Below are positions 1 through 64,000 of a stretch of 64,000 nt of DNA, in pieces. The DNA is from Paracoccus everestensis (lineage in GTDB: Bacteria; Pseudomonadota; Alphaproteobacteria; Rhodobacterales; Rhodobacteraceae), in assembly GCF_021491915.1 (NCBI RefSeq), contig NZ_CP090836.1:2094501-2158500 (forward strand). The letters run 5' to 3'. Position 1 is the first letter of the stretch, and each line of letters begins with the position of its first letter. The notes beneath the pieces are model-generated. The model worked only from the letters and a program-made list of their open reading frames with translations. It was not told the DNA's origin and ran no database searches. The translations under genes and the position numbers were made by a program.

Positions 1-1
1 T

Positions 2-1738
2 ATCGCGATCCTGGACCTGCTGGGCATCGCGCGCGGCATTGTCGCGCTGACCAAGGCCGATCTGGCGGACCCGGCGCGGCGCGATGCAGTCGCCGCCGGA
101 ATCCGCGAGGCCCTGGCAGGCACCGCCCTGGCCGATGCGCCGGTCCTGCCGGTCTCTTCGCTGACCGGCGAAGGCATCGACGCCCTGCGCCAGGCGCTGA
201 TCGCCGCCGAAACGGACACCGCCGCCCGCCATGCCGACGGCCCGATGCGGCTGGCCGTGGACCGCAGCTTTACCCTGTCCGGCGCGGGCACGGTCGTCAC
301 CGGCACGGTGCTGACCGGGCGCGTGGCCGTGGGCGATCCCGTGGTGGTCAGCCCGCGCGGCCTGCCTGCCCGCGTGCGCGCCATCCACGCCCAGAACCGC
401 CCCGCGACCGAGGGCATGGCAGGCCAGCGTTGCGCCCTGAACCTAGCGGGCGAGGCGATCAGCAAACAGGCCATCCATCGCGGCGACGTTGTTCTGTCGC
501 CCCCGCTGCACGCACCGACCGACCGCATCGACGCCTGGCTGACCGTGCTGGCGGGGGAACCCAGGCCCATCGGAACATGGTTTCCCGCCCGCCTGCACAG
601 CCACGCGGTTGAAACCGGCGCACGGATCGTCCCCCTGGGCGATCCCATCCAGCCGGGCAGCAGCGGCCCGGTCCAGATCGTTCTGGACCGGCCCATCGCG
701 GCGGCGGTGCATGACCGCTTCATCCTGCGCGACGTGTCCGCCAGCCGGACCATTGGCGGCGGGCGCTTTCTGGACCTGCGCGCCCCGGCCCGCAAGCGCC
801 GCACCCCGGACCGGCTGGCGCTGATCCATGCCGCGCGGGCCGTCGATCCCGGTGCGGCACTGTCCGCGATGCTGGCCGTGGCGCCGGTCGAACTGACCCC
901 CTTCGCCCGCGACCGCAGCCTGACCCCGACGGCGCTGTCGAATGCCGTTCGCAGCGCGGCAGCCGTTCCCATCGGCGATCTGGCATTGGGCCGCGACAGC
1001 CTGGACAGCCTGCGACGGCAACTGACTGAAACCTTGTCCCTGTTCCATGACGACAACCCCGACCTGCCCGGCTTGGGCCGCGAACGCCTGCGCCTGGCGT
1101 TGCAGCCGCGCCTGCCCAAGGATGCCTTCCTGACCTTTCTGCGCACTGAAGCCGCGCAAGGCGGCGTCGTGCTGGACGGCGCCTTTGTCCGCCTGCCCGG
1201 CCACGAGGTCCGCCTTTCGCCCGAGGACGAGGCCCTGTGGGACCGCATCGCCCCTGCCCTGGGGGGCGAGGCCCGTTTCCGCCCGCCCCGCGTGCGTGAT
1301 TTCGCGACCGACCTTGGCATCGACGAAAAGGACGTGCGCCGCGTGTTGCGCCTGACGCAAAAGCTGGGCCGCACCGACCAGATCGCGCATGACCATTTCT
1401 TCGCACGCGAGGTCACGGCGGAAATGGTCGCAATCATCGAGGATGTGGCGGCCAGCTCGGCGGACGGCTGGTTCACCGCCCCCGCATTCCGCGACCGGGT
1501 CCAGAACGGCCGCAAGGTCGCCATCGAGATCCTCGACTTTTTCGACCGCTACGGCCTGACCTTGCGCCGGGGCGATTTGCGTCGCATCAACCCTCATCGT
1601 GCCGACCTGTTCGGCACGGATGGAAGGGAATCGTCCCCGGTGGGGCGGCCGGACTTCAAATCCGGTTGGGGCAGCGAGACTGTCCCGGGTGGGTTCGACT
1701 CCCATTCCCTTCCGCCATCATCCGAAGGCCTGCCATGA
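2..1738 (+). CDS. selB: Selenocysteine-specific elongation factor SelB (5' end outside window)
   Basis: SelB is the EF-Tu-like GTPase that delivers Sec-tRNA to UGA codons followed by a SECIS element. The frame is open from base 2, so the start and the first GTPase motifs lie upstream. Visible are the G4 motif TKAD (about base 50) and a domain II segment beginning RSFTLSGAGTVVTGTV, as in EF-Tu relatives. The C-terminal half should hold the winged-helix repeats that bind SECIS RNA. The family-like end is about RRINPHRADLFG, but there is no stop there: the frame runs on through the whole tRNA-Sec gene and stops at TGA 1736-1738, overlapping the next start codon. Identity is sure; the true C-terminus is not. 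Confidence 0.95.
   Translation: MAILDLLGIARGIVALTKADLADPARRDAVAAGIREALAGTALADAPVLPVSSLTGEGIDALRQALIAAETDTAARHADGPMRLAVDRSFTLSGAGTVVTGTVLTGRVAVGDPVVVSPRGLPARVRAIHAQNRPATEGMAGQRCALNLAGEAISKQAIHRGDVVLSPPLHAPTDRIDAWLTVLAGEPRPIGTWFPARLHSHAVETGARIVPLGDPIQPGSSGPVQIVLDRPIAAAVHDRFILRDVSASRTIGGGRFLDLRAPARKRRTPDRLALIHAARAVDPGAALSAMLAVAPVELTPFARDRSLTPTALSNAVRSAAAVPIGDLALGRDSLDSLRRQLTETLSLFHDDNPDLPGLGRERLRLALQPRLPKDAFLTFLRTEAAQGGVVLDGAFVRLPGHEVRLSPEDEALWDRIAPALGGEARFRPPRVRDFATDLGIDEKDVRRVLRLTQKLGRTDQIAHDHFFAREVTAEMVAIIEDVAASSADGWFTAPAFRDRVQNGRKVAIEILDFFDRYGLTLRRGDLRRINPHRADLFGTDGRESSPVGRPDFKSGWGSETVPGGFDSHSLPPSSEGLP
1622..1717 (+). tRNA. selC: tRNA-Sec (anticodon UCA)
   Basis: Selenocysteine tRNA read from UGA. 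The 8-bp acceptor stem GGAAGGGA (1622-1629) pairs with TCCCTTCC (1706-1713), followed by discriminator G and an encoded CCA (1715-1717). The anticodon arm has a 5-bp stem around loop CTTCAAA (1654-1660) with anticodon TCA at 1656-1658. The long variable arm and total of about 96 nt are typical of tRNA-Sec. The gene lies entirely inside the open selB frame. Confidence 0.95.
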
Positions 1739-2121
1739 GCGATACCGATTTTGACGACTGGCTGCGGGCGACATTCGCCGAAACGCAGGGTTTCACGCTG
1801 CTGATCGTCCTGGTGGGCATTGGCGGAGGACGGATCGATTTGCTGAAGTCCACGCATCTTCACGTGATCGGCGACGATATCGACTGGCCGCAGATGGCCG
1901 ATCACCTGGACGGATCGGGCGTGCCCTGGAACGGGGTCGCCCTGTTCCGGGCGGGCCGGGAGGGGCTGGTGGCCGACAACATCGCCAGCGACCGGCTGGA
2001 CCAGCTTGTGCGCGCGCTGAACGGCGACCGGACGCTGATCCGCGACGGCGAGTTCTTCAACCGCGACGGGCTGCGCCTGCGGCTGGACGACGCGGAACCG
2101 CAGGTGCCGATCCTGAACTGA
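1735..2121 (+). CDS. Hypothetical protein, 128 aa, directly downstream of selB/selC
   Basis: I do not recognise this protein. It starts [10 protein letters not shown] at an ATG that shares ATGA with the selB stop, so it is probably translated from the same transcript. There is no signal peptide; a hydrophobic stretch at about residues 20-32 ([12 protein letters not shown]) is too short and glycine-rich for a clear membrane segment. The rest is acidic and soluble-looking, with alternating hydrophobic strands and charged turns. The frame is open further upstream through the tRNA gene, but those codons are tRNA sequence and make poor candidates for coding. Its stop abuts the convergent gene at 2122. 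Confidence 0.7.
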
Positions 2122-2493
2122 TCAGCAGCTTTGGGCGACCGGTTCCGCCCGCCCCGCCAGATCCAGCCCGCGCACGGTGGGTGGATGCCAGGTGGGCGAG
2201 GTTGCAAGCGCGCCTTGGGTATTGGTGCCCAGATGCGATCCGCCAAGGCCCCCGCTCCACCCGCTGCTGCCGGCATTGTTGGCATCGGTGGCATTGGCGC
2301 CGGGCTGCGGGGCGGTTGCGGGCTGGGCCACCGTGTCGCGGGCGGGACAGTCGCCTTCGCCCGACTGGCCCTGCACCTGGGTCTGTTCGGCCGGGGCTGC
2401 GGGCGCGGCTGCGGGCGCGGTCGGGGCGGTCTGCGCCCAGCCTGCGCTGACGGCCAGAAGGCTGGTGGCAAGAATGGCGCTGATGCGGGTCAT
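2122..2493 (-). CDS. Small secreted Ala/Pro-rich protein
   Basis: This predicted exported protein of about 123 aa has no family I recognise. An N-terminal signal peptide ([21 protein letters not shown], with a likely AxA-type cut after WAQ) is followed by a low-complexity Ala/Pro/Thr/Gln region and a Gly/Ser-rich middle ([16 protein letters not shown]). Two cysteines remain after the signal, one of them the last residue. An in-frame GTG at 2502 exists, but AGGTG sits about 7 nt before the ATG at 2493, which I prefer. It is convergent with the gene before it. Confidence 0.6.
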
Positions 2494-2659
2494 GATGGAC
2501 ACCTGGGCGTTAGGGGATGCCTTGCAAACGCCGCGCCCGCCGCGCGGGTTCCGGGACAGGCGCCCGCAATCCGCTTGCAGCGGCGCGCCCCCGCGACTAG
2601 AAGGGCGGGAATTTTTCAGGCCGCCCCCGCGGTGGCGGCCCTATGCCATGAGGACGATG

Positions 2660-3994
2660 ATGCAGGTCAAGGAAACCCAGAACGAAGGTCTCAAGCGGGG
2701 CTACCAGTTCACCCTGCCGGCTGCGGATCTGGCCGCCACGGTCGATGCCAAGCTGAAGGAAGCCCAGCCCGAAGTCGAGATGAAGGGCTTTCGCAAGGGC
2801 AAGGTTCCGATGGCCATGCTGAAGAAGCAGTTCGGCCCCCGCATCCTGGGCGACGCCATGCAGGACGCCATCGACGGCGCGCTCAAGTCGCACCTGGACA
2901 CCTCGGGCGACCGTCCCGCGACCCAGCCCAAGGTCGAGATGCAGAACGGCGAAGGCTGGAAGGAAGGCGACGATGTTGTCGTCAACGTGTCCTACGAGGC
3001 CCTTCCCCCAATCCCCGAGGTGGACCTGTCCGGCCTGACGCTAGAAAAGCTGTCCGTCCCGGCCGAGGACGCGGCCATCACCGAGGCGCTTGAGAACCTG
3101 GCGAAATCCGCGCAGTCGTTCGATGACCGCACGGCGGGCAGCCCGGCCGAGAATGGCGACCAGGTCGTGATCGACTTCAAGGGCTTCGTCGATGGCGAGG
3201 CTTTCGAGGGCGGCACGGGCGAGGATTATCCGCTGGTGCTGGGTTCGAACAGCTTCATCCCCGGCTTCGAGGATCAGCTGGTCGGCGCCAAGGAAGGTGA
3301 CGACGTGACCGTCACCGTGACCTTCCCCCAGGAATACGGCGCCCCGCATCTGGCGGGCAAGGAAGCCACCTTCGAATGCAAGGTCAAGGCCGTGAAAGCC
3401 CCCCAGGCCGCCGAGATCGACGACGAACTGGCCAAGAAGTTCGGCGCCGAGGATCTGGACGGTCTGAAAAAGCAGATCGCCGGTCGTCTGGAACAGGAAT
3501 ATGCCGGTGCAGCCCGCGCGATCCTGAAACGCTCGCTTCTGGACCAGCTGGACGAGAAGGTGAAGTTCGACCTGCCCGAATCGCTGGTCGAGGCCGAGGC
3601 CCAGCAGATCGCCCACCAGCTGTGGCACGAGGAAAACCCGGAGGTCCACGACCACAACCACGGCAGCATCGAGCCGACCGAGGAACACAAGAAGCTGGCC
3701 GAGCGCCGCGTGCGCCTTGGCCTGCTGCTGGCCGAGATCGGCCAGAAGGCCGAAGTGACCGTCACCGACCAGGAAATGACCCAGGCCGTGCTGCGCGCCG
3801 CCCGTCAGTATCCGGGCCAGGAACGCGCCTTCTTCGAATTCGTCCAGCAGAACCAGGCCGTGCAACAGCAGTTGCGCGCGCCGATCTTCGAGGACAAGGT
3901 CGTCGATCACATCACCGAACAAGCGCAGGTCACCGAAAAATCCGTGACCAAGGAAGAACTGGAAAAGGCTGTCGAGGCCCTGGACGAACTCTGA
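2660..3994 (+). CDS. tig: Trigger factor (ribosome-associated chaperone / prolyl isomerase)
   Basis: Trigger factor binds near the ribosomal exit tunnel and shields nascent chains. The 444-aa protein has the N-terminal ribosome-binding domain with signature GFRKGKVP (about residues 45-52), a central FKBP-type isomerase domain (about 150-240, with [16 protein letters not shown] and [16 protein letters not shown]) and a helical C-terminal chaperone domain. The start is taken as the ATG reading [10 protein letters not shown]; in-frame ATGs at 2648 and 2657 precede it, and GAGGA (2650-2654) fits 2657 or 2660. An intrinsic terminator follows 26 bp after the stop, so it is probably a single-gene transcript. 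Confidence 0.96.
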
Positions 3995-4020
3995 TCGTCC
4001 ACTGACTAACATTCGACAGA

Positions 4021-4048
4021 AAGGCCGCGCCATCCTGCGCGGCCTTTT
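4021..4048 (+). terminator. Rho-independent terminator of tig
   Basis: An 8-bp perfect stem GGCCGCGC/GCGCGGCC (4023-4030 with 4037-4044) closes a 6-nt loop and is followed by TTTT. It lies 26 bp after the tig stop. Confidence 0.85.
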
Positions 4049-4097
4049 CGTTGGCGGCGATCTTGTGACGCCCGCCCCTGCCCCCTATCTTGCGGCC

Positions 4098-4517
4098 ATG
4101 TCAGCACAACTCCACCTTATGAAGCTTTGCGTCGGGGCCGAAAGGCCGGACGATCTGGTCCATTGGCAGCGTCGTTTCGGCGATGGCCATGCCGTTCATG
4201 TGACGCGGATGTGGCCCAAGCGCGAAGGCGAATTGCTGGCCGGGGGGTCTATCTTCTGGGTGTTCAAGGGCGTCATGCTGGCCCGCCAGCGCATCGTGCG
4301 ACTGGACGAACACCGCCACGACGATGGCATCCGCCGCTGCGCCCTGATCCTGGACCGGGAACTGGTGCCTGTCACCGCCGTGCCCCGCCGCCCCTTCCAG
4401 GGCTGGCGCTATCTGCACGCCCAGGACGCCCCCGCCGACATGGTCCGGGGCCGCGAAGGGGACGTGGCATTGCCCCCGCAGATGGCGGCGGCGCTTGCGG
4501 AAATGGGGCTTGTCTGA
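4098..4517 (+). CDS. DUF1489 family protein
   Basis: This conserved alphaproteobacterial protein of about 139 aa has no established function. The start MSAQLHLMKLCVGAE matches the family opening (a variant of HLIKLCVGA), so I use the ATG at 4098 and not the upstream one at 4065. The middle carries a conserved WVFKGVMLARQRI segment and a basic patch PRRPFQGWRYL near the C-terminus. There is no signal peptide or membrane segment, so it is cytoplasmic. It stands alone between the tig terminator and tRNA-Gly. Confidence 0.85.
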   Translation: MSAQLHLMKLCVGAERPDDLVHWQRRFGDGHAVHVTRMWPKREGELLAGGSIFWVFKGVMLARQRIVRLDEHRHDDGIRRCALILDRELVPVTAVPRRPFQGWRYLHAQDAPADMVRGREGDVALPPQMAAALAEMGLV

Positions 4518-4559
4518 CGGCTTGACGCGGCCTTTTCCATCGTTTAGCCAAGGCGCCAT

Positions 4560-4633
4560 GCGGGTGTAGCTCAATGGTAGAGCAGCAGCTTCCCAAGCTG
4601 AATACGAGGGTTCGATTCCCTTCACCCGCTCCA
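4560..4633 (+). tRNA. tRNA-Gly (anticodon CCC)
   Basis: A 7-bp acceptor stem GCGGGTG/CACCCGC (4560-4566 with 4623-4629) is followed by discriminator T and an encoded CCA (4631-4633). The anticodon loop is TTCCCAA with CCC at 4592-4594. The T arm carries the invariant GGTTCGATTCC pattern. About 71 nt plus CCA. Confidence 0.95.
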
Positions 4634-4687
4634 ATCCCCTTGCAAGATCAGGCGGTCCCTTCAGGGCATCTCGACCGGCCGGACGCA

Positions 4688-4716
4688 TGAAAAAGCCGCG
4701 GGTAATGCCGCGGCTT
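4688..4716 (-). terminator. Rho-independent terminator of the MipA gene
   Basis: A 9-bp perfect stem AAGCCGCGG/CCGCGGCTT (4693-4701 with 4708-4716) has a 6-nt loop and, on the minus strand, a run of five U (complement of 4690-4694). It lies about 35 bp beyond the stop of the minus-strand gene at 4752. Confidence 0.85.
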
Positions 4717-4751
4717 GTCGCATTTCCGATCCCGGCCCGATCCTGTCCCGA

Positions 4752-5495
4752 TCAGAACCCGAACGAGAATTTCCGAACGATGCCCAGCCGCAGCGCGGGC
4801 TGGTATTCGTCCTGCACGACCGGCGAGTCCCCGGCATCGCCGATCAGCTTGCCATATTCGACCTCGCCAAGGACCGCGACATTCTCGGTCAGGGCATAGC
4901 GCGCCTCGAAGGTGATCGCGGCCTTGTTGAAGCCGCCGCCGATGTCATAGGCGGGACGGCCTGCAGCCGCTTCCTCGGGGGTGACGCCGAAATAGGTTTC
5001 GTTGTAGTCGCCGTCGCCATAGCCCAGCGACAGGCCCGACCACAGCGTCATGCGGTCAGACAGGTCGGTGCGGTATTTCGCGCCCACTTCGCCGGTCAGC
5101 CCCTCATGGCCGTCGAAACCCTTGCGCACCGAACCAAAGGCCGTCAGCGGCCCGGCGCCATAGCTGACCTTGAGGCCCAACTCATAGGCGCGGTCGATGT
5201 CCTTCATGCCCGCCAGATCGTCATTGTCGTCGGCCTCGCGTTCACCCACCGTGCCGAAGGACGGCGAGATGGCAAAGCCTTCGCGCAGGTCGCTGCCCGG
5301 CTGGTTGAACCCGGCATTGTCCCAGATCAGCCACGGCCCGGCCTCGGCATCGTCGGAACCGGGATAATCGGGTCCGACATTCACACCGACCCCCAGATCG
5401 ACCGAGAACTCGCGGCCGGCAAAGCCGAAATCCTGCGCGAATGCACCCGTGGCAGCGGATACGGCAAGAACGGCCAGGGCCAGCGTGTTTTTCAT
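4752..5495 (-). CDS. MipA/OmpV family outer-membrane protein
   Basis: This 247-aa beta-barrel protein of the MipA/OmpV family has a signal peptide (MKNTLALAVLAVSAATGAFAQ, cut about residue 20). The mature part opens FSVDLGVGVNVGPDYPGSDD, matching the usual family opening around PxYxGSD, and shows alternating aromatic/hydrophobic strands. It ends KFSFGF, with the terminal Phe typical of outer-membrane barrels that need BAM recognition. Family members have been linked to MltA scaffolding or cation-related outer-membrane functions, but nothing here fixes a role. It is a single gene with its own terminator. Confidence 0.85.
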   Translation of the reverse strand: MKNTLALAVLAVSAATGAFAQDFGFAGREFSVDLGVGVNVGPDYPGSDDAEAGPWLIWDNAGFNQPGSDLREGFAISPSFGTVGEREADDNDDLAGMKDIDRAYELGLKVSYGAGPLTAFGSVRKGFDGHEGLTGEVGAKYRTDLSDRMTLWSGLSLGYGDGDYNETYFGVTPEEAAAGRPAYDIGGGFNKAAITFEARYALTENVAVLGEVEYGKLIGDAGDSPVVQDEYQPALRLGIVRKFSFGF

Positions 5496-5620
5496 GGTCG
5501 GATCCTTCAGGGGGTCGGTGGAATGTAGAGATTACATGAGGCGAATCGTGGCCCTGCACAAGGTGGGGCGCGCCATTCGTTAACCAACGTCCGGCGGGCG
5601 GCGCATTTGGGCAACAGCCC

Positions 5621-7465
5621 CTAGGGGCGTTCCACCCCTTCCAGGTTTTCCAGCACGCTCATCCAGATTTCCTCGGCGCGCGCCATGGCTTGCACGGCTT
5701 CGGCACGCTTGGCGGACCAGCGTTTCGCCTCGTAAGGATCGTTGTACAGCGCGGGATCCGCCAGCTTTACATCCAGCTTTGCCAGCATATCGGCCAGCTT
5801 TTGCACGCGCTCCTCGGCGCGGCGCGCTTCGGACCGCAGGGCCAGCACCGCGTCGCGCGGCGGGCGTTTCGAGGCGGGTTTGGGCGCCTCGACCACTTTC
5901 GGCTCGTCCCCGCTCAGCAGGAACCGGCGATAATCGTCCAGGTCGCCCTCATAGGGGGCCACGGCGCCGTCCTTGACCAGCCACAATCGGTCCGCCACCA
6001 GTCCCAACAGGTGCATATCGTGGCTGACCAGCACCACCGCGCCGGTATAGTCGTTCAGGGCCTCGGTCAGCGCCTCGCGCGATTCGATGTCCAGGTGGTT
6101 GGTCGGCTCGTCCAGGATCAGCAGATGCGGCGCGTCGATGGTGGCGATCAGCAGCGACAGCCGGGCCTTTTGCCCGCCCGACAACTGGCCCACCTTGGTT
6201 TCGGCCTGCGCCTCCATCAGCCCGAAGCCTGCCAGCCGGGCCCGCTGCTTGGCCTGGCCTTCGTGCGGGCGCAGGCTGCGGATGTGATCCAGCGGCGTTT
6301 CGTCCAGATGCAGTTCGTCCACCTGGTGCTGCGCGAAATAGCCGATGCGCAGCTTGCCGGATCGGGTCAGCTTGCCCTCCATCGCGGGCAGGCGTTCGGC
6401 CAGCAGCTTGGACAGCGTGGACTTGCCCTGCCCGTTGCGGCCCAGCAGCGCGATCCGGTCGTCCTGGTCGATGCGCAGGGTCAGCTTGCGCAAGACCGCG
6501 CGCCCGTCATAGCCAACACTAGTGCCCTCCATCGCCACGATCGGGGGCGACAGTTCCTCGGGCTGGGGAAAGCCGAACCGGAACAGCTTGGCTTCCTCGG
6601 GCGCGGTGATCGGCTCCATCTTGGCCAGCATCTTGACGCGGGCCTGGGCCTGGCGGGCCTTGCTGGCCTTGGCGCCGAAGCGGTCCACGAAGCCTTGCAG
6701 ATGGTCGCGCCGGGCCTGTTGCTTCTTTGCCTCGGCGGCCTGCAGGGCGCGGCGTTCCGCGCGCATCCGGGCGAAATCGTCATAGCCGCCGGTATACAGC
6801 GTCAGCTTGCGCGCTTCCAGGTGCAGGATATGGCCCACGGCGCGGTTCAGCAGGTCGCGGTCGTGACTGATGATGATGACCGTGTGCGGGTAGCGCGCCA
6901 GATAGGTTTCCAGCCACAGCGCGCCTTCCAGGTCCAGATAGTTGGTCGGTTCGTCCAGCAACAGCAGGTCCGGCTGCGCGAACAGCACGCCCGCCAAGGC
7001 GACACGCATCCGCCAGCCGCCGGAAAAGTCGCTGGTGGGCCGCGCCTGGTCGGCGGTGGAAAAGCCCAGGCCGTCCAGGATGGAGGCCGCCCGCGCCTCG
7101 GCCGACCAGGCGTCGATGTCGGCCAGCCGGGTCTGGATGTCGGCGATCCGGTGCGCGTCCGTGGCGGTGTGGCTTTCGGCCAGAAGCGATGCACGTTCCT
7201 TGTCCTCGGCCAGAACGGTTTCCAGGACCGAGGCGGCGGTTCCCGCCGCCTCTTGGGCGACGCCGCCGATGCGCGCGCGGCTGGGCAGGCTGATGTCGCC
7301 GCCATCAAGGCCCAGTTCACCCCGGATCAGCCGGAACAGCGTGGTCTTGCCCGCGCCATTGGGGCCGACAAGGCCGACTTTGTGGCCTTCGGGAATGGTG
7401 GCCGAGGCGCCCTCGAACAAGGGGCGCCCCTGGATGGAATAAGAGATATCGTCGATGCGTAACAT
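5621..7465 (-). CDS. ABC-F family ATPase (YheS/Uup-like, ribosome-associated)
   Basis: A 614-aa soluble protein with two ABC ATPase domains and no membrane segments, as in ABC-F factors that act at the ribosomal E site. Domain 1 has Walker A GPNGAGKT (residues about 31-38), signature FSGGWRMR and Walker B LLLLDEPTNYLD. The linker (about 235-300) is rich in Lys/Arg/Ala, as in the P-site tRNA interaction motif. Domain 2 has GRNGQGKST, LSGGQKAR and LLILDEPTNHLD. A charged coiled-coil tail (about 540-614) follows, more like Uup/YheS than EttA. The start is MLRIDDISYSIQG at 7465; the open frame upstream lacks family similarity. Confidence 0.9.
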   Translation of the reverse strand: MLRIDDISYSIQGRPLFEGASATIPEGHKVGLVGPNGAGKTTLFRLIRGELGLDGGDISLPSRARIGGVAQEAAGTAASVLETVLAEDKERASLLAESHTATDAHRIADIQTRLADIDAWSAEARAASILDGLGFSTADQARPTSDFSGGWRMRVALAGVLFAQPDLLLLDEPTNYLDLEGALWLETYLARYPHTVIIISHDRDLLNRAVGHILHLEARKLTLYTGGYDDFARMRAERRALQAAEAKKQQARRDHLQGFVDRFGAKASKARQAQARVKMLAKMEPITAPEEAKLFRFGFPQPEELSPPIVAMEGTSVGYDGRAVLRKLTLRIDQDDRIALLGRNGQGKSTLSKLLAERLPAMEGKLTRSGKLRIGYFAQHQVDELHLDETPLDHIRSLRPHEGQAKQRARLAGFGLMEAQAETKVGQLSGGQKARLSLLIATIDAPHLLILDEPTNHLDIESREALTEALNDYTGAVVLVSHDMHLLGLVADRLWLVKDGAVAPYEGDLDDYRRFLLSGDEPKVVEAPKPASKRPPRDAVLALRSEARRAEERVQKLADMLAKLDVKLADPALYNDPYEAKRWSAKRAEAVQAMARAEEIWMSVLENLEGVERP

Positions 7466-7550
7466 GGGCGCGGCATGGCCGATGCGGGGGGCGGCGTCAA
7501 GCTGGCATGGCCGCGCCTCTCCGGGTCTTATCCCGCACAGGGCCGAAGCG

Positions 7551-7766
7551 TCAGTTCGCCGGTTCCGCCGGGGCTGCCGTGCCGGGCGCCGCTTCGACAG
7601 GCTGCGGAACGGTATCCGTGGCTTCGACGGCCGCCTCGGCCGCCGTCTCGGACGTGTCGCGCCCGGACAGCACCATGAAGGCAACCATGATCAGAAATCC
7701 GGCGGGGATCAGCGCGTAGAGGAGCGAGCGGGGCATACCGCGACTGGGCTTGGGTTCGGTGGCCAT
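7551..7766 (-). CDS. Small single-pass membrane protein, 71 aa
   Basis: I do not recognise this protein. It has a short basic N-terminus (MATEPKPSRGMPRS), one clear membrane segment at about residues 15-33 (LLYALIPAGFLIMVAFMVL) and a C-terminal tail rich in Ala, Glu and Pro. Positive residues before the segment predict the N-terminus in the cytoplasm and the acidic tail in the periplasm. A purine-rich AAGGAA lies about 10 nt before the ATG. It is transcribed toward the ABC-F gene 85 bp away and might share its transcript. Confidence 0.6.
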   Translation of the reverse strand: MATEPKPSRGMPRSLLYALIPAGFLIMVAFMVLSGRDTSETAAEAAVEATDTVPQPVEAAPGTAAPAEPAN

Positions 7767-7996
7767 GAGAAGGTTCCTTTCGGGTGTTGGGGGGATAACA
7801 GCGGAAAGGACCAAGAAGTTTCAGAACGCCTGGGGATGTCCCGAGGCGGTTGAAGAAGCCTGGCCGGTCGGCCCGATCGGACATTTGCCGCACCGACCTT
7901 CGATTGATCAGTTCGCCGCAGCTTCCTGCTTAAACTGTTTCAGCGGCGATGCGTCACAAAGGTAATCCCGCGCAGATGATCCTTCGAAAAGGCAAC

Positions 7997-8022
7997 AAAA
8001 AAGCCCCGCCACTCGGCGAGGC
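7997..8022 (-). terminator. Rho-independent terminator of the eryR-fba operon
   Basis: On the minus strand GCCTCGCC-GAGT-GGCGGGGC (complement of 8003-8022) forms an 8-bp stem with one U-G pair and a 4-nt loop, followed by six U (complement of 7997-8002). It sits about 25 bp beyond the fba stop. The 7767-7996 interval upstream holds nothing else I can identify. Confidence 0.85.
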
Positions 8023-8045
8023 CCCTTCTTCATTCCAACCGCAGA

Positions 8046-9080
8046 TCAATACCGCGAAGCCATTGCCGACAGCGGCAGCGGCACGATCTTGTCGGCGTTG
8101 CCGGCCGTGCCGAAAGCCTCGAAGCGGTCCTTGCAGACCTGCGACATCATCTGCATCGCGGGCTTGAGGTATTTGCGCGGATCGAACTCGGACGGTTCCT
8201 CGGAAAACACCTTGCGGATCGCGGCGGTCATGGCCAGGCGGTTGTCGGTGTCGATGTTGACCTTGCGCACGCCGTGCTTGATGCCGCGCTGGATTTCCTC
8301 GACCGGGACGCCCCAGGTCGGCTTGATGTCGCCGCCATAGCTGTTGATGATCTGCTGCAGATCCTCGGGGACCGAGGACGAGCCATGCATCACCAGATGG
8401 GTGTTGGGCAGGCGGGTGTGGATTTCCTCGATCACGTGCATCGCCAGGATGTCGCCATCGGGCTTGCGCGAGAACTTGTAGGCGCCGTGCGAGGTGCCCA
8501 TGGCGATGGCCAGCGCATCCACCTTGGTGTCGTTGACAAAGCGCACGGCCTCGTCCGGGTCGGTCAGAAGCTGGTCGTGGCCCAGTTGTTCCGTCGCGCC
8601 GTGGCCGTCCTCCTGGTCGCCCATGCCGGTTTCCAGGCTGCCCAACACGCCCAGCTCGCCTTCCACGGATACGCCGCAGGCGTGCGCCATCTGCACCACC
8701 TGGGCGGTCACGTCGCGGTTATAGTCGTAATCGGCGGGCGTCTTGCCGTCGGCTTTCAGCGATCCGTCCATCATCACGCTGGTAAAGCCGTTCTGGATCG
8801 CGGTGGCGCAGGTCGCCAGACCGTTGCCGTGGTCCAGATGCATGCACAGCGGGATGTCCGGGAAGGCGCGGGCAAAGCCCTGGATCAGCCCCGCCAGCAC
8901 CAGGTCGTTGGCATAGGCGCGCGCGCCCCGGCTGGCCTGCAGGATCACCGGCGATTTCGTCGCCTGCGCTGCGGTCATGATCGCCAGACCCTGCTCCATG
9001 TTGTTGATGTTGAAGGCGGGGACCGCGTAGCCATTCTCGGCCGCGTGGTCGAGAAGCTGGCGCAGGGTAATCATAGCCAT
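8046..9080 (-). CDS. fba: Class II fructose-bisphosphate aldolase, Calvin-cycle (CbbA) subtype
   Basis: A zinc-dependent aldolase of 344 aa. It interconverts fructose 1,6-bisphosphate with DHAP and glyceraldehyde 3-phosphate. CbbA-type enzymes of autotrophs also form sedoheptulose 1,7-bisphosphate from DHAP and erythrose 4-phosphate. Visible are the zinc/catalytic motif [19 protein letters not shown] with the second metal ligand, GTSHGAYKF and VMHGSSSVP. The tail [21 protein letters not shown] matches the CbbA type closely. It is the last gene of the minus-strand eryR-eryH-eryI-fbp-fba run, 4 bp after fbp and followed by a terminator. That setting suggests it handles erythrose 4-phosphate made by the neighbours (inference). 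Confidence 0.95.
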
Positions 9081-9084
9081 GTCG

Positions 9085-10065
9085 TTATCCTTCGGTGGGT
9101 TCGGCCAGATAGCCGAGGATCGTCTCGACCTCGTCCTTAGCGCCGAATATCAGGGGCGTCATGTCGTGTACCGCTAACGGTTTGCGATAACGGATGGGCT
9201 GCGTGCCGTCGGATGCAAGGCCGCCCGCCTCTTCGACCAGAAAGGCGATGGGCATCGCCTCATAGACCAGCCGCAGCTTGCCGTTTCCGTATCCGGGGCG
9301 CCGGTCGGCGGGATAAAGGAACGCGCCCCCGTTCAGCAGGATGCGGTGCAATTCGCCCACGGCGGCGGCCAGCCAGCGCATGTTGTAGTTCTTGCCCAGC
9401 GGCCCGTCCCGGCCCGCGCGCAGATCGGCGACCCAGGCTTGCAGCCCCGACGTCCAGTGGCGTTCGTTCGACGCGTTATAGGCGATGGTGGATGCCTTGG
9501 CCTTCAGCACGACGTTCTCGCGCACCATGCGGAACTCGCCCGCCTCGTCGTCCCAGCCGGCGATATGGGTGCCGTCGCCCAGGGACCAGCCGAAATCCAT
9601 CGAATGGCCGAAGCTGGCATAGCCCGCAGCCACCACCGATTCACCCGTCCGCAGAAAGCCTTCGGGCGCGGCGGGCAGGATGGAAAACAGCATCCCCAAG
9701 GGCGCGCCGATGCCGATGCTGCCCGATCCGTCGATGGGGTCCATCGCCACGTCCCAGGCGCCGTCGGGGTTGAGGGGAATGACCGCCTCGGCTTCCTCGG
9801 ACAGGACCTGGCGGACACCGGCGCGGCGCAGCACCTCGATCATGTGGTGATGGGCGCCCACGTCCAGCGCCTTCTGCTTGTCGCCGGTGTCGTTGACGCC
9901 CACGATCTCGGTCGGGTCGCCGTGCAGGCGTCCCGCGGCCAGACGCTGCATCAGCGGGGGCTGCGCCTCGGCAATGGCGCGGACAATGGCGGCGGGGCCA
10001 CCCCCTGTCAGCACCTGCGACAGCAGGCGGCCCGTGGCCGGGCCGTCGTTCGGCAGTTTCAGCAT
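9085..10065 (-). CDS. fbp: Class 1 fructose-1,6-bisphosphatase (possibly also sedoheptulose bisphosphatase)
   Basis: A class 1 FBPase of 326 aa that dephosphorylates fructose 1,6-bisphosphate; several bacterial CbbF-type enzymes also accept sedoheptulose 1,7-bisphosphate. The metal-binding core reads [12 protein letters not shown] where most class 1 enzymes have DPLDGSSNIDVN, so this is a divergent branch. Other landmarks are [16 protein letters not shown] (near the phosphate site), [25 protein letters not shown] and FLVEEAGG. It lies 3 bp after eryI and 4 bp before fba, so one operon. Being with fba and opposite tkt, it probably serves the same carbon rearrangement. Substrate preference cannot be read from sequence. 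Confidence 0.9.
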
Positions 10066-10068
10066 CCC

Positions 10069-10530
10069 TCAGGCCTTGTTGTATTTCGAATCGACCGCGT
10101 CGATTGCGTTCACGTTGCCTGCGGACTTGCCGGCCTTGTCGAAGTTCTGGGTCTCGGCCAGCCAGGCATCAGCGATGGCCTTGGCCAGTTCCGGGCCGAT
10201 CACGCGCGCGCCCATGGTGATGACCTGCGCGTCGTTCGACAGCGCGGCGCGGGTGGCGGAATAGGTGTCATGGGTCAGCGCGGCGCGGATGCCCGGCACC
10301 TTGTTGGCCGCGATGCAGACGCCAATGCCCGTGCCGCAGACCAGGATGGCGCGGTCAAAGGTGCCGTCCTTGACCTGGGACGCCACGCGGTCGGACAGGT
10401 TGGCATAGAAGGCGTCCGGGCCTTCGTCGGTGCGGCTGATTTCCGACACCTGATGTTTGTCTTTCAGATGGTCGGCCAGAACCTTGGCCAGACCCTCGCC
10501 CGCGCTGTCGCCTGCAATTGCCAGTTTCAT
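10069..10530 (-). CDS. eryI: D-erythrose 4-phosphate isomerase EryI (RpiB family)
   Basis: An RpiB/LacAB-type isomerase of 153 aa. In Brucella the RpiB homologue of the erythritol locus (EryI) makes D-erythrose 4-phosphate, the last step of the pathway. The start is [15 protein letters not shown], with the ATG overlapping the eryH stop (ATGA). The active-site region [22 protein letters not shown] carries the catalytic Cys of the family. The usual SDHAG near the N-terminus is GDSAG here, consistent with a non-ribose substrate branch. Its position directly after eryH supports EryI over a general ribose-phosphate isomerase. Confidence 0.9.
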
Positions 10531-11300
10531 TGCTTTTCTCCGATGGTTGCGGCGCAGCGCGCCAGGATGTCGAGATAGCCGTCCACGTTCCAGGCGGACC
10601 GGCCGATGAACAGCCCGTCGATATGCGGGCAGGAAATCAGTTCCTCGCAATTGCCCGGATTGACCGAGCCGCCGTAAAGACAGGGCACGCGGCGCCCCAG
10701 CACGTTCTGCGCGACCGCGACGATCTCGGCCTGGCGGGCATCGGCATAGTCGGACGTGGCGGGGATCCCGTTAACGCCGATGGCCCAGACAGGTTCATAG
10801 GCCAGCAGGATCGTGGCGTTCTTCTGATCGCCTGTCAGCTTGCCAAGCGCGCCGCGCACCTGCGTTTCCAGCACGTCCTGGGCACGGCCGGATTCGCGTT
10901 CGGCCAGCGTCTCGCCGATGCAGATCAGGGGGATCAGCCCGTGACGGACCGCGGCCTCGGTCTTTAGGCCCACGGTGTCGTCCGTCTCGCCGAAATGCTC
11001 GCGCCGTTCGCTGTGGCCCAGTTCCACGATGTCGAGGTTGCAGTCGCGCAGCATCACGGGGCTAATCTCGCCCGTCCAGGCGCCCTCGTCGGCCCAGTGC
11101 ATGTTCTGCGCGCCGACCTTCACGGATGTGCCTGACAGCCATTCCTTGACCTGCCGCACGGCGGTGAAGGGCGGGATCACGAAACGCTGGATGCGCGGGT
11201 CGCGGCCCGCATCGGCGGCGGCCAGGCCTTCGGCAAAGACGCGTGCCTGATCCAGCGTCTTGTTCATCTTCCAGCTTGTGCCGATCCAGAAATCCGTCAT
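10527..11300 (-). CDS. eryH: Tetrulose-4-phosphate isomerase EryH (TpiA2, triose-phosphate isomerase family)
   Basis: A TIM-barrel isomerase of 257 aa from the triose-phosphate isomerase family. In Brucella the homologue (TpiA2/EryH) isomerises D-3-tetrulose 4-phosphate in erythritol breakdown. Catalytic Lys is in GTSWKMNKT (residues about 7-15; housekeeping TIMs have GNWKMN), catalytic His in [13 protein letters not shown] and catalytic Glu in [10 protein letters not shown]. The phosphate loop [10 protein letters not shown] is also present. The start is MTDFWIGTS at 11300, 4 bp after the eryR stop; its own stop overlaps eryI by ATGA. This is probably not the only TIM of the genome. Confidence 0.92.
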
Positions 11301-11304
11301 GCGC

Positions 11305-12069
11305 TCAATCCCTTGCAATGGTCAGCCGCAGCCCGGCCCGCTCGATCGCGGCGCGATCATGGGGCGCGGGGGCGGCGTCGGTGATGATGGCGTCGAAGTC
11401 GGTCAGGTCCGCCAGCGCGTGCAGCGCGGACCGGCCGAAGCGAGTGTGGTTGACCAGCAGCACCGCCCGGTCGGCGGCAGAGATCATCGCGCGCTTGGCG
11501 CGCACCGCCGCGTCGTCCATGTGGAAAGCCCGCAGCCCGGCCACGGCAGGCGTGGAAATAAAGGCCAAATCCGCGCGCAGCCGCGACAGCGCATCCTCGG
11601 TCACGACGCCGAAGAAGCCGTTGAACTTGGCGCTGTAGGTGCCGCCAAGGGCGATCAGCGTCACGCGCGGCGCGTCCTTCAGTCGGTCGATCACGGCGGC
11701 GTTGTTGGTGATGACGGTCAGGGGGGCCTTGTCGACCAAGTTGGCGCCCAACAGCGCCGCCATGGACCCGTCGTTGACCATCACGGTCATGCCGGGTTCC
11801 ACCAGATCCAGCGCCGCGCGGGCCATGCGGGCCTTGGCATCAGAGTCCTGCAACGCACGGATGCGAAAGTCGCTCTCGAACTGGGTGCCCGCCTCGATGG
11901 TGGCGCCGCCGCGCACCTTGCGCAGCAGACCCGCCTGTTCCAAGTCGTCCAAGTCGCGGTGGATGGTCATGCGCGACACGGCGAAACGGTCGGCCAGATC
12001 GTCCAGATCCACGGCGCGGGCGCCGACCAAAAGGTCCATGATCGCCTGCCTGCGTTCGTCGCGCTTCAA
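11305..12069 (-). CDS. eryR: DeoR-family transcriptional regulator of the erythritol genes (EryR)
   Basis: A DeoR-type repressor of about 254 aa. The N-terminal helix-turn-helix segment reads ERRQAIMDLL, then VDLDDLADRFAVSRMTIHRDLDDLEQAGLLRKVRGGA, a textbook DeoR signature. The C-terminal sensor domain includes ARAALDLVEPGMTVMVNDGSM. I take the TTG at 12069 (reading LKRDERRQ) because AGGAGG lies 5 nt before it and the length fits the family; the ATG at 12108 has no ribosome site. It heads eryR-eryH-eryI-fbp-fba, matching the rhizobial deoR-tpiB-rpiB order. It probably binds the TTGTGA repeats at 12128-12166 and senses a sugar phosphate. Confidence 0.88.
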   Translation of the reverse strand: MKRDERRQAIMDLLVGARAVDLDDLADRFAVSRMTIHRDLDDLEQAGLLRKVRGGATIEAGTQFESDFRIRALQDSDAKARMARAALDLVEPGMTVMVNDGSMAALLGANLVDKAPLTVITNNAAVIDRLKDAPRVTLIALGGTYSAKFNGFFGVVTEDALSRLRADLAFISTPAVAGLRAFHMDDAAVRAKRAMISAADRAVLLVNHTRFGRSALHALADLTDFDAIITDAAPAPHDRAAIERAGLRLTIARD

Positions 12070-12127
12070 CCATGCCTCCTGCGTTGGGGCGGTTGTAACA
12101 CCGCCCATCGAAATCGCAACATGATTT

Positions 12128-12166
12128 TTGTGACATTGTGATGGGCTTTTGTGATTATCGTTGTGA
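12128..12166. promoter_or_regulatory. Operator array: four direct TTGTGA repeats between eryR and tkt
   Basis: TTGTGA occurs at 12128, 12136, 12149 and 12161, all in the same direction, within 39 bp of the divergent eryR/tkt spacer. The spacing is 8, 13 and 12 bp; the last two steps are near one helical turn. DeoR-family regulators commonly bind direct repeats, and eryR lies next to it. The position would let one protein control both divergent units. Confidence 0.6.
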
Positions 12167-12212
12167 TCCGTGCCGGTCCGCGTTATTCACCCTCAAACCG
12201 TCGGAGGACCAT

Positions 12213-14243
12213 ATGCCCCTAGATTCGCCCAAAGACCCCAAGATCGCGGCCAAGGCCGACTTGGATCCGCAGAACTTCGCGCTGGCCAACTGCATTCGCG
12301 CGCTGTCCATCGACGCGGTGAACGCGGCGAATTCGGGCCATCCGGGCGCCCCCATGGGCATGGCCGACGCGGCCACGGTGCTGTTCCGCAACCACCTGAA
12401 GTTCGACGCCAAGAACCCCGACTGGCCGGATCGCGACCGCTTCGTGCTGTCGAACGGCCACGCGTCCATGCTGCTCTATTCCCTGCTGCACCTGACGGGC
12501 TATGAGGACATGACGCTGGAGCAGGTCAGGAACTTCCGCCAGTGGGGATCCATCACGGCGGGCCACCCGGAATACGGCCATGCCAAGGGGATCGAGACGA
12601 CGACCGGCCCGCTGGGCCAGGGTCTCGCCACGGCGGTGGGCATGGCATTGGCGGAACGGCGGCTGGCGGCAGAGTTCGGTGACGATCTGGTCGATCATCA
12701 CACCTATGTCTTCACTGGCGACGGCTGCTTGCAGGAAGGCATCGGGCAGGAAGCCATCAGCCTTGCGGGCCATCTGGGCCTGAGCAAGCTGATCGTGCTG
12801 TATGACGACAACGACATCACCATCGACGGCCCGACCTCGATCAGCTTCTCGGAAGATGTGCCCGCGCGCTTCCAAGCCTGCGGCTGGCACGTCGAGAGGT
12901 GCGACGGCCACGACGGCAAGGCGCTTGACGCGGCCATCGCGGCGGCCAAGGCGGAAACCGGCAAGCCCTCGCTGATCGCGATGAAGACGGTGATCGGCTT
13001 CGGCTCGCCCAACAAGGCGGGCAGCTATTCGGTCCATGGATCGCCCCTGGGCAAGGACGAGGCCGCGCTGACCCGCGAGGCGATCGGCTGGCCGCACGAG
13101 GCCTTTGTGATCCCCGAGGACCTGCTGTCGGAATGGCGCAAGATCGGCACCCGCGGCGCCACCGACCGCGAGGCTTGGGAAGCGCGTCTGGCGGGCAAGT
13201 CCGCCGAGGTCCGCGATGAATTCAACCGCCGCCAGTCGGGCATCCTTCCCGAAGGGTATGACGCCGCCGTCAAGGCCGCCCGCGACGCGCTGTTCGCGGA
13301 CCCCAAGAAGGCCGCGACCCGCAAGGCCAGCCAGATGGCGCTGGAGCCGCTGACCGCCGCCCTGCCGGAAATGATCGGCGGGTCCGCCGACCTGACCGGG
13401 TCGAACCTGACCCGCGTCAAGGCCGTGGACAGCCAGTACACGCGCGAGGCGCCGGGCCGCTATATCGGCTATGGCGTGCGCGAATTCGGCATGGCCGCCG
13501 CGATGAACGGGATCAACCTGCATGGCGGCTTCATCGCCTATGGCGGGACGTTCCTGGTCTTTTCGGACTATGCCCGCAACGCGATCCGCCTGTCGGCGCT
13601 GATGGGGGTCGGCACGATCTTCGTGATGACCCATGACAGCATCGGCCTGGGCGAGGATGGCCCGACCCACCAGCCGATCGAGCATCTGGCCAGCTTGCGT
13701 GCCATCCCGAACCTGACGGTCCTGCGCCCCGCCGACACGGTGGAAACGCTGGAAGCCTGGGACATCGCGATCCGCAACCGCAATGTCCCGTCCTTGCTGG
13801 CCCTGTCGCGCCAGGACGTGCCGCAACTGCGGCTAGAGGCCGGGGACGAGAACCTGACCGCCAAGGGCGCCTATGTGATCCGCCAGTTCGGCGAGGGCCG
13901 CGACGTGACGCTGATCGCCACGGGGACCGAGGTGCAGCTTGCCGTCCAGGCCGCCGAAACGCTGCATGGCCAGGGCCTGGCCGTCGCCGTCGTGTCGATG
14001 CCGTCGTGGGAACTGTTCGACGCGCAGCCCGAGGATTACCGCAACGCGACCCTAGGCGACGCGCCGCGCATCGCCGTGGAAGCGGCAGGCAAGTTCGGCT
14101 GGACGCGCTATGTCGCGTCCGAGGACGACGTGATCGGCATGACCGGCTTTGGCGCATCCGCGCCCATCGACCGGCTGTACCAGGAGTTCGGGATCACGGC
14201 GGATGCCATCGTCGCCCGCGCGAAGGCATTGACCGGCAAGTAA
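12213..14243 (+). CDS. tkt: Transketolase
   Basis: A thiamine-diphosphate transketolase of 676 aa. It moves two-carbon units between ketose and aldose phosphates, including erythrose 4-phosphate to fructose 6-phosphate. Landmarks are NAANSGHPGAPMGMA, ITAGHPEYGHAKGIETTTGPLGQG, the ThDP motif GDGCLQEGIGQEA, and in the middle domain MTHDSIGLGEDGPTHQPIEHL. Start ATG 12213 has GGAGG at 12203-12207; upstream in-frame ATGs overlap the operator array. It is divergent from eryR and shares its regulatory spacer, which ties it to erythrose 4-phosphate use. A genome would normally also have a housekeeping copy. Confidence 0.95.
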   Translation: MPLDSPKDPKIAAKADLDPQNFALANCIRALSIDAVNAANSGHPGAPMGMADAATVLFRNHLKFDAKNPDWPDRDRFVLSNGHASMLLYSLLHLTGYEDMTLEQVRNFRQWGSITAGHPEYGHAKGIETTTGPLGQGLATAVGMALAERRLAAEFGDDLVDHHTYVFTGDGCLQEGIGQEAISLAGHLGLSKLIVLYDDNDITIDGPTSISFSEDVPARFQACGWHVERCDGHDGKALDAAIAAAKAETGKPSLIAMKTVIGFGSPNKAGSYSVHGSPLGKDEAALTREAIGWPHEAFVIPEDLLSEWRKIGTRGATDREAWEARLAGKSAEVRDEFNRRQSGILPEGYDAAVKAARDALFADPKKAATRKASQMALEPLTAALPEMIGGSADLTGSNLTRVKAVDSQYTREAPGRYIGYGVREFGMAAAMNGINLHGGFIAYGGTFLVFSDYARNAIRLSALMGVGTIFVMTHDSIGLGEDGPTHQPIEHLASLRAIPNLTVLRPADTVETLEAWDIAIRNRNVPSLLALSRQDVPQLRLEAGDENLTAKGAYVIRQFGEGRDVTLIATGTEVQLAVQAAETLHGQGLAVAVVSMPSWELFDAQPEDYRNATLGDAPRIAVEAAGKFGWTRYVASEDDVIGMTGFGASAPIDRLYQEFGITADAIVARAKALTGK

Positions 14244-14250
14244 CCGGCCA

Positions 14251-14310
14251 GGTGCGTGGGAAACCACGCACCCTACACCCGAACCGTAGGGTGCGTGCTT
14301 CGCACGCACC
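14251..14310. repeat. REP/BIME-like composite palindrome between tkt and eryD
   Basis: Two hairpins share the GGTGCGTG arm. The first is a 9-bp stem GGTGCGTGG/CCACGCACC (14251-14259 with 14264-14272) closing GAAA. The second is GGTGCGTGC/GCACGCACC (14290-14298 with 14302-14310). In addition CACGCACCCTAC (14265-14276) is complementary to GTAGGGTGCGTG (14286-14297), so one large alternative fold is possible. It fills the spacer of two convergent genes and is followed by TTTCCT, so it may also terminate transcription. Confidence 0.6.
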
Positions 14311-14314
14311 TTTC

Positions 14315-15268
14315 CTATGGGTGGGCCAAGGCCACCGCCGTCGCCTCATCCGTGATCAACCCGCGCAACCGGCCGCTTTTCAGGGCGGCGCGGATCGCCT
14401 GCACCTTGTCGGCCCCGCCCGCGATCACCACCACGCGGCTGTCGCCCGGATCGTCCAGCGATGCCGACAGCGTGCGCGCCGACAGCGTGGTATCCAGCAC
14501 ATGGCCTTGGGCATCGAGGAAATGGCCCATCATCTCGCCTACCCCCCCTGCCGCGCGGATCTCGTCGATCTCTCGCGGCTCTATCATGCCGGATGCGACC
14601 AGTTGCGCGCCGGGATCGACCGTGCCCATGCCCACGAACTTCAGCCCCGCGCCATTGGCCAGGTCGAAAATCTCGCGCACGCCCGGTTGCGCCAGCAGCA
14701 CCGCGCGGTCGGTTTCCGAATTGGCAAAGAACGGCACCGGCAGGACATAGGCCTGCGCGCCGGTCTTTTCGGCCAGCCGGTGCATCACGTCATGGCGGTT
14801 GGCCGAGTAGTTCCGCGTCAGCCCGCCCAGCAGCGACACGAAATGCGTGCCGTTCGCATCGAAGCGCGGCAGTTCCCCGACCGCGGCGGCCAGCGTGCGG
14901 CCATGGCCCAGGCCGATGACGCGGTGTTCCCCCCGTTCGATTTCCCGGCGCAGAAAGCCGGCCCCCGCCAGGCCCAGGGCGCGCAAGGGGATCCCATCCT
15001 CGCCCAGATCGGGGGCAACCTCGCAGAAGGCCAGGCCGTAGCGCTTGCACAACCGATCCTCCAGCGCCGCGCATTCGACAATGGCGCCGTCGATGGAAAC
15101 CTTGACCGCGCCGTCGGCCACGGCGCGGGCGATCAGCCGATGCGCCTTGACGCCGGTGACGCCCAGCCGCTTGGCGACCGCCGCCTGGGTCAACCCGCCC
15201 GCGTAATGCAGCCATGCCGCGCGGGTGGCGAGGCTTTTTTCAGGGTCGATCCCGCCATGCCGCGCCAT
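14315..15268 (-). CDS. eryD: SorC-family regulator EryD of the erythritol operon
   Basis: A SorC/DeoR-C type regulator of 317 aa. The N-terminus has a helix-turn-helix (residues about 13-50: RAAWLHYAGGLTQAAVAKRLGVTGVKAHRLIARA, read here as two pieces of one motif). A sugar-phosphate-binding domain with [26 protein letters not shown] and VVIAGGADKVQAIRAALKSGRLRGLITDE follows. In Brucella and rhizobia EryD represses the ery operon and is relieved by erythritol. It is the last gene of eryA-eryB-eryC-adh-eryD, its ATG overlapping the adh stop (ATGA). Its likely site is the eryA/DUF2291 spacer. Confidence 0.9.
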   Translation of the reverse strand: MARHGGIDPEKSLATRAAWLHYAGGLTQAAVAKRLGVTGVKAHRLIARAVADGAVKVSIDGAIVECAALEDRLCKRYGLAFCEVAPDLGEDGIPLRALGLAGAGFLRREIERGEHRVIGLGHGRTLAAAVGELPRFDANGTHFVSLLGGLTRNYSANRHDVMHRLAEKTGAQAYVLPVPFFANSETDRAVLLAQPGVREIFDLANGAGLKFVGMGTVDPGAQLVASGMIEPREIDEIRAAGGVGEMMGHFLDAQGHVLDTTLSARTLSASLDDPGDSRVVVIAGGADKVQAIRAALKSGRLRGLITDEATAVALAHP

Positions 15269-16416
15269 CAGCCCGCCTCCTCCATGATGCGGCGCAACTC
15301 GTTTTCGGTCAGCGCCACAGGGTTGGCCTTCATCGAGGACGAGGTTGCCGCCGCCTCAGCTGCGGCGGTCTGCGCTTCGGGGCCGATGCCAAGCGCGGTC
15401 AGCGCCGGAAGGCCCGCGCGATGGGACCAGTCGGCAAGCGCCCGCGTGGCCTCGGGCATCGAGGCGAAGGGCGTGTCGAAACCCGCACCGATCCAGCGGG
15501 CCACCTGATCCAGACGCTCGATGGCACCCGGATCGGTCGCGGCGCGGCGGTTTGCCATCAACACATGGGGCAGCAACGCACCGCAGATTGCGCCATGGGG
15601 GGCGCCGGTCAGCCCGCCCAGCGGCCCGGCAAGGCCATGGACCGCGCCCAACCCGGCATTGGCAAGCGCCAGCCCGCCGCAAAGGCTGACCCAGGCCATC
15701 TCGTCCCGGGCTGCTGGATCTTCATCCTCCATCAACCGCCGGATCGCGGCCAGCCCGCGTGGGATCGCGTCGCGGCACAGCGCATCGGTCAGCGGATTGG
15801 CGCGGGTGCAGACGAAAGGCTCGATCACCTGGGTGATGGCATCGAGGCCCGAGGCCAGCGTCACCGCGCGCGGGCACCCGTCGGTTAGCGCCGGATCGAC
15901 GATCGCAAGGCGCGGCAGCATCCGCGCATCGCGGAGGCTGACCTTGCGGCGCTGTTCCGGCACGCCGATCACGGCGTTGCGCGTGACCTCGGCCCCCGTG
16001 CCGGCTATGGTGGGAATGGCGACAAAGGGCAAGGGCGGGTTGTCCAGCGGCAGGCCGTGGCCCACGACCTCAAGGTGATCCAGCATCGGGCGCGTGGCGG
16101 GAACAAGGGCGGCAATGGCCTTGCCCGCGTCGATCACCGCCCCCCCGCCCAGGGCCACGACAACATCAGCCCCCTGCGCCGCGCGGATGCCTTCCTGGAT
16201 CAAGGGAACATCCGGTTCGCGCGGGACGGCAAAGCCCGTGATTTTGCAGCCCTGCGCGGTCAGCGCATCGGCCAACCATCCCGCGCGGCCCGCGTCGCGG
16301 CCATGGACCAGCAGCACCCGTTGGCCCATCCCCTTGATCCGCGCCGCCGCGACAGCCGCCTGGCCCCTGGCGAACAGGATCTCGGTCGCGGTGGCAAAGG
16401 CGAAGGGCGCGACCAT
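15268..16416 (-). CDS. Iron-containing alcohol dehydrogenase inside the erythritol operon
   Basis: A group III (Fe-type) alcohol dehydrogenase of 382 aa. The nucleotide motif GGGAVIDAGKA is at residues 90-100 and IPTIAGTGAEVTRNAV at 134-150. The metal site is unusual: D192 and two histidines (H260, H274) are present, but the first His of the usual DAxxH motif is Gln196 (LDAITQVIE). It sits between eryC and eryD with ATGA overlaps on both sides, so it is certainly part of the operon. It is not part of the known EryABCHI pathway. It could oxidise a polyol (erythritol, threitol) or reduce a toxic aldehyde by-product; the sequence does not decide. Confidence 0.85.
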   Translation of the reverse strand: MVAPFAFATATEILFARGQAAVAAARIKGMGQRVLLVHGRDAGRAGWLADALTAQGCKITGFAVPREPDVPLIQEGIRAAQGADVVVALGGGAVIDAGKAIAALVPATRPMLDHLEVVGHGLPLDNPPLPFVAIPTIAGTGAEVTRNAVIGVPEQRRKVSLRDARMLPRLAIVDPALTDGCPRAVTLASGLDAITQVIEPFVCTRANPLTDALCRDAIPRGLAAIRRLMEDEDPAARDEMAWVSLCGGLALANAGLGAVHGLAGPLGGLTGAPHGAICGALLPHVLMANRRAATDPGAIERLDQVARWIGAGFDTPFASMPEATRALADWSHRAGLPALTALGIGPEAQTAAAEAAATSSSMKANPVALTENELRRIMEEAG

Positions 16417-17348
16417 CAGACCCTCAGATCCCCGGCGCCGCTGTCGATATGCGGCGCCCAGAAGGCCACGCTCTCGGCGATTTGGGCGATCACCTGCCGG
16501 TCGTTCGGTTCGCGTTCCTTGAAGGACAGTTCGAGGCAGATTTCGTTGTCCACGGCCCCGCCCTGGGCCAATGCCGCCAGAAGGGGTTCCGGCTGGATCG
16601 CACCCTTGGCATTGTATTCGGCGGTAAACGGGCGATGGCCCGACTTGTCCATCATCGATTGCTTGATGTGGATGATCGGGCTGACCTTGGGCACCGTGCG
16701 CGCCCAGGCATAGGGGTCGGTGTCGTCCGGGTTGGGGCTGGTCACGTCGCCATGGTCGATATCGGCCATCATCCACATCGGCACGGCCATGTTTGCCGCC
16801 GTCAACCGATCCTGCAATTCCATGCAGGCGGCGATGGTTTCGCCGAATTCGCGCCCCACGCTCATCGGTTCCCAGAAGACATAGGACAGACCGGCGGCCT
16901 TGGCGTGGTCCGCGACCTCGGCCCAGCAGTCGATGGCGGTCTGGATCAGCGCCTCTCGCCGTTGCGGGTCGTCGTAATCTTGATAGGTAAAGATCGCGAA
17001 CTGCGTGCCGACCGATGTGCCGCCAAGGTCGCCGATGATGTCGGCGAAGGTCTTGAACCAGTCCACATAGTATCGCCGCACGTCGCGGTCGGGGTGGCCG
17101 AAGTGGTTGAGCCGCCCGTAAGGTCCGGTCATGCCGCTGGTCACGCGCACGCCGGTGCGGTCCAGCGCGGCAGCCATCTGGCGGGTCAGGCGCCGGATCA
17201 CCGGGGCGGGCCAGCCTGGGTTGATGAATTCATGGGTCAACTGCAGATCGCGGATGCGCAGGTCACGCGCCACCGTGTCGATCAGGTCGTCGGGGTCGGC
17301 AAAGCGGTTGACCAGCGGGTTGGTGTTCAGCGAAAGCGTCAGGGTCAT
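16416..17348 (-). CDS. eryC: Tetrulose-4-phosphate racemase EryC (xylose isomerase-like TIM barrel)
   Basis: A 310-aa member of the xylose isomerase-like TIM-barrel superfamily. In Brucella EryC converts L-3-tetrulose 4-phosphate to the D form. Visible are an LSLNTNPLVNRFADPDDLIDTV opening (first part shown, typical of EryC), YVFWEPMSVGREFGET, with a Glu typical of metal ligands, and MMADIDHGDV and IHIKQSMMDKSGHRPFTAEYN with further candidate ligands (Asp, His). The start is the ATG at 17348; a GTG 9 nt upstream is possible. It lies 5 bp after eryB and overlaps the adh start by ATGA. Confidence 0.9.
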   Translation of the reverse strand: MTLTLSLNTNPLVNRFADPDDLIDTVARDLRIRDLQLTHEFINPGWPAPVIRRLTRQMAAALDRTGVRVTSGMTGPYGRLNHFGHPDRDVRRYYVDWFKTFADIIGDLGGTSVGTQFAIFTYQDYDDPQRREALIQTAIDCWAEVADHAKAAGLSYVFWEPMSVGREFGETIAACMELQDRLTAANMAVPMWMMADIDHGDVTSPNPDDTDPYAWARTVPKVSPIIHIKQSMMDKSGHRPFTAEYNAKGAIQPEPLLAALAQGGAVDNEICLELSFKEREPNDRQVIAQIAESVAFWAPHIDSGAGDLRV

Positions 17349-17353
17349 GGCGG

Positions 17354-18871
17354 TCACGCAGCCTTTGCCAGATCGGACCCGTCGAACCAGTCCGCGAAGG
17401 CCTGCTGTTCGGCGGGCGTCAGGTGCAGGTAATGCTTGGTGCGGCGCATCAGGATGTCCTCGGGCGTTTGCGCCCATTCGCGGGCGACCAGATAGCGGAC
17501 CTCGGCTTCATAGAGCGTGCCGCCGAAATGGCGGCCAAGGTCCGCCATGTTCATCGCGCCCGCGACGACATCCCTGATCCGCGCGCCGTAAAGGCGGGCG
17601 TAATGAACGATCAGCGGGCGCGGCATCCAGGGATGCAGGTCGCGCTGCAGGTTCAGGAAAGATTCGAAATCGGCGTTGGCGATCTCTCCGCCCGGCAGGG
17701 GGGCGGCTTCGGTCCAGTCCGGTCCCATCTTGGGAAAGATGCCCTTCAGCCTGTGCATCCCGCGTTCGGCCAGTTCGCGGAAGGTGGTGATCTTGCCGCC
17801 GAATACGTTCAGCAGCGGCGCACCGCCGGTGGCGTCCAGGTCGAAGACGTAATCGCGCGTCACGGCGGACGGGTTGCCCGCACCGTCGTCAAACAGCGGG
17901 CGCACTCCGGAAAAGGCGTGCAGCACGTCCGAAGGGCGCAGCTTTTCCTTGAAATAGCGGTTCACGGCGGCCAGCAGGTAATCGATCTCGTCCTGGCCCA
18001 CGGCCACGTCCTCGGCCCGGCCCTCATAGGCCACGTCGGTGGTGCCGATCAGCGCCTTGTCGCCTTCATAGGGGTTGATGAAGATGACCCGCTTGTCGTG
18101 GTTCTGGACCAGATAGGCCTGCTGGCCCGACCACCATTTCGGCACGATGATGTGGCTGCCCTTGACCAGCCGGACCTTGCGGCCGGAATTGGACCCGGCG
18201 ACATTGTTGATGACATCGCTGACCCAAGGCCCCGCGCAGTTGACGATGCAGCGCGCACGGAAGCTGCGGATCTCTCCCGTGACCTCGTTGCGGGTCTGCA
18301 CGGTCCAGGCGCCGTTCTCGCGCCGGGCGGAAATGCAGGGGCTGCGGGTCAGGACGGTGGCGCCCTTTTCCGCCGCGCCGACCGCGTTCAGGATCACAAG
18401 GCGGGCGTCGTCCACCCAGCAGTCGCTGTATTCGAACCCCCTGTGATACTGGTTCAGCAACGGCGCGCCCTCGGGGTCGCGGCGCAGGTCCAGCGTGCGG
18501 GTGCCGGGCAGCTTCTTGCGCCCGCCCAGGTTGTCGTAAAGGAACAGGCCCAGCCGGACCAGCCAGGCCGGGCGATCCTGCGGCGAATGGGGCAGCACGA
18601 AGCGCATCGGCCAGATGATGTGCGGGGCGGCGTTCAGCAGCACCTCGCGCTCGATCAGGGCTTCGCGGACCAGGCGGAATTCGTAATATTCCAGATAGCG
18701 CAGGCCCCCGTGGACCAGCTTGCCCGACCGGGAGGACGTGCCCTGCGCCAGGTCGTCCTTTTCGCACAACACGACCTTCAGACCCCGGCCCGCCGCGTCG
18801 CGCGCCACGCCCGCGCCGTTGATGCCGCCGCCGATGACGAAAAGGTCGATCATGTCGGTGTCAGAGGTCAT
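17354..18871 (-). CDS. eryB: Erythritol 4-phosphate dehydrogenase EryB (GlpD-type FAD enzyme)
   Basis: An FAD-dependent oxidase/dehydrogenase of the glycerol-3-phosphate dehydrogenase family, 505 aa. EryB oxidises L-erythritol 4-phosphate to L-3-tetrulose 4-phosphate, passing electrons to the quinone pool at the inner membrane face. The Rossmann motif GGGINGAGVARDAAGRG is at residues about 14-30. GTSSRSGKLVHGGLRYLE and the C-terminal FGGKITTFRELAERGM are GlpD hallmarks. The start overlaps the eryA stop (ATGA). GlpD itself is the alternative, but the order eryA-eryB-eryC-eryD favours EryB. Confidence 0.93.
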   Translation of the reverse strand: MTSDTDMIDLFVIGGGINGAGVARDAAGRGLKVVLCEKDDLAQGTSSRSGKLVHGGLRYLEYYEFRLVREALIEREVLLNAAPHIIWPMRFVLPHSPQDRPAWLVRLGLFLYDNLGGRKKLPGTRTLDLRRDPEGAPLLNQYHRGFEYSDCWVDDARLVILNAVGAAEKGATVLTRSPCISARRENGAWTVQTRNEVTGEIRSFRARCIVNCAGPWVSDVINNVAGSNSGRKVRLVKGSHIIVPKWWSGQQAYLVQNHDKRVIFINPYEGDKALIGTTDVAYEGRAEDVAVGQDEIDYLLAAVNRYFKEKLRPSDVLHAFSGVRPLFDDGAGNPSAVTRDYVFDLDATGGAPLLNVFGGKITTFRELAERGMHRLKGIFPKMGPDWTEAAPLPGGEIANADFESFLNLQRDLHPWMPRPLIVHYARLYGARIRDVVAGAMNMADLGRHFGGTLYEAEVRYLVAREWAQTPEDILMRRTKHYLHLTPAEQQAFADWFDGSDLAKAA

Positions 18872-20439
18872 TCTTCATGTCCTTTCAGGGATCGGGCTGC
18901 GGCAAGGGCGTCCCATGCGGGCGGCAAGGCCCGGCGCGAGGCGGCGAAGGCCGGAAACAGCGCGTCATAGGCCGCGACAAGCGCGGGATCGGGTTGTTCT
19001 GCCTGTCCCAGCAGGGGCGTGACCCACTCGGCGATGCAGCTTTCCATGTCGGGATAGGCGCCGATGGCGACGGCGGCCATCATCGCCGCGCCCGCCGCGC
19101 CCGCCTCGTCGCGGTCGGATACGCGGACGGGGGCGTTCAGGCTGGCCGACAGGATCCCGCGCAGGCCCCGCGACCGGGCGGCCCCGCCGGTCAGGCGCAG
19201 TTCGCCGGGCAGCGGACCCATCGCGGCATAACAATCGCGCATGGCCATGCCCAGCCCCTCGGCCACGGCGCGGACCAGATCGGGGTATCGGTGGCCCGCC
19301 GACAGGCCGACAAAGCCTGCCCGCGCGTCGGCATTGACAAAAGGCCCTCGTTCCCCGGCGTCCGAGATATAGGGGTGATAGACGATCTGGCCGGGTTTCG
19401 CCTGCGCCAGCCAGCCCTCGATATGCGCGACCAGATCGCGATGGGTCACGACCTGGCCCATGTCGGACATGATGCCCGCCGCGATCCCCAGAACCCAGTC
19501 CAGGTTAAGGGTCGCCGCCATGTTGGTCTGGACCTGGGTGACGATGCCGGGAATGGGCAGGCAGATGACATAGCCGGTGCCCTCGGCGTTCAGATGCACG
19601 TCGCCCGCAGGGACCGCGCGCAGGTGGACGCCGGTGGACCCCACCGTGGAACAGGCCACGTCGCCTGCCGCGCCGCCATAAACGCCCGCGCCAAGCGCCG
19701 TCATCACCATGTCCACATAGCCCAAGGCGACCGGTGTGCCCGCCAGAAGCCCGGTCTGCCGCGCGGCATCCGCCGTCAGCGGATGCGTGACCTGGGTTCC
19801 GTCAATGATCGGCGGCAGCAGACCGCGGCGATGGGTCAGGCCAAGCGCGTCGATTACCGCGTCGTCGTATTCGCGGGTGCGGAAGTTGCCGAAGGTGAAG
19901 CCGGCTTCCGACGGATCGGTCGCCCGCACGCCCGTCAGGTTCAGGTAAAGCCAGTCCTTGCAATGCAGCGCGACCTCGGCCCTGTCCAGCAGGTCGGGCG
20001 CGTGGGCGTCCATATGCGCCATCTGGCTGCCCTGCTGGCAGGTGTTCAGGCCGGTGCCCGTCGCCTCGAACCGGGCGCGGTTGGCGGGGCCGTCCGCCAG
20101 CCGCGCCACGGTGGGCGCGGCGCGGGCGTCCAGCCACAGCCAGGCATCGTCTACCGGCCCGTCGCGGCCGACCAGCCATGTCCCGTCGCCCTGCGCCGTC
20201 ACCGACAGCGCCGCCGTGCGCGAGGCCAGGCCGTCCACCTTCGCCCCCAGCCCGCGCAACGCCGCCGCGCAATCGTCCCAGGTCTGGCCCAGCGATTGCG
20301 TGGCCGATCCGTCGACGCCCGAATGATAGCGGTTGGGCACAGATGCCGCAGCGATCTGCCCGCCCGACAGGTCAAAGGCCACCGCCTTGATGACCGAGGT
20401 GCCTGCGTCGATGCCGATCAGGATGTCACGGCCAAGCAT
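18868..20439 (-). CDS. eryA: Erythritol kinase EryA (FGGY family)
   Basis: An FGGY carbohydrate kinase of 523 aa that phosphorylates erythritol to L-erythritol 4-phosphate. The phosphate motif GIDAGTSVIKAVAFDLSG is at residues about 9-26. VTAQGDGTWLVGRDG and DDAWLWLDARAAPTV match EryA closely, and the C-terminal ATP-site motif reads LRLTGGAARSRGLRGILSA. AAGGA lies 8 nt before the ATG. It is the first gene of the minus-strand eryA-eryB-eryC-adh-eryD operon, divergent from the transporter operon. Confidence 0.95.
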   Translation of the reverse strand: MLGRDILIGIDAGTSVIKAVAFDLSGGQIAAASVPNRYHSGVDGSATQSLGQTWDDCAAALRGLGAKVDGLASRTAALSVTAQGDGTWLVGRDGPVDDAWLWLDARAAPTVARLADGPANRARFEATGTGLNTCQQGSQMAHMDAHAPDLLDRAEVALHCKDWLYLNLTGVRATDPSEAGFTFGNFRTREYDDAVIDALGLTHRRGLLPPIIDGTQVTHPLTADAARQTGLLAGTPVALGYVDMVMTALGAGVYGGAAGDVACSTVGSTGVHLRAVPAGDVHLNAEGTGYVICLPIPGIVTQVQTNMAATLNLDWVLGIAAGIMSDMGQVVTHRDLVAHIEGWLAQAKPGQIVYHPYISDAGERGPFVNADARAGFVGLSAGHRYPDLVRAVAEGLGMAMRDCYAAMGPLPGELRLTGGAARSRGLRGILSASLNAPVRVSDRDEAGAAGAAMMAAVAIGAYPDMESCIAEWVTPLLGQAEQPDPALVAAYDALFPAFAASRRALPPAWDALAAARSLKGHEE

Positions 20440-20819
20440 GGACTAATTCCTTGCGCGGCAGGCCGGGTTTCGCGGCAATCATTCCAAATCCTCCTGCGCG
20501 GGTCCGTTGCAGGACCGCGCCCATTCCCAAATCCATACACGAAAGGACAAGCACCGTGAATGCATTTTTTTGCAGACAGCGTAATTAATTTCAGTTAAGG
20601 TCAGGTTCAAGGGCAGGATCCGTCAGAGGAGGCGACTTGCCTGCCGGGCCGTGCAATCAGTCAACGCAGGCCAGGCCAAAAAGGTTACGAGGGGGGATCC
20701 GATATGCCCAGACCACAGGCATTGACGCCGCGCCGCCGGTGGGGGATTTCGCCTTGCGGCGCTTGCCCCGCATCCGCTGCCACCCGCCGACCCCCGGAAG
20801 ACATTCAGGGCTTTTACCC
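20440..20819. promoter_or_regulatory. Divergent regulatory spacer between eryA and the transporter operon
   Basis: This 380-bp stretch has no convincing gene. It should hold both promoters and the EryD operator. A candidate site is TGCA-T6-TGCA at 20561-20574, an inverted pair in the only AT-rich patch, followed by an AT-rich run (taattaatttcagttaa, about 20581-20599) that could be a promoter. There are no TTGTGA repeats as found upstream of tkt, so regulation probably differs. The last 180 bp before the DUF2291 start look like a long leader; I see no riboswitch fold in it. Confidence 0.5.
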
Positions 20820-21485
20820 ATGACGCACAGCACCGCCCCGAACCCTTCCGCCCCCAAGGCACCTGCCCCGTCGCGGCGCGGAATGCTGCTGGGCGTGGCG
20901 GCCATCGTCGTCTTGGCAGGCGCGATCGCGCTGGACACCACCGTCGTCCCCATCGGGTCCGAGGCCGATGTCCGCGTCCAGACCTTTTCGCCCGACAGCT
21001 ATGGGCAGGAACAGTTCCCGCGCGTCCAGGCCTTCGTCAAGGAAAAGGCGGTGGATGCCGCCACCCTTGCGCCCGAGGTGCTGGCCGACAAGGACGCGGC
21101 GGCGCAGAAATACGGCACGGCGTCGTCCACCGGCGCGATCATGTTCGTGACCTTGACCGGCATCGCGGGCGAGGCACGGTCGGGCGTCTATCCGCTGACG
21201 GTGGAAGGCGTGCCGGAAGACATCACCGTCCGCGTCCAGACCGGCCCCGCGATCAACGGTACCGACCTGCGCGACGCGCCGGGCGACATCGCATTCGGCG
21301 ATTTCAAGAACCAGATCGAATACCAGGACGCCGGATCGGGCATCAACCGCGCCATGAAGGCCGCCGTTCTGGACGGCATCGACACCGCCAGCCTGACCGG
21401 CAGGTCCGTCACCGTCACCGGCGCCTTCCGCCTGATCAACCCCAAGAACTGGATGATCACCCCGGTCGAGGTTGCGGTCCAATGA
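20820..21485 (+). CDS. DUF2291 protein, first gene of the erythritol transporter operon
   Basis: A 221-aa DUF2291 protein of unknown role. Near the N-terminus is a single membrane segment (residues about 22-41, MLLGVAAIVVLAGAIALDTT) preceded by Arg residues, so it is a signal anchor with a periplasmic body. The body has repeated strand-like segments such as GAIMFVTLTGIAGEA and GRSVTVTGAFRLINPKNWMITPVEV. Genes of this family typically sit beside ribose-type ABC transporters of Proteobacteria, so a role in assembly or in handling the substrate is likely but unproven. Its stop overlaps the ATPase start (ATGA). Confidence 0.8.
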   Translation: MTHSTAPNPSAPKAPAPSRRGMLLGVAAIVVLAGAIALDTTVVPIGSEADVRVQTFSPDSYGQEQFPRVQAFVKEKAVDAATLAPEVLADKDAAAQKYGTASSTGAIMFVTLTGIAGEARSGVYPLTVEGVPEDITVRVQTGPAINGTDLRDAPGDIAFGDFKNQIEYQDAGSGINRAMKAAVLDGIDTASLTGRSVTVTGAFRLINPKNWMITPVEVAVQ

Positions 21486-23026
21486 GCGGGCCAGTGAGCG
21501 GGCAGACCGAAGGCAATCCCGATGCCCGCGACGTGGTCCTGGCCGCGCGCAACGTCGCCAAGTCATACGGCAATGTCCACGCGCTGAAGGGCGTGAACTT
21601 CGACATCCATCGCGGCCAGGTCACGACCCTGTTCGGCGAGAACGGCGCGGGCAAATCGACGCTGATGAAGATCCTGTCGGGCGTGATCCAGCCCACCACC
21701 GGGCAGATCATCCTGGACGGCCAGCCGGTCAGCTTTGCCAACGCGAACGAGGCCCGCGACCGGGGCATTTCCATCATCCACCAGGAACTGTCGCTGGCCC
21801 CCAACCTGTCGGTCCGCGACAACATCTTCATGGGGCGCGAATTGCGCGGCCCCATGGGCGTCGATTTCGCCGAGGAGGAACGCCAGGTCCGCATCCTGAT
21901 GGAGGAGCTGGAGGAGGATATCGACCCCCTTACCCCGGTCGAGGAACTGCGCCTGGGCCAGCAGCAGATCGTGGAAATCGCCCGCGCCCTGTCCGTGGAC
22001 AGCCGCATCCTGATCATGGACGAACCCACCAGCGCCCTGTCGGCCAGCGAGGTCGAGGTGCTGTTCAAGGTCATCCGCGACCTGACCGCCAAGGGCGTCA
22101 GCATCGTCTATATCTCTCACCACCTCGAGGAGGCGCTGACGATCACCGATCATGCGGTGGTGCTGCGCGACGGCACGATGACGGCCTATGCGCCGCGCGC
22201 CGACATCGACCTCGACTGGATCGTGCGCAACATGGTGGGCGAGAATTACGACCTGGGCAGCCCGCCCGACAGCGCCAAGGGGCAGGTCGCCCTGTCGATC
22301 CGCAATCTGTCGGTGCCGGACGCGACCGGCAAGGATCTGGTGCGCGATCTGTCGCTGGACCTGCGCGCCGGGGAAATCCTGTGCATCTATGGCCTGATGG
22401 GCGCGGGGCGCACGGAACTGCTGGAAACCTGCGCGGGACGGTTGCAGGCCACCGGCGGAGAGATCGTGCTGGAAGGGCAGGAAATATCCCACCTTTCCAT
22501 CGGCGAACGCATCGCCCGCGGCCTGGCCCTGGTGCCCGAGGATCGCCAGCGCGACGGCCTGGTCCAGACCATGAGCGTGGGCCAGAACCTGTCGCTGGCA
22601 TCCATCCGCACCTTCACGCGCGGGCTGTTCACCAGCAGCCGCGCGGAACGCAAGCTGGTCGAGGACAGCATCCGCAGCGTCACCGTCAAGACTTCGGGCG
22701 GGTCGGCCCCCATCGGCTCGCTGTCGGGGGGCAACCAGCAGAAGGTCGTGATCGGCAAGATGCTGGCCACCAACCCCCGCGTCATCATGCTGGACGAACC
22801 GTCGCGCGGCATCGACATCGGCGCCAAGGCCGAGGTCTTTCGCCTGCTGGCCGAAGGCGCCCGCCGGGGCCTTGCCGTCATCTATTCCACATCCGAGGTC
22901 AGCGAATGCCTGTCCATCGCGCATCGGATCATCGTCATGCACAAGGGCCGGATCTCGGCCGAATTCGATTCCACCGTTTCCAAGGAAAAGATCATGGCCG
23001 CCTCGGGCGAGTCCGTGACTGCCTGA
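21482..23026 (+). CDS. eryE: Erythritol ABC transporter, double ATP-binding protein (EryE)
   Basis: A 514-aa ATPase of the RbsA/MglA type with two ABC domains on one chain. Domain 1 has Walker A FGENGAGKST (about residues 54-63), signature LRLGQQQ and Walker B ILIMDEPTSAL. Domain 2 has the degenerate loop YGLMGAGRTEL usual for the class, signature LSGGNQQK and VIMLDEPSRGID. It powers uptake of a small polyol. The divergent eryA points to erythritol; relatives carry ribose or other polyols. The ATG overlaps the DUF2291 stop by 4 nt. Confidence 0.9.
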   Translation: MSGPVSGQTEGNPDARDVVLAARNVAKSYGNVHALKGVNFDIHRGQVTTLFGENGAGKSTLMKILSGVIQPTTGQIILDGQPVSFANANEARDRGISIIHQELSLAPNLSVRDNIFMGRELRGPMGVDFAEEERQVRILMEELEEDIDPLTPVEELRLGQQQIVEIARALSVDSRILIMDEPTSALSASEVEVLFKVIRDLTAKGVSIVYISHHLEEALTITDHAVVLRDGTMTAYAPRADIDLDWIVRNMVGENYDLGSPPDSAKGQVALSIRNLSVPDATGKDLVRDLSLDLRAGEILCIYGLMGAGRTELLETCAGRLQATGGEIVLEGQEISHLSIGERIARGLALVPEDRQRDGLVQTMSVGQNLSLASIRTFTRGLFTSSRAERKLVEDSIRSVTVKTSGGSAPIGSLSGGNQQKVVIGKMLATNPRVIMLDEPSRGIDIGAKAEVFRLLAEGARRGLAVIYSTSEVSECLSIAHRIIVMHKGRISAEFDSTVSKEKIMAASGESVTA

Positions 23027-23050
23027 TGGGCCGTTGAGCGAGGAAAACCT

Positions 23051-24082
23051 ATGTCTGCCACCACCACCGCGCCCAAGCAGGACGGCTTTAGCATCGGACG
23101 GCTGCTGCTGGAAGGCCGCGCCTTCTTTGCCCTGATCGCGATCATCGCGGTCTTTTCCTTCCTGTCGCCGAACTATTTCACACTGTCGAACTTTCTGATC
23201 ATGTCGTCGCAGGTGGCGATCTATGGCATTTTGTCCGTGGGGATGCTGCTGGTGATCCTGAACGGCGGGATCGACCTGTCGGTGGGATCCATCCTGGCGC
23301 TTTGCGGGGTCTGCGCGGGCGCGATGATGCAGGGCGTCACGCTGGAATGGGCGGGTGTGATCCTGTATCCGCCGGTCTGGGCCGTGGTGGTGCTGACCAT
23401 CGCCGTGGGTGCCCTGGTGGGCGCGCTGAACGGCGTGCTGGTCGCCTTCTTCAAGGTGCCGCCCTTCGTGGCGACCCTTGGCGTGATGTATGTGGCGCGG
23501 GGCGTCGCACTGCTGATGACGAACGGGCTGACCTATAACAACCTGCGCGGCACCGAGGCCTTGGGGAATACCGGCTTCAACTGGCTGGGCTTCAACCGCC
23601 TGTGGGGGATCCCGATCAGCGTGATCGTGCTGGCCGTGGTGGCAATCCTGGCCGGGCTGATGCTGTCGCGCTCGGCCTTTGGGCGCTGGCTTTATGCATC
23701 CGGCGGGAACGAACGCGCGGCGGAACTGTCGGGCGTGCCGGTGCGGCTGGTCAAGATCACCGTCTATACCATCTCGGGCGCACTGTCGGCGGTGGCGGGG
23801 CTGGTGCTGGCCTCGCAACTGACATCGGCGGGGCCGACGGCGGGCACGACCTATGAGCTGACGGCCATCGCGGCGGTGGTGATCGGGGGCGCGGCGCTGA
23901 CCGGCGGGCGCGGCGGGGTGCGCGGCACGATGCTGGGGGCCTTTGTCATCGGCTTCCTGTCAGCGGGCCTGGTGATCATCGGGGTGTCGTCATACTGGCA
24001 GACGGTGTTCACGGGCGCGGTGATCGTGCTGGCGGTGCTGATGAATTCCATCCAATACGGGCGCGGCGGGCGCAAGTCCTGA
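23051..24082 (+). CDS. eryF: Erythritol ABC transporter, permease (EryF)
   Basis: A RbsC-type permease of 343 aa with about 8-10 membrane segments, for example at residues 24-43 (ALIAIIAVFSFL region), 50-75 and 110-135. The family signature ILNGGIDLSVGSILALCGV is at about residues 73-91 and the cytoplasmic loop that meets the ATPase includes RSAFGRWLYASGGNERAAELSGV. A strong purine-rich GAGGAAAA precedes the ATG by a few bases. It lies 24 bp after eryE. Confidence 0.9.
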   Translation: MSATTTAPKQDGFSIGRLLLEGRAFFALIAIIAVFSFLSPNYFTLSNFLIMSSQVAIYGILSVGMLLVILNGGIDLSVGSILALCGVCAGAMMQGVTLEWAGVILYPPVWAVVVLTIAVGALVGALNGVLVAFFKVPPFVATLGVMYVARGVALLMTNGLTYNNLRGTEALGNTGFNWLGFNRLWGIPISVIVLAVVAILAGLMLSRSAFGRWLYASGGNERAAELSGVPVRLVKITVYTISGALSAVAGLVLASQLTSAGPTAGTTYELTAIAAVVIGGAALTGGRGGVRGTMLGAFVIGFLSAGLVIIGVSSYWQTVFTGAVIVLAVLMNSIQYGRGGRKS

Positions 24083-24165
24083 CGGGCCGATCCATACCGC
24101 CGGGGCCACGGGGTCCGGGCGGATCGTCCTGCCACCAAAGGCAGTTTTTTCAAGGGAGAGAGAGT

Positions 24166-25113
24166 ATGTTCACCATGACCCGCCGCGCGCTGCTTGCCGC
24201 CGCCGTCGCCATGCCTATGATGGCCGGTGCCGCCTCGGCCGAGGGGCTGATCACCATCATCGTCAACGACCCCGCGAACCCCTATTGGTTCACGGAAGGC
24301 GAGGTCGCCAAGGCCACCGCCGAGGAACTGGGATATACCGCCAACGTGGCCGCGCACCGGGGCGACACCAATACCGAAAGCACGCTGGTCGATACCGCCA
24401 TCACCAACAAGTCGGTGGCGCTGATCCTGGACCCGGCGAACGCCGACGGTTCCGTGGGCGCGGTGCAGAAGGCCGTCGATGCGGGCATCCCCGTCTTCCT
24501 GGTCAATGCCGAGATCAACCAGGAGGGCCTGGCCAAGGCGCAACTGGTGTCGAACAACGCCCAAGGCGCGGCCCTGGGCGCGCAGGCCTGGGTCGAGGCC
24601 GTGGGCGATGCGGGCAACTATGTCGAACTGTTCGGCGCGCCGTCCGACAACAACGCCCAGACCCGGTCGAACGGGTTCGAGACCGTGCTGACGCAGTATC
24701 CCGACCTGGTGAAGGCCGGCCAGGAAGTCGCCAACTGGGACCGCACCCAAGGTTACCAGAAGATGCAGTCGCTGCTGCAGGCGAACCCCGACATCATCGG
24801 CGTGATTTCCGGCAACGATGAAATGGCCCTTGGCGCGATTGCCGCGCTGAAAGAGGCCGGCAAGCTGGAACAGGTCAAGGTCGGAGGCTTTGACGGATCC
24901 CCCGACGCGGTCGAGGCCGTGAAGGCCGGCGAATTGCAATACACCGTCCTGCAGCCCGTCGCCGTCTTTGCCGAGGAAGCGGTGCGCCAGGCCGACAACT
25001 TCATCAAGAACGGCACGACCGGCGTGGACACCGAAAAGCAGCTGTTCGACTGCCTGCTGATCACGGCGGACAACGTGGACAACTATACCGGCCCCTTCGT
25101 CCTGGAACAGTAA
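24166..25113 (+). CDS. eryG: Erythritol ABC transporter, periplasmic binding protein (EryG)
   Basis: A type 1 periplasmic sugar-binding protein (RbsB-like) of 315 aa. The signal peptide ends near ASA (residues about 1-25, MTRRALLAAAVAMPMMAGAASA preceded by MFT). The ligand fold shows IIVNDPANPYWFTEGEVAKA, GDTNTESTLVDTAI and GVISGNDEMALGAIAALKEAG, typical of the ribose/allose group. GAGAGAG lies just before the ATG. The 83-bp gap after eryF and the terminator right after the gene make it the last of the operon. Confidence 0.9.
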   Translation: MFTMTRRALLAAAVAMPMMAGAASAEGLITIIVNDPANPYWFTEGEVAKATAEELGYTANVAAHRGDTNTESTLVDTAITNKSVALILDPANADGSVGAVQKAVDAGIPVFLVNAEINQEGLAKAQLVSNNAQGAALGAQAWVEAVGDAGNYVELFGAPSDNNAQTRSNGFETVLTQYPDLVKAGQEVANWDRTQGYQKMQSLLQANPDIIGVISGNDEMALGAIAALKEAGKLEQVKVGGFDGSPDAVEAVKAGELQYTVLQPVAVFAEEAVRQADNFIKNGTTGVDTEKQLFDCLLITADNVDNYTGPFVLEQ

Positions 25114-25131
25114 GAGCAGCCTGGAAAAGCG

Positions 25132-25161
25132 AAAGGGGCGCGGACCACCGCGCCCCTTTTT
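25132..25161 (+). terminator. Rho-independent terminator of the erythritol transporter operon
   Basis: A 10-bp perfect stem AGGGGCGCGG/CCGCGCCCCT (25134-25143 with 25148-25157) with loop ACCA is followed by a T-rich run through 25161. It lies 20 bp after eryG. Confidence 0.9.
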
Positions 25162-25164
25162 CGT

Positions 25165-26160
25165 TCAGCCCGCCATCTCGTCTTCCCGCCAGGCATGGTC
25201 GGGATCGGGCTGGCCCGCATCGTCATGCTCGGCCAGCCAGTTTTCCGCATCCAGCGCCGCCATGCAGCCCATGCCCGCGCTTGTCACCGCCTGGCGATAG
25301 ACGTGGTCGGTCAAATCGCCCGCAGCAAAAACGCCGGGGATCGAGGTGCGGGTGCTGCCCGGTTCGACCTTCACATAGCCGCCGTTGTGCAGTTCAAGCT
25401 GGTCCTTGACCAGCTCGCTGGCGGGGGCGTGGCCGATCGCCACGAAGACGCCGTCGGCCGGAACCGTGCGCGTGCTGCCGTCCACGGTCGAGGTCAGGAC
25501 CGCGCCGGTCACGCCCGCCGGGCTGTCGGTTCCCTGAACCTCGGTCAGGGCGTGGTTCCAGATCACCTCGACCTTGGGGTTCTTGAACAGGCGTTGTTGA
25601 AGGATCTTTTCGGCCCGCAGGCTGTCGCGGCGGTGGACCAGCGTCACCTTGCTGGCGAACTTGGTCAGGAACAGCGCCTCCTCGACCGCGGTGTTGCCGC
25701 CGCCGATCACCAGAACCTCGCGGTTGCGATAGAAGAAACCGTCGCAGGTCGCGCAGGCGCTGACGCCGAAGCCCTTGAACTTCTCCTCGGACGGAAGGCC
25801 CAGCCAGCGGGCCTGCGCGCCGGTCGCCAGGATCACCGCATCCGCCGTCACCACGCGCCCGCTGTCGCAGGTCGCCGTGAAGGGGCGGCGCTGAAGGTCA
25901 AGCGAGGTCACCATGTCGATCACGATGTCGGTCCCCATGGCGCGGGCGTGTTCCTCCATCTTGACCATCAGCTCGGGGCCCTGGATCTCGGTCTCGCCCG
26001 GCCAGTTCTCGACCTCGGTGGTGATGGTCAGCTGCCCGCCGGGCTGCATCCCCTGGATGAGCATCGGATTCAGCATGGCACGGGCGGCATAGACGGCGGC
26101 GGTATAGCCAGCGGGGCCGGACCCTATGATCAGAAGTTTGACATGCGTGCTTTCGGTCAT
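25165..26160 (-). CDS. trxB: Thioredoxin reductase
   Basis: An NADPH-dependent flavoprotein of about 331 aa that reduces thioredoxin. The FAD motif [16 protein letters not shown] is at residues about 13-28, the redox-active CATC in [12 protein letters not shown] at about 136-147, the NADPH motif [13 protein letters not shown] and the C-terminal [26 protein letters not shown]. The start [13 protein letters not shown] (26160) fits the family. In-frame ATGs at 26172 and 26187 exist, and AAGGA about 7 nt before 26187 makes a 9-residue longer form possible. Divergent from the Lrp gene. Confidence 0.95.
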
Positions 26161-26240
26161 CTTGCGTCCCATCCGGTGTTTGTGCATGAGGTAGTCCTTC
26201 CCACCGGAAATCGCAACGCGGGACGCGCCCAGAAAGAATG

Positions 26241-26250
26241 TTGCGCGCAA
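26241..26250. promoter_or_regulatory. Palindrome TTGCGCGCAA in the trxB/Lrp spacer
   Basis: A perfect 10-bp palindrome lies in the 145-bp divergent spacer, 56 bp before the Lrp-family start and 81 bp before trxB. Position and symmetry fit an autoregulatory operator of the adjacent Lrp/AsnC protein. No second copy is visible nearby. Confidence 0.35.
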
Positions 26251-26305
26251 TGTGCCCCCATTGTAGTTTCCGGCAACGCCAAAGACCCGATCAAGAAAGA
26301 GCAGC

Positions 26306-26806
26306 ATGGCCGGCGCGAAACTGGACGACATCGACCGCAAGATCCTGGCCGAATTGCAGGCCGACGGCCGGATGACCAATGTCGAACTGGCCCGCCGCGT
26401 GGGCATATCCGCGCCCCCCTGCCTGCGCCGGGTTCGCGCGTTGGAGGAAACCGGCTTCATCCGCGGCTACCACGCCGATATCGACGCACGGGAACTGGGC
26501 TTCGAGGTCAAGGTCTTTGCCATGGTCCGCCTGGCCAGCCAGTCCGAACGCGATCTCTCGGCCTTCGAGGCGCTTGTCCAGGGCTGGCCGCTGGTCCGCG
26601 AATGCCATATGCTGAACGGCGAGATCGACTTTATCCTGAAATGCGTCTCTCCCGACCTGTCCAGCTTCCAGCGCTTCCTGACGCAATCGCTGACGGCGGC
26701 GCCGAATGTCGCCAGCGTGAAAACGTCGCTGGTGATCCGCGCGGCGAAGGATCAGCCGGGGGTGCCGTTCGAGGTGGTCGAGGAGCGGGTGCGCGAGGCG
26801 GGGTAG
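26306..26806 (+). CDS. Lrp/AsnC family transcriptional regulator
   Basis: A 166-aa regulator with an N-terminal winged helix (residues about 5-60: [20 protein letters not shown], then [30 protein letters not shown]) and a C-terminal RAM/ligand domain (about 65-150: [16 protein letters not shown] and [19 protein letters not shown]). Such proteins form octamers and respond to amino acids. The divergent neighbour is trxB, which it may control along with itself. Effector unknown. Confidence 0.9.
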
Positions 26807-26807
26807 A

Positions 26808-26860
26808 AGCCGGGGACGCTTCGCCCCCCGGACCCCCCGAGGATATTTGAGTGAAGAAGA
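26808..26860 (+). repeat. Intergenic repeat, copy 1 (hairpin plus 20-nt core)
   Basis: A CCGGGG/CCCCGG hairpin (26810-26815 with 26826-26831) is followed by GGATATTTGAGTGAAGAAGA at 26841-26860. The core ends flush with the stop codon of the convergent gshB gene. Exact copies of the core occur at 38206-38225 and, inverted, at 60086-60105. Confidence 0.75.
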
Positions 26861-27808
26861 TCAGGCGGCGGCCACCCTTTTCTCGATCGCCTCCCAGATC
26901 TTCTCGGCCGCGTTGATTCCGTCGAACCGTTCCAGTTCCTGGATCCCCGTGGGCGAGGTCACGTTGATCTCGGTCAGCCAGCCGTCGATCACGTCGATGC
27001 CGGTGAAGATCAGGCCCTTTTCGCGCAAGACCGGGCCGATCCGCTTGCAGATCTCGTATTCGCGATCGGTCAGGCCGATCTTTTCGGCACGGCCGCCGAC
27101 ATGCATGTTGGACCGGGCCTCGCCCACCTGCGGGACGCGGTTGATCGCGCCGACGGGTTCGCCATCGACCAGGATGATGCGCTTGTCGCCCTGGCTTACG
27201 GCGTGGATGTATTTTTGCGCGATCATCGGTTCGCGGTTGATGCCTGCGAACAGTTCCAGCAGCGCGGACAGGTTGCGGTCGTCGGGATCCAAATGGAACA
27301 CCCCTGCCCCGCCGTTGCCGTAAAGGGGCTTGACGATGATGTCGCCGTGCCGGTCGCGGAAGGCCCGGATCGCGGCGGGGTCGCGGGCGATCATGGTGGG
27401 CGGCGTCAGGTCGGGAAAATCCAGCACCATCAGCTTTTCCGGGCAGTTCCTGACCCAGAACGGATCGTTCACGACCAGCGTTCCCGGATGCACCCGGTCC
27501 AACAGATGCGTGGAGGTGACATAGCCCATGTCGAAGGGCGGATCCTGGCGCAGCCAGACCACGTCGAAGTCCGACAGGTCCACCTCGGCCCAGTCGCCGA
27601 AGGTGACGTGGCTGCCTTCCTCGCGGCGCAGGGTGACGGGGCGGCCGCGCGCGATCACCCGGCCTTCGTCATAGCGCAGCTGATCGACCGTGTACTGGAA
27701 CAGGCGATGGCCCCGCGCCTGGGCCTCCAGCCCGATGCGGAACGTGCTGTCGGCGTGGATCGAGACATCCTCGATCGGGTCCATCTGCAGGGCGACATAC
27801 AGGCTCAT
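26861..27808 (-). CDS. gshB: Glutathione synthetase
   Basis: An ATP-grasp ligase that joins gamma-glutamylcysteine and glycine to glutathione. It has 315 aa, the usual bacterial length. Landmarks are [11 protein letters not shown] near the N-terminus, [21 protein letters not shown], the ATP site [16 protein letters not shown], and the C-terminal [21 protein letters not shown] with metal-binding residues. The start ATG 27808 has AAGGAGG 5 nt upstream; the longer open frame beyond it is antisense to fabA. Divergent from fabA. Confidence 0.95.
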
Positions 27809-27976
27809 CCTGTCCTCCTTGGGCGGCTCGGGCCGCTTGTCGCCCGGCCCCCCGCCGGATGCAAGGCCGCCGATCGCCTTGGCGGTCGCATTGACTTGCA
27901 CGCGCTTTGCCCCAAGTGATAGACGAAGCGTCAACTTGGACAAGCCCGGCCGGGGCGACAAAAAAGGCAAGACCGC

Positions 27977-28486
27977 ATGGCGATGGACAAAACCAGCTTC
28001 GACCGCGACGACCTTCTGGCCTGCGCGCGGGGAGAGTTGTTCGGCCCCGGCAATGCGCAACTGCCCGAACCCCCGATGCTGATGATGGACCGCATCACCG
28101 ACATTTCCGAGGACGGCGGCAGCCATGGCAAGGGCCATGTGACGGCCGAGTTCGACATCACCCCAGGCCTGTGGTTCTTCGCCTGCCATTTCCCCGGCAA
28201 TCCGATCATGCCGGGCTGCCTGGGCCTGGACGGCTTGTGGCAGCTGACGGGCTTCAACCTGGGCTGGCGCGGCTGGCAGGGCCGCGGCTATGCCCTGGGC
28301 GTGGGCGAGGTCAAGCTGACCGGCATGGTCCGCCCCGACCGCAAGCTGTTGCGCTATCACGTCGATTTCACGAAGGCCGTGCAGACGCGGCGCCTGACCA
28401 TGGGCGTGGCCGACGGCCGTGTCGAGGCGGATGGAGAGACCATCTATCAGGTCAAGGACATGAAAGTCGCGCTGTCGTCCAATTGA
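27977..28486 (+). CDS. fabA: 3-hydroxyacyl-ACP dehydratase/isomerase FabA
   Basis: A hot-dog fold enzyme of 169 aa that dehydrates 3-hydroxydecanoyl-ACP and isomerises the product to the cis-3 form, the branch point for unsaturated fatty acids. The active-site His is in [20 protein letters not shown] (His at about residue 71), followed by the catalytic Asp region [10 protein letters not shown]. It is the first gene of fabA-fabB-fabI. The 168-bp spacer to the divergent gshB must hold its promoter; TTGACT at 27891 is a possible -35 element, without a clear -10. Confidence 0.95.
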
Positions 28487-28521
28487 TGGCGGCCAACTGA
28501 ACAAGATTAAGGAGGAGGCCC

Positions 28522-29751
28522 ATGCGGCGCGTCGTCATCACAGGCCTTGGCATCGTATCCCCCATCGGCAACAACGCCGATGAGGTCACGGAAAGCCTGA
28601 AGGCAGGCCGTTCGGGCATCGTATTCGCGCCCGAATACGCCGAACACGGATTCCGCAGCCAGATCCACGGAATGCCCCGGATCGTGCTGGAAGATCACAT
28701 CGACAAGCGCAACCTGCGCTTCATGGGTCCAGGCGCAGCCTATAACTTCATCGCCATGGAACAGGCGATCAAGGATTCGGGGCTTGAGGAAGGCGACGTG
28801 TCCAATCCGCGCACCGGCCTGATCATGGGATCGGGCGGGCCTTCGACCAGCAACTTCTTCGAGGCGCACCAGACCGTCATCCAGAAAGGCGCGCCCAAGC
28901 GCATGGGTCCGTTCATGGTGACGCGCTGCATGTCGTCCACCAACTCGGCCTGCCTGGCGACGCCCTTCAAGATCAAGGGCGTGAACTATTCCATCACCTC
29001 GGCCTGCTCCACATCGGCCCATTGCATCGGCAACGGGGTCGAGCAGATCCAGTTGAACAAGCAGGACATCGTGTTCGCCGGCGGGGGCGAGGAACTGGAC
29101 TGGACCCTGTCCTGCCTGTTCGATGCGATGGGCGCGATGTCGTCCAAGTACAACGACACGCCCGAAGCCGCGTCCCGCCCCTATGACGCGACGCGCGACG
29201 GGTTCGTCATCGCGGGCGGCGGCGGCGTTGTCGTGCTGGAGGAACTGGAACACGCCCTGGCGCGGGGGGCAAAGATTTATGCCGAAGTGACCGGCTATGG
29301 CGCGACCAGCGACGGATACGACATGGTGGCCCCCTCTGGCGAGGGCGGCGAACGGTCGATGCGGCTGGCCCTCGGCACCCTGCCCGAGGGGCGGAGCGTC
29401 AGCTATATCAACGCGCACGGCACCTCGACCCCTGTGGGGGACGTGGGCGAGGTCAAGGCCATTCGCCGCATCTGGGGCGAGGGGAACACCCCGCCCATCA
29501 GTTCCACCAAGTCGCTGACCGGACACAGCCTTGGCGCAACGGGCGTGCACGAGGCGATCTATAGCCTGCTGATGTTGCAAAATGACTTCATTGCAGCATC
29601 TGCAAACGTGACGGCGCTGGACCCCGAGATCGCGCCAAGCGAGATTGCCACCAGCCGGGTGGACAATGCCGGCCTTGATTCGGTTCTGTCCAACAGCTTC
29701 GGCTTTGGGGGAACGAACGCCACCCTGCTGATGTCGAAGTACCAGGATTAA
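28522..29751 (+). CDS. fabB: 3-oxoacyl-ACP synthase I FabB
   Basis: A condensing enzyme (KAS I) of 409 aa that elongates the cis-3-decenoyl-ACP made by FabA. The catalytic Cys is in [16 protein letters not shown] (about residue 163), and the two active-site histidines are in [12 protein letters not shown] and TGHSLGATG. The C-terminal loop [18 protein letters not shown] is standard. AAGGAGGAGG-type Shine-Dalgarno sequence precedes the start. The 35-bp gap to fabA indicates one transcript. Confidence 0.95.
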
Positions 29752-29763
29752 GCGGGGTCATTG

Positions 29764-30552
29764 ATGGGCGATCTTCTGAAGGGCAAGCGCGGGCTTGTGA
29801 TGGGGGTCGCCAACGACCGTTCCATCGCCTGGGGCATCGCCAGGGCGGCGGCCGACCAGGGGGCCGAACTGGCGTTTTCCTTTCAGGGAGAGGCGTTCGG
29901 CAAGCGGGTGCAGCCGCTTGCGGCCACGGTCGGATCGGATTTCCTGCTGGACGTGGACGTAACCGACGACGCGTCGCTGGATGCGGCTTTCGGGACGATT
30001 GGCGAACGCTGGGGGCGGCTGGATTTCATCATCCACGCCATTGCCTTTTCCAACAAGGACGAACTGACCGGAAGGTTCGTCAACACCAGCCGCGCGAACT
30101 TCAAGCACAGTCTGGAGATTTCCTGCTATTCCCTGATCGAGGTGGCGCGCCGCGCGCATCCGCTGATGGCGGATGGCGGGTCCATCGTCACGCTGACCTA
30201 TGGCGGATCGAACCGGGTGACGCCGTTCTATAATGTCATGGGTGTCGCCAAGGCGGCGTTGGAATCGACCGTGCGCTATCTGGCAAACGACCTTGGTCCC
30301 GACGGAATCCGCGTGAACGCCATCAGCCCCGGCCCGATGAAGACGCTGGCGGGCGCGGCCATCGGCGGGGCGCGCAAGACCTTCCGCCATACCGAGGCGA
30401 ATGCGCCGCTGCGCAAGAACGCCACGCTGGAGGCGATCGGCGGCACCGCCGTCTGGATGCTGTCGGACTGGGGCGCCTGCACCACGGGCGAGATCGTTCT
30501 GGTCGATGGCGGCTATCACGTCCTGGGAATGCCGCAGAGCGAGAATTTGTAA
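29764..30552 (+). CDS. fabI: Enoyl-ACP reductase FabI
   Basis: An NADH-dependent enoyl-ACP reductase of the short-chain dehydrogenase type, 262 aa. Cofactor region GKRGLVMGVANDRSIAWGIA at the N-terminus, catalytic Tyr and Lys in FYNVMGVAKAALES (Tyr-x6-Lys), and AISPGPMKTLAGAAIGG in the substrate-binding loop. The start is the ATG at 29764 (a TTG immediately before is in frame). It lies 12 bp after fabB and completes the unsaturated fatty acid operon. Genomes of this group usually have a second FabI. Confidence 0.93.
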   Translation: MGDLLKGKRGLVMGVANDRSIAWGIARAAADQGAELAFSFQGEAFGKRVQPLAATVGSDFLLDVDVTDDASLDAAFGTIGERWGRLDFIIHAIAFSNKDELTGRFVNTSRANFKHSLEISCYSLIEVARRAHPLMADGGSIVTLTYGGSNRVTPFYNVMGVAKAALESTVRYLANDLGPDGIRVNAISPGPMKTLAGAAIGGARKTFRHTEANAPLRKNATLEAIGGTAVWMLSDWGACTTGEIVLVDGGYHVLGMPQSENL

Positions 30553-30653
30553 GGCCAGGCCGGGGGCCAGCCCGTCGCCGACCGGTTCTCGAACCGATGG
30601 CGCACCGACCGGCGTCCCCCCGGGATATTTCAGCCAAGGCAAAGGGGCGGGCG
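30553..30653 (+). repeat. Diverged copy of the intergenic repeat between fabI and a hydrolase gene
   Basis: The spacer carries a GGGGGCC patch, a palindrome GGTTCTCGAACC (30583-30594) and a degenerate core GGATATTTCAGCCAAGGCAA at 30623-30642, which shares its first nine bases with the other copies. It lies between two genes in tandem, unlike the three copies at convergent gene ends. Confidence 0.45.
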
Positions 30654-31475
30654 ATGTTCTTCATGGCGGATGACGGGGCGCGGCTGGCCTATTCCGACGA
30701 GGGTCAGGGGCTGCCGGTCCTGTGCCTGGCCGGGCTGACGCGGAACATGGGCGATTTCGATTATGTCGTGCCGCATCTGGCGGATGTGCGGCTGATCCGC
30801 ATGGATTATCGCGGGCGCGGGCAGTCGGATCGGACCGGGGCCGAGACCTATACCGTGCCGCAGGAAGGCAAGGATGCCCTGGCGCTGCTGGATCATCTGG
30901 GGATCGAGCGTGCGGCGATCCTGGGCACGTCTCGCGGTGGGTTGATCGGGATGCTGCTGGCGACGGTCGCCCGTGACCGGCTGCTGGGACTGTGCCTGAA
31001 CGATGTCGGGCCGGTGATCGAGCGCGGGGGGCTCGATCGGATCTTCGACTATGTCGGGCGCAATCCGGCGGCGCGGACGCACGAGGCCCTGGCCGAGCGG
31101 CTGGCCGGGGCAATACCGGGCTTTGCCGATGTGCCGGAAGGCCGGTGGCTGGCTGATGCGCAAAAGCATTACGAGGAAACGCCGGACGGGTTGCGGATCA
31201 AGTATGACCCTGCCCTGCGCGAGGCTTTCCTGGCAGCGTTCCAGGGCAAGACCCCTGACCTGTGGCCGTTGTGGGATGCGACCGCCGGACTGCCTGTGGC
31301 GCTGATCCGGGGGGCAAATTCCGACCTGCTGTCGGCGGATGTTGCGGCGGAAATGGCAAGGCGCCGTCCCGACACGATCTTTGCCACCGTCCCGGGCCGG
31401 GCCCATGTTCCCTGGCTGGACGAACCGGAATCGCTGGCCGCGATCAACATCTGGCTGGACCGCTGCGGACGTTAG
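30654..31475 (+). CDS. Alpha/beta hydrolase
   Basis: An alpha/beta-hydrolase fold protein of 273 aa. Visible are the oxyanion region LCLAGLTRNMGDF, the nucleophile elbow GTSRGG (Ser at about residue 97), and a likely catalytic His in RAHVPWLDEPE near the C-terminus. There is no signal peptide. ATG 30654 and ATG 30663 are both possible; I use the first. Esterase, lactonase or C-C hydrolase activity cannot be told apart. Its stop codon overlaps that of the convergent PAP2 gene. Confidence 0.85.
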   Translation: MFFMADDGARLAYSDEGQGLPVLCLAGLTRNMGDFDYVVPHLADVRLIRMDYRGRGQSDRTGAETYTVPQEGKDALALLDHLGIERAAILGTSRGGLIGMLLATVARDRLLGLCLNDVGPVIERGGLDRIFDYVGRNPAARTHEALAERLAGAIPGFADVPEGRWLADAQKHYEETPDGLRIKYDPALREAFLAAFQGKTPDLWPLWDATAGLPVALIRGANSDLLSADVAAEMARRRPDTIFATVPGRAHVPWLDEPESLAAINIWLDRCGR

Positions 31476-31972
31476 AAGCGCATCCCGACGCTGAAGCTTG
31501 CGCCCTCGGTCCCGATGCCGAAATCGGCGGCGCCGAAGCTGAGTCCGATCAGCGCACCGGCCATTGCCTGCTGCGCGGTGTGTTCGCCCGCATGGACGCG
31601 GCTGGCTGCCGCCAGACCGGCCGCGCCGTAAAGGCCGATCCCCGCTGCGCGGTCGTCGGGAAAGCACTTTCCCGCCAGATCAGCCGCACCGAAGGCTGCG
31701 GCGGCAGAGTGGCCCGACGGGAAACCCTTCCCCTCGCCCGAAGGTCGCACCGATATGGGCGAGCCGTCCAGCCAGGACTTCAATCCCAGCACGACAGCCG
31801 CCTGCAAGGCGCCGCGGATTGCGAAATCCTCCAGCCGGTCGTCGCGGGCGGCGCAAACGGCGGCGGCCAGCGGCAGGCCATATTTCACCGCCGTTCCAAA
31901 ATCCTCGAACGGATCGGCGGCAGCGGGATGGGACAGGGTCGCTGCGAGGGCTGCGGCAGCCAGAATCTTCAT
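31472..31972 (-). CDS. Small exported PAP2-family phosphatase-like protein
   Basis: A 166-aa protein with a signal peptide (MKILAAAALAATLSHPAAA) and the PAP2 phosphatase motifs GKGFPSGHSAAAAFGA and SRVHAGEHTAQQAMAGALIG, which carry the catalytic histidines and the Arg. The upstream KxxxxxxRP motif is present as KSWLDGSPISVRPSG. It is shorter than usual PAP2 enzymes and lacks their full set of membrane helices, so it probably acts as a soluble or loosely attached periplasmic phosphatase. Two bp separate it from the cytochrome gene upstream, so the two are likely co-transcribed. Confidence 0.8.
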   Translation of the reverse strand: MKILAAAALAATLSHPAAADPFEDFGTAVKYGLPLAAAVCAARDDRLEDFAIRGALQAAVVLGLKSWLDGSPISVRPSGEGKGFPSGHSAAAAFGAADLAGKCFPDDRAAGIGLYGAAGLAAASRVHAGEHTAQQAMAGALIGLSFGAADFGIGTEGASFSVGMRF

Positions 31973-31974
31973 GA

Positions 31975-32385
31975 TTACCGCTGCATTGCCTCGACATATT
32001 CCATCAGCGCCACAAGGCGCGCGGGTGTGGGTGTCGGGTTGCCGTCGCCTGCATCATAGGGAACGGTCGGGCCGTCCAGCAGATCTCCGAACTCTGGCAT
32101 GGGCGATTCGCTGCGGCCCGGCGTAAAGCCATAGATGTGGCCCATGACCTGCAAGCGCGGGAAGACGCCGCCGTTGCTGGCGGCCACGCGGGTCAGATCG
32201 ACCGGCGCGGGCTGCATCCCCGCTGCGGCTGGCCCACCGCCCCGCCCGTCGGCGCCGTGGCAATCGACGCACAGGGCGGCGAAATCGTTGCGCGCCTGCA
32301 CCTGGTCCGACATCTGCGGAGCGCAGGCTGCAATCATGCCCGCCATTGCCAGCCCGGACAGGGCCGCCCCATATGTTGCCTTCAT
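31975..32385 (-). CDS. Lipoprotein-like c-type cytochrome
   Basis: A 136-aa monohaem cytochrome c. The N-terminus is a signal ending in IAAC (Cys at about residue 21), which looks like a lipobox, so the protein may be lipid-anchored. Haem attachment CVDCH is at about residues 39-43, and SPMPEF supplies a likely Met axial ligand. The length fits a class I cytochrome. It is co-oriented with the PAP2 gene and downstream of lolD. An electron-transfer partner is not evident. Confidence 0.8.
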
Positions 32386-32436
32386 CGCTGCTGTCCCTTT
32401 TGGTTCTTTTGCCAGACTTTGCCCCGGCGGGATGCG

Positions 32437-33108
32437 TCAGGCAACCGCGCTGTTCAGACGGATCACCCGGTCCATGCGCCCGGCCAGATCGTGGTTGTGC
32501 GTGGCGATCAGCGCCGACAGGCCGGTGTCCCGGACAAGGCCCATCAGCATATCGAAGACCCGGTCGGATGTCTCGGGGTCGAGGTTGCCGGTGGGCTCGT
32601 CCGCCAGCAGCAGCGCGGGGCGGTTGGCAAGGGCACGGCAGAATGCCACCCGCTGCTGTTCGCCCCCCGACAGCGCCGCCGGGCGGTGATGCGCCCGTTC
32701 CGACAGGCCGACGCGCGACAGAAGGTCGGCGGCGCGGGTGGCGGCATTGCGTTGGGGAACGCCGTTGGCAAGCTGCGGCAGGACGATGTTTTCCGCCGCG
32801 CTGAATTCGGGCAGCAGGTGGTGGAACTGATAGACGAAGCCCAGTTCGGCCCGCCGCGCCTCGGTCCGGGGCTTGTCGGGCAGGCCGGTCATGTCGCGCC
32901 CGTTCAGGATCACGCGGCCCGCATCGGGCGTGTCCAAGAGGCCCGCGATATGCAGCAGCGTGGATTTGCCCGCACCGGAGGGGGCGACCAGGGCTACAAC
33001 CTCTCCCCTCGCCACCGACAGATCCAGCCCGCGCAGGACCGGCACCGGGGCGGGACCGTCCTTGCCATAGGTCTTGCCGACCCCTTCCAGGCGCAACACG
33101 TCATTCAT
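32437..33108 (-). CDS. lolD: Lipoprotein-releasing ABC ATPase LolD
   Basis: A 223-aa ABC ATPase of the LolCDE system that extracts mature lipoproteins from the inner membrane. Walker A is APSGAGKST (residues about 43-51), the signature is [11 protein letters not shown], and Walker [16 protein letters not shown]. The Q-loop segment [14 protein letters not shown] is typical of LolD. Its start lies inside the 3' end of the permease gene (8-bp overlap), so translation is coupled. Confidence 0.93.
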
Positions 33109-34402
33109 AGCGCAGGGCCTCGACCGGGTTCATGCGCGCGGCGCGGCGCGCGGGGAAGATGGTGACGACAAAGGACAGCGCCAGCGACAGCGCGACGGCG
33201 CGGAAGATGTCCCAGGCCCGCAGCTCGGCCGGCAGGCGATAGATGCCGCGCACCTCGGGCTGCCATGCGCCGCCGCCGGTAAGGGCGTTCAGCGCGGCCA
33301 TGATGTTATCCACGTTCAAGGCCAGCAGCACCCCCAGGACCACCCCCGCGATGGTGCCGATCACCCCCGTGAAGGCCCCGCACAGGAAGAATACCCGCAG
33401 CACCGCGCCTTCGGTCAGGCCCATGGTGCGCAGGATGCCGATGTCGCGGCCCTTGTTCTTGACCAGCATGATCAGCCCGCTGGTGATGTTCATGGACGCG
33501 ATCAGGACCAGCACCGACAGGATCACGAACATCACGTCATCCTCCATGTCCAGAGCCGCGAGGAAACTGCCGGAACTGTCGCGCCAGTTCCAGGCCTGCG
33601 CCCCCTCGCCCGCCGCCTGCAGCAGGGGCAGGGTCCAGTCGTCCACCTGTTCGGGATCGGTCACGAAGACCTCGATCTCGTCCGCCACGCCTTCGCGGTT
33701 GAAGTATGACTGCGCCTCGGCCATGGGCATATAGATGCGGGTGCGGTCGATGTCATAGCGCCCGGCGCTGAAGATATAGGTGACCTCGTATGCCTTGACG
33801 CGGGGCGTGGTGCCGATGGCGGTCCGCGCGCCTTCGGGGGCGATCAGGCGGATCCGGTCGCCCAGGCCGACCGCCATTTCGCGGGCGATGCCGGATCCGA
33901 TGGCAATGCCACGGTCGAAATCCGCCAGGCTGCCGACCGACGTCGCGGGATCGACGATCCGGGGCATTGCCCTGAGATTTTCAAGGCTTATGCCGAAAAC
34001 CTCGGCCACGTTCGAGCTGTCATTGGCCGAGGCCATGACCTGCCCGCGAATGACGGGCGCCGTGCGGGTGACACCCGGAACCTGCGCCAGCTTGGCGGCC
34101 ACCGCGTCGTAATCGGCGATCCTGCCGGGAACGACATAAACATCCTCGGTGTACTCGTTGGTGGTGCGTTGCGGGGCCATGTAGACGGTCGTATGGGCAT
34201 TCGCGCCCAGGATCGTGTCCACGAATTCCGCGCGAAAGCCTGCGCGCACGGCCAGCGTCGCAATCAGCGCCATCACGCCCAGGGCGATGCCGATCAGGCT
34301 TATCCAGGTCATCACGCTGACCCCGCCCTCGGCCCGGCGGGCGCGCAGGTATCGCCAGGCGATGGTGAATTCATAGCGGGAGAACGGTCGCGGACTGGCC
34401 AT
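33101..34402 (-). CDS. lolC: Lipoprotein-releasing permease LolC/LolE family
   Basis: A MacB/FtsX-type permease of 433 aa with an N-terminal membrane segment (residues about 30-55, [21 protein letters not shown]), a large periplasmic domain (about 60-275) and three C-terminal segments (about 285, 330 and 395). Many alphaproteobacteria have one LolC/E-type permease in place of the pair, and only one is seen here, adjacent to lolD. The N-terminus [15 protein letters not shown] is the family signature. The ATG at 34402 is the only sensible start. Confidence 0.9.
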
Positions 34403-34517
34403 CGGGACGCCTTGATTTTACGCGGGGAACCTGACCGGGACGCCCCCAAAGATCAAGCCGACAATGGCGTGAGTTTGCCAACTTGCGGCGGCTGCCCCCA
34501 GATGCCACATGAAGGGC

Positions 34518-35882
34518 ATGGCAAAATCCACCAACGCTTTCACCTGCACCGCCTGCGGTGCGTCCCACAAGAAATGGGCCGGGCGCTGCGACGCCTGCGG
34601 CGCCTGGAACACCATTGTCGAGGAAGCACCGCTGTCCCAGGGTCCGGGCCGGGGCCTCGGCGCCCACAAGGGCCGCGCTGTGCCCTTGTCCAGCCTGATG
34701 ACGACCGAGGCCCCGCCCCCCCGCCACTTGGCGGGGATGGACGAACTGGACCGTGTGCTGGGCGGCGGCTTGGTGCCGGGCAGCGCCGTCCTGGTGGGCG
34801 GCGATCCCGGCATCGGCAAATCGACGCTGCTGTTGCAGGGTGCCGCGGCCTTTGCCCGGCGCGGGATGAACGCCGTCTATATCAGCGGCGAGGAGGCAAG
34901 CGCCCAGATCAGGATGCGCGCGCAGCGGCTGGGCCTGGGTGACGCGCCGGTGCGGCTGGGGGCCGAAACCAACCTGCGCGACATCCTGACCACGCTGGAC
35001 AACGAACGCCCCGACCTTGCCATCATTGATTCCATCCAGACGCTGTGGTCCGACCAGGTCGAGGCCGCGCCCGGCAGCGTGGCCCAGGTCCGCGCCGCAG
35101 CCCATGAACTGGTGACATTTGCCAAGCGCAAGGGCGTGGCGATCTTTCTGGTGGGCCATGTCACGAAGGACGGCCAGATCGCAGGCCCGCGCGTTGTCGA
35201 ACATATGGTCGATACCGTGTTGTATTTCGAAGGCGAACGCGGCCACCAGTTCCGCATCCTGCGGTCGGTCAAGAACCGCTTTGGCCCCGCTGACGAGATC
35301 GGCGTATTCGAGATGACAGGCAGCGGCCTGGCCGAGGTCGCCAACCCCTCGGCCCTGTTTTTGTCCGAACGCGGACAGCCGGTGCCGGGCAGCGCGGTCT
35401 TTGCCGGGATCGAGGGCACCCGGCCCGTGTTGACCGAGGTTCAGGCGCTTGTCGCGCCCTCGACCCTCGCATCCCCGCGCCGCACGGTGGTGGGGCTGGA
35501 CAGCGGGCGCGTCAGCACGATCCTGGCGGTGCTGGAGGCACGCTGCGGGATCCCCTTCGCGGGTCTGGACGTGTTCCTGAACGTCGCGGGCGGAATGCGG
35601 GTCAGCGAACCCGCCGCGGACCTGGCCATTGCCGGGGCGCTTTTGTCGGCCCGAGAGGACAATGCCCTGCCCCCCGAGGCGGTGCTGTTTGGCGAAATCA
35701 GCCTGTCGGGCGCCCTGCGTCCCGTGGCCCAGGCGGAAAACAGGTTGAAAGAAGCGCAGAAACTTGGTTTTTCACAGGCGATTTTGCCCGACAGCCAAAA
35801 GGTCGAGGGCGCGGGCGGCATGGGCGTAAGCCGCATCGCCGACCTGACGGGATTTGTGGGCGAGGTCTTCGGCGCCGGCTGA
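34518..35882 (+). CDS. radA: DNA repair protein RadA
   Basis: A branch-migration ATPase of 454 aa related to RecA and Lon. It has an N-terminal four-Cys zinc finger (CTACGASHKKWAGRCDACG), a RecA-like core with Walker A GGDPGIGKST (about residue 93), the RadA-specific KNRFG motif in SVKNRFGPADE, and a Lon-like C-terminal domain ending before EVFGAG. The start MAKSTNAFTC fits the family; an ATG 9 nt upstream is also in frame. It begins the radA-cvpA-purF order common in alphaproteobacteria. Confidence 0.95.
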   Translation: MAKSTNAFTCTACGASHKKWAGRCDACGAWNTIVEEAPLSQGPGRGLGAHKGRAVPLSSLMTTEAPPPRHLAGMDELDRVLGGGLVPGSAVLVGGDPGIGKSTLLLQGAAAFARRGMNAVYISGEEASAQIRMRAQRLGLGDAPVRLGAETNLRDILTTLDNERPDLAIIDSIQTLWSDQVEAAPGSVAQVRAAAHELVTFAKRKGVAIFLVGHVTKDGQIAGPRVVEHMVDTVLYFEGERGHQFRILRSVKNRFGPADEIGVFEMTGSGLAEVANPSALFLSERGQPVPGSAVFAGIEGTRPVLTEVQALVAPSTLASPRRTVVGLDSGRVSTILAVLEARCGIPFAGLDVFLNVAGGMRVSEPAADLAIAGALLSAREDNALPPEAVLFGEISLSGALRPVAQAENRLKEAQKLGFSQAILPDSQKVEGAGGMGVSRIADLTGFVGEVFGAG

Positions 35883-35924
35883 AGTGCTTGATTTGATAAC
35901 ATAACCGGCGCAGGGGCAGGTACC

Positions 35925-36521
35925 ATGGACGGATTCACGATCATCGACGCGGTGGTAGCTGCGGTCATCATCCTTTCGGCCATCCTGGCCTGGTCGCGCG
36001 GTTTCGTGCGCGAATCGCTGGCCATCCTGGGATGGATCGGCGCGGCCATCCTGGCCTTCATCTTCGCCGCCGCCATGCGACCCTTGATCGCACAACTGCC
36101 AGTCCTGGACCGTTTCCTGGGCGACAGTTGCGAACTGGCCACCATTGCGGGATTTGCGGTCGTCTTTGCCCTGGCGCTTGTGGTCTTTTCCATCATCACG
36201 CCGCTGTTTTCGTCGGTCGTGCAGCGGTCCGCGCTTGGCGGGGTCGATCAGGGCATGGGATTTCTGTTCGGGGTGGCGCGCGGCATCCTGTTGGTCGCGA
36301 TCGCCTTTATTGTCTATGACCGCGTGATGACCAGCCAGCAGGTCGCGGTTGTGGAAAACAGCCGGTCCGCGCAGGTGTTCGAACGGATGCGCGGGCAGTT
36401 GGACAGCCAGGTTCCCGATGACGCGCCGGGCTGGATCGTCAGCCGGTACGAGCAGATGGTGGCCGGCTGCACGGCCACGGCCACGCCTTCGGCCCAGGAA
36501 ACGCCTCCTGCAGCGAACTGA
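35925..36521 (+). CDS. cvpA: CvpA family membrane protein
   Basis: A CvpA homologue of 198 aa with four membrane segments (residues about 5-22, 31-50, 70-92 and 105-125) and a cytoplasmic or periplasmic tail rich in Ala/Thr/Pro. The motif SRGFVRESLAILGWIGA between the first two segments is conserved. In E. coli CvpA is needed for colicin V production and affects purF expression; its molecular role is unclear. It lies between radA (42 bp) and purF (150 bp), as in many relatives. Confidence 0.9.
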   Translation: MDGFTIIDAVVAAVIILSAILAWSRGFVRESLAILGWIGAAILAFIFAAAMRPLIAQLPVLDRFLGDSCELATIAGFAVVFALALVVFSIITPLFSSVVQRSALGGVDQGMGFLFGVARGILLVAIAFIVYDRVMTSQQVAVVENSRSAQVFERMRGQLDSQVPDDAPGWIVSRYEQMVAGCTATATPSAQETPPAAN

Positions 36522-36671
36522 GGACCGCGAACCGATGCACAGGCTGCATGGCTGACCTGCCATGACGCTTTGGTGACGAAAAACCGCCCTTGCTGCCTTG
36601 CGAGGGCGTGACTTTGGGTCGCACCCACCTTACATAGCGCGGGACAGCCCAAAGCCATTCAGGACGCCGCG

Positions 36672-38162
36672 ATGAAACCCTTCTTGGCCCATCCGTTCGA
36701 TTCGGACCGCCTGCACGAGGAATGCGGCATCTTCGGGGCCATCGGCGTGGTCGATGCGTCGAACTTCGTGGCCTTGGGATTGCACGCGCTTCAGCATCGC
36801 GGGCAGGAAGCGGGCGGCATCGTCGCCCATGACCCCGAAAGCGGCTTCAACAGCGCGCACCGCTTTGGCTATGTGCGCGACAACTTCACCAAGCCCGATG
36901 TGATGGGCACCCTGCCCGGCCCCCTGGCCATCGGCCATGTCCGCTATTCGACCGCCGGGACCAAGGCCGCGACCGCCATCCGCGACGTGCAGCCGTTCTT
37001 TGGCGAATTCCACATGGGCGGCTGCGCCATCGCCCATAACGGCAACATCACCAACGCCGCCGCGCTGCGACGCGAACTGATCGAGCGCGGGTCGATCTTC
37101 CAGTCGTCGTCGGACAGCGAATGCATCATCCACCTGATGGCCCGGTCGATCCAGCGCAACATTCCAGAACGGATGAAGGACGCGCTGCGCCGGATCGAGG
37201 GGGCGTTTTCCGTCATCGCCATGACGCGGACCAAGCTGATCGGTGTGCGCGACCCCCTGGGCGTGCGCCCGCTGGTGCTGGGCAAGGTCGGCGACGACGG
37301 TTTCGTGCTGGCGTCGGAAACCTGTGCGCTGGACATCATCGGCGCCGATTTCCTGCGCGAGATCGAACCGGGCGAGATGGTGGTGATTTCGCGCGGCGAG
37401 GTCGAATCCTCGCGTCCCTTCGGGCCGTCCAAGGGTCGGTTCTGCATCTTTGAACACGTCTATTTCTCGCGTCCCGATTCGATCATCGGCGGGCGCTCGG
37501 TTTATGAAACCCGCCGCCAGATCGGGGTGGAACTGGCCCGCGAGGCGCCCATCGAGGCCGACCTGGTCTGCCCCGTGCCCGACAGCGGCACGCCCGCAGC
37601 CATCGGATTTGCCCAGGAATCGGGCATCCCCTATGGCATGGGGATCATCCGCAACCAGTACATGGGCCGGACCTTCATCGAGCCGACCGAGCAGATCCGC
37701 AACATGGGCGTGCGGTTGAAGCTGAACGTGAACCGGTCCCTGATCGCGGGCAAGCGCGTGGTCCTGGTCGACGACAGCGTGGTGCGCGGCACCACGTCGC
37801 GCAAGATCAAGGACATGATCCTGGACGCGGGCGCAGCCGAGGTGCATTTCCGCATCGCCTCCCCTCCGACCGCCTGGCCCTGCTTTTATGGCGTGGACAC
37901 GCCCGACCGCGACAAGCTGCTGGCCGCGAACATGACGCCCGAGGAGATGCGCAACTGGATCGGCGTCGATTCACTGGCCTTCGTGTCGCTGGACGGCCTG
38001 TATCGCGCCGTGGGCGAGGCCGAGGGGCGCAACAAGGCCAGCCCGCAATATTGCGACGCCTGCTTTTCCGGCGATTACCCGGTGGCGCCGTTCGACCAGT
38101 TGGAGCGCGGCTTTCGCATGAAGGCCGGGTCCGAAACGGCAATGAACGAGGCGGCCGAGTAG
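36672..38162 (+). CDS. purF: Amidophosphoribosyltransferase PurF
   Basis: The first committed enzyme of purine synthesis, 496 aa. It makes 5-phosphoribosylamine from PRPP and glutamine. The N-terminal glutaminase nucleophile Cys is in EECGIFGAIG, exposed after removal of a short propeptide (about 17 residues). The PRTase domain has the PRPP loop VVLVDDSVVRGTTSRKI. GHVRYSTAG and RPLVLGK are further family motifs. C-terminal Cys residues are few, so a 4Fe-4S cluster of the Bacillus type is uncertain. A repeat element follows the stop. Confidence 0.96.
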   Translation: MKPFLAHPFDSDRLHEECGIFGAIGVVDASNFVALGLHALQHRGQEAGGIVAHDPESGFNSAHRFGYVRDNFTKPDVMGTLPGPLAIGHVRYSTAGTKAATAIRDVQPFFGEFHMGGCAIAHNGNITNAAALRRELIERGSIFQSSSDSECIIHLMARSIQRNIPERMKDALRRIEGAFSVIAMTRTKLIGVRDPLGVRPLVLGKVGDDGFVLASETCALDIIGADFLREIEPGEMVVISRGEVESSRPFGPSKGRFCIFEHVYFSRPDSIIGGRSVYETRRQIGVELAREAPIEADLVCPVPDSGTPAAIGFAQESGIPYGMGIIRNQYMGRTFIEPTEQIRNMGVRLKLNVNRSLIAGKRVVLVDDSVVRGTTSRKIKDMILDAGAAEVHFRIASPPTAWPCFYGVDTPDRDKLLAANMTPEEMRNWIGVDSLAFVSLDGLYRAVGEAEGRNKASPQYCDACFSGDYPVAPFDQLERGFRMKAGSETAMNEAAE

Positions 38163-38179
38163 GCCTGCGTGCCGCAATG

Positions 38180-38225
38180 GCCGGGGGCCAGCCCCCGGAC
38201 CCTCGGGATATTTGAGTGAAGAAGA
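38180..38225 (+). repeat. Intergenic repeat, copy 2 (hairpin plus 20-nt core)
   Basis: A CCGGGGG/CCCCCGG stem (38181-38187 with 38192-38198) with a 4-nt loop is followed by GGATATTTGAGTGAAGAAGA at 38206-38225, one base short of the stop of the convergent Nudix gene. Same layout as at 26808 and 60086. Confidence 0.75.
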
Positions 38226-38226
38226 A

Positions 38227-38673
38227 TTACCGGACGATCCGTTCCAGCGGGTCGTACCAGGCGGCGTGCTGGCCCCAGACGGCGCGGGCCAGGGTGTCGG
38301 GCTTGTGGCGCAAGCCGCGAAGATCGGCACGCGTGGCCCATGTGAAGCGGTTCACCACCTTTTCCGGGTCTTCGAGAATGATCCCGGCCTTGCTGACGAG
38401 CGAGGCGCGGAAGATGATTTCGACCTGATGGAAGCCGCGTCCGGGATCGTGGAATTCATTTACCAGGATCGGGGCGCTGACGGTGATCCTCAGGCCGGTT
38501 TCCTCGGACACCTCGCGGATCAGGTTTTCGGGCAAGGACTGGCCCGGTTCGACTCCGCCGCCCGGCAGGCACCACAGGTCGGATCCATGGCCCGGATAGG
38601 CGTTGACCAGCAGCAGCCGGTCGTCATGCAGGATCGCCGCGCGGACCGCAAGCCGGGGCCGCGCCAGGCTCAT
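38227..38673 (-). CDS. Nudix hydrolase
   Basis: A 148-aa Nudix hydrolase, a magnesium-dependent enzyme cleaving a nucleoside diphosphate linked to another group. The Nudix box GGGVEPGQSLPENLIREVSEETGL, cited here as GGGVEPGQ...REVSEETGL, is complete at about residues 38-61. Substrate is not evident. Its start overlaps the purK stop (ATGA), so it belongs to the purE-purK transcript and may clean up a nucleotide by-product (inference). Confidence 0.88.
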   Translation of the reverse strand: MSLARPRLAVRAAILHDDRLLLVNAYPGHGSDLWCLPGGGVEPGQSLPENLIREVSEETGLRITVSAPILVNEFHDPGRGFHQVEIIFRASLVSKAGIILEDPEKVVNRFTWATRADLRGLRHKPDTLARAVWGQHAAWYDPLERIVR

Positions 38674-39704
38674 CCGGTGATCCGGTTCACATGGCCCATC
38701 TTGCGCCCCGGTCGCGGCGCGCCCTTGCCGTAAAGATGGACCTGGGTGTTCGGCGCCCCCAGCAGGTCAGGCACCCGGTCCAGGTCGTCGCCGATCAGGT
38801 TTTCCATTCTGACATCGGCATACCGCCTGCCATCGCCCAAGGGCAGGCCCGCCACGGCGCGGATATGCTGTTCGAACTGGTCAACCGCGCAGCCAGCCTG
38901 GGTCCAGTGACCCGAATTGTGGACGCGGGGCGCGATCTCGTTCACGATCAGCCTTTGGGCGGTCACGAACAGTTCGACGCCCATGACGCCGACATAATCA
39001 AGCGCATTGGCGATGCGGGCGGCGATCAGCACGGCGTCGGTCGTGACGGCGCCGGCCAGGCCGCAGGGCACGGTCGTGGTGCGCAGGATGCCCCCTTCGT
39101 GGACGTTCAGGCCGGGATCGAAGGCCGCGACCTGCCCATCGGCGCCGCGGGCGATGATGACGCTGATCTCGGCGCTGAAATCGACAAAGCCTTCCAGCAC
39201 GGACGGCGCGCCGGTCCATTCGGCGGGGCCATCACCGATGCGGACCTGTCCCTTGCCGTCATAGCCCATGCGCCGGGTCTTGAGGATCGATGGGCGGCCA
39301 ATGGCCTGGACGGCGGCATCCAGGTCAGCCGGACCGGGAACATCGGCAAAGGGGGCGGTTGCCAGGCCGATGTCGTTCAGGAAGGTCTTTTCGGTCAGCC
39401 GATCCTGAGAGACTGCAAGCGCGCGGCGGTTCGGGCGGATCGGTCGGATGCTTTCCAGCAGGTCGAGCGCCGAGGTCGGCACGTTCTCGAATTCATAGGT
39501 GATGACATCCACGCTGTCGGCAAAGGCACGCAGCGCGGCCTCGTCCTCGTAAGGCGCGGTGGTCACCCGCCAGGCCACGTCGCCCGCCGGTGCGGCACCG
39601 GGTTCATAGACATGGCAGCGCAGGCCCAGGCGGCTGGCCGCGACGGACAGCATCCGGCCCAGTTGCCCGCCGCCCAGAATGCCGATGGTCTGGATGTCAC
39701 TCAT
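38670..39704 (-). CDS. purK: N5-carboxyaminoimidazole ribonucleotide synthase PurK
   Basis: An ATP-grasp enzyme of 344 aa that carboxylates aminoimidazole ribonucleotide with bicarbonate and ATP. The N-terminal nucleotide fold is [13 protein letters not shown] (residues about 7-19); TYEFENVP, the ATP-grasp segment [13 protein letters not shown] and [14 protein letters not shown] follow. The ATG at 39704 lies inside the 3' end of purE (8-bp overlap). It works directly before PurE in the pathway. Confidence 0.95.
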
Positions 39705-40182
39705 CTTGCGGAGCCTCGGGGATGGAATCGGACAGGGCCTGGCGCCAGGCGTCCAGACGCTGGGCAAGGGCGGGGTCGCTGATGGCCAGGATGCCCGCCG
39801 CCATCAGCCCGGCATTGGCAGCCCCCGCCGACCCGATGGCCATGGTCGCCACTGGATAGCCCTTGGGCATCTGCAGGATGGAATAGAGCGAATCGACGCC
39901 CGACAGGGCCTTGGTCTGGACCGGCACGCCGATCACCGGCAGCCGGGTCTTGGATGCCATCATGCCCGGCAGATGGGCCGCGCCTCCGGCGCCCGCGATG
40001 ATGACCCGCAGCCCGCGCGACACGGCGGTCTTGCCATAATCCCACAACCGGTCGGGGGTGCGGTGCGCGCTGACGATGCGAGCGTCATAGCCCACGCCCA
40101 GTTCGTCCAGAACCGCCGCAGCCTCGCGCATCGTGGGCCAGTCGGACTGGCTGCCCATGATGATGCCCACCGGTTTGTCCAT
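39697..40182 (-). CDS. purE: N5-CAIR mutase PurE (class I)
   Basis: A 161-aa class I PurE that rearranges N5-CAIR to CAIR in purine synthesis. Motifs are [13 protein letters not shown] at the N-terminus, [10 protein letters not shown] with the catalytic His, and [12 protein letters not shown]. The start [10 protein letters not shown] at 40182 is preferred over upstream in-frame ATGs at 40236 and 40197, which lack family similarity. First gene of purE-purK-Nudix. Confidence 0.95.
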
Positions 40183-40236
40183 CCTTGTCCCCCGCATTTG
40201 CCCGCCTGCCATAACGCGGGGGGCGCAGCGCCGCAA

Positions 40237-40455
40237 TCAGGCGATGATGTCGGGGGTGATCTCATCCTCCAGCCGGGCGATCTGGTCCTTCAGGGCCAGC
40301 TTCTGCTTTTTCAGCCGTTGCAGGGCCAGCGATGAGGTCAGTTGCTGCGCCGACAGGGCCGCGATCGCCTCGTCCAGGTCGCGGTGTTCGCAGCGCAGCG
40401 CCACCAGCTTGGCACGGGCGATTTCGTCATGGGACATCTCGTGGTGCATGTTCAT
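40237..40455 (-). CDS. Small DUF465 (YdcH-like) protein
   Basis: A 72-aa, almost wholly helical protein of the DUF465 family. It shows ALRCEHRDLDEAIAAL and LQRLKKQKLALKDQIARLED, an amphipathic helical hairpin, and ends TPDIIA as in other alphaproteobacterial members. Function is unknown. ATGs at 40455, 40449 and 40437 are all in frame; I take the first by similarity to relatives with a short polar lead. It ends 54 bp before purE begins. Confidence 0.8.
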   Translation of the reverse strand: MNMHHEMSHDEIARAKLVALRCEHRDLDEAIAALSAQQLTSSLALQRLKKQKLALKDQIARLEDEITPDIIA

Positions 40456-40581
40456 CTGGCTCGGCCCGGCTGGAGGCGATTGGTCTTGGCATCGACTATA
40501 ACCATTAGCAGCGCCCATGTTAACAAGATGCTGCACGGCACACAGATTCTTCCCCCGAATTTACGCCCCGGATCCGGGGGC

Positions 40582-40610
40582 CTTGCACCTGTTGGCTTGC
40601 GTTCACATAT
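40582..40610 (+). promoter_or_regulatory. Candidate heat-shock (RpoH-type) promoter of the Hsp20 gene
   Basis: CTTG at 40582-40585 and CACATAT at 40604-40610 are separated by 18 bp, resembling the alphaproteobacterial RpoH pattern (CTTG and a CxCATAT-like -10). It lies 66 bp before the Hsp20 start in the 221-bp divergent spacer, where a heat-shock promoter would be expected. A CCCCGGATCCGGGG palindrome (40567-40580) touches its upstream edge. Confidence 0.45.
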
Positions 40611-40676
40611 TGAACCCAAGGCGGATTGCCGCAAACGGGGTCCGCGCCACAGTCGCTTGATGGGCAGAGGGCTGAC

Positions 40677-41087
40677 ATGACAAAGATTTCACTGGGGGCG
40701 CATCCCTATCTTCTGGGCTTCGACCAGATCGAGCGCCTGGCCGAACGGGCCGCCAAGGGCGCCGAGGGCTATCCCCCCTATAACATCGAACATATCGCGC
40801 CCGACGGGTTCCGAATCACGCTGGCCGTGGCGGGCTTTGGCGAAGACGACCTGGCCGTCACGACCGAGGATCGGCAGCTTGTCATCCGGGGCCGGATGGC
40901 GGAACCGGAAGGGGACCGCGTGTTCCTGCACCGGGGCATCGCCGCACGGGCATTCCAACGCAGCTTCGTTCTGGCCGACGGGGTCGAGGTCGAGGGTGCA
41001 GCCATCGAAAACGGCCTGTTGCACGTGGATCTGAAGCGCATCCATCCGCAGCAGGTCGTCCAGACCATTCCGATCAGCCGCAAGTAA
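40677..41087 (+). CDS. Small heat-shock protein (Hsp20 / alpha-crystallin)
   Basis: A 136-aa Hsp20 chaperone of the class found in alphaproteobacteria (IbpA/HspH-like). The start MTKISLGAHPYLLGFDQIERL is typical. The alpha-crystallin domain covers about residues 35-125, with YNIEHIAPDGFRITLAVAGF, FLHRGIAARAFQRSFVLADGV and IENGLLHVDL. The C-terminal TIPISRK holds an IxI anchor motif for oligomer assembly. The DUF1150 gene follows by 11 bp, so they are co-transcribed. Confidence 0.93.
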   Translation: MTKISLGAHPYLLGFDQIERLAERAAKGAEGYPPYNIEHIAPDGFRITLAVAGFGEDDLAVTTEDRQLVIRGRMAEPEGDRVFLHRGIAARAFQRSFVLADGVEVEGAAIENGLLHVDLKRIHPQQVVQTIPISRK

Positions 41088-41098
41088 AGGGGATCATC

Positions 41099-41326
41099 AT
41101 GGATACCAAATTCGATTTCGGCGGCATCGACGCCGAGAAAACCGTTTACATCCGGCAGGTCGAGACCAGCACCCTGCCCCAGGAAATCCGCCAGCAACTG
41201 GGCGGCATCGACAGCATGTATGCGGTCCATGACGTTGACGGGGAACGCCTGGCCCTGGTCAAGGACCGCCATCTGGCCTTTGTCCTGGCCCGGCAGAACG
41301 AGCTGACCCCAGTCAGCGTCCACTGA
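41099..41326 (+). CDS. DUF1150 protein, partner of Hsp20 gene
   Basis: A 75-aa DUF1150 protein found next to Hsp20 genes in alphaproteobacteria. It contains TVYIRQVETSTLPQEIRQQL, then YAVHDVDGERLALVKDRHLAFVLARQNELTP, the conserved core cited in two parts. It has no signal or membrane segment. Function unknown; co-transcription with Hsp20 suggests heat-shock expression. The last 14 bp overlap the 3' end of the convergent exporter gene. Confidence 0.88.
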   Translation: MDTKFDFGGIDAEKTVYIRQVETSTLPQEIRQQLGGIDSMYAVHDVDGERLALVKDRHLAFVLARQNELTPVSVH

Positions 41327-42761
41327 CCTCCTCGCGGCGGGGCGGATCGACCGCCTTGCCTCGCAGGCTTGTCCGCAGGGCCAGCACCACCAGGATCGCG
41401 CTGAAGGCGCAAAGCTGATAGGTCAGCGCGTGCGCCATCGCCCCCGCATAGTCGTCGCCGCCCTGCCCGTGCAGCCGGACGAAGAACAGGCTGGACACGA
41501 TGGCGATCCCGATGGCCGCGCCGACCTGCTGGAAAGCCTGCATCGCCCCCGATCCCGCGCCCGCGTCCTTGCCCGGCACCGATTGCAGCACCGACTGGAA
41601 CAGCGGAGAGATCGTCAGCCCCATTCCGAACCCGCAGATGGCAAGCGGCGCGATCAGCGTGGCCGGGGTAAAGGTCTGCGGCGGGTGGCCCGTGACATGG
41701 CGCAGCAGGATCATTCCCGCCAGCATGACCGTCACGCCCGCCGCCATGCGGCCCGACAGCCACTTCGTGCCGAAACGCCCGGTGACATAGCTGCCCAACA
41801 TGATGCCCAGCGGAAAGGGCGCGGTCGCAATGCCCGATTGCATCGGGTCCAGGCCAAAGCCCGTCTGCAGATAGATCGCCAGCACCAAAAACATTCCCGG
41901 TATGGCCGAGAAATGCAGCATCACCATCGCCACGCCCGACAGGAACCCGCCATTGCGCATCAGCGTCACCGGCAGCAGTTGCGCGCGTTCCTGCCGCGAC
42001 AGCCTCACCTGCCGCCATATGAACAGCGCGCCCAGCGGCAGGGACGCTAGGATCATGGCGATGCACCACCAGGGCCAGCCCAGCAGCGCGCCTTCGATCA
42101 CCGGCAGGACCACCAGCACCACCGCCACCGAGAACAGCCCGATGCCGATCCAGTCGATCCGCATCCGCCGGTCCGAGGACAGCGCCGGGATCCAGCGAAG
42201 CCCTGCCCTGATCACGAACAGCCCGACCGGCAGGTTGACAAGGAAGATCGGGCGCCAGCCCATCCCCGAAATGTTGCCGGTGATCAGCGCCCCGCCCAGC
42301 AGCGGGCCGCTTACCGCGCCCAGGCTGGCGACCACCCCCGCCAAGGCAAAGGCCCGGGCCTTCTGTTCGGGCGGAAACATGACGTGCATGATCGCCATGA
42401 CCTGCGGCACCATCATCGCCCCGCCGATGCCTTGCAGCGCGCGCGACCAGATCAGCATCGGCATGGTCTGCGCGAACCCGCACAGCGCCGATGCCAGCGT
42501 GAACAGCCCCACGCCCCACAGGAACAGCCGCTTGCGCCCGAACTTGTCGCCGAACCGCCCAAAGGGCAGCAGCCCCGCCGCGAAGGCCAGCACATAGGCC
42601 GCCGACACCCATTCGATCTGCGCCGCCGTCGCGTCCAGATTTTCCTGGATCGAGGGCAGCGCCACGTTGACGATGCTCACGTCGATCAGGTTCATGAAGT
42701 TGCCCAGCAGCAACAGGACCGTCGCCAGCCAGGGATTGTAACCGGAATCGCCTGTGCGCAT
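41313..42761 (-). CDS. MFS exporter, DHA2 family (EmrB/QacA type)
   Basis: A drug:proton antiporter of 482 aa with about 14 predicted membrane segments. Segment 1 carries NLIDVSIVNVALPSI (the Asp typical of DHA2), the loop motif GRFGDKFGRKRLFLWG follows segment 2, and GIGGAMMVPQVMAIM and ASLGAVSGPLLGG mark segments 4-5. It has no EmrA adaptor neighbour, so it would export to the periplasm. Substrate unknown. The open frame upstream of the ATG (to 43140) is antisense to nothing known but has no family similarity. Confidence 0.9.
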   Translation of the reverse strand: MRTGDSGYNPWLATVLLLLGNFMNLIDVSIVNVALPSIQENLDATAAQIEWVSAAYVLAFAAGLLPFGRFGDKFGRKRLFLWGVGLFTLASALCGFAQTMPMLIWSRALQGIGGAMMVPQVMAIMHVMFPPEQKARAFALAGVVASLGAVSGPLLGGALITGNISGMGWRPIFLVNLPVGLFVIRAGLRWIPALSSDRRMRIDWIGIGLFSVAVVLVVLPVIEGALLGWPWWCIAMILASLPLGALFIWRQVRLSRQERAQLLPVTLMRNGGFLSGVAMVMLHFSAIPGMFLVLAIYLQTGFGLDPMQSGIATAPFPLGIMLGSYVTGRFGTKWLSGRMAAGVTVMLAGMILLRHVTGHPPQTFTPATLIAPLAICGFGMGLTISPLFQSVLQSVPGKDAGAGSGAMQAFQQVGAAIGIAIVSSLFFVRLHGQGGDDYAGAMAHALTYQLCAFSAILVVLALRTSLRGKAVDPPRREEVSGR

Positions 42762-42806
42762 CGGGGGATGGTCCTGTCTGTTTGCAGACCGTGAAGCCCC
42801 GCCGGT

Positions 42807-43550
42807 CTAAAAGGTTCCGCCGGGAACCACCATCCGCACCCCGATCCGGTCCTGATGCGGACGATAGATGTCCTGTGCGGCGGCATCGGACAGCATCAAA
42901 TGCGTGGCCCCGAAATTGCGCGCCACCATCCCTTGCCACAGCGCCGCCTGGGGACCGGGGGGCGGGGCCACCGGCAGGGACGCCAGGATCGCGCCGGCAG
43001 GCGTATCGACCGCAAAGCCTGCCATGGGCTGGACCAGCAAGGCGGCGTCCAGGTCTTGGGCCAGACGCGCAGCCGCCCTGACCTGATCGGCATGATCGGG
43101 CTGGACGGCCAGCACGCGGTCGATGCGGCCATCCCGCCACAGCGCTCGCACATTGTTCGGCGCGGTGCTGTCCGGGCGGCGCAGGCCCTTGACCTTGCCG
43201 CCCAGCAGGACCGGATCGCCCCAGGCATCGGTCACGGACATGACCGCCACCACGCCGCCCTCATCGCGAAGGGCGATATCGTCGCCGGGCTGCACCCGTC
43301 CTGAAAAATCCGCGCTTACCTGCAACACCAGCGGCACCGGCCAGGCCCCGTCCGGTACGGCGCTGTACTCTGCCTGGCTCATGTAGCCGCGCAGGGGGGC
43401 AAGGGCACCGTTCATCAGCAAGGCCAGTTCACCTTTCTGCCGCGCGTCCAGCATCCAGGCTGGCAGCTTTTCCGCCTCGGCCTGCAAGGCGGTGGCGGCA
43501 TCGGGGGAAACATAAAGCTCTCGGACGGGGGTCTGGTGCGGATGGGTCAT
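42807..43550 (-). CDS. Degenerate ATP-sulfurylase-like protein (probable pseudoenzyme)
   Basis: A 247-aa homologue of sulfate adenylyltransferase in which the active site is missing. The PUA-like N-terminus is clear (LYVSPDAATALQAEA, LLMNGALAPLRGYMSQAEY, DIALRDEGG). The catalytic fold is recognisable by PNNVRALWRDG, AALLVQPMAG (compare LLIHPVVG) and GPQAALWQGMVARNFGATHL. Where real enzymes have QTRNPLHRAH and GRDHAG this protein has VQPDHADQVR and LSDAAAQD, so both nucleotide motifs are lost. The C-terminus stops about where the family has 130 more residues. The frame is intact, so it may have a binding or regulatory role. Monocistronic as far as I see. Confidence 0.75.
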   Translation of the reverse strand: MTHPHQTPVRELYVSPDAATALQAEAEKLPAWMLDARQKGELALLMNGALAPLRGYMSQAEYSAVPDGAWPVPLVLQVSADFSGRVQPGDDIALRDEGGVVAVMSVTDAWGDPVLLGGKVKGLRRPDSTAPNNVRALWRDGRIDRVLAVQPDHADQVRAAARLAQDLDAALLVQPMAGFAVDTPAGAILASLPVAPPPGPQAALWQGMVARNFGATHLMLSDAAAQDIYRPHQDRIGVRMVVPGGTF

Positions 43551-43636
43551 GCCCCCGACTAGCGCAGGCGGTGCCGTTTGTCATCCGCGCGCGATGGGTG
43601 TAGGGATCGGGCCGTTAACGCCAACAGGGGGTCCGC

Positions 43637-44332
43637 ATGACCGATATCCGCGCCGTGATCTTCGACATGGACGGCTGCCTGGTGGACAGCGAACCGATGT
43701 CGCTGGCAACCCTTGCCGAACTGATGGCGGCCGAGGGTCTGGAAACCACCATGGACGAGCTGCGGCGGAAATTCCTGGGCGTGTCGATCCAGTCCATCGT
43801 CAGCCATATCGCCAAGGCGCTGGACCGTGACGACCTGCCCGATTTCGCCCGCGATTTCCAAGACCGGCTGCTGGCGCGCTATCCCACGGAACTGCGCGTG
43901 ATCCCCGGCATTCCCGCCCTGCTGGACGACCTGGCGGCGCGCGGCATCGCGGTGGCGATTGCCACGGGCAGTTCGGTCCACCGGCTTGGCATGACCTTGC
44001 AGGTGGCGGGGCTGGCGGATCGGTTCGGCGCCAACACGTTCAGCGCCGATCAGGTCGCGCGGGGCAAGCCCGCCCCCGACCTGTTCCTGCTGGCCGCAGA
44101 ACGGCTGGGCATCCCTGCCGATGCCTGCGCGGTGATGGAGGATTCGCCCCATGGAATCGTCGGCGCGCGCGCCGCGGGGATGCGGGCGGTGGGATTCACC
44201 GGGGGCAGCCATCTGTCCGGGATCCAGGCCGACCATGCGCGCCGCCTGTCCGAGGCCGGCGCCGTCGCGGTGCTGCCGGGTCTTGACGGATTGCTGGACG
44301 CGCTTCTGGATCATCAGCCGACGGGCGTTTGA
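43637..44332 (+). CDS. HAD-superfamily phosphatase (subfamily IA, CbbY/PgmB-like)
   Basis: A HAD hydrolase of 231 aa. Motif I is FDMDGCLVDSEP (nucleophile Asp at about residue 10, next Asp at 12), motif II is ATGSS, the motif III Lys is in RGKPAPDLFLLAAERLG and motif IV is VMEDSPHGIVGA. The cap domain lies between residues about 18 and 85, as in sugar-phosphate phosphatases. It is followed by xylB 21 bp later, a pairing found in polyol operons, so a pentose or hexitol phosphate is a likely substrate. Confidence 0.88.
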   Translation: MTDIRAVIFDMDGCLVDSEPMSLATLAELMAAEGLETTMDELRRKFLGVSIQSIVSHIAKALDRDDLPDFARDFQDRLLARYPTELRVIPGIPALLDDLAARGIAVAIATGSSVHRLGMTLQVAGLADRFGANTFSADQVARGKPAPDLFLLAAERLGIPADACAVMEDSPHGIVGARAAGMRAVGFTGGSHLSGIQADHARRLSEAGAVAVLPGLDGLLDALLDHQPTGV

Positions 44333-44353
44333 ACAACGACATCAGGGGGACAC

Positions 44354-45805
44354 ATGAGTTTTCTGGGAATCGACCTTGGCACCTCGGGCCTGCGGGCGCT
44401 TCTGGTGGACGGCGGCGGCAGGCCGATCGGTTCGACCGAACGGCATTATCCGGTCAGCCATCCCCATTCCGGCTGGTCCGAACAGGATCCCGACGACTGG
44501 ATCGCCGCGCTTGAGGGCGCCGTAGCCGAGTTGCGCGACCGCCATCCCGAATTTTCGGCCCTGCGCGGCATCGGCGTGGCGGGCCATATGCACGGCGCGA
44601 CGCTGCTCGACGCCGAGGACCGGGTGATCCGTCCCTGCATCCTGTGGAACGACACCCGCAGCCACGCGCAGGCCGCCCGGCTGGACGCCACCCCCGGTAT
44701 GCGCGATCTGTCGGGCAACATCGTCTTTCCCGGTTTCACCGCGCCCAAGCTGGAATGGGTGCGCGACAATGAACCCGAAAACCACGCCCGCGTCGCCCGC
44801 GTGCTGCTGCCTGCGGCCTTCCTGAACCTGTATCTGACGGGCGAGGCCGTATCGGATATGTCGGACGCGGCGGGCACGTCCTGGCTGGATACCGGCGCGC
44901 GAGACTGGTCGGACGCGCTGCTGGCGGCGGGCCATATGCGGCGCGACCAGATGCCCCGGCTGGTCGAGGGGTCGGCCCCCGCAGGCCAGTTGCGCGGGGA
45001 TCTGGCGCGGGCCTGGGGGCTGTCGCATCCGGTCGTGGTGGCGGGGGGCGCGGGCGACAATGCCGCCGCCGCCTGCGGCATCGGCGCGATGCGCGACGGC
45101 CAGGGCTTCGTGTCGCTGGGAACCTCGGGCGTGCTGCTGGCGGCGCGGGACGGCTATCACCCGGCACCTGAAACGGCGCTGCACACCTTTTGCCACGCGG
45201 TGCCAGGCACCTGGTATCAGATGGGGGTGATGCTGTCGGCGACGGACAGCCTCAACTGGCTGTCCCAGATCACCGGCGCGCGCCCGGCGGAACTGACGGC
45301 GGGCCTGGGCGACACATTGCAGGCACCCGGAGCCGTGCGCTTCCTGCCCTATCTGTCGGGCGAAAGGACGCCCCATAACGACGCCGTCATTCGCGGCGCC
45401 TTCACCGGGCTGGGATCCGGCACCACGCGCGACGACCTGACCCGCGCGGTCCTGGAAGGGGTGGCCTTTGGCCTGCGCGACAGCCACCAGGCGCTGAAGG
45501 AAACCGGGGCACGGCTGGACCGGATGATGGCCATCGGCGGCGGCGCGCGGTCGCGGTACTGGCTGCGGGTGATCGCGACGTCGCTGGACGTGACCCTGAC
45601 CCTGCCCGCCGACGGAGAGTTCGGCGCGGCCCTGGGTGCTGCGCGGCTGGGCATAGCGGCGGCCGGTGCGGGCCGCGTGAACGACATCATGACCGCGCCG
45701 GATGTGGTCGAGGAGATCGCGCCCGATGCCGCGCTGCGGGACCGTTTCGATGCGGGGTATCAGGCGTTCCGCGCCGCCTATCCCGCGATCCGTGAGGCGC
45801 AGTAG
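44354..45805 (+). CDS. xylB: Xylulokinase
   Basis: An FGGY kinase of 483 aa that phosphorylates D-xylulose. The motif FLGIDLGTSGLRALLVDGGG opens the protein, and GWSEQDPDDW, GVAGHMHGATLLD (with the catalytic-site His pair of XylB) and CILWNDTRSHAQAARL follow. The C-terminal domain has MMAIGGGARSRYWLRVIA. It feeds xylulose 5-phosphate into the pentose phosphate pathway, where the tkt product pool meets the erythritol route. No transporter or dehydrogenase gene is adjacent on the downstream side. Confidence 0.93.
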   Translation: MSFLGIDLGTSGLRALLVDGGGRPIGSTERHYPVSHPHSGWSEQDPDDWIAALEGAVAELRDRHPEFSALRGIGVAGHMHGATLLDAEDRVIRPCILWNDTRSHAQAARLDATPGMRDLSGNIVFPGFTAPKLEWVRDNEPENHARVARVLLPAAFLNLYLTGEAVSDMSDAAGTSWLDTGARDWSDALLAAGHMRRDQMPRLVEGSAPAGQLRGDLARAWGLSHPVVVAGGAGDNAAAACGIGAMRDGQGFVSLGTSGVLLAARDGYHPAPETALHTFCHAVPGTWYQMGVMLSATDSLNWLSQITGARPAELTAGLGDTLQAPGAVRFLPYLSGERTPHNDAVIRGAFTGLGSGTTRDDLTRAVLEGVAFGLRDSHQALKETGARLDRMMAIGGGARSRYWLRVIATSLDVTLTLPADGEFGAALGAARLGIAAAGAGRVNDIMTAPDVVEEIAPDAALRDRFDAGYQAFRAAYPAIREAQ

Positions 45806-45942
45806 AAGCCGAACGATAGGCCGGCCAGAAATCCGCAACGGCACGTTCCCCGCAATCTCGTGACGGGCCGTCGCATTGGATTCGGCGGTCCCGGCGCTAT
45901 CTAGGGATCAGGGAACGGCTGCAGGAAAGCGGAGACAGGCAG

Positions 45943-47142
45943 ATGCGATTTCGCCACGGGGTATTGGCATTGGCGATCTGCGCCGCACTTGCCGCAGGCG
46001 CGGCGGCGGTGGGCATCGGCCAATCCGGGGACAGCACCGGCGCAAGCGTGCTGACCACCCCCGTCGCGCGCGGCGATATCGAGGTGACTGTCCTGGCCCA
46101 GGGCACCATCAAGCCGCGCAACCTGGTGGCGGTCGGGGCGCAGGCATCCGGGCGGATCACCAGCATTGCCGTGGAACTGGGCCAGACGGTTCGAACGGGC
46201 GACCTGATCGCGGAAATTGATTCGGTCAACCAGCGAAATGCCTTGCGCACCGCGCAATCCGACCTGGCCGTGGCCCGCGCCCAGCGGCTGGAACGCGAAT
46301 CGACGCTGGATCTGGCCGAACGAACCCTGGAGCGGCTGGAAAAATTGCAGCGCAGCAACCTGTCCCTGCAGGCCGAATACGACGGGGCGGTGTCCGACGT
46401 GGCCGTGTCCAAGGCCCAGATCCAGGCACTCGACGCCCAGATCGCCCAAGCCCAGGTTGCCATCGAAACCGCGCAGGCGAACCTGGACTACACCCGCATC
46501 ACCGCGCCCAGCGACGGCACCGTCCTGGCGATCACCGCCCAGCAGGGACAGACGGTCAACGCCGCGCAATCCGCGCCCACCATCGTCGTGCTGGGCGACC
46601 TGACCCGGATGGAGGTGTTTGCCGAAATCTCGGAAGCCGATATCGGCCAGGTCGAACCCGGCCAGCAGGTCTGGTTCACCACCTTGGGGGCGCCCGGCCG
46701 CCGGTACGAGGCTGTGCTGGAGGCCGTGGCCCCAGCCCCCGAATCCATCGTGAACGACCCCAGCATCGGCGGCACGGCAGCCAGCAGCGCCGCGGCCGAG
46801 GCGATCTATTACAACGGCCGCTTCACCGTCCCGAACCCGGACGGCACCTTGCGCACCTACATGACGGCCGAGGTGCATATCGTCATGGGCACGGCGCGGG
46901 ACGTGCTGACGGTTCCGTCCATGGCGCTTGGATCGCCCGATGGGGACGGGCGCTATCGCCTGCAGGTCCAGGGCAGCGACGGCACCTTGTCGGACCGCGT
47001 GGTCAGCGTCGGCCTGAACGACAAGGTCATGGCCGAGATCACCGATGGCCTGGCCGAGGGCGAGAAGATCGTGACCGGCACCGGCGGCGACAGCCCCTCG
47101 CGCGGCCCGCTTGCCGGGATGCCGCGCGGGATGCGAGGCTGA
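45943..47142 (+). CDS. macA: Periplasmic adaptor subunit MacA (HlyD/RND-type membrane fusion protein)
   Basis: A 399-aa adaptor of a tripartite efflux pump. The N-terminal signal anchor (MRFRHGVLALAICAALAAGAAA) is followed by the biotinyl-lipoyl-like half-motifs (VAVGAQASGRITSIAVELG and DYTRITAPSDGTVLAIT), a coiled-coil hairpin (about residues 100-175) with Ala/Glu/Arg/Gln repeats, and a beta-barrel domain. It lacks an obvious lipobox. The macB GTG lies 4 bp after its stop. Confidence 0.9.
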   Translation: MRFRHGVLALAICAALAAGAAAVGIGQSGDSTGASVLTTPVARGDIEVTVLAQGTIKPRNLVAVGAQASGRITSIAVELGQTVRTGDLIAEIDSVNQRNALRTAQSDLAVARAQRLERESTLDLAERTLERLEKLQRSNLSLQAEYDGAVSDVAVSKAQIQALDAQIAQAQVAIETAQANLDYTRITAPSDGTVLAITAQQGQTVNAAQSAPTIVVLGDLTRMEVFAEISEADIGQVEPGQQVWFTTLGAPGRRYEAVLEAVAPAPESIVNDPSIGGTAASSAAAEAIYYNGRFTVPNPDGTLRTYMTAEVHIVMGTARDVLTVPSMALGSPDGDGRYRLQVQGSDGTLSDRVVSVGLNDKVMAEITDGLAEGEKIVTGTGGDSPSRGPLAGMPRGMRG

Positions 47143-47146
47143 TCGC

Positions 47147-49093
47147 GTGGATCAGCCGATCATCCAGTTGTCCGGCATCGGGCGCAGCTATCCCCAGGGC
47201 GAGGGCGCGCTGACCGTTCTGCGCGACGTGGACCTGACCATCGCGCCCGGCGAATTCGTGGCGATCATGGGGGCGTCCGGGTCGGGCAAGACCACGCTGA
47301 TGAATATCCTGGGCTGCCTGGACCGGCCCAGCACCGGCACCTACCGTTTCGCGGGCCAGGACATCGGCACGCTGGACAATGCCCAATTGGCGGCGCTGCG
47401 GCGCGAACGCTTTGGCTTCATCTTCCAGCGGTATCACCTGCTGCCGGAACTGACCGCGCTTGGCAACGTCGAAATCCCCGCCGTCTACCGGGGCGAGGCC
47501 GCATCTGCCCGCCGCGCGCGGGCAGCATCGCTTCTGGACAGGCTGGGCATGGGCGCGCGGCTAGACCATCGCCCGGCGGCCCTGTCGGGCGGCCAGCAGC
47601 AGCGCGTGTCCATCGCCCGCGCGCTGATGAACGACGCCAGCGTCATCCTGGCGGACGAGCCGACCGGCGCCCTGGACAGCCGCAGCGGCGAGGAAGTGCT
47701 GTCCATCCTGTCGGAACTGAACGCGGACGGGCGCACGATCATCATCGTCACCCACGACCCCAAGGTCGCCGCCCGCGCCCGCCGCGTCATCGAGATCAGC
47801 GACGGCCGCATCATCGCCGACCGCCGCAACCAGCCCGACACCGCCGCCGCCGTCCGCCGCCAAGCGGCGGCCAGAGGTGCATCCGCCCTGCCCGGCTCGG
47901 CCTTTTTCGAGGCCTTGCGCATGGCGGTCGTATCCATGCGCGCGCACAAGCTGCGCAGTTTCCTGACCATGCTGGGCATCATCATCGGCATCGCATCCGT
48001 AGTGTCGGTGGTGGCCCTGGGCGAGGGATCGCGCCAGCGGGTGCTGGCCAACATCTCCTCTCTGGGGACCAATACGCTGGAAGTGTTTCCGGGCCGGGAC
48101 TTTGGCGACATGAGGTCGGGGCGGATCCAGACGCTTGTGGCATCCGATGCCGAGGCGCTGGCCCGCCTGCCCTTTGTCGCGGCAGCCACACCCGGCACCG
48201 CGGCCACGGCCACCATCCGCTTTGGCGGAACGCAGGCCAATGCCCAGATCAGCGGCGTGGGGGCGGATTACTTCACCGTCACAGGATCGGCGATCATCGC
48301 GGGCCGCGGCTTCGACACGACCGCCATCGCCCGCATGGCGCAGGAGGTCGTGATCGACACCAACACCCGCGACAGCCTGTTCGCGGACCGCATGGACGAT
48401 GGCGTGGGCCAGGTGATCTATGCGGGCAACGCCATGCTGCGGGTGGTCGGCGTGGCCGAGATCGCGTCGCGCGGTCCGGGGGGCAGCCAGACCCTGCGGC
48501 TCTATGCGCCCTATACCACCGTCCAGGCGCGCTATCTGGGAACCAGCACCCTGTCCAGCCTGACCCTGCGCATTGCCGACGAAGCCGACATGGCGGCGGC
48601 GCAGGCGGCCGTGACCGACTTCCTGACCCAGCGGCACGGGACGCAGGATTTCTTCATCGTCAACACCGACCAGATCCGGGAAACCATCACCAGCACCACC
48701 GGCGCGCTGACCTTGCTGATTTCGGCCATTGCCGTGATCTCGCTTGTGGTGGGGGGCATCGGTGTGATGAACATCATGCTGGTCTCGGTCACCGAACGCG
48801 TGTCCGAAATCGGGCTGCGCATGGCGGTGGGGGCGCGGCGCAGCGACATCCTGCAACAGTTCCTGATCGAGGCCGTGCTGGTCTGCATGATCGGCGGCGT
48901 GCTGGGGATCGCGGCGGCGCTTGGCTTTGGCGTCGTCTTTGACCGCTTCAGCACCAGCTTTACCATGATCCAGTCCCCCAACGCGATGATCGCGGCCCTG
49001 GTCAGTTCGACCCTGATCGGCATCACCTTCGGTTTCCTGCCCGCCCGCAGCGCCGCGCGCATGGACCCCGTCGCCGCCTTGTCAAAGGGTTAG
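47147..49093 (+). CDS. macB: MacB-type ABC transporter (ATPase fused to permease)
   Basis: A 648-aa MacB, the same length as the E. coli protein. The N-terminal ATPase has Walker A GASGSGKTTLMNILG (about residues 42-56), signature LSGGQQQRVSIARAL and Walker B VILADEPTGALDS. After a linker come four membrane segments (residues about 275, 525, 575 and 610) with a large periplasmic domain between the first two. It should pump peptides, macrolides or a cell-made molecule with MacA and a TolC-like channel. The start is GTG 47147 (reading VDQPIIQLSG), with GAGG nearby; an ATG at 47111 would lie inside macA. Confidence 0.93.
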   Translation: MDQPIIQLSGIGRSYPQGEGALTVLRDVDLTIAPGEFVAIMGASGSGKTTLMNILGCLDRPSTGTYRFAGQDIGTLDNAQLAALRRERFGFIFQRYHLLPELTALGNVEIPAVYRGEAASARRARAASLLDRLGMGARLDHRPAALSGGQQQRVSIARALMNDASVILADEPTGALDSRSGEEVLSILSELNADGRTIIIVTHDPKVAARARRVIEISDGRIIADRRNQPDTAAAVRRQAAARGASALPGSAFFEALRMAVVSMRAHKLRSFLTMLGIIIGIASVVSVVALGEGSRQRVLANISSLGTNTLEVFPGRDFGDMRSGRIQTLVASDAEALARLPFVAAATPGTAATATIRFGGTQANAQISGVGADYFTVTGSAIIAGRGFDTTAIARMAQEVVIDTNTRDSLFADRMDDGVGQVIYAGNAMLRVVGVAEIASRGPGGSQTLRLYAPYTTVQARYLGTSTLSSLTLRIADEADMAAAQAAVTDFLTQRHGTQDFFIVNTDQIRETITSTTGALTLLISAIAVISLVVGGIGVMNIMLVSVTERVSEIGLRMAVGARRSDILQQFLIEAVLVCMIGGVLGIAAALGFGVVFDRFSTSFTMIQSPNAMIAALVSSTLIGITFGFLPARSAARMDPVAALSKG

Positions 49094-49242
49094 GTCCTGC
49101 AATTTGCCTCACTCGGGCGGAAATTAGTCTGGCTGGATAAGACCTTCCGAAAAAACCATTTGTGTCGGGCCGGAATGCTGACGCAATCTGATCCCAGGAT
49201 GACGGCGGCGCGCAATGCCGCATAACCGGTCTGGGAGGACTT

Positions 49243-50217
49243 ATGACTGCTTCTAAACTGATCGGCGCCTTGTTCGCCGCAACGATCCTGAGTGCGCCGG
49301 CATGGGCACAAACCTATCCCGAACGCCAGATCACCATGGTCGTGCCGTTTTCGGCCGGGGGGCCGACCGACACCGTGGCGCGTCTTGTGGCCGAGCGGAT
49401 GTCGGCCGACCTGGGCCAGCAGATCGTTGTGCAGAACGTGGGCGGCGCCGGGGGCACGCTGGGCGCGGGCCAGGTCGCCAATGCCGAGGCCGACGGATAC
49501 ACCGTGCTGCTGCATCATATCGGCATGGCGACATCCGATACGCTGTATCGCAATCTGGCCTATGAAACGCTGGACGCGTTCGAATATGTGGGCCTTGTGA
49601 CCGAGGTGCCGATGGTCGTCACCGCACGCCAGGATTTCGAACCCGCCGATTTCCCGGCTTTCATCGAATACGTCAAGGCCAACGGCGATTCGCTGACGCT
49701 GGCCAATGCGGGCATCGGCGCCGCCAGTCACCTGTGCGGGATGCTGCTGATGCAGGCGCTTGAAGTGCCGCTGGTCACGGTGCCGTACAAGGGCACCGGC
49801 CCGGCCATGACTGACCTTCTGGGCGGCCAGGTGGACATCATGTGCGACCAGACCACCAACACCACCCAGCAGATCAAGGGCGGCACGATCAAGGCCTATG
49901 CCGTGACCACGCCAGAACGGCTTGACCTGTTCCCCGACCTGCCCACCGCCGCCGAATCCGGGTTGGAGGCGATGCAGTTCGGCATCTGGCACGGCATCTA
50001 TACCCCCAAGGGCACCGCGCCCGAAATCAATGCGCGCCTGTCGGAATCGCTGCAAAAGGCGCTTGCCGACGAAGGCGTGGCCAAGGCCATGGCCGACCTG
50101 GGCACCGCGCCCTCGTCCGCCGAGGAGGCCACACCCGAGGCGCTGAAGGCCAAGCTTGAATCCGAAATCGCCCGCTGGAAGCCGGTGATCGAGGCTGCGG
50201 GCGTTTACGCCGACTGA
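49243..50217 (+). CDS. tctC: Tripartite tricarboxylate transporter binding protein TctC (first copy)
   Basis: A 324-aa periplasmic binding protein of the TctC/Bug family. Signal peptide MTASKLIGALFAATILSAPAWA (cut about residue 22), then the family opening YPERQITMVVPFSAGGPTDTVARLVAERM and the ligand-loop GGAGGTLGAGQVANAEADGYT. VPYKGTGPAMTDLLGGQVD is another hallmark. Ligands of this family range from citrate to nicotinate and terephthalate, so substrate is open. It begins tctC-tctB-tctA-tctC2. Confidence 0.88.
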   Translation: MTASKLIGALFAATILSAPAWAQTYPERQITMVVPFSAGGPTDTVARLVAERMSADLGQQIVVQNVGGAGGTLGAGQVANAEADGYTVLLHHIGMATSDTLYRNLAYETLDAFEYVGLVTEVPMVVTARQDFEPADFPAFIEYVKANGDSLTLANAGIGAASHLCGMLLMQALEVPLVTVPYKGTGPAMTDLLGGQVDIMCDQTTNTTQQIKGGTIKAYAVTTPERLDLFPDLPTAAESGLEAMQFGIWHGIYTPKGTAPEINARLSESLQKALADEGVAKAMADLGTAPSSAEEATPEALKAKLESEIARWKPVIEAAGVYAD

Positions 50218-50225
50218 TCCACGCG

Positions 50226-50248
50226 CCCGCCGCCATCCCGGCGGCGGG
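50226..50248 (+). other. Intra-operon hairpin between tctC and tctB
   Basis: CCCGCCGCC (50226-50234) pairs perfectly with GGCGGCGGG (50240-50248) around a 5-nt loop, 8 bp after the tctC stop. There is no U-run. Such hairpins after a binding-protein gene often stabilise its mRNA and raise its level over that of the membrane subunits. Confidence 0.6.
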
Positions 50249-50271
50249 TTCCATTGCGGCATGGGGGGATC

Positions 50272-50736
50272 ATGTCCACGAAACCGAAAGACGGCACCGA
50301 TATCGCGGCGGGCCTGCTGTTCATGGCAATCGCGGGCTTTTTTGGCTGGCAGGGGCTGGGGCTTGACCTGGGAACCTCGACCCGCATGGGGCCGGGGTAT
50401 TTCCCGATGGTCCTGTCGGGGCTGCTGTTCATCCTGGGGGCGGTGATCCTGTTCAAGGCCTTCGGGCGGCCCGATGACGAACCCATGGGCCGCATCGCCT
50501 GGCGGGGCATCCTGTTCATCCTGCCCGCGCCGATCTTCTTTGGCCTGACGGTGCGCGGTCTGGGCTTTGTGCCGGCGTTGTTCATCACCACGCTGATCGC
50601 CAGCCAGGCATCGGTGCGGATGCGCCCGCTGCCCGCGCTGATCCTGGCAGTGGCCGTCACGATCATGTCCACGCTGATCTTCAGCTATGGCCTGGGGCTG
50701 CCGTTCCGGCGCTTCGGTCCCTGGCTGCCGCTGTAA
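50272..50736 (+). CDS. tctB: Tripartite tricarboxylate transporter small permease TctB
   Basis: A 154-aa membrane protein with four segments (residues about 10-26, 42-60, 80-100 and 115-140). The family features GRMGPGYFPM-like loop (here TRMGPGYFPMVLSGLL) at about residues 38-53 and AWRGILFILPAPIFFGL are present. The start MSTKPKDGTD at 50272 has a GGGGGGAT purine run before it. It lies 9 bp upstream of tctA. Confidence 0.88.
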   Translation: MSTKPKDGTDIAAGLLFMAIAGFFGWQGLGLDLGTSTRMGPGYFPMVLSGLLFILGAVILFKAFGRPDDEPMGRIAWRGILFILPAPIFFGLTVRGLGFVPALFITTLIASQASVRMRPLPALILAVAVTIMSTLIFSYGLGLPFRRFGPWLPL

Positions 50737-50745
50737 GGGGCGCCC

Positions 50746-52254
50746 ATGGACCTGCTATCGAACCTCGCTCTGGGCTTCAGCGTCGCATCCTCGCTGGAAA
50801 ACCTGGCCTTCTGCCTGATCGGGGTGCTGCTGGGCACGCTGATCGGGGTGCTGCCCGGCATCGGCGCCACGGCCACCATCGCCATGCTGCTGCCGATCAC
50901 GTTCCAGTTGGAACCCGTGTCCTCGCTGATCATGCTGGCGGGCATCTATTATGGCGCGCAATACGGCGGATCGACCACGGCGATCCTGATCAACATGCCG
51001 GGCGAAAGTTCGTCCGCCGTGACCGCCATTGACGGATACCAGATGGCCCGCCAGGGCCGCGCGGGAACGGCGCTTGCCACGGCGGCCCTGGGATCGTTCT
51101 TCGCGGGCAGCGTGGCGACGTTCCTGGTGGCGATCTTTGCGCCCCCCTTGACCACCATCGCCCTGAAATTCGGCGCGGCCGAATATTTCAGCCTGATGGT
51201 GATGGGCCTGGTCATGTCGGTGGCCCTGGCCCATGGGTCGGTCCTGAAGGCCTTGGCCATGGTGGTGCTGGGCCTGCTGCTGGGCATGGTCGGCACCGAT
51301 GTCTATACCGGCGCGCCGCGCTTCACGATGGGCATCACCCAGTTCGCGGACGGCCTGAATTTCGTGGCGGTGGCCGTGGGCGTCTTCGGCATCGCGGAAA
51401 TCCTGCGCAACCTGGAAGACGAACACGACCGGCAGGTGATGACCAAGAACATCAACCGCCTGTTCCCCACCCGCGACGAGTTCCGCCAGATGGTCGGTCC
51501 GGTTCTGCGCGGCACGGCGGTGGGGTCCGTCCTGGGCATCCTGCCGGGCGGCGGCGCGATCCTGGCGGCATTCGCCAGCTATACGGTCGAAAAGAAGCTG
51601 TCCAAGCACCCCGAGGAATTCGGCAAGGGCGCCCTGGCCGGCGTCGCCGGTCCCGAATCCGCCAACAACGCGGGCGCGCAGACCAGCTTCATTCCGCTGC
51701 TGACGCTGGGGATCCCGGCGAACCCGGTCATGGCGCTGATGATCGGGGCGATGATCATCCAGGGCATCGTGCCGGGGCCGAACGTGGTCTCGGAACAGCC
51801 CGCGCTGTTCTGGGGCATCATCGCGTCGATGTGGATCGGCAACCTGATGCTGGTGGTTCTGAACCTGCCCCTGATCGGGCTGTGGGTGAAGCTGCTGACC
51901 GTGCCCTATTACGTGCTGTTCCCGATCATCATGGCGATGTGTTCGATCGGGGTCTATTCCGTCAACTCGAACCCCTATGACCTGTTCGCCGTCGCCGGCT
52001 TCGGCCTGCTGGGATACATCATGTCCAAGCTGCGCTGCGAACCCGCGCCGCTGCTGCTGGGCTTCGTCCTGGGTCCGCTGCTGGAGGAGAACCTGCGCCG
52101 GGCGATGATCCTGTCGCGCGGCGATCCCACCACCTTTGTCACAAGGCCCATCAGCGCCGCCCTGCTGATCCTGTCGCTGGCGATCCTGGTGCTGGTGTTC
52201 CTGCCCCAGATCCGCAAGCGCCGCGACGAGGTCTTCACCGAAACCGACGCCTGA
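50746..52254 (+). CDS. tctA: Tripartite tricarboxylate transporter large permease TctA
   Basis: A 502-aa permease with about 12 membrane segments. The signature IGVLPGIGATATIAMLLPITF is at residues about 33-53 and the second copy GSVLGILPGGGAILAAFASY at about 260-279, the usual internal duplication of TctA. YYGAQYGGSTTAILINMPGESSS is conserved. It forms the channel with TctB; two binding proteins flank them. Confidence 0.93.
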   Translation: MDLLSNLALGFSVASSLENLAFCLIGVLLGTLIGVLPGIGATATIAMLLPITFQLEPVSSLIMLAGIYYGAQYGGSTTAILINMPGESSSAVTAIDGYQMARQGRAGTALATAALGSFFAGSVATFLVAIFAPPLTTIALKFGAAEYFSLMVMGLVMSVALAHGSVLKALAMVVLGLLLGMVGTDVYTGAPRFTMGITQFADGLNFVAVAVGVFGIAEILRNLEDEHDRQVMTKNINRLFPTRDEFRQMVGPVLRGTAVGSVLGILPGGGAILAAFASYTVEKKLSKHPEEFGKGALAGVAGPESANNAGAQTSFIPLLTLGIPANPVMALMIGAMIIQGIVPGPNVVSEQPALFWGIIASMWIGNLMLVVLNLPLIGLWVKLLTVPYYVLFPIIMAMCSIGVYSVNSNPYDLFAVAGFGLLGYIMSKLRCEPAPLLLGFVLGPLLEENLRRAMILSRGDPTTFVTRPISAALLILSLAILVLVFLPQIRKRRDEVFTETDA

Positions 52255-52275
52255 CCACAACCAAGGAAGATTACC

Positions 52276-53238
52276 ATGCCATCCATCACCCGCCGCGTCC
52301 TGCTGGCATCGACCCTTGCTCTGGGCCTTGCCGGAACGGCAGCCGCCGAATTTCCCGAACGCCAGGTCACCCTGGTCATCCCCTTTGCCGCAGGCGGTTC
52401 CACCGACGTGGTGGGCCGCATCGTCGCCGAACGGATGAGCGCGGAACTGGGCCAGCAGATCGTCGTCCAGAACGTCGGCGGCGCGGGCGGCAGCCTGGGC
52501 GCGCAGCAGGTCGCCCAGGCTGAGCCTGACGGCTATACGATCCTGATGGGCACCGTCGCCACGCACGCCCTGAACCCGTTGATCCTGAAGCAGAAGCCCT
52601 ATGACCCGGTGGCGGATTTCGCGCCCGTGTCGCTGCTGGTGCTGGTGCCGAACGTGCTGGCCGTCCATCCCGACGTGCCCGCCCAGACCGTGCAGGAACT
52701 GATAGACCTGGCCAAGGCCGAACCGCTGGCCTATGCATCCTCGGGCAACGGCACGCCGCTGCACCTGTCGGGCGAGTTGTTCAAGGCCATGGCAGGGGTC
52801 GAGATCGACCACATCCCCTACAAGGGATCCGGCCCGGCGCTGACGGATGTGCTGGGCAACCAGGTGCCGATCATCTTCGACAACCTGCCCTCGGCTTCCG
52901 GTCATATCAGCAGCGGCAAGCTGCGCGCCCTGGGCGTGACCACGGCGGAACGCGCGCCCAGCTTCCCCGACGTGCCCGCCATCGCCGAAACCCTTCCGGG
53001 TTATGAAACCTACAGCTGGAACGCCCTGTTCGCCCCCGCAGGCACCCCGCCCGAGGCTGTCGAGGCGCTTGCCGCCGCCGCCCAGGCCGCCATGGCCGAC
53101 CCGGCGGTCGTCGAACGCATGGGCGAGTTTTCCGCGACCATTGTCGCCTCGACCCCTGCGGAACTGGCGGACCATGTCGGGGCCGAGATGGCGAAATGGG
53201 AACCCGTGGTCCGCGACGCCAACGTCAGCATGGATTGA
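52276..53238 (+). CDS. Tripartite tricarboxylate transporter binding protein TctC (second copy)
   Basis: A second TctC/Bug-type binding protein of 320 aa, 21 bp after tctA. Signal peptide MPSITRRVLLASTLALGLAGTAAA with twin Arg in a non-Tat context, then FPERQVTLVIPFAAGGSTDVVGRIVAERMSAELGQQ and GGAGGSLGAQQVAQAEPDGYT. It resembles the first copy mainly at the N-terminal half, while the ligand-facing part (LNPLILKQKPYDPVADFAPVS, HIPYKGSGPALTDVLGN) differs. It may bring a different ligand to the same permease. Confidence 0.9.
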   Translation: MPSITRRVLLASTLALGLAGTAAAEFPERQVTLVIPFAAGGSTDVVGRIVAERMSAELGQQIVVQNVGGAGGSLGAQQVAQAEPDGYTILMGTVATHALNPLILKQKPYDPVADFAPVSLLVLVPNVLAVHPDVPAQTVQELIDLAKAEPLAYASSGNGTPLHLSGELFKAMAGVEIDHIPYKGSGPALTDVLGNQVPIIFDNLPSASGHISSGKLRALGVTTAERAPSFPDVPAIAETLPGYETYSWNALFAPAGTPPEAVEALAAAAQAAMADPAVVERMGEFSATIVASTPAELADHVGAEMAKWEPVVRDANVSMD

Positions 53239-53315
53239 ACCAACCGGCCCTGCGGGGGTTGCATTCGGTGCGTTCCACGCCAAGGATCGCGCCGGATGCA
53301 GCGGATGAGGGATGG

Positions 53316-54299
53316 ATGAGCGGACTTCTGGCACTTCTGGACGATGTGGCGGCCATTTCAAAGGTCGCGGCGGCATCCATCGACGACGTGGCGGGCCAGG
53401 CGGTCAAGGCTGGCGCCAAGGCTGCGGGCGCGGTCATCGACGATGCGGCGGTGACGCCGAAATACGTCCACGGCTTCGACGCCAGCCGAGAGCTTCCCAT
53501 CGTCTGGAAGATCGCGCGCGGGTCGCTGTTCAACAAGCTGGTGATCCTGCTGCCCGTCGCGCTGCTGTTGTCGGCCTTTGCGCCCTGGGCGATATCGCCC
53601 CTGCTGATGCTGGGCGGGGCTTACCTGTGCTATGAAGGCGCCGAAAAGGTTGCCCATGCGCTTGGCTATGGCAACACCCATGAAAGTGCGGAACACACCC
53701 ATCCCAAGACCGAGGGCGCCGCGCTGGAAGAACAGCGCGTGGCGGGCGCGATCAAGACCGACTTCATCCTGTCGGCCGAGATCATGGTCTTGGCCCTGTC
53801 CACCATTCCGGGCGACGACACGCTGTGGATGAAGGCACTGATCCTGGTTGTGGTCGCCGTGGGCATCACCGCCGCGGTTTACGGCTTTGTCGCGCTGATC
53901 GTGAAGGCCGACGATGTGGGGGTGCATATGGCGACGCGTCGCAACGGCCTGTCCTCGGCCATCGGGCGCGGCATCGTCAAGGTGATGCCCGGCTTCATGA
54001 AGGTGCTGACGGTCGTGGGCACCGCCGCGATGATCTGGGTGGGCGGCCAGATCGTGCTGCACGGTTTCGCCGAACTGGGCTGGGCCGGTCCCTATGACTG
54101 GATCCACCACCAGGCCGAGGCGGCGTCCCATGCCGTTCCCCAGGCGCCCGGCGTTGTCGCCTGGGCTGTCACGGCATTCTTTGACGGCATCTTCGGGTTG
54201 ATCCTGGGCCTGATCCTGATCCCCATCGCCCACCACGTCATCAATCCGCTGTTGCAGGCAACGGTCGCGCCGCTGATGGCGCGGCTGCGCGGGGCGTGA
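53316..54299 (+). CDS. DUF808 family membrane protein
   Basis: A 327-aa inner-membrane protein of the DUF808 (YedI) family, function unknown. It opens MSGLLALLDDVAAISKVAAASIDDVAGQA, the conserved family start, followed by DDAAVTPKYVHGFDASRELPIVWKIARGSLFNKLV. Hydrophobic segments lie at about residues 75-100, 165-200, 230-250 and 285-315. A His/Glu-rich loop (YGNTHESAEHTHPKTEGAA) is near residue 125. The start is ATG 53316 with GAGGGATGG just before. It stands alone between the Tct and Ugp operons. Confidence 0.85.
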   Translation: MSGLLALLDDVAAISKVAAASIDDVAGQAVKAGAKAAGAVIDDAAVTPKYVHGFDASRELPIVWKIARGSLFNKLVILLPVALLLSAFAPWAISPLLMLGGAYLCYEGAEKVAHALGYGNTHESAEHTHPKTEGAALEEQRVAGAIKTDFILSAEIMVLALSTIPGDDTLWMKALILVVVAVGITAAVYGFVALIVKADDVGVHMATRRNGLSSAIGRGIVKVMPGFMKVLTVVGTAAMIWVGGQIVLHGFAELGWAGPYDWIHHQAEAASHAVPQAPGVVAWAVTAFFDGIFGLILGLILIPIAHHVINPLLQATVAPLMARLRGA

Positions 54300-54373
54300 C
54301 CGCAACCGACGCAACGGCATGAATTATGGGGCCGCGGGTGGCGGTTTCGCGTTGTTGACCGGATGGTCAAAGG

Positions 54374-54413
54374 ATGTCACCCTTCCGTCATACGGCTGTT
54401 GCGTTCGCGTCAC
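54374..54413 (+). promoter_or_regulatory. Tandem Pho-box-like array upstream of ugpB
   Basis: Four 7-bp units start exactly 11 bp apart: ATGTCAC (54374), CCGTCAT (54385), CTGTTGC (54396) and GCGTCAC (54407). Three contain the GTCA core of the Pho-box half-site CTGTCAT. The 7-bp unit plus 4-bp spacer is the known PhoB geometry. It lies 53 bp before the ugpB start, and ugp operons are Pho-regulated in several Proteobacteria. Confidence 0.6.
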
Positions 54414-54466
54414 CATGGCCCGTTAGGCTCGGTCCGCGAACCGCAACTCCATAAAGGGAGGAAATC

Positions 54467-55780
54467 ATGAGCAGAATTTTCACAGCGTCCACCGTGGCGC
54501 TGATCGCGTCGCTGTCGGCGGCAAACGCGCAGACCGAAATTCAGTGGTGGCACGCCATGGGCGGCGAACTGGGCGCCAAGCTGGAAGAAATCACCAAGGG
54601 CTTCAACGACGCCCAGGACGAATACACGGTCGTGCCGTCCTATAAGGGCACCTATCCCGAAACGATGACGGCCGCGATTGCCGCGTTCCGTGCGCAGCAG
54701 CAACCCGCCATCGTCCAGGTGTTCGAGGTCGGCACCGGCACGATGATGGCCGCCGAGGGCGCCATTGTCCCGGTCCACCAGTTGATGGCGGATAATGAGG
54801 TGGCCTTCGATCCCGCGGCCTATCTGCCTTCCGTGGTCGGCTATTACACCGACACCAACGGCAATATGCTGTCGCTGCCCTTCAACAGCTCGACCCCGAT
54901 CGTCTATTACAACAAGACCGTGTTTGAAAAAGCGGGCCTTGATCCCGACACGCCGCCGAAAACCTGGGCCGAGCTGGAGGATTTCAGCAAGAAGATCATG
55001 GAATCGGACGCGGCCACCTGCGGCTTCACGACCCAGTGGATCAGCTGGATCCAGACCGAAAACCTGTCGGCCTGGCACAACCAGCCGATCGGAACCGAAG
55101 GGAACGGCTTTGGCGGCACGGCCGCACGCCTGACGCTGAACGGGCCGGTCCAGGTCAAGCATTGGGAAAACCTCAAGCGCCTGTCCAATGAAGGGATCTT
55201 CAAATACGGCGGCCCGGTGGGCGGCGACAATGCGGCGCCGATGTTCTATTCCCAGGACTGCGCGATGTACATGGCAAGCTCGGCCAGCCGGGCGGGCGTG
55301 ATCGCCAATGCCAAGGACTTCGAGGTCGGCTATGGGATGCTGCCCTATTACGACGATGTCGAGGGCGCGCCGCAGAACTCCATCATCGGGGGCGCGTCCC
55401 TGTGGGTGCTGTCAGGCCGCCCGGATGCGGAATATGCCGGCGTGGCAAAGTTCTTCGAATACCTCTCCACCCCTGAGGTCCAGGCGGACTGGGCGTCCTT
55501 CTCGGGCTATCTGCCGATCACGCAGGCTGCGATGGACCAGATGGCCAGCTTCTATTCGGACAACCCCGGCGCGGACACCGGCATCAAGCAGATCACGCTG
55601 AACGAGCCGACCGAGAATTCCAAAGGGCTGCGGTTCGGCAACTATGTCCAGATCCGCGGCATCATCGACGAGGAGTTCGAACAGCTTCTGTCCGGGTCCA
55701 AGGACGCCCAGGGCGCGCTTGACGCCGTGGTCGAACGCGGCAATGCGCTGATCACGGAATTCGAAGCCCAGAACCAGTAA
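54467..55780 (+). CDS. ugpB: Glycerol-3-phosphate ABC transporter binding protein UgpB
   Basis: A 437-aa periplasmic binding protein. The signal peptide ends at ANA (about residue 20), followed by QTEIQWWHAMGGELGAKLEEI, the UgpB opening. GTYPETMTAAIAAFRAQQQPAIVQVFEVGTGTMMAA, cited in part, and LPFNSSTPIVYYNKTVF are also characteristic. It delivers sn-glycerol 3-phosphate or glycerophosphodiesters to UgpAE. AAAGGGAGG is a strong ribosome site 5 nt before the ATG. A Pho-box-like array lies upstream. Confidence 0.93.
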   Translation: MSRIFTASTVALIASLSAANAQTEIQWWHAMGGELGAKLEEITKGFNDAQDEYTVVPSYKGTYPETMTAAIAAFRAQQQPAIVQVFEVGTGTMMAAEGAIVPVHQLMADNEVAFDPAAYLPSVVGYYTDTNGNMLSLPFNSSTPIVYYNKTVFEKAGLDPDTPPKTWAELEDFSKKIMESDAATCGFTTQWISWIQTENLSAWHNQPIGTEGNGFGGTAARLTLNGPVQVKHWENLKRLSNEGIFKYGGPVGGDNAAPMFYSQDCAMYMASSASRAGVIANAKDFEVGYGMLPYYDDVEGAPQNSIIGGASLWVLSGRPDAEYAGVAKFFEYLSTPEVQADWASFSGYLPITQAAMDQMASFYSDNPGADTGIKQITLNEPTENSKGLRFGNYVQIRGIIDEEFEQLLSGSKDAQGALDAVVERGNALITEFEAQNQ

Positions 55781-55790
55781 CCATGGCCTT

Positions 55791-55815
55791 GGGGCCGCGC
55801 CACCCGCGCGGCCCC
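55791..55815 (+). other. Intra-operon hairpin between ugpB and ugpA
   Basis: GGGGCCGCGC (55791-55800) pairs over 10 bp with GCGCGGCCCC (55806-55815) around CACCC, 10 bp after the ugpB stop. Without a following U-run it is more likely an mRNA-stabilising or attenuating element that raises binding-protein output than a full terminator. Confidence 0.6.
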
Positions 55816-55840
55816 ATTCCCATTCCACAAGGCAGGCTGG

Positions 55841-56719
55841 ATGAAGCGCACCTTATTTCGAAACCAGTTGCTGCCCTGGCTGCTGCTGGCCCCGCAACTG
55901 GCGATCACCTTTGTGTTCTTCCTGTGGCCCGCAGCCCAAGCCGTCCGGCAAAGCTTTCTGCGCCAGGACGCATTCGGCATCAACACCACCTTCGTGGGCC
56001 TGACGAATTTCAAGGCGCTGTGGAACAGCCCGGAATACCTCAACTCGTTGCAGGTGACGGCGGTCTTTGCCGTCCTGGTCACGGTCCTGTCGATGGGTTT
56101 CGCGCTGCTGCTGGCAGTGGCCGTGGACCGGATGATCCGGTCGACCAGCATTTATACCACGCTGCTGGTCTGGCCCTATGCAGTGGCCCCGGCGGTGGCG
56201 GGCATCCTGTGGTGGTTCATCTTCAACCCGACCATCGGCGTCATGCCCTATGTGCTGGAGGTCGTGGGTTACGACTGGAACCACATCAGTTCGAAAACCG
56301 ACGCCATGACCCTGGTGGTGATCGCAAGCGCCTGGAAGCAGATCAGCTATAACTTCCTGTTCTTCGTGGCGGGCCTGCAATCCATTCCGGCCAGCCTGCG
56401 CGAGGCCGCCGCCATCGACGGCGCGGGGCCGGTGCGGCGGTTCTTCGACATCACGGTCCCGCTGCTGTCGCCCACCACCTTCTTCCTGCTGGTCGTCAAC
56501 ATCGTCTATGCCATGTTCGACACCTTTGGCGTGATCGACGCCACGACCGAGGGCGGGCCTGCGCAGGCCACCAATATCCTGGTCTACAAGGTCTATTTCG
56601 ACGGCTTCGTGGGACAGAACATGGGGTCGTCCGCCGCGCAATCGGTAATCCTGATGCTGATCGTGATCGCGCTGACGGTGGTCCAGTTCCGCTATGTCGA
56701 AAAGAAGGTGGCCTATTGA
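55841..56719 (+). CDS. ugpA: Glycerol-3-phosphate ABC transporter permease UgpA
   Basis: A 292-aa MalF-type permease with six membrane segments. The first (residues about 10-32) reads [21 protein letters not shown], and the ATPase-contact EAA loop is [27 protein letters not shown] (about 180-205). [19 protein letters not shown] in the first periplasmic loop matches UgpA. Its TGA overlaps the ugpE ATG by one base. Confidence 0.93.
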
Positions 56720-57567
56720 TGATCGAGAACCGCCCTGGCCTGAACCTTCTGGCGCACCTTACCCTGATGGCGGGCGTGGCGATCGTCGCCCTGCCCGTCT
56801 GGGTGGCCTTTGTCGCATCCACCCATACCGCGACCGACTTCATGTCGGGCACGATCCCCGTCTGGCCCGGCCCCCATCTGATCGAGAACTACAGCCAGAT
56901 GCTGGGCGCGGGCGTATCCACCAGCGGCACGCCCCCGGTGGGCACGATGATGTTCAACAGCCTGGTCATGGCACTGATGATCGCCTGCGGCAAGATCGCA
57001 ATTTCCATCACCTCGGCCTTTGCCATCGTGTATTTCCGCTTTCCCTTCCGAAACCTGGCCTTCTGGTGCATCTTCATCACCCTGATGCTGCCGGTCGAGG
57101 TTCGGATCGTGCCCACCTTCCAGGTTGTGGCCGATCTGGGAATGCTGAACAGCTATGCGGGCCTGTCGATCCCGCTGATCGCATCGGCCACCGCGACCTT
57201 TCTGTTCCGGCAGGTGTTCCTGACCATCCCCGACGAACTGACCGAGGCCGCGCGCATCGACGGCGCAGGCCCGATGAAATTCTTCCGCGACATCCTTTTG
57301 CCCTTGTCGCGGACCAACATCGCGGCGCTGTTCGTGATCCTGTTCATCTATGGCTGGAACCAGTATCTGTGGCCGCTGCTGATCACCACCAGCAGCGATT
57401 ATTACACCATCGTCGCGGGCATCAAGCGCATGGCCGACGCGGTGGACGGGCTGCCGCAATGGCATCTGGTGATGGCGACCGCCATGCTGGCGATGTTGCC
57501 CCCGGTCGCCGTGGTGATCGGGATGCAGCGCCTGTTCGTCAAAGGTCTTGTCGAGACGGAGAAATAA
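56719..57567 (+). CDS. ugpE: Glycerol-3-phosphate ABC transporter permease UgpE
   Basis: A 282-aa MalG-type permease, partner of UgpA. The EAA loop is [28 protein letters not shown] at about residues 170-198, and [25 protein letters not shown] matches the UgpE first periplasmic loop. The ATG at 56719 is used; a TTG directly before it is in frame. Six membrane segments are evident. Confidence 0.93.
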
Positions 57568-57571
57568 GACA

Positions 57572-58576
57572 ATGGCATCCATAATCCTCGACACCGTCGG
57601 CAAGATCTATGCCGGCGGCACCCGCGCCGTGGGCGATGTCAGCATCGACATCGCGGATGGCGAATTCATCGTGCTGGTCGGCCCGTCCGGCTGCGGCAAA
57701 TCCACGCTGCTGCGGATGGTGGCGGGGCTGGAAAGCATCAGCGAAGGCACGGTCCGCATCGGCGACCGGGTGGTCAACGACATCGAGCCTGCCGACCGCG
57801 ACATCGCCATGGTGTTCCAGAACTATGCGCTTTACCCGCATATGTCGGTGCGCCAGAACCTGGCCTATGGGTTGAAGAACCGCCGCACCCCCAGGGCGGA
57901 AATCGAACGCCGCGTGGCCCAGGCGGCCGAAATCCTGCAGATCGGTCCCTTCCTGGACCGCAAGCCCCGCGCCCTGTCGGGCGGCCAGCGTCAGCGCGTC
58001 GCCATGGGCCGCGCCATCGTGCGCGAACCGGCGGCGTTCCTGTTCGACGAACCGCTGTCGAACCTGGACGCCAAGCTGCGCGTGACCATGCGGCTGGAGA
58101 TCAAGGAGTTGCAGCGCCGTCTGCGCACGACCTCGATCTATGTCACCCATGACCAGCTGGAAGCGATGACGCTGGCCGACCGCCTTGTGGTGCTTAACGC
58201 GGGCCGGATCGAACAGATCGGCACCCCGCTCGAGGTTTACCGCAAGCCCGCATCCACCTTTGTCGCGGGCTTCATCGGCAGTCCCGCGATGAACCTGATC
58301 AGCAGCCGCGCCGTGCCCCATCTGCCCGGCATCGCCCATGCCGGAACCATCGGCATCCGCCCCGAGGATCTGGTTGTTTCCCCCGACGGTCCCATCGACA
58401 TGGAGGTTCTGGCGGTCGAGGAACTGGGCGCGCAGCGCCTGGTCCACGGCCAGACCGGGGGCGAACGGCTGACCGTGACGATGCCGTCCAACGCGGAACT
58501 GTCCGACAGCCTGCGATTGGCCTATCGCCCCGGATCGCTGCATTTGTTCCAAACCGACGGGCGACGCATAGATTGA
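57572..58576 (+). CDS. ugpC: Glycerol-3-phosphate ABC transporter ATPase UgpC
   Basis: A 334-aa MalK-type ATPase. Walker [12 protein letters not shown] (about residues 38-48), Q-loop [21 protein letters not shown], signature [16 protein letters not shown] and Walker [16 protein letters not shown]. The C-terminal TOBE domain includes [12 protein letters not shown] and IGIRPEDL. It powers UgpAE. Order B-A-E-C is the usual one. There is no clear terminator before the M4 peptidase gene 40 bp later. Confidence 0.94.
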
Positions 58577-58616
58577 TGTTCTTGTTTTGTTCCTAATGTT
58601 CCCGTGCTAGTATAAG

Positions 58617-59744
58617 ATGAGTTTCCAGAACGGGATTCGCCTCATGTGCTTTTCGCTGAACGGTTTGCATCATCCTTCGATCCCCTGCATCGTGCCGCCC
58701 TATATGCTGCGGGTGCTGGCGCTGCGCGGTGATGCCAAGACGGCTGAAATGGCGCGGACGCTGTTGAAGCAGACTGAAAAACTGCGCGACGAACGTGCCG
58801 AACTGACCCGCGCGGGCCTGCCGCAAGCCCAGCCGGTCAGCGGCGCTTTCGCCACCACGGCGGTCAGCCCGGCCGGGGGGCTGTGCTGCCCCGACCGGCG
58901 CATCCATGACGGGCAGTTCCGCGCCGCCCTGCCGGGCCCCCTGGTCCGGTCCGAAGGCGACGACCCCACCGGCATCCCCGATGCCGACACTGCCTATGAC
59001 GCCGCGGGCCAGGTCTTTTCCCTGTTCGCCGAGGAATACGGCCGCAACTCTCTGGATGGGCAGGGAATGCCCCTAATCGCCACGGTCCATCACCGCCGCG
59101 ATTACAACAACGCCTTCTGGAGCGGAGAGCAGATGGCCTATGGCACCGGCGACGGCAAGGTGTTCCGCACCTTTCTGGAACTGTCGGTGATAGGCCATGA
59201 AATGGCGCATGGCGTGATCCAGCATTCGGGCGGGCTGATCTATGAAAACCAGTCGGGCGCGCTGAACGAAAGCATCGCGGACGTGTTCGGCTCTCTCGCG
59301 CTGCAGCGAGCGCTCGGACAAGAGGTGCATCAGGCCGACTGGCTGCTGGGGCGCGGCATCCTTGGCCCCGGCATCAACGGCACCGCGCTGCGCAGCATGA
59401 AGGCACCGGGAACGGCCTATTCCGACGATCTCTTGGGGCAGGATCCCCAGCCCTGGCACATGGATCATTTCGTCACGACCACTGACGACAATGGCGGGGT
59501 GCATATCAATTCAGGGATCCCCAACCACGCCTTCTACCTGTTCTGCGCCTATCTGGGCGGACGGGCATGGGAGCTGCCGGGCCAGGTCTGGTATCGCGCG
59601 CTGCAGGCATTGAACAACCCCATGGCCAGCTTTTCGGACTGGGCAGACCAAACGATGGACGCGGCCATCGAACTGGCCGGGCGCGGCAGCATCGAGACGG
59701 TGATGCTGCGCCGTGCGTGGAAACTTGTCGGAATCGCAATCTAG
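58617..59744 (+). CDS. Protealysin-like M4 metallopeptidase
   Basis: A thermolysin-family (M4) zinc peptidase of 375 aa with no signal peptide. A short protealysin-type propeptide is marked by CIVPPYMLRVLALRGD (about residues 24-39). The zinc motif HEMAH is at 194-198 with the third ligand Glu218 in NESIADVFGS, and VHINSGIPNHAFYL holds the catalytic-site His region. Protealysin-like peptidases lack the long PepSY/FTP propeptide of secreted M4 enzymes and can act inside cells or be released unconventionally. ATG 58617 or 58644 could be the start. An inhibitor-like gene follows 35 bp later. Confidence 0.9.
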   Translation: MSFQNGIRLMCFSLNGLHHPSIPCIVPPYMLRVLALRGDAKTAEMARTLLKQTEKLRDERAELTRAGLPQAQPVSGAFATTAVSPAGGLCCPDRRIHDGQFRAALPGPLVRSEGDDPTGIPDADTAYDAAGQVFSLFAEEYGRNSLDGQGMPLIATVHHRRDYNNAFWSGEQMAYGTGDGKVFRTFLELSVIGHEMAHGVIQHSGGLIYENQSGALNESIADVFGSLALQRALGQEVHQADWLLGRGILGPGINGTALRSMKAPGTAYSDDLLGQDPQPWHMDHFVTTTDDNGGVHINSGIPNHAFYLFCAYLGGRAWELPGQVWYRALQALNNPMASFSDWADQTMDAAIELAGRGSIETVMLRRAWKLVGIAI

Positions 59745-59779
59745 GCTTAGATTCCCCCCATCAGCGGGGGATCCTTGCC

Positions 59780-60061
59780 ATGATCATCGAAATTGCGGCG
59801 CAGGGCGGCTTTGGCGGCATCACCGCCGCGCAGTTGCGCAAGACCATCGACGTGGAAAACCAGTCCGAACAGATGCGCCAGGATCTGTGCGACGCGTTCG
59901 AGCCTGACGAACTGGCCCGCCTGGCCCGCCAGCCCTGCGGCGACGGGGCTGACCGGATGACCTATCGCATCACGGTGACCGAGGATCGCCAGACCCGCAG
60001 CTTCACCCTGCAAGAACAGCAGATCCCCCCGGATATGCTGGATTTGATCGACCAGATGTAA
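59780..60061 (+). CDS. Emfourin-like inhibitor of the adjacent M4 peptidase
   Basis: A 93-aa protein resembling emfourin, the protein inhibitor encoded beside protealysin in Serratia. It opens MIIEIAAQGGFGGITAAQLRK (family pattern GGFxGI), has an acidic middle (CDAFEPDELARLARQ) and ends with GADRMTYRITVTEDRQTRSFTLQEQQIPPDM, cited in part, a strand pair typical of the family. ATG 59780 has GGGGG about 10 nt upstream. The tight pairing with the M4 gene strongly supports the inhibitor role; no signal peptide, so both act in the same compartment. Confidence 0.78.
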   Translation: MIIEIAAQGGFGGITAAQLRKTIDVENQSEQMRQDLCDAFEPDELARLARQPCGDGADRMTYRITVTEDRQTRSFTLQEQQIPPDMLDLIDQM

Positions 60062-60085
60062 AAAACGCGGACGGAACCGCGGCTT

Positions 60086-60135
60086 TCTTCTTCACTCAAA
60101 TATCCCGCGGGGGTCCGGGGGCGCGAAGCCCCCGG
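60086..60135 (-). repeat. Intergenic repeat, copy 3 (inverted; hairpin plus 20-nt core)
   Basis: On the minus strand a CCGGGGG/CCCCCGG stem (complement of 60129-60135 and 60115-60121) is followed by GGATATTTGAGTGAAGAAGA (complement of 60086-60105). It starts 6 bp after the stop of the minus-strand DUF475 gene and points toward the 3' end of the emfourin-like gene. Confidence 0.75.
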
Positions 60136-60141
60136 CTTCAC

Positions 60142-61200
60142 CTAATGATGCGCCTCGCCCTTGTGGCGACGGTTCCACATGATCGAGTTCACAAAGGCCG
60201 CGCCGATGAAGATCGCGCCCAGAAGGCCGGTCACGACCTCGGGCAGGTGCCACATGGTCTGGCCGAACATGATGATCGACAGGATCAGGATCGACCAGAA
60301 GGCGCCGTGTTCCAGATACCGGAATTCCGCCAGCGTGCCCTTTTCGACCAGCATCACGGTCATGGACCGGACATACATGGCGCCGATGCCCAGGCCGATG
60401 GCGATCAGGAACAGGTTCTGGGTCAGGGCGAAGGCCCCGATCACGCCATCAAAGCTGAAGGACGCGTCCAGCACTTCCAGATACAGGAACCCGCCCAGGC
60501 CCACTTGCGCCGCACCCTTCGCGGCGTCCTGCGCCTTGCCCCAGCGGTCCAGCACATGGCCAAGCGCATCCACCGCCAGAAAGGTGACGATGCCCCACAT
60601 GGCGCTGAACATGAAGACCTGTTCGTCCCGTACCGGCAGCAGCCAGACGAACAGCAGGATGATCACCAGGACAAAGCCCACCTCCATCCCGCGCACCGAT
60701 CCGCAACGCCGCAAGGCGCGCTCGACCTTGCCGATCCAGTCCACTTCCTTGGACTGGTCGAAGAAGAAGGTCAGTGCCACCAGCATCAGGAAGGAACCGC
60801 CAAAGGCCGCGATGGGCAGATGCGCCTCGCCGATCAGGCGGGAATATTCCTCGGGATCGGTGGCGGCCAGTTGCAGCGCGGCCCAGGGTCCGATCTGTGC
60901 GGCGATCACCACGATCAGCAACGGGAACACGATCCGCATCCCGAAGACGGCGATCAGAATCCCCCAGGTCAGGAAACGGCGCTGCCATTGCGGCGTCATT
61001 TCCTTCAGCTTGTTGGCATTGACGATGGCATTGTCGAAGGACAGCGAGATTTCCAGGATCGCCAGCACGACCGCGATCATGAAAAAGGACACGGCGCCAG
61101 TCATGCTGCCGGTAAATCGATAGCCAAGCCATGCCGCCAGGGCGATGCCCACAACGGTGACGATCAGCGGCCAGCGCAAATAGGACATGGATGAGCGCAT
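60142..61200 (-). CDS. DUF475 (TerC-related) integral membrane protein
   Basis: A 352-aa membrane protein of the DUF475 family, related to TerC transporters. About 9 membrane segments are predicted, and two acidic helix motifs typical of the group are seen: EISLSFDNAIVNANKLKEM (about residues 49-67) and EVLDASFSFDGVIGAFAL (about 235-252). These Asp/Glu/Asn residues suggest metal-ion export. YgdQ/TerC relatives act on manganese or tellurite stress; substrate here is unknown. It is transcribed alone. Confidence 0.87.
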   Translation of the reverse strand: MRSSMSYLRWPLIVTVVGIALAAWLGYRFTGSMTGAVSFFMIAVVLAILEISLSFDNAIVNANKLKEMTPQWQRRFLTWGILIAVFGMRIVFPLLIVVIAAQIGPWAALQLAATDPEEYSRLIGEAHLPIAAFGGSFLMLVALTFFFDQSKEVDWIGKVERALRRCGSVRGMEVGFVLVIILLFVWLLPVRDEQVFMFSAMWGIVTFLAVDALGHVLDRWGKAQDAAKGAAQVGLGGFLYLEVLDASFSFDGVIGAFALTQNLFLIAIGLGIGAMYVRSMTVMLVEKGTLAEFRYLEHGAFWSILILSIIMFGQTMWHLPEVVTGLLGAIFIGAAFVNSIMWNRRHKGEAHH

Positions 61201-61302
61201 GGAGTCTTCTCCCTATGTGAACGGTCCGAGCATTAGGCGGCTGGCACCAACCCGGCAAGGGTGTTTGCGTGGTCCCGCCTTGCCCTGCGCGTCACCTGGA
61301 CC

Positions 61303-62265
61303 CTATAGCCAGCGTTTCCACCGCAGCACCAGCCAGGTGGCTGCCGCCGTCCCGGCCATCAGCGCCAGCGCCATGGGATAGCCCCAAGGCTTGTGCAATT
61401 CGGGCATCACGTCGAAGTTCATGCCATAGATGCTGGCGATCAGCGTGGGGGGCAGGAACAGGGCCGCCACCACCGACAGGATGCGCACGGTGTTGTTCTG
61501 TTCCAGGTTGATCATGCCCAGCGTGGTGTCCACCGCCAGGCTGACGCGCGATCCCAGGAAATCCGCATGAACCTCCAAGGCCTGGACATCGCGCAACTGA
61601 CCCTTGACCACCGGGCGCAGACGGCCGGATTCAGGCTGTTCACCGACCGTGGCGATATAGAATGCCAGCATCCGTTCGATGGTCAGCAGCGACAGGCGGA
61701 CACGGGCCATGGCCTCGGCCTCGCGGCCCACCTGGCGCAGCGCGGCTTGCAGCCGGTCGCCCTGTCCGCGCACGGTCCGGGTTTCAAAGATGGAGATCGT
61801 GGTGTCGTCCAGCAATCGGCCAGAGCCTTCCAGAATATCGGCCAGCCGGGCGACGATCTCCTCGATCAAGCCGATGAACAGGCGGTGCGCGGTGCCGCAG
61901 CCCAGGGTGGATCGTTCGCCGCGTTCGGGAAAGGTCAGGAAGGGCCGGGGCGAATGGTGCCGCACCGTCACCAGCCGCCCGGGCGACAGGATAAAGCTGA
62001 CGGGCATCGTCACGCGGTTGCCGTCGCCCCGTTCGCCCGGCAGCACGGCGGTCATATAGTCCATCCCCGCTTCCCGATACAGCCGGTTCGAGATCTCGAT
62101 TTCCTCCATGTCGGCCAGGGTCGGGACATCCACGCCCAACTCGCGCAGCAGGGCCATTTCATCCTTTCCCGGGGCGATCAGGTCGATCCAGATGGCGTCG
62201 GACAGCGCGGCGCCCTTGTCCTGCCGCAGGATGCGCCCCTGGCAGATGACATAGGAATACATCAT
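61303..62265 (-). CDS. corA: CorA-family magnesium/cobalt transporter
   Basis: A 320-aa CorA channel. A long cytoplasmic domain (residues 1 to about 255) of alternating helices ends in two C-terminal membrane segments separated by the selectivity motif YGMNFDVMPEL (about residues 278-288). The first pore helix is ILSVVAALFLPPTLIASI. The C-terminal basic KRWL is usual. The start MMYSYVICQG at 62265 is chosen; upstream codons overlap the csbD terminator and lack similarity. Confidence 0.92.
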   Translation of the reverse strand: MMYSYVICQGRILRQDKGAALSDAIWIDLIAPGKDEMALLRELGVDVPTLADMEEIEISNRLYREAGMDYMTAVLPGERGDGNRVTMPVSFILSPGRLVTVRHHSPRPFLTFPERGERSTLGCGTAHRLFIGLIEEIVARLADILEGSGRLLDDTTISIFETRTVRGQGDRLQAALRQVGREAEAMARVRLSLLTIERMLAFYIATVGEQPESGRLRPVVKGQLRDVQALEVHADFLGSRVSLAVDTTLGMINLEQNNTVRILSVVAALFLPPTLIASIYGMNFDVMPELHKPWGYPMALALMAGTAAATWLVLRWKRWL

Positions 62266-62320
62266 GGCGGCGTCCCCGGTTCTGGAAAACAGGGCCTTGG
62301 TAGCCTGCCTGCCGGCAAAG

Positions 62321-62347
62321 AAAAAGGGTGCCGGCAAGGCACCCTTT
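62321..62347 (-). terminator. Rho-independent terminator downstream of csbD
   Basis: On the minus strand AAAGGGTGCC/GGCACCCTTT (complement of 62338-62347 and 62323-62332) forms a 10-bp stem with a 5-nt loop followed by a U-rich run. It lies 21 bp beyond the csbD stop and in front of corA. Confidence 0.85.
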
Positions 62348-62368
62348 CCCGTCCGGCGCGCGGTCGCG

Positions 62369-62566
62369 TCAGATCGTGCGGTCGCGGAAATGATCGTCGA
62401 TGTTTCGTTCGGCCTCGTCCTTGGTCCAGCCGTATTTTTCCTGCAACTTGCCGGTCAGCTGATCCTTGCTGCCGTCGATCCGGTCCAGATCGTCATCGGT
62501 CAGGTCGCCCCATTTTTCCTTGACCGAGCCTTTGACCTGTTTCCATTTCCCCTGGATGATGTCCCA
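62369..62566 (-). pseudogene. csbD-family stress protein gene lacking a usual start codon
   Basis: The reading frame encodes 65 residues beginning WDIIQGKWKQVKGSVKEKWG and ending DDHFRDRTI, a full CsbD domain. Normal members begin MNWDxIxGxW. Here TGG directly follows AAGGAGGC, and upstream the frame gives only CAG CTT CAA GGA GGC back to an in-frame TAG (62582-62584); there is no ATG, GTG or TTG. The two ATC codons at 62558-62560 and 62555-62557 would sit at the right distance from AAGGAGG if a rare start is used. A small deletion that removed the ATG-AAC codons, or a sequence error, would explain the pattern. The intact downstream frame and own terminator suggest a recent event. Confidence 0.7.
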
Positions 62567-62630
62567 GCCTCCTTGAAGCTGCTACCGGTCAATGAACATT
62601 TGGCAGCCGCAGGGGTTCCTGTCGGCCCGT

Positions 62631-63578
62631 TCAGTTCACCCGGTCGCGAGGCACGGCCCCTTCGGAAAAGGCGATCAGATTGTCCAACGCGCGCAAGGCC
62701 ATGGCAGTGCGGGTGTCGTCCGTGGCCGTGCCCAGATGCGGCAGCAGCGTGGCGTTCGGGGCGTCCAGCAGCGCCTGGGGCACCAGCGGCTCGCGTTCGT
62801 AAACGTCCAGGCCTGCGCCTGCGATGATGGCGCCATTCAGCGCCTCGATCAGGGCGGCCTCGTCCACCACATCCCCGCGCGCGATGTTGACCAGATAGCC
62901 TTGCGGGCCAAGCGCCGCCAGCTGGCGCGCGCCGATCAGGTGGCGTGTCCCCGCCCCGCCCGGCACGGCCAGGACGGCGACATCGGCCTGTTCCAGCATC
63001 GCGTCCAGGTCCGGGATTTGCCGCGCGGGAACGTCCAGGCCGGTCAGGGGGGATCTGTTGAAGAACACCACCTGCATCCCGAACCCGTGGTGGCAACGCC
63101 GCGCAATGGCCTGGCCGATCCGCCCCATGCCGACGATGCCCACCGTCCGCCCGCTCAGATGCCCGCCCAGCAGTTGCGTGGGGTTCCAGCCGGTCCACTG
63201 GCCCGCACGCAGGATCCGCTCTCCCTCGGTCGCGCGGCGCAGGGTCATCAGCATCAGCATCACCGCGATGTCGGCTGTGGCGTCCGTCACCACGTCGGGG
63301 GTGTTCGTCACGACGATCCCGGCATCCGTCGCGGCCTTCACGTCGATATGGTTGAAGCCCGCCCCGAAATTCGCAAGAATCCGGCAACGCGGCTGACCAG
63401 CAAAGGCGGCGGCCGTGAAGGCATCCCCCAGCGTCGGGATGATCGCGTCATAGTCGCGCAACGCCTGCGCGGCCTCGGGTTCTGACAAGGGCGTGTTGTC
63501 GCGGAAGGTCGCGTCGAAGCGATTGCGGATTGCCTGGGTGGCACGGTCGGTCATGGGTCTTGTGACAAGCAAACGCAT
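62631..63578 (-). CDS. D-2-hydroxyacid dehydrogenase (glyoxylate/hydroxypyruvate reductase-like)
   Basis: An NAD(P)-dependent 2-hydroxyacid dehydrogenase of 315 aa. The Rossmann motif is GIVGMGRIGQAIA (about residues 147-159), catalytic Arg is in NIARGDVVDE, catalytic Glu in LDVYEREP and catalytic His in LLPHLGTAT. It probably reduces glyoxylate or hydroxypyruvate, but formate dehydrogenase-like or phosphonate substrates cannot be excluded. The start overlaps the csaA stop (ATGA), so it is co-transcribed with csaA and the gene before it. Confidence 0.9.
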   Translation of the reverse strand: MRLLVTRPMTDRATQAIRNRFDATFRDNTPLSEPEAAQALRDYDAIIPTLGDAFTAAAFAGQPRCRILANFGAGFNHIDVKAATDAGIVVTNTPDVVTDATADIAVMLMLMTLRRATEGERILRAGQWTGWNPTQLLGGHLSGRTVGIVGMGRIGQAIARRCHHGFGMQVVFFNRSPLTGLDVPARQIPDLDAMLEQADVAVLAVPGGAGTRHLIGARQLAALGPQGYLVNIARGDVVDEAALIEALNGAIIAGAGLDVYEREPLVPQALLDAPNATLLPHLGTATDDTRTAMALRALDNLIAFSEGAVPRDRVN

Positions 63579-63910
63579 CAGTAAAGCCTTCCTCCATTCG
63601 GGACATCCAGGTCGGGACGGATCAGAACGACCTCTCCGTCCGGGTCAGGAACGCCCAGGACAAGAACCTCGGACCGGACGGGGCCAATCTGGCGGGGCGG
63701 AAAGTTCACCACGCACAAGACCTGCTTGCCGACCAGCCGGTCCGGTTCGTAATGCCGCGTGATCTGGGCCGAGGATTTGCGTTCCCCCAGTTCCCCCAGA
63801 TCCAGCCACAGCTTGATCGCGGGCTTTCGCGCCTCGGGGAAGGGTTCGGCGCGGGTGATGGTCGCCACGCGGATATCGACCTTGAGGAAATCGTCGAAGC
63901 CGATGGTCAT
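63578..63910 (-). CDS. csaA: CsaA, tRNA-binding-domain chaperone
   Basis: A 110-aa protein made of one EMAP/Trbp111-like tRNA-binding OB fold. Features are [25 protein letters not shown] at the N-terminus, [19 protein letters not shown] and [20 protein letters not shown]. CsaA homologues bind tRNA and have been linked to export-related chaperoning. Start and stop overlap neighbours by ATGA on both sides. Confidence 0.92.
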
Positions 63911-63999
63911 TGCGCCCGCCCCAGTTCACGCCCGCGTTCAGTGGCGGCGGCAATGGTCCGCGCCATCAGCGGCGGCAGGCCGGTTTCGGGATCCATCAG
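63907..63999 (-). CDS. 3' end of an unidentified gene (continues beyond window)
   Basis: The minus-strand frame from the window edge reads [20 protein letters not shown] then [10 protein letters not shown] and a TGA that overlaps the csaA start (ATGA). About 30 residues are visible, helical in look and without a motif I recognise. It should be the first or an early gene of the operon with csaA and the dehydrogenase. It is too short to name. Confidence 0.6.
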
Positions 64000-64000
64000 G

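Follow-up and report, generated by a model that had tools for sequence, protein, structure and literature searches.

The ery cluster of Brucella (BAB2_0364-0378) is described as combining eryABCD, eryR-tpiA2-rpiB, an ABC transporter and clustered fbp and fba (PMC3522698, PMC11508834). The cluster is erythritol-induced, and sedoheptulose 7-phosphate (S7P) is formed there from D-erythrose 4-phosphate (E4P) by an Fba/Fbp(-Bbp) bypass or by transaldolase (PMC3522698, PMC11005471). In B. abortus, erythritol induces fbp, fba and tal (PMC3522698). The 2024 report on Brucella describes S7P production from E4P by Fba and Fbp, experimental hydrolysis of sedoheptulose 1,7-bisphosphate (SBP) by the island-type Fbp, and growth on erythritol that requires tal or fba (PMC11005471). 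For both Brucella and Mesorhizobium, a 2013 paper had already remarked that fba adjoins the erythritol genes (PMC3599248).

Three other systems resemble the locus described here in part. Rhizobium and Shinella ery loci (L072 and L068) share eryABCD, eryR-tpi-rpiB and a transporter with DUF2291 (Geddes 2013, PMC3599248), but these two loci lack fba, fbp, tkt and tal. In Paracoccus, Calvin (cbb) operons (cbbF-P-T-A-L-S; L170 and L156) encode the same enzyme families with the same SBP chemistry. By description, plasmid pBM19 of Bacillus methanolicus (fba/glpX/tkt) is likewise an accessory element with Fba, SBPase and Tkt; however, it serves methylotrophy through the SBPase variant of the RuMP cycle and uses a GlpX-type phosphatase (PMC11005471, PMC3905653).

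The window analyzed here, a 64 kb stretch of Paracoccus everestensis DNA, holds, at positions 8046-25113, a complete erythritol island that includes fba, fbp and tkt. Each gene listed for the island is an intact open frame at its given coordinates; the final entry lies elsewhere in the same genome.

8046..9080, minus strand: fba, class II fructose-bisphosphate aldolase, CbbA-like (TIGR01521, 605.6 bits; cut-off 496.35)
9085..10065, minus strand: fbp, class 1 fructose-bisphosphatase, proposed SBPase (NF006780, 349.3 bits, slightly below the cut-off of 358)
10069..10530, minus strand: eryI (rpiB-type), D-erythrulose 4-phosphate isomerase (NF051858, 242.6; cut-off 240)
10527..11300, minus strand: eryH, tpi-type isomerase (NF000722, 431 bits)
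11305..12108, minus strand: eryR, DeoR/GlpR-type regulator (DeoR-family models, all below cut-off)
12109..12212, no strand: promoter region common to eryR and tkt, containing four direct TTGTGA repeats (12128, 12136, 12149, 12161), a likely operator
12213..14243, plus strand: tkt, transketolase of the island clade (TIGR00232, 842.4 bits; cut-off 682.25)
14315..15268, minus strand: eryD, sugar-binding transcriptional regulator (profile match; the orthologous position in the related locus L066 is so annotated)
15268..16416, minus strand: iron-containing alcohol dehydrogenase gene, between eryC and eryD (PF00465/PF25137)
16416..17348, minus strand: eryC, TIM-barrel tetrulose-phosphate racemase/epimerase (PF01261; 11-row alignment)
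17354..18871, minus strand: eryB, GlpD-like erythritol-phosphate dehydrogenase (NF009906, 859.5 bits)
18868..20439, minus strand: eryA, FGGY erythritol kinase (FGGY kinase models, all below cut-off; gene order)
20637..21485, plus strand: DUF2291 lipoprotein gene (PF10054; the start is probably closer to 20820)
21482..23026, plus strand: ABC transporter ATP-binding protein (profile match)
23051..24082, plus strand: ABC transporter permease (profile match)
24166..25113, plus strand: ABC transporter substrate-binding protein (profile match)
G000:C1:398614-399252, minus strand: tal, TalC-type transaldolase (profile search of the genome)

The locus is thus of the Brucella type, with eryA, eryB, eryC and eryD accompanied by eryR-tpi-rpiB and an ABC transporter, and its gene order is matched in L066 and other relatives. 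A sequence-only reading had reported all five ery enzymes, both regulators and the transporter, together with an added class II aldolase, class 1 FBPase and transketolase. This inventory holds: all of the frames are intact, and Fba and Tkt exceed their model cut-offs, with Fbp slightly under. The names EryA, EryB and EryC follow family, gene order and the literature, and EryI is recognized by its profile as a D-erythrulose-4-phosphate isomerase by a narrow margin. A second TIM gene, besides eryH, is present elsewhere in the genome. In Brucella, fbp-fba stands apart as its own unit and is read from the opposite strand, whereas in this island it directly follows eryI. Here eryR-eryH-eryI-fbp-fba forms a tight array with intergenic gaps of at most 4 bases. 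Moreover, the Brucella cluster as listed has no transketolase gene, while the Paracoccus island carries tkt divergent from eryR.

The arrangement of a class II Fba and a class 1 Fbp alongside ery genes suggests how E4P might be processed. EryA, B, C, H and I would convert erythritol to E4P, which Fba would condense with DHAP to give SBP, and Fbp would hydrolyze SBP to S7P. Tkt would then convert S7P and GAP to two pentose phosphates and, in a second reaction, xylulose 5-phosphate and further E4P to F6P and GAP, for a predicted net balance of 3 E4P + DHAP → 2 F6P + GAP + Pi. In related islands, transaldolase would make S7P in place of, or alongside, Fba and Fbp. Seven-carbon activity of Fbp and Fba in this organism is a prediction, as are the corresponding substrate specificities and flux. 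In a flux model, E4P consumption without transaldolase is feasible via Fba and SBPase, but fails without Tal or Gnd if Fba and FBPase act only on six-carbon substrates. Tkt is required in all cases tested, and Tal or Fba plus SBPase is also required unless Gnd runs; with Gnd active, Tkt alone is enough on paper.

The island gene set reflects more than chance, because the same genes adjoin eryABC in many other genomes. Among 70 of 80 retrieved eryC loci, those in which eryC is flanked on either side by no less than 7.5 kb, 34 carry fba and fbp, 10 carry tal without fba and fbp, three carry fbp alone and 23 carry none. The tkt gene is present in 26 of the 44 loci with fba+fbp or tal and in 0 of the remaining 26. 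In all 13 tal-bearing loci, tal belongs to the unit divergent from eryR, and three loci carry both sets. Where present, fba and fbp lie 3' of eryI, belong to a tkt-fbp-fba unit that diverges from eryR, or occur in loci without tkt. An Antarctobacter locus (L107) retains an N-terminal piece of fbp and a C-terminal piece of fba between tkt and an open, intact-looking tal frame. Similar modules occur without eryABC, as tkt-fbp-fba-tpi-rpiB on S. fredii pSfreGR64a and as tpiA-tkt-tal on S. meliloti pRM41A. Because fba+fbp or tal recur, tkt joins either, and remnants of the former lie beside tal in L107, these observations suggest that the two sets serve islands for one purpose, the formation of S7P.

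Alternation between fba+fbp and tal gives a Fisher p of 1.5e-4 over 43 Rhodobacterales loci and, when each genus and state contributes a single row, of 0.0028 over 28 rows, both of which ignore descent. On independent pairs from the EryABC tree, which are too few, alternation is not significant (median p 0.5). In Rhodobacterales, 2 of 43 loci lack all of the four genes and 1 of 43 has fbp alone. Neither set is present in 20 of 24 Hyphomicrobiales loci, and the module is therefore dispensable there. What is new here is this recurring module in ery loci, consisting of fba+fbp or tal plus tkt. Searches of open-access papers turned up no report of tkt in ery loci, and the word "transketolase" has 0 uses in Geddes 2013 (PMC3599248).

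The sequence-only reading had proposed that the cluster could process E4P without transaldolase, and had called for a check for tal in the genome. That check returned the TalC-type gene at 398.6 kb. The closest solved structures are transaldolases (1vpx, 1.7e-73; 3r8r, 8.2e-71), with E. coli FSA entries at ∼1e-31, and thus an FSA identity and a genome without transaldolase are both discarded. The three enzymes do fit the proposed route, in agreement with the flux model, the Brucella experiments and comparative anatomy, but because tal is present the bypass is an option and not the sole way. The idea is therefore not forced, nor is it new, since S7P formation from E4P by Fba and Fbp is already published for Brucella (PMC11005471). 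A search of other genomes with ery loci likewise recovered TAL_FSA in 49 of 49, so the module does not offset the absence of any tal. By hand tally, only the short TalC type occurs in 22 of 24 genomes with an fba+fbp locus, and the long type in 11 of 15 genomes with a locus devoid of all these genes; this pattern follows the orders Rhodobacterales and Hyphomicrobiales and hence is not evidence of cause.

A putative control region lies between eryR and tkt. Its repeats are the sole cluster of at least three TTGTKA per 60 bases within the window, align across 22 loci, and overlap a sigma-70-like site at 12130-12158 (consensus match only). TTGTKA clusters occur in only 14 of 80 loci, all beside deoR. 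The repeats are likely an operator, putatively for EryR, which may thereby regulate tkt. For the Ochrobactrum eryD-eryR gap, the published account describes no EryR site (PMC10190533), which argues against a general EryR operator there.

We consider it probable that the island serves erythritol catabolism and carries its own E4P-processing module, in which S7P made by Fba and Fbp passes to Tkt, and that the island Tkt here replaces a lost housekeeping enzyme. Alternatively, Fba and Fbp might act on six-carbon substrates in ordinary gluconeogenesis, making F6P from triose phosphates on erythritol or generally, as proposed in the 2012 Brucella paper (PMC3522698). No intact PF01116 gene other than the island fba was detected in the genome, and class I aldolase (PF00274) was matched neither there (0 of 1) nor in 61 genomes (0 of 61), although no control genome matched either. 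However, an intact GlpX-type FBPase is encoded elsewhere, no PF01116 match over the cut-off exists in 21 of the 61 Paracoccus genomes (not all of them complete), and F6P is already a product of E4P processing itself. In the model, six-carbon activity alone also leaves E4P unconsumed unless Tal or Gnd is available, and gluconeogenesis leaves tal in the eryR-divergent unit of other islands unexplained. We therefore judge this alternative unlikely.

Somewhat less likely still is that the module is kept mainly since tkt (and fba) became general housekeeping genes, the erythritol link being historical. The island Tkt forms its own clade, apart from Calvin and housekeeping Tkts, and among Paracoccus genomes housekeeping tkt is absent from 12 of the 19 that carry island-clade Tkt but from 0 of the 40 that do not (present in 40 of 40). 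Both this distinctness and the tracking of housekeeping tkt loss with island-clade Tkt are new observations, and they equally support the Tkt replacement in the favored reading. Island fbp and tkt are the sole intact PF00316 and PF00456 genes detected in the window's genome; every other copy found of tkt, fba or class 1 fbp is a fragment within a decayed Calvin operon, such that the only intact ones found are those of the island. As sole intact family copies, fba and tkt may also serve general metabolism, and we infer constitutive housekeeping use of tkt. Nonetheless, 7 of the 19 genomes retain housekeeping tkt yet keep the module, as do islands outside Paracoccus, and the putative EryR repeats lie in the tkt promoter region. 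Capture of fba, fbp and tkt as passengers from a Calvin operon, with no role in erythritol use, is highly improbable: cbb operons do hold the same three enzymes and a decayed one persists in this genome, but the island frames are intact, the module accompanies ery genes across rearrangements and several families, and the trees place island Fbp, Fba and Tkt apart from Paracoccus CbbF, CbbA and cbb Tkt with strong support, which excludes an origin in the local Calvin operon. Neither phosphoribulokinase nor RuBisCO is among the identified island genes, so the island is not a cbb operon; those genes sit in the decayed operon outside it.

An E4P-processing module within the island extends the Brucella route to free-living Rhodobacterales, now with a comparative basis. 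Since tkt, along with one or the other means of forming S7P, is a repeated addition to islands, downstream processing of E4P looks like a step that hosts supply poorly, which agrees with the reported speed-up of growth in E. coli carrying ery genes when Tal and Tkt are increased (PMC10190533). Harmless Paracoccus species are a possible setting for studying the Fba/Fbp bypass. Here, as in several related genomes, the lost housekeeping transketolase appears to have been replaced by that of the island, and this displacement could be used to test whether an accessory element has turned essential. The evidence seems to us evenly balanced on a broader reading, in which islands are carriers of a non-oxidative pentose phosphate pathway (Tkt with interchangeable Fba+Fbp or Tal) whose Tkt repeatedly displaced the ancestral housekeeping enzyme in Paracoccus, making the island indispensable.

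Two island genes, those for the iron-containing alcohol dehydrogenase and the DUF2291 protein, were absent from the earlier account of the island. The alcohol dehydrogenase gene is found in 25 of the 70 eryC loci.

Every gene that the sequence-only reading had named in the erythritol island was found in the window, all intact; the Paracoccus everestensis assembly is one contig of 2,957,008 b, 99.17% complete, in which the window occupies positions 2094501-2158500. On the minus strand, eryR, eryH, eryI, fbp and fba follow one another, with neighbors separated or overlapping by no more than 4 b, and tkt is divergent from eryR. Next on the minus strand come eryD, an iron-type alcohol dehydrogenase gene, eryC, eryB and eryA, and a DUF2291 gene and the ABC transporter genes point away from eryA.

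Window 15268-16416, minus strand: iron-type alcohol dehydrogenase gene between eryC and eryD, also in 25 of 70 related loci (best 80 of at least 541)

A third PF01116 match, sub-threshold, falls within a solute-binding protein in the window. A plasmid of Paracoccus sp. TOH is annotated with the same island, and an eryC-type gene of 85-95% identity occurs in ten genomes of the genus.

The use of erythrose 4-phosphate (E4P) was examined with a small flux model. No E4P is used when transaldolase (Tal) and Fba are both missing and Gnd is off, when Fba and the bisphosphatase are limited to six-carbon substrates, or when Tkt is missing. All E4P is consumed with Fba plus sedoheptulose 1,7-bisphosphate (SBP) phosphatase activity and no Tal, and Tkt alone suffices with Gnd on. 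Thus, Tkt is needed in all the cases tested, and Fba and Fbp would become useful through seven-carbon activity. In PMC11005471, Brucella Fbp acts on SBP, Fba can form it, and single mutants grow but an fba tal double mutant fails; these results were confirmed with a second strain (PMC11508834). Erythritol induces fbp, fba and a tal in B. abortus (PMC3522698), and extra tal plus tkt improves growth of E. coli carrying ery genes up to threefold (PMC10190533). The proposal that the island's aldolase, bisphosphatase and transketolase process E4P through SBP is sound in its observation and plausible as a mechanism, but is not new, having already been shown in Brucella; in P. everestensis, substrate use and induction are putative.

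The proposed search of the genome for tal returned one TAL_FSA gene (398614-399252, minus strand). Among solved structures it is nearest to TalC-type transaldolases; E. coli fructose-6-phosphate aldolase entries score far lower. Elsewhere lie one GlpX-type FBPase gene and a second triose-phosphate isomerase gene. Other over-cut-off matches for FBPase, transketolase and class II aldolase are fragments only, all at 2916-2920 kb, within locus L010 (contig positions 2908000-2927000). Comparison with the intact cbb operons of relatives reveals a decayed Calvin operon there, at ~7465-12880 of L010. Frames for a LysR-type regulator and phosphoribulokinase are still open and a RuBisCO small chain is detected by Pfam; breaks or partial deletions affect cbbF, cbbT and cbbA, the transketolase remnant being in two pieces, and the RuBisCO large chain retains its C-terminal part alone (residues ~336-488 of 489; query family checked).

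To survey erythritol loci, we searched genome contigs with an alignment of 11 EryC proteins. At least 541 stretches encode relatives. Only the best 80 loci entered the analysis, so that the counts apply to the query's close relatives and not to erythritol loci in general. Seventy of the 80 have at least 7.5 kb on either side of eryC, and their states were assigned by tblastn with the window's proteins and tal proteins.

Module genes in the 70 erythritol loci (best 80 of at least 541)
fba, fbp and tkt: 21
fba and fbp: 10
fba, fbp, tkt and tal: 3
tal: 8
tkt and tal: 2
fbp alone: 3
none of fba, fbp, tkt and tal: 23

These 70, from the best 80 of at least 541, comprise 43 loci from Rhodobacterales, 24 from Hyphomicrobiales (20 with none of the module genes), two unplaced and one labelled Enemella. 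Fifteen share the window's gene order, six have fba-fbp-tkt as one unit divergent from eryR, four have the whole block reversed, and further loci lack tkt. On an EryA+B+C tree, the minimum numbers of changes are nine for fba+fbp, eight for tal and eight for tkt. The module also recurs in named plasmid records of Roseibium, Roseinatronobacter and Thalassospira; none of its genes was found in the Shinella and Rhizobium leguminosarum ery plasmids. The Enemella evansiae (Actinomycetota) label belongs to a contig whose ery locus is Rhodobacterales-like (EryC 87% identical), reflecting either recent transfer or contamination.

Among Rhodobacterales loci (best 80 of at least 541), 29 have fba+fbp only, eight tal only, three both and three neither (Fisher p = 1.5e-4; 0.0028 when each combination of genus and state is counted once; descent ignored); an independent-pairs test has too few pairs (median p 0.5). 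In all 13 tal-bearing loci (14 including one cut by a contig end; same best 80 of at least 541), tal belongs to the unit that diverges from eryR, and the three locus tal genes tested match PF00923, as do two plasmid cases. The divergent unit of Antarctobacter (L107) holds tkt, a piece of fbp (query residues 25-79), a piece of fba (205-344) and tal; deletion has removed fbp and fba here and left tkt and tal in place. An Aestuarium ery island contains tkt-tal. Outside ery islands, S. meliloti pRM41A carries tpiA-tkt-tal, and S. fredii pSfreGR64a carries tkt-fbp-fba-tpi-rpiB (L259, 8974-14324) without eryABC, possibly the same module serving another C4 substrate. We read fba+fbp and tal as what would be two interchangeable routes to sedoheptulose 7-phosphate.

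A PF00456 search of 61 Paracoccus genomes, with counts among the matches listed, allowed 92 Tkt sequences from 59 genomes to be classified (one of the sequences is short); the other two have no full-length match among those listed. The tree has three clades: island, Calvin and housekeeping. Among the matches listed, 12 of the 19 genomes with island-clade Tkt lack a housekeeping Tkt, which is present in 40/40 genomes without the island clade (Fisher p = 4.5e-8, descent ignored). The island-clade gene adjoins eryR-tpi-rpiB in 16 of the 19, ten of these without housekeeping tkt among the matches listed, and in G054 is outside any ery island. Weak cases are G017 (71% complete) and G056 (620 contigs). 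Loss of housekeeping tkt requires at least three changes on the island Tkt tree. The island enzyme is the only full-length Tkt listed in P. everestensis, G052, G067 and the incomplete G017; G052 and G067 have an additional shorter two-subunit-type match, of which P. everestensis has none among the matches listed. These patterns suggest that island Tkt has displaced the housekeeping transketolase and may be essential. The new elements are the tkt-containing module, its apparent alternation with tal and this probable displacement.

Four direct TTGTGA repeats lie between eryR and tkt (window 12128-12166); the window has no other cluster of at least three TTGTKA in a 60-b span. The region was aligned across 22 loci; the cluster is present in 14/80 loci (best 80 of at least 541), adjoining deoR every time. 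The repeats overlap a sigma-70-like consensus, matches to which are no more numerous than in shuffles. That EryR might control tkt is therefore a guess, and in Ochrobactrum no EryR sites were seen (PMC10190533).

The S. fredii operon adjoins a sugar ABC transporter; a gene for a four-carbon acid sugar kinase lies beyond a gap. Class II aldolase has no over-cut-off match in 21/61 Paracoccus genomes, some incomplete; PF00274 matched 0/61, and its control also gave no match. A second FGGY kinase gene, ~30-45% identical to EryA and often accompanied by a second GlpD-like gene, occurs in 36/70 ery loci (best 80 of at least 541) and was not found in the window's island. The window also contains, outside the island, two overlapping features:

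Window 245-1738, plus strand: SelB-like selenocysteine elongation factor frame
Window 1621-1717, plus strand: predicted tRNA-Sec, overlapping the end of the SelB-like frame
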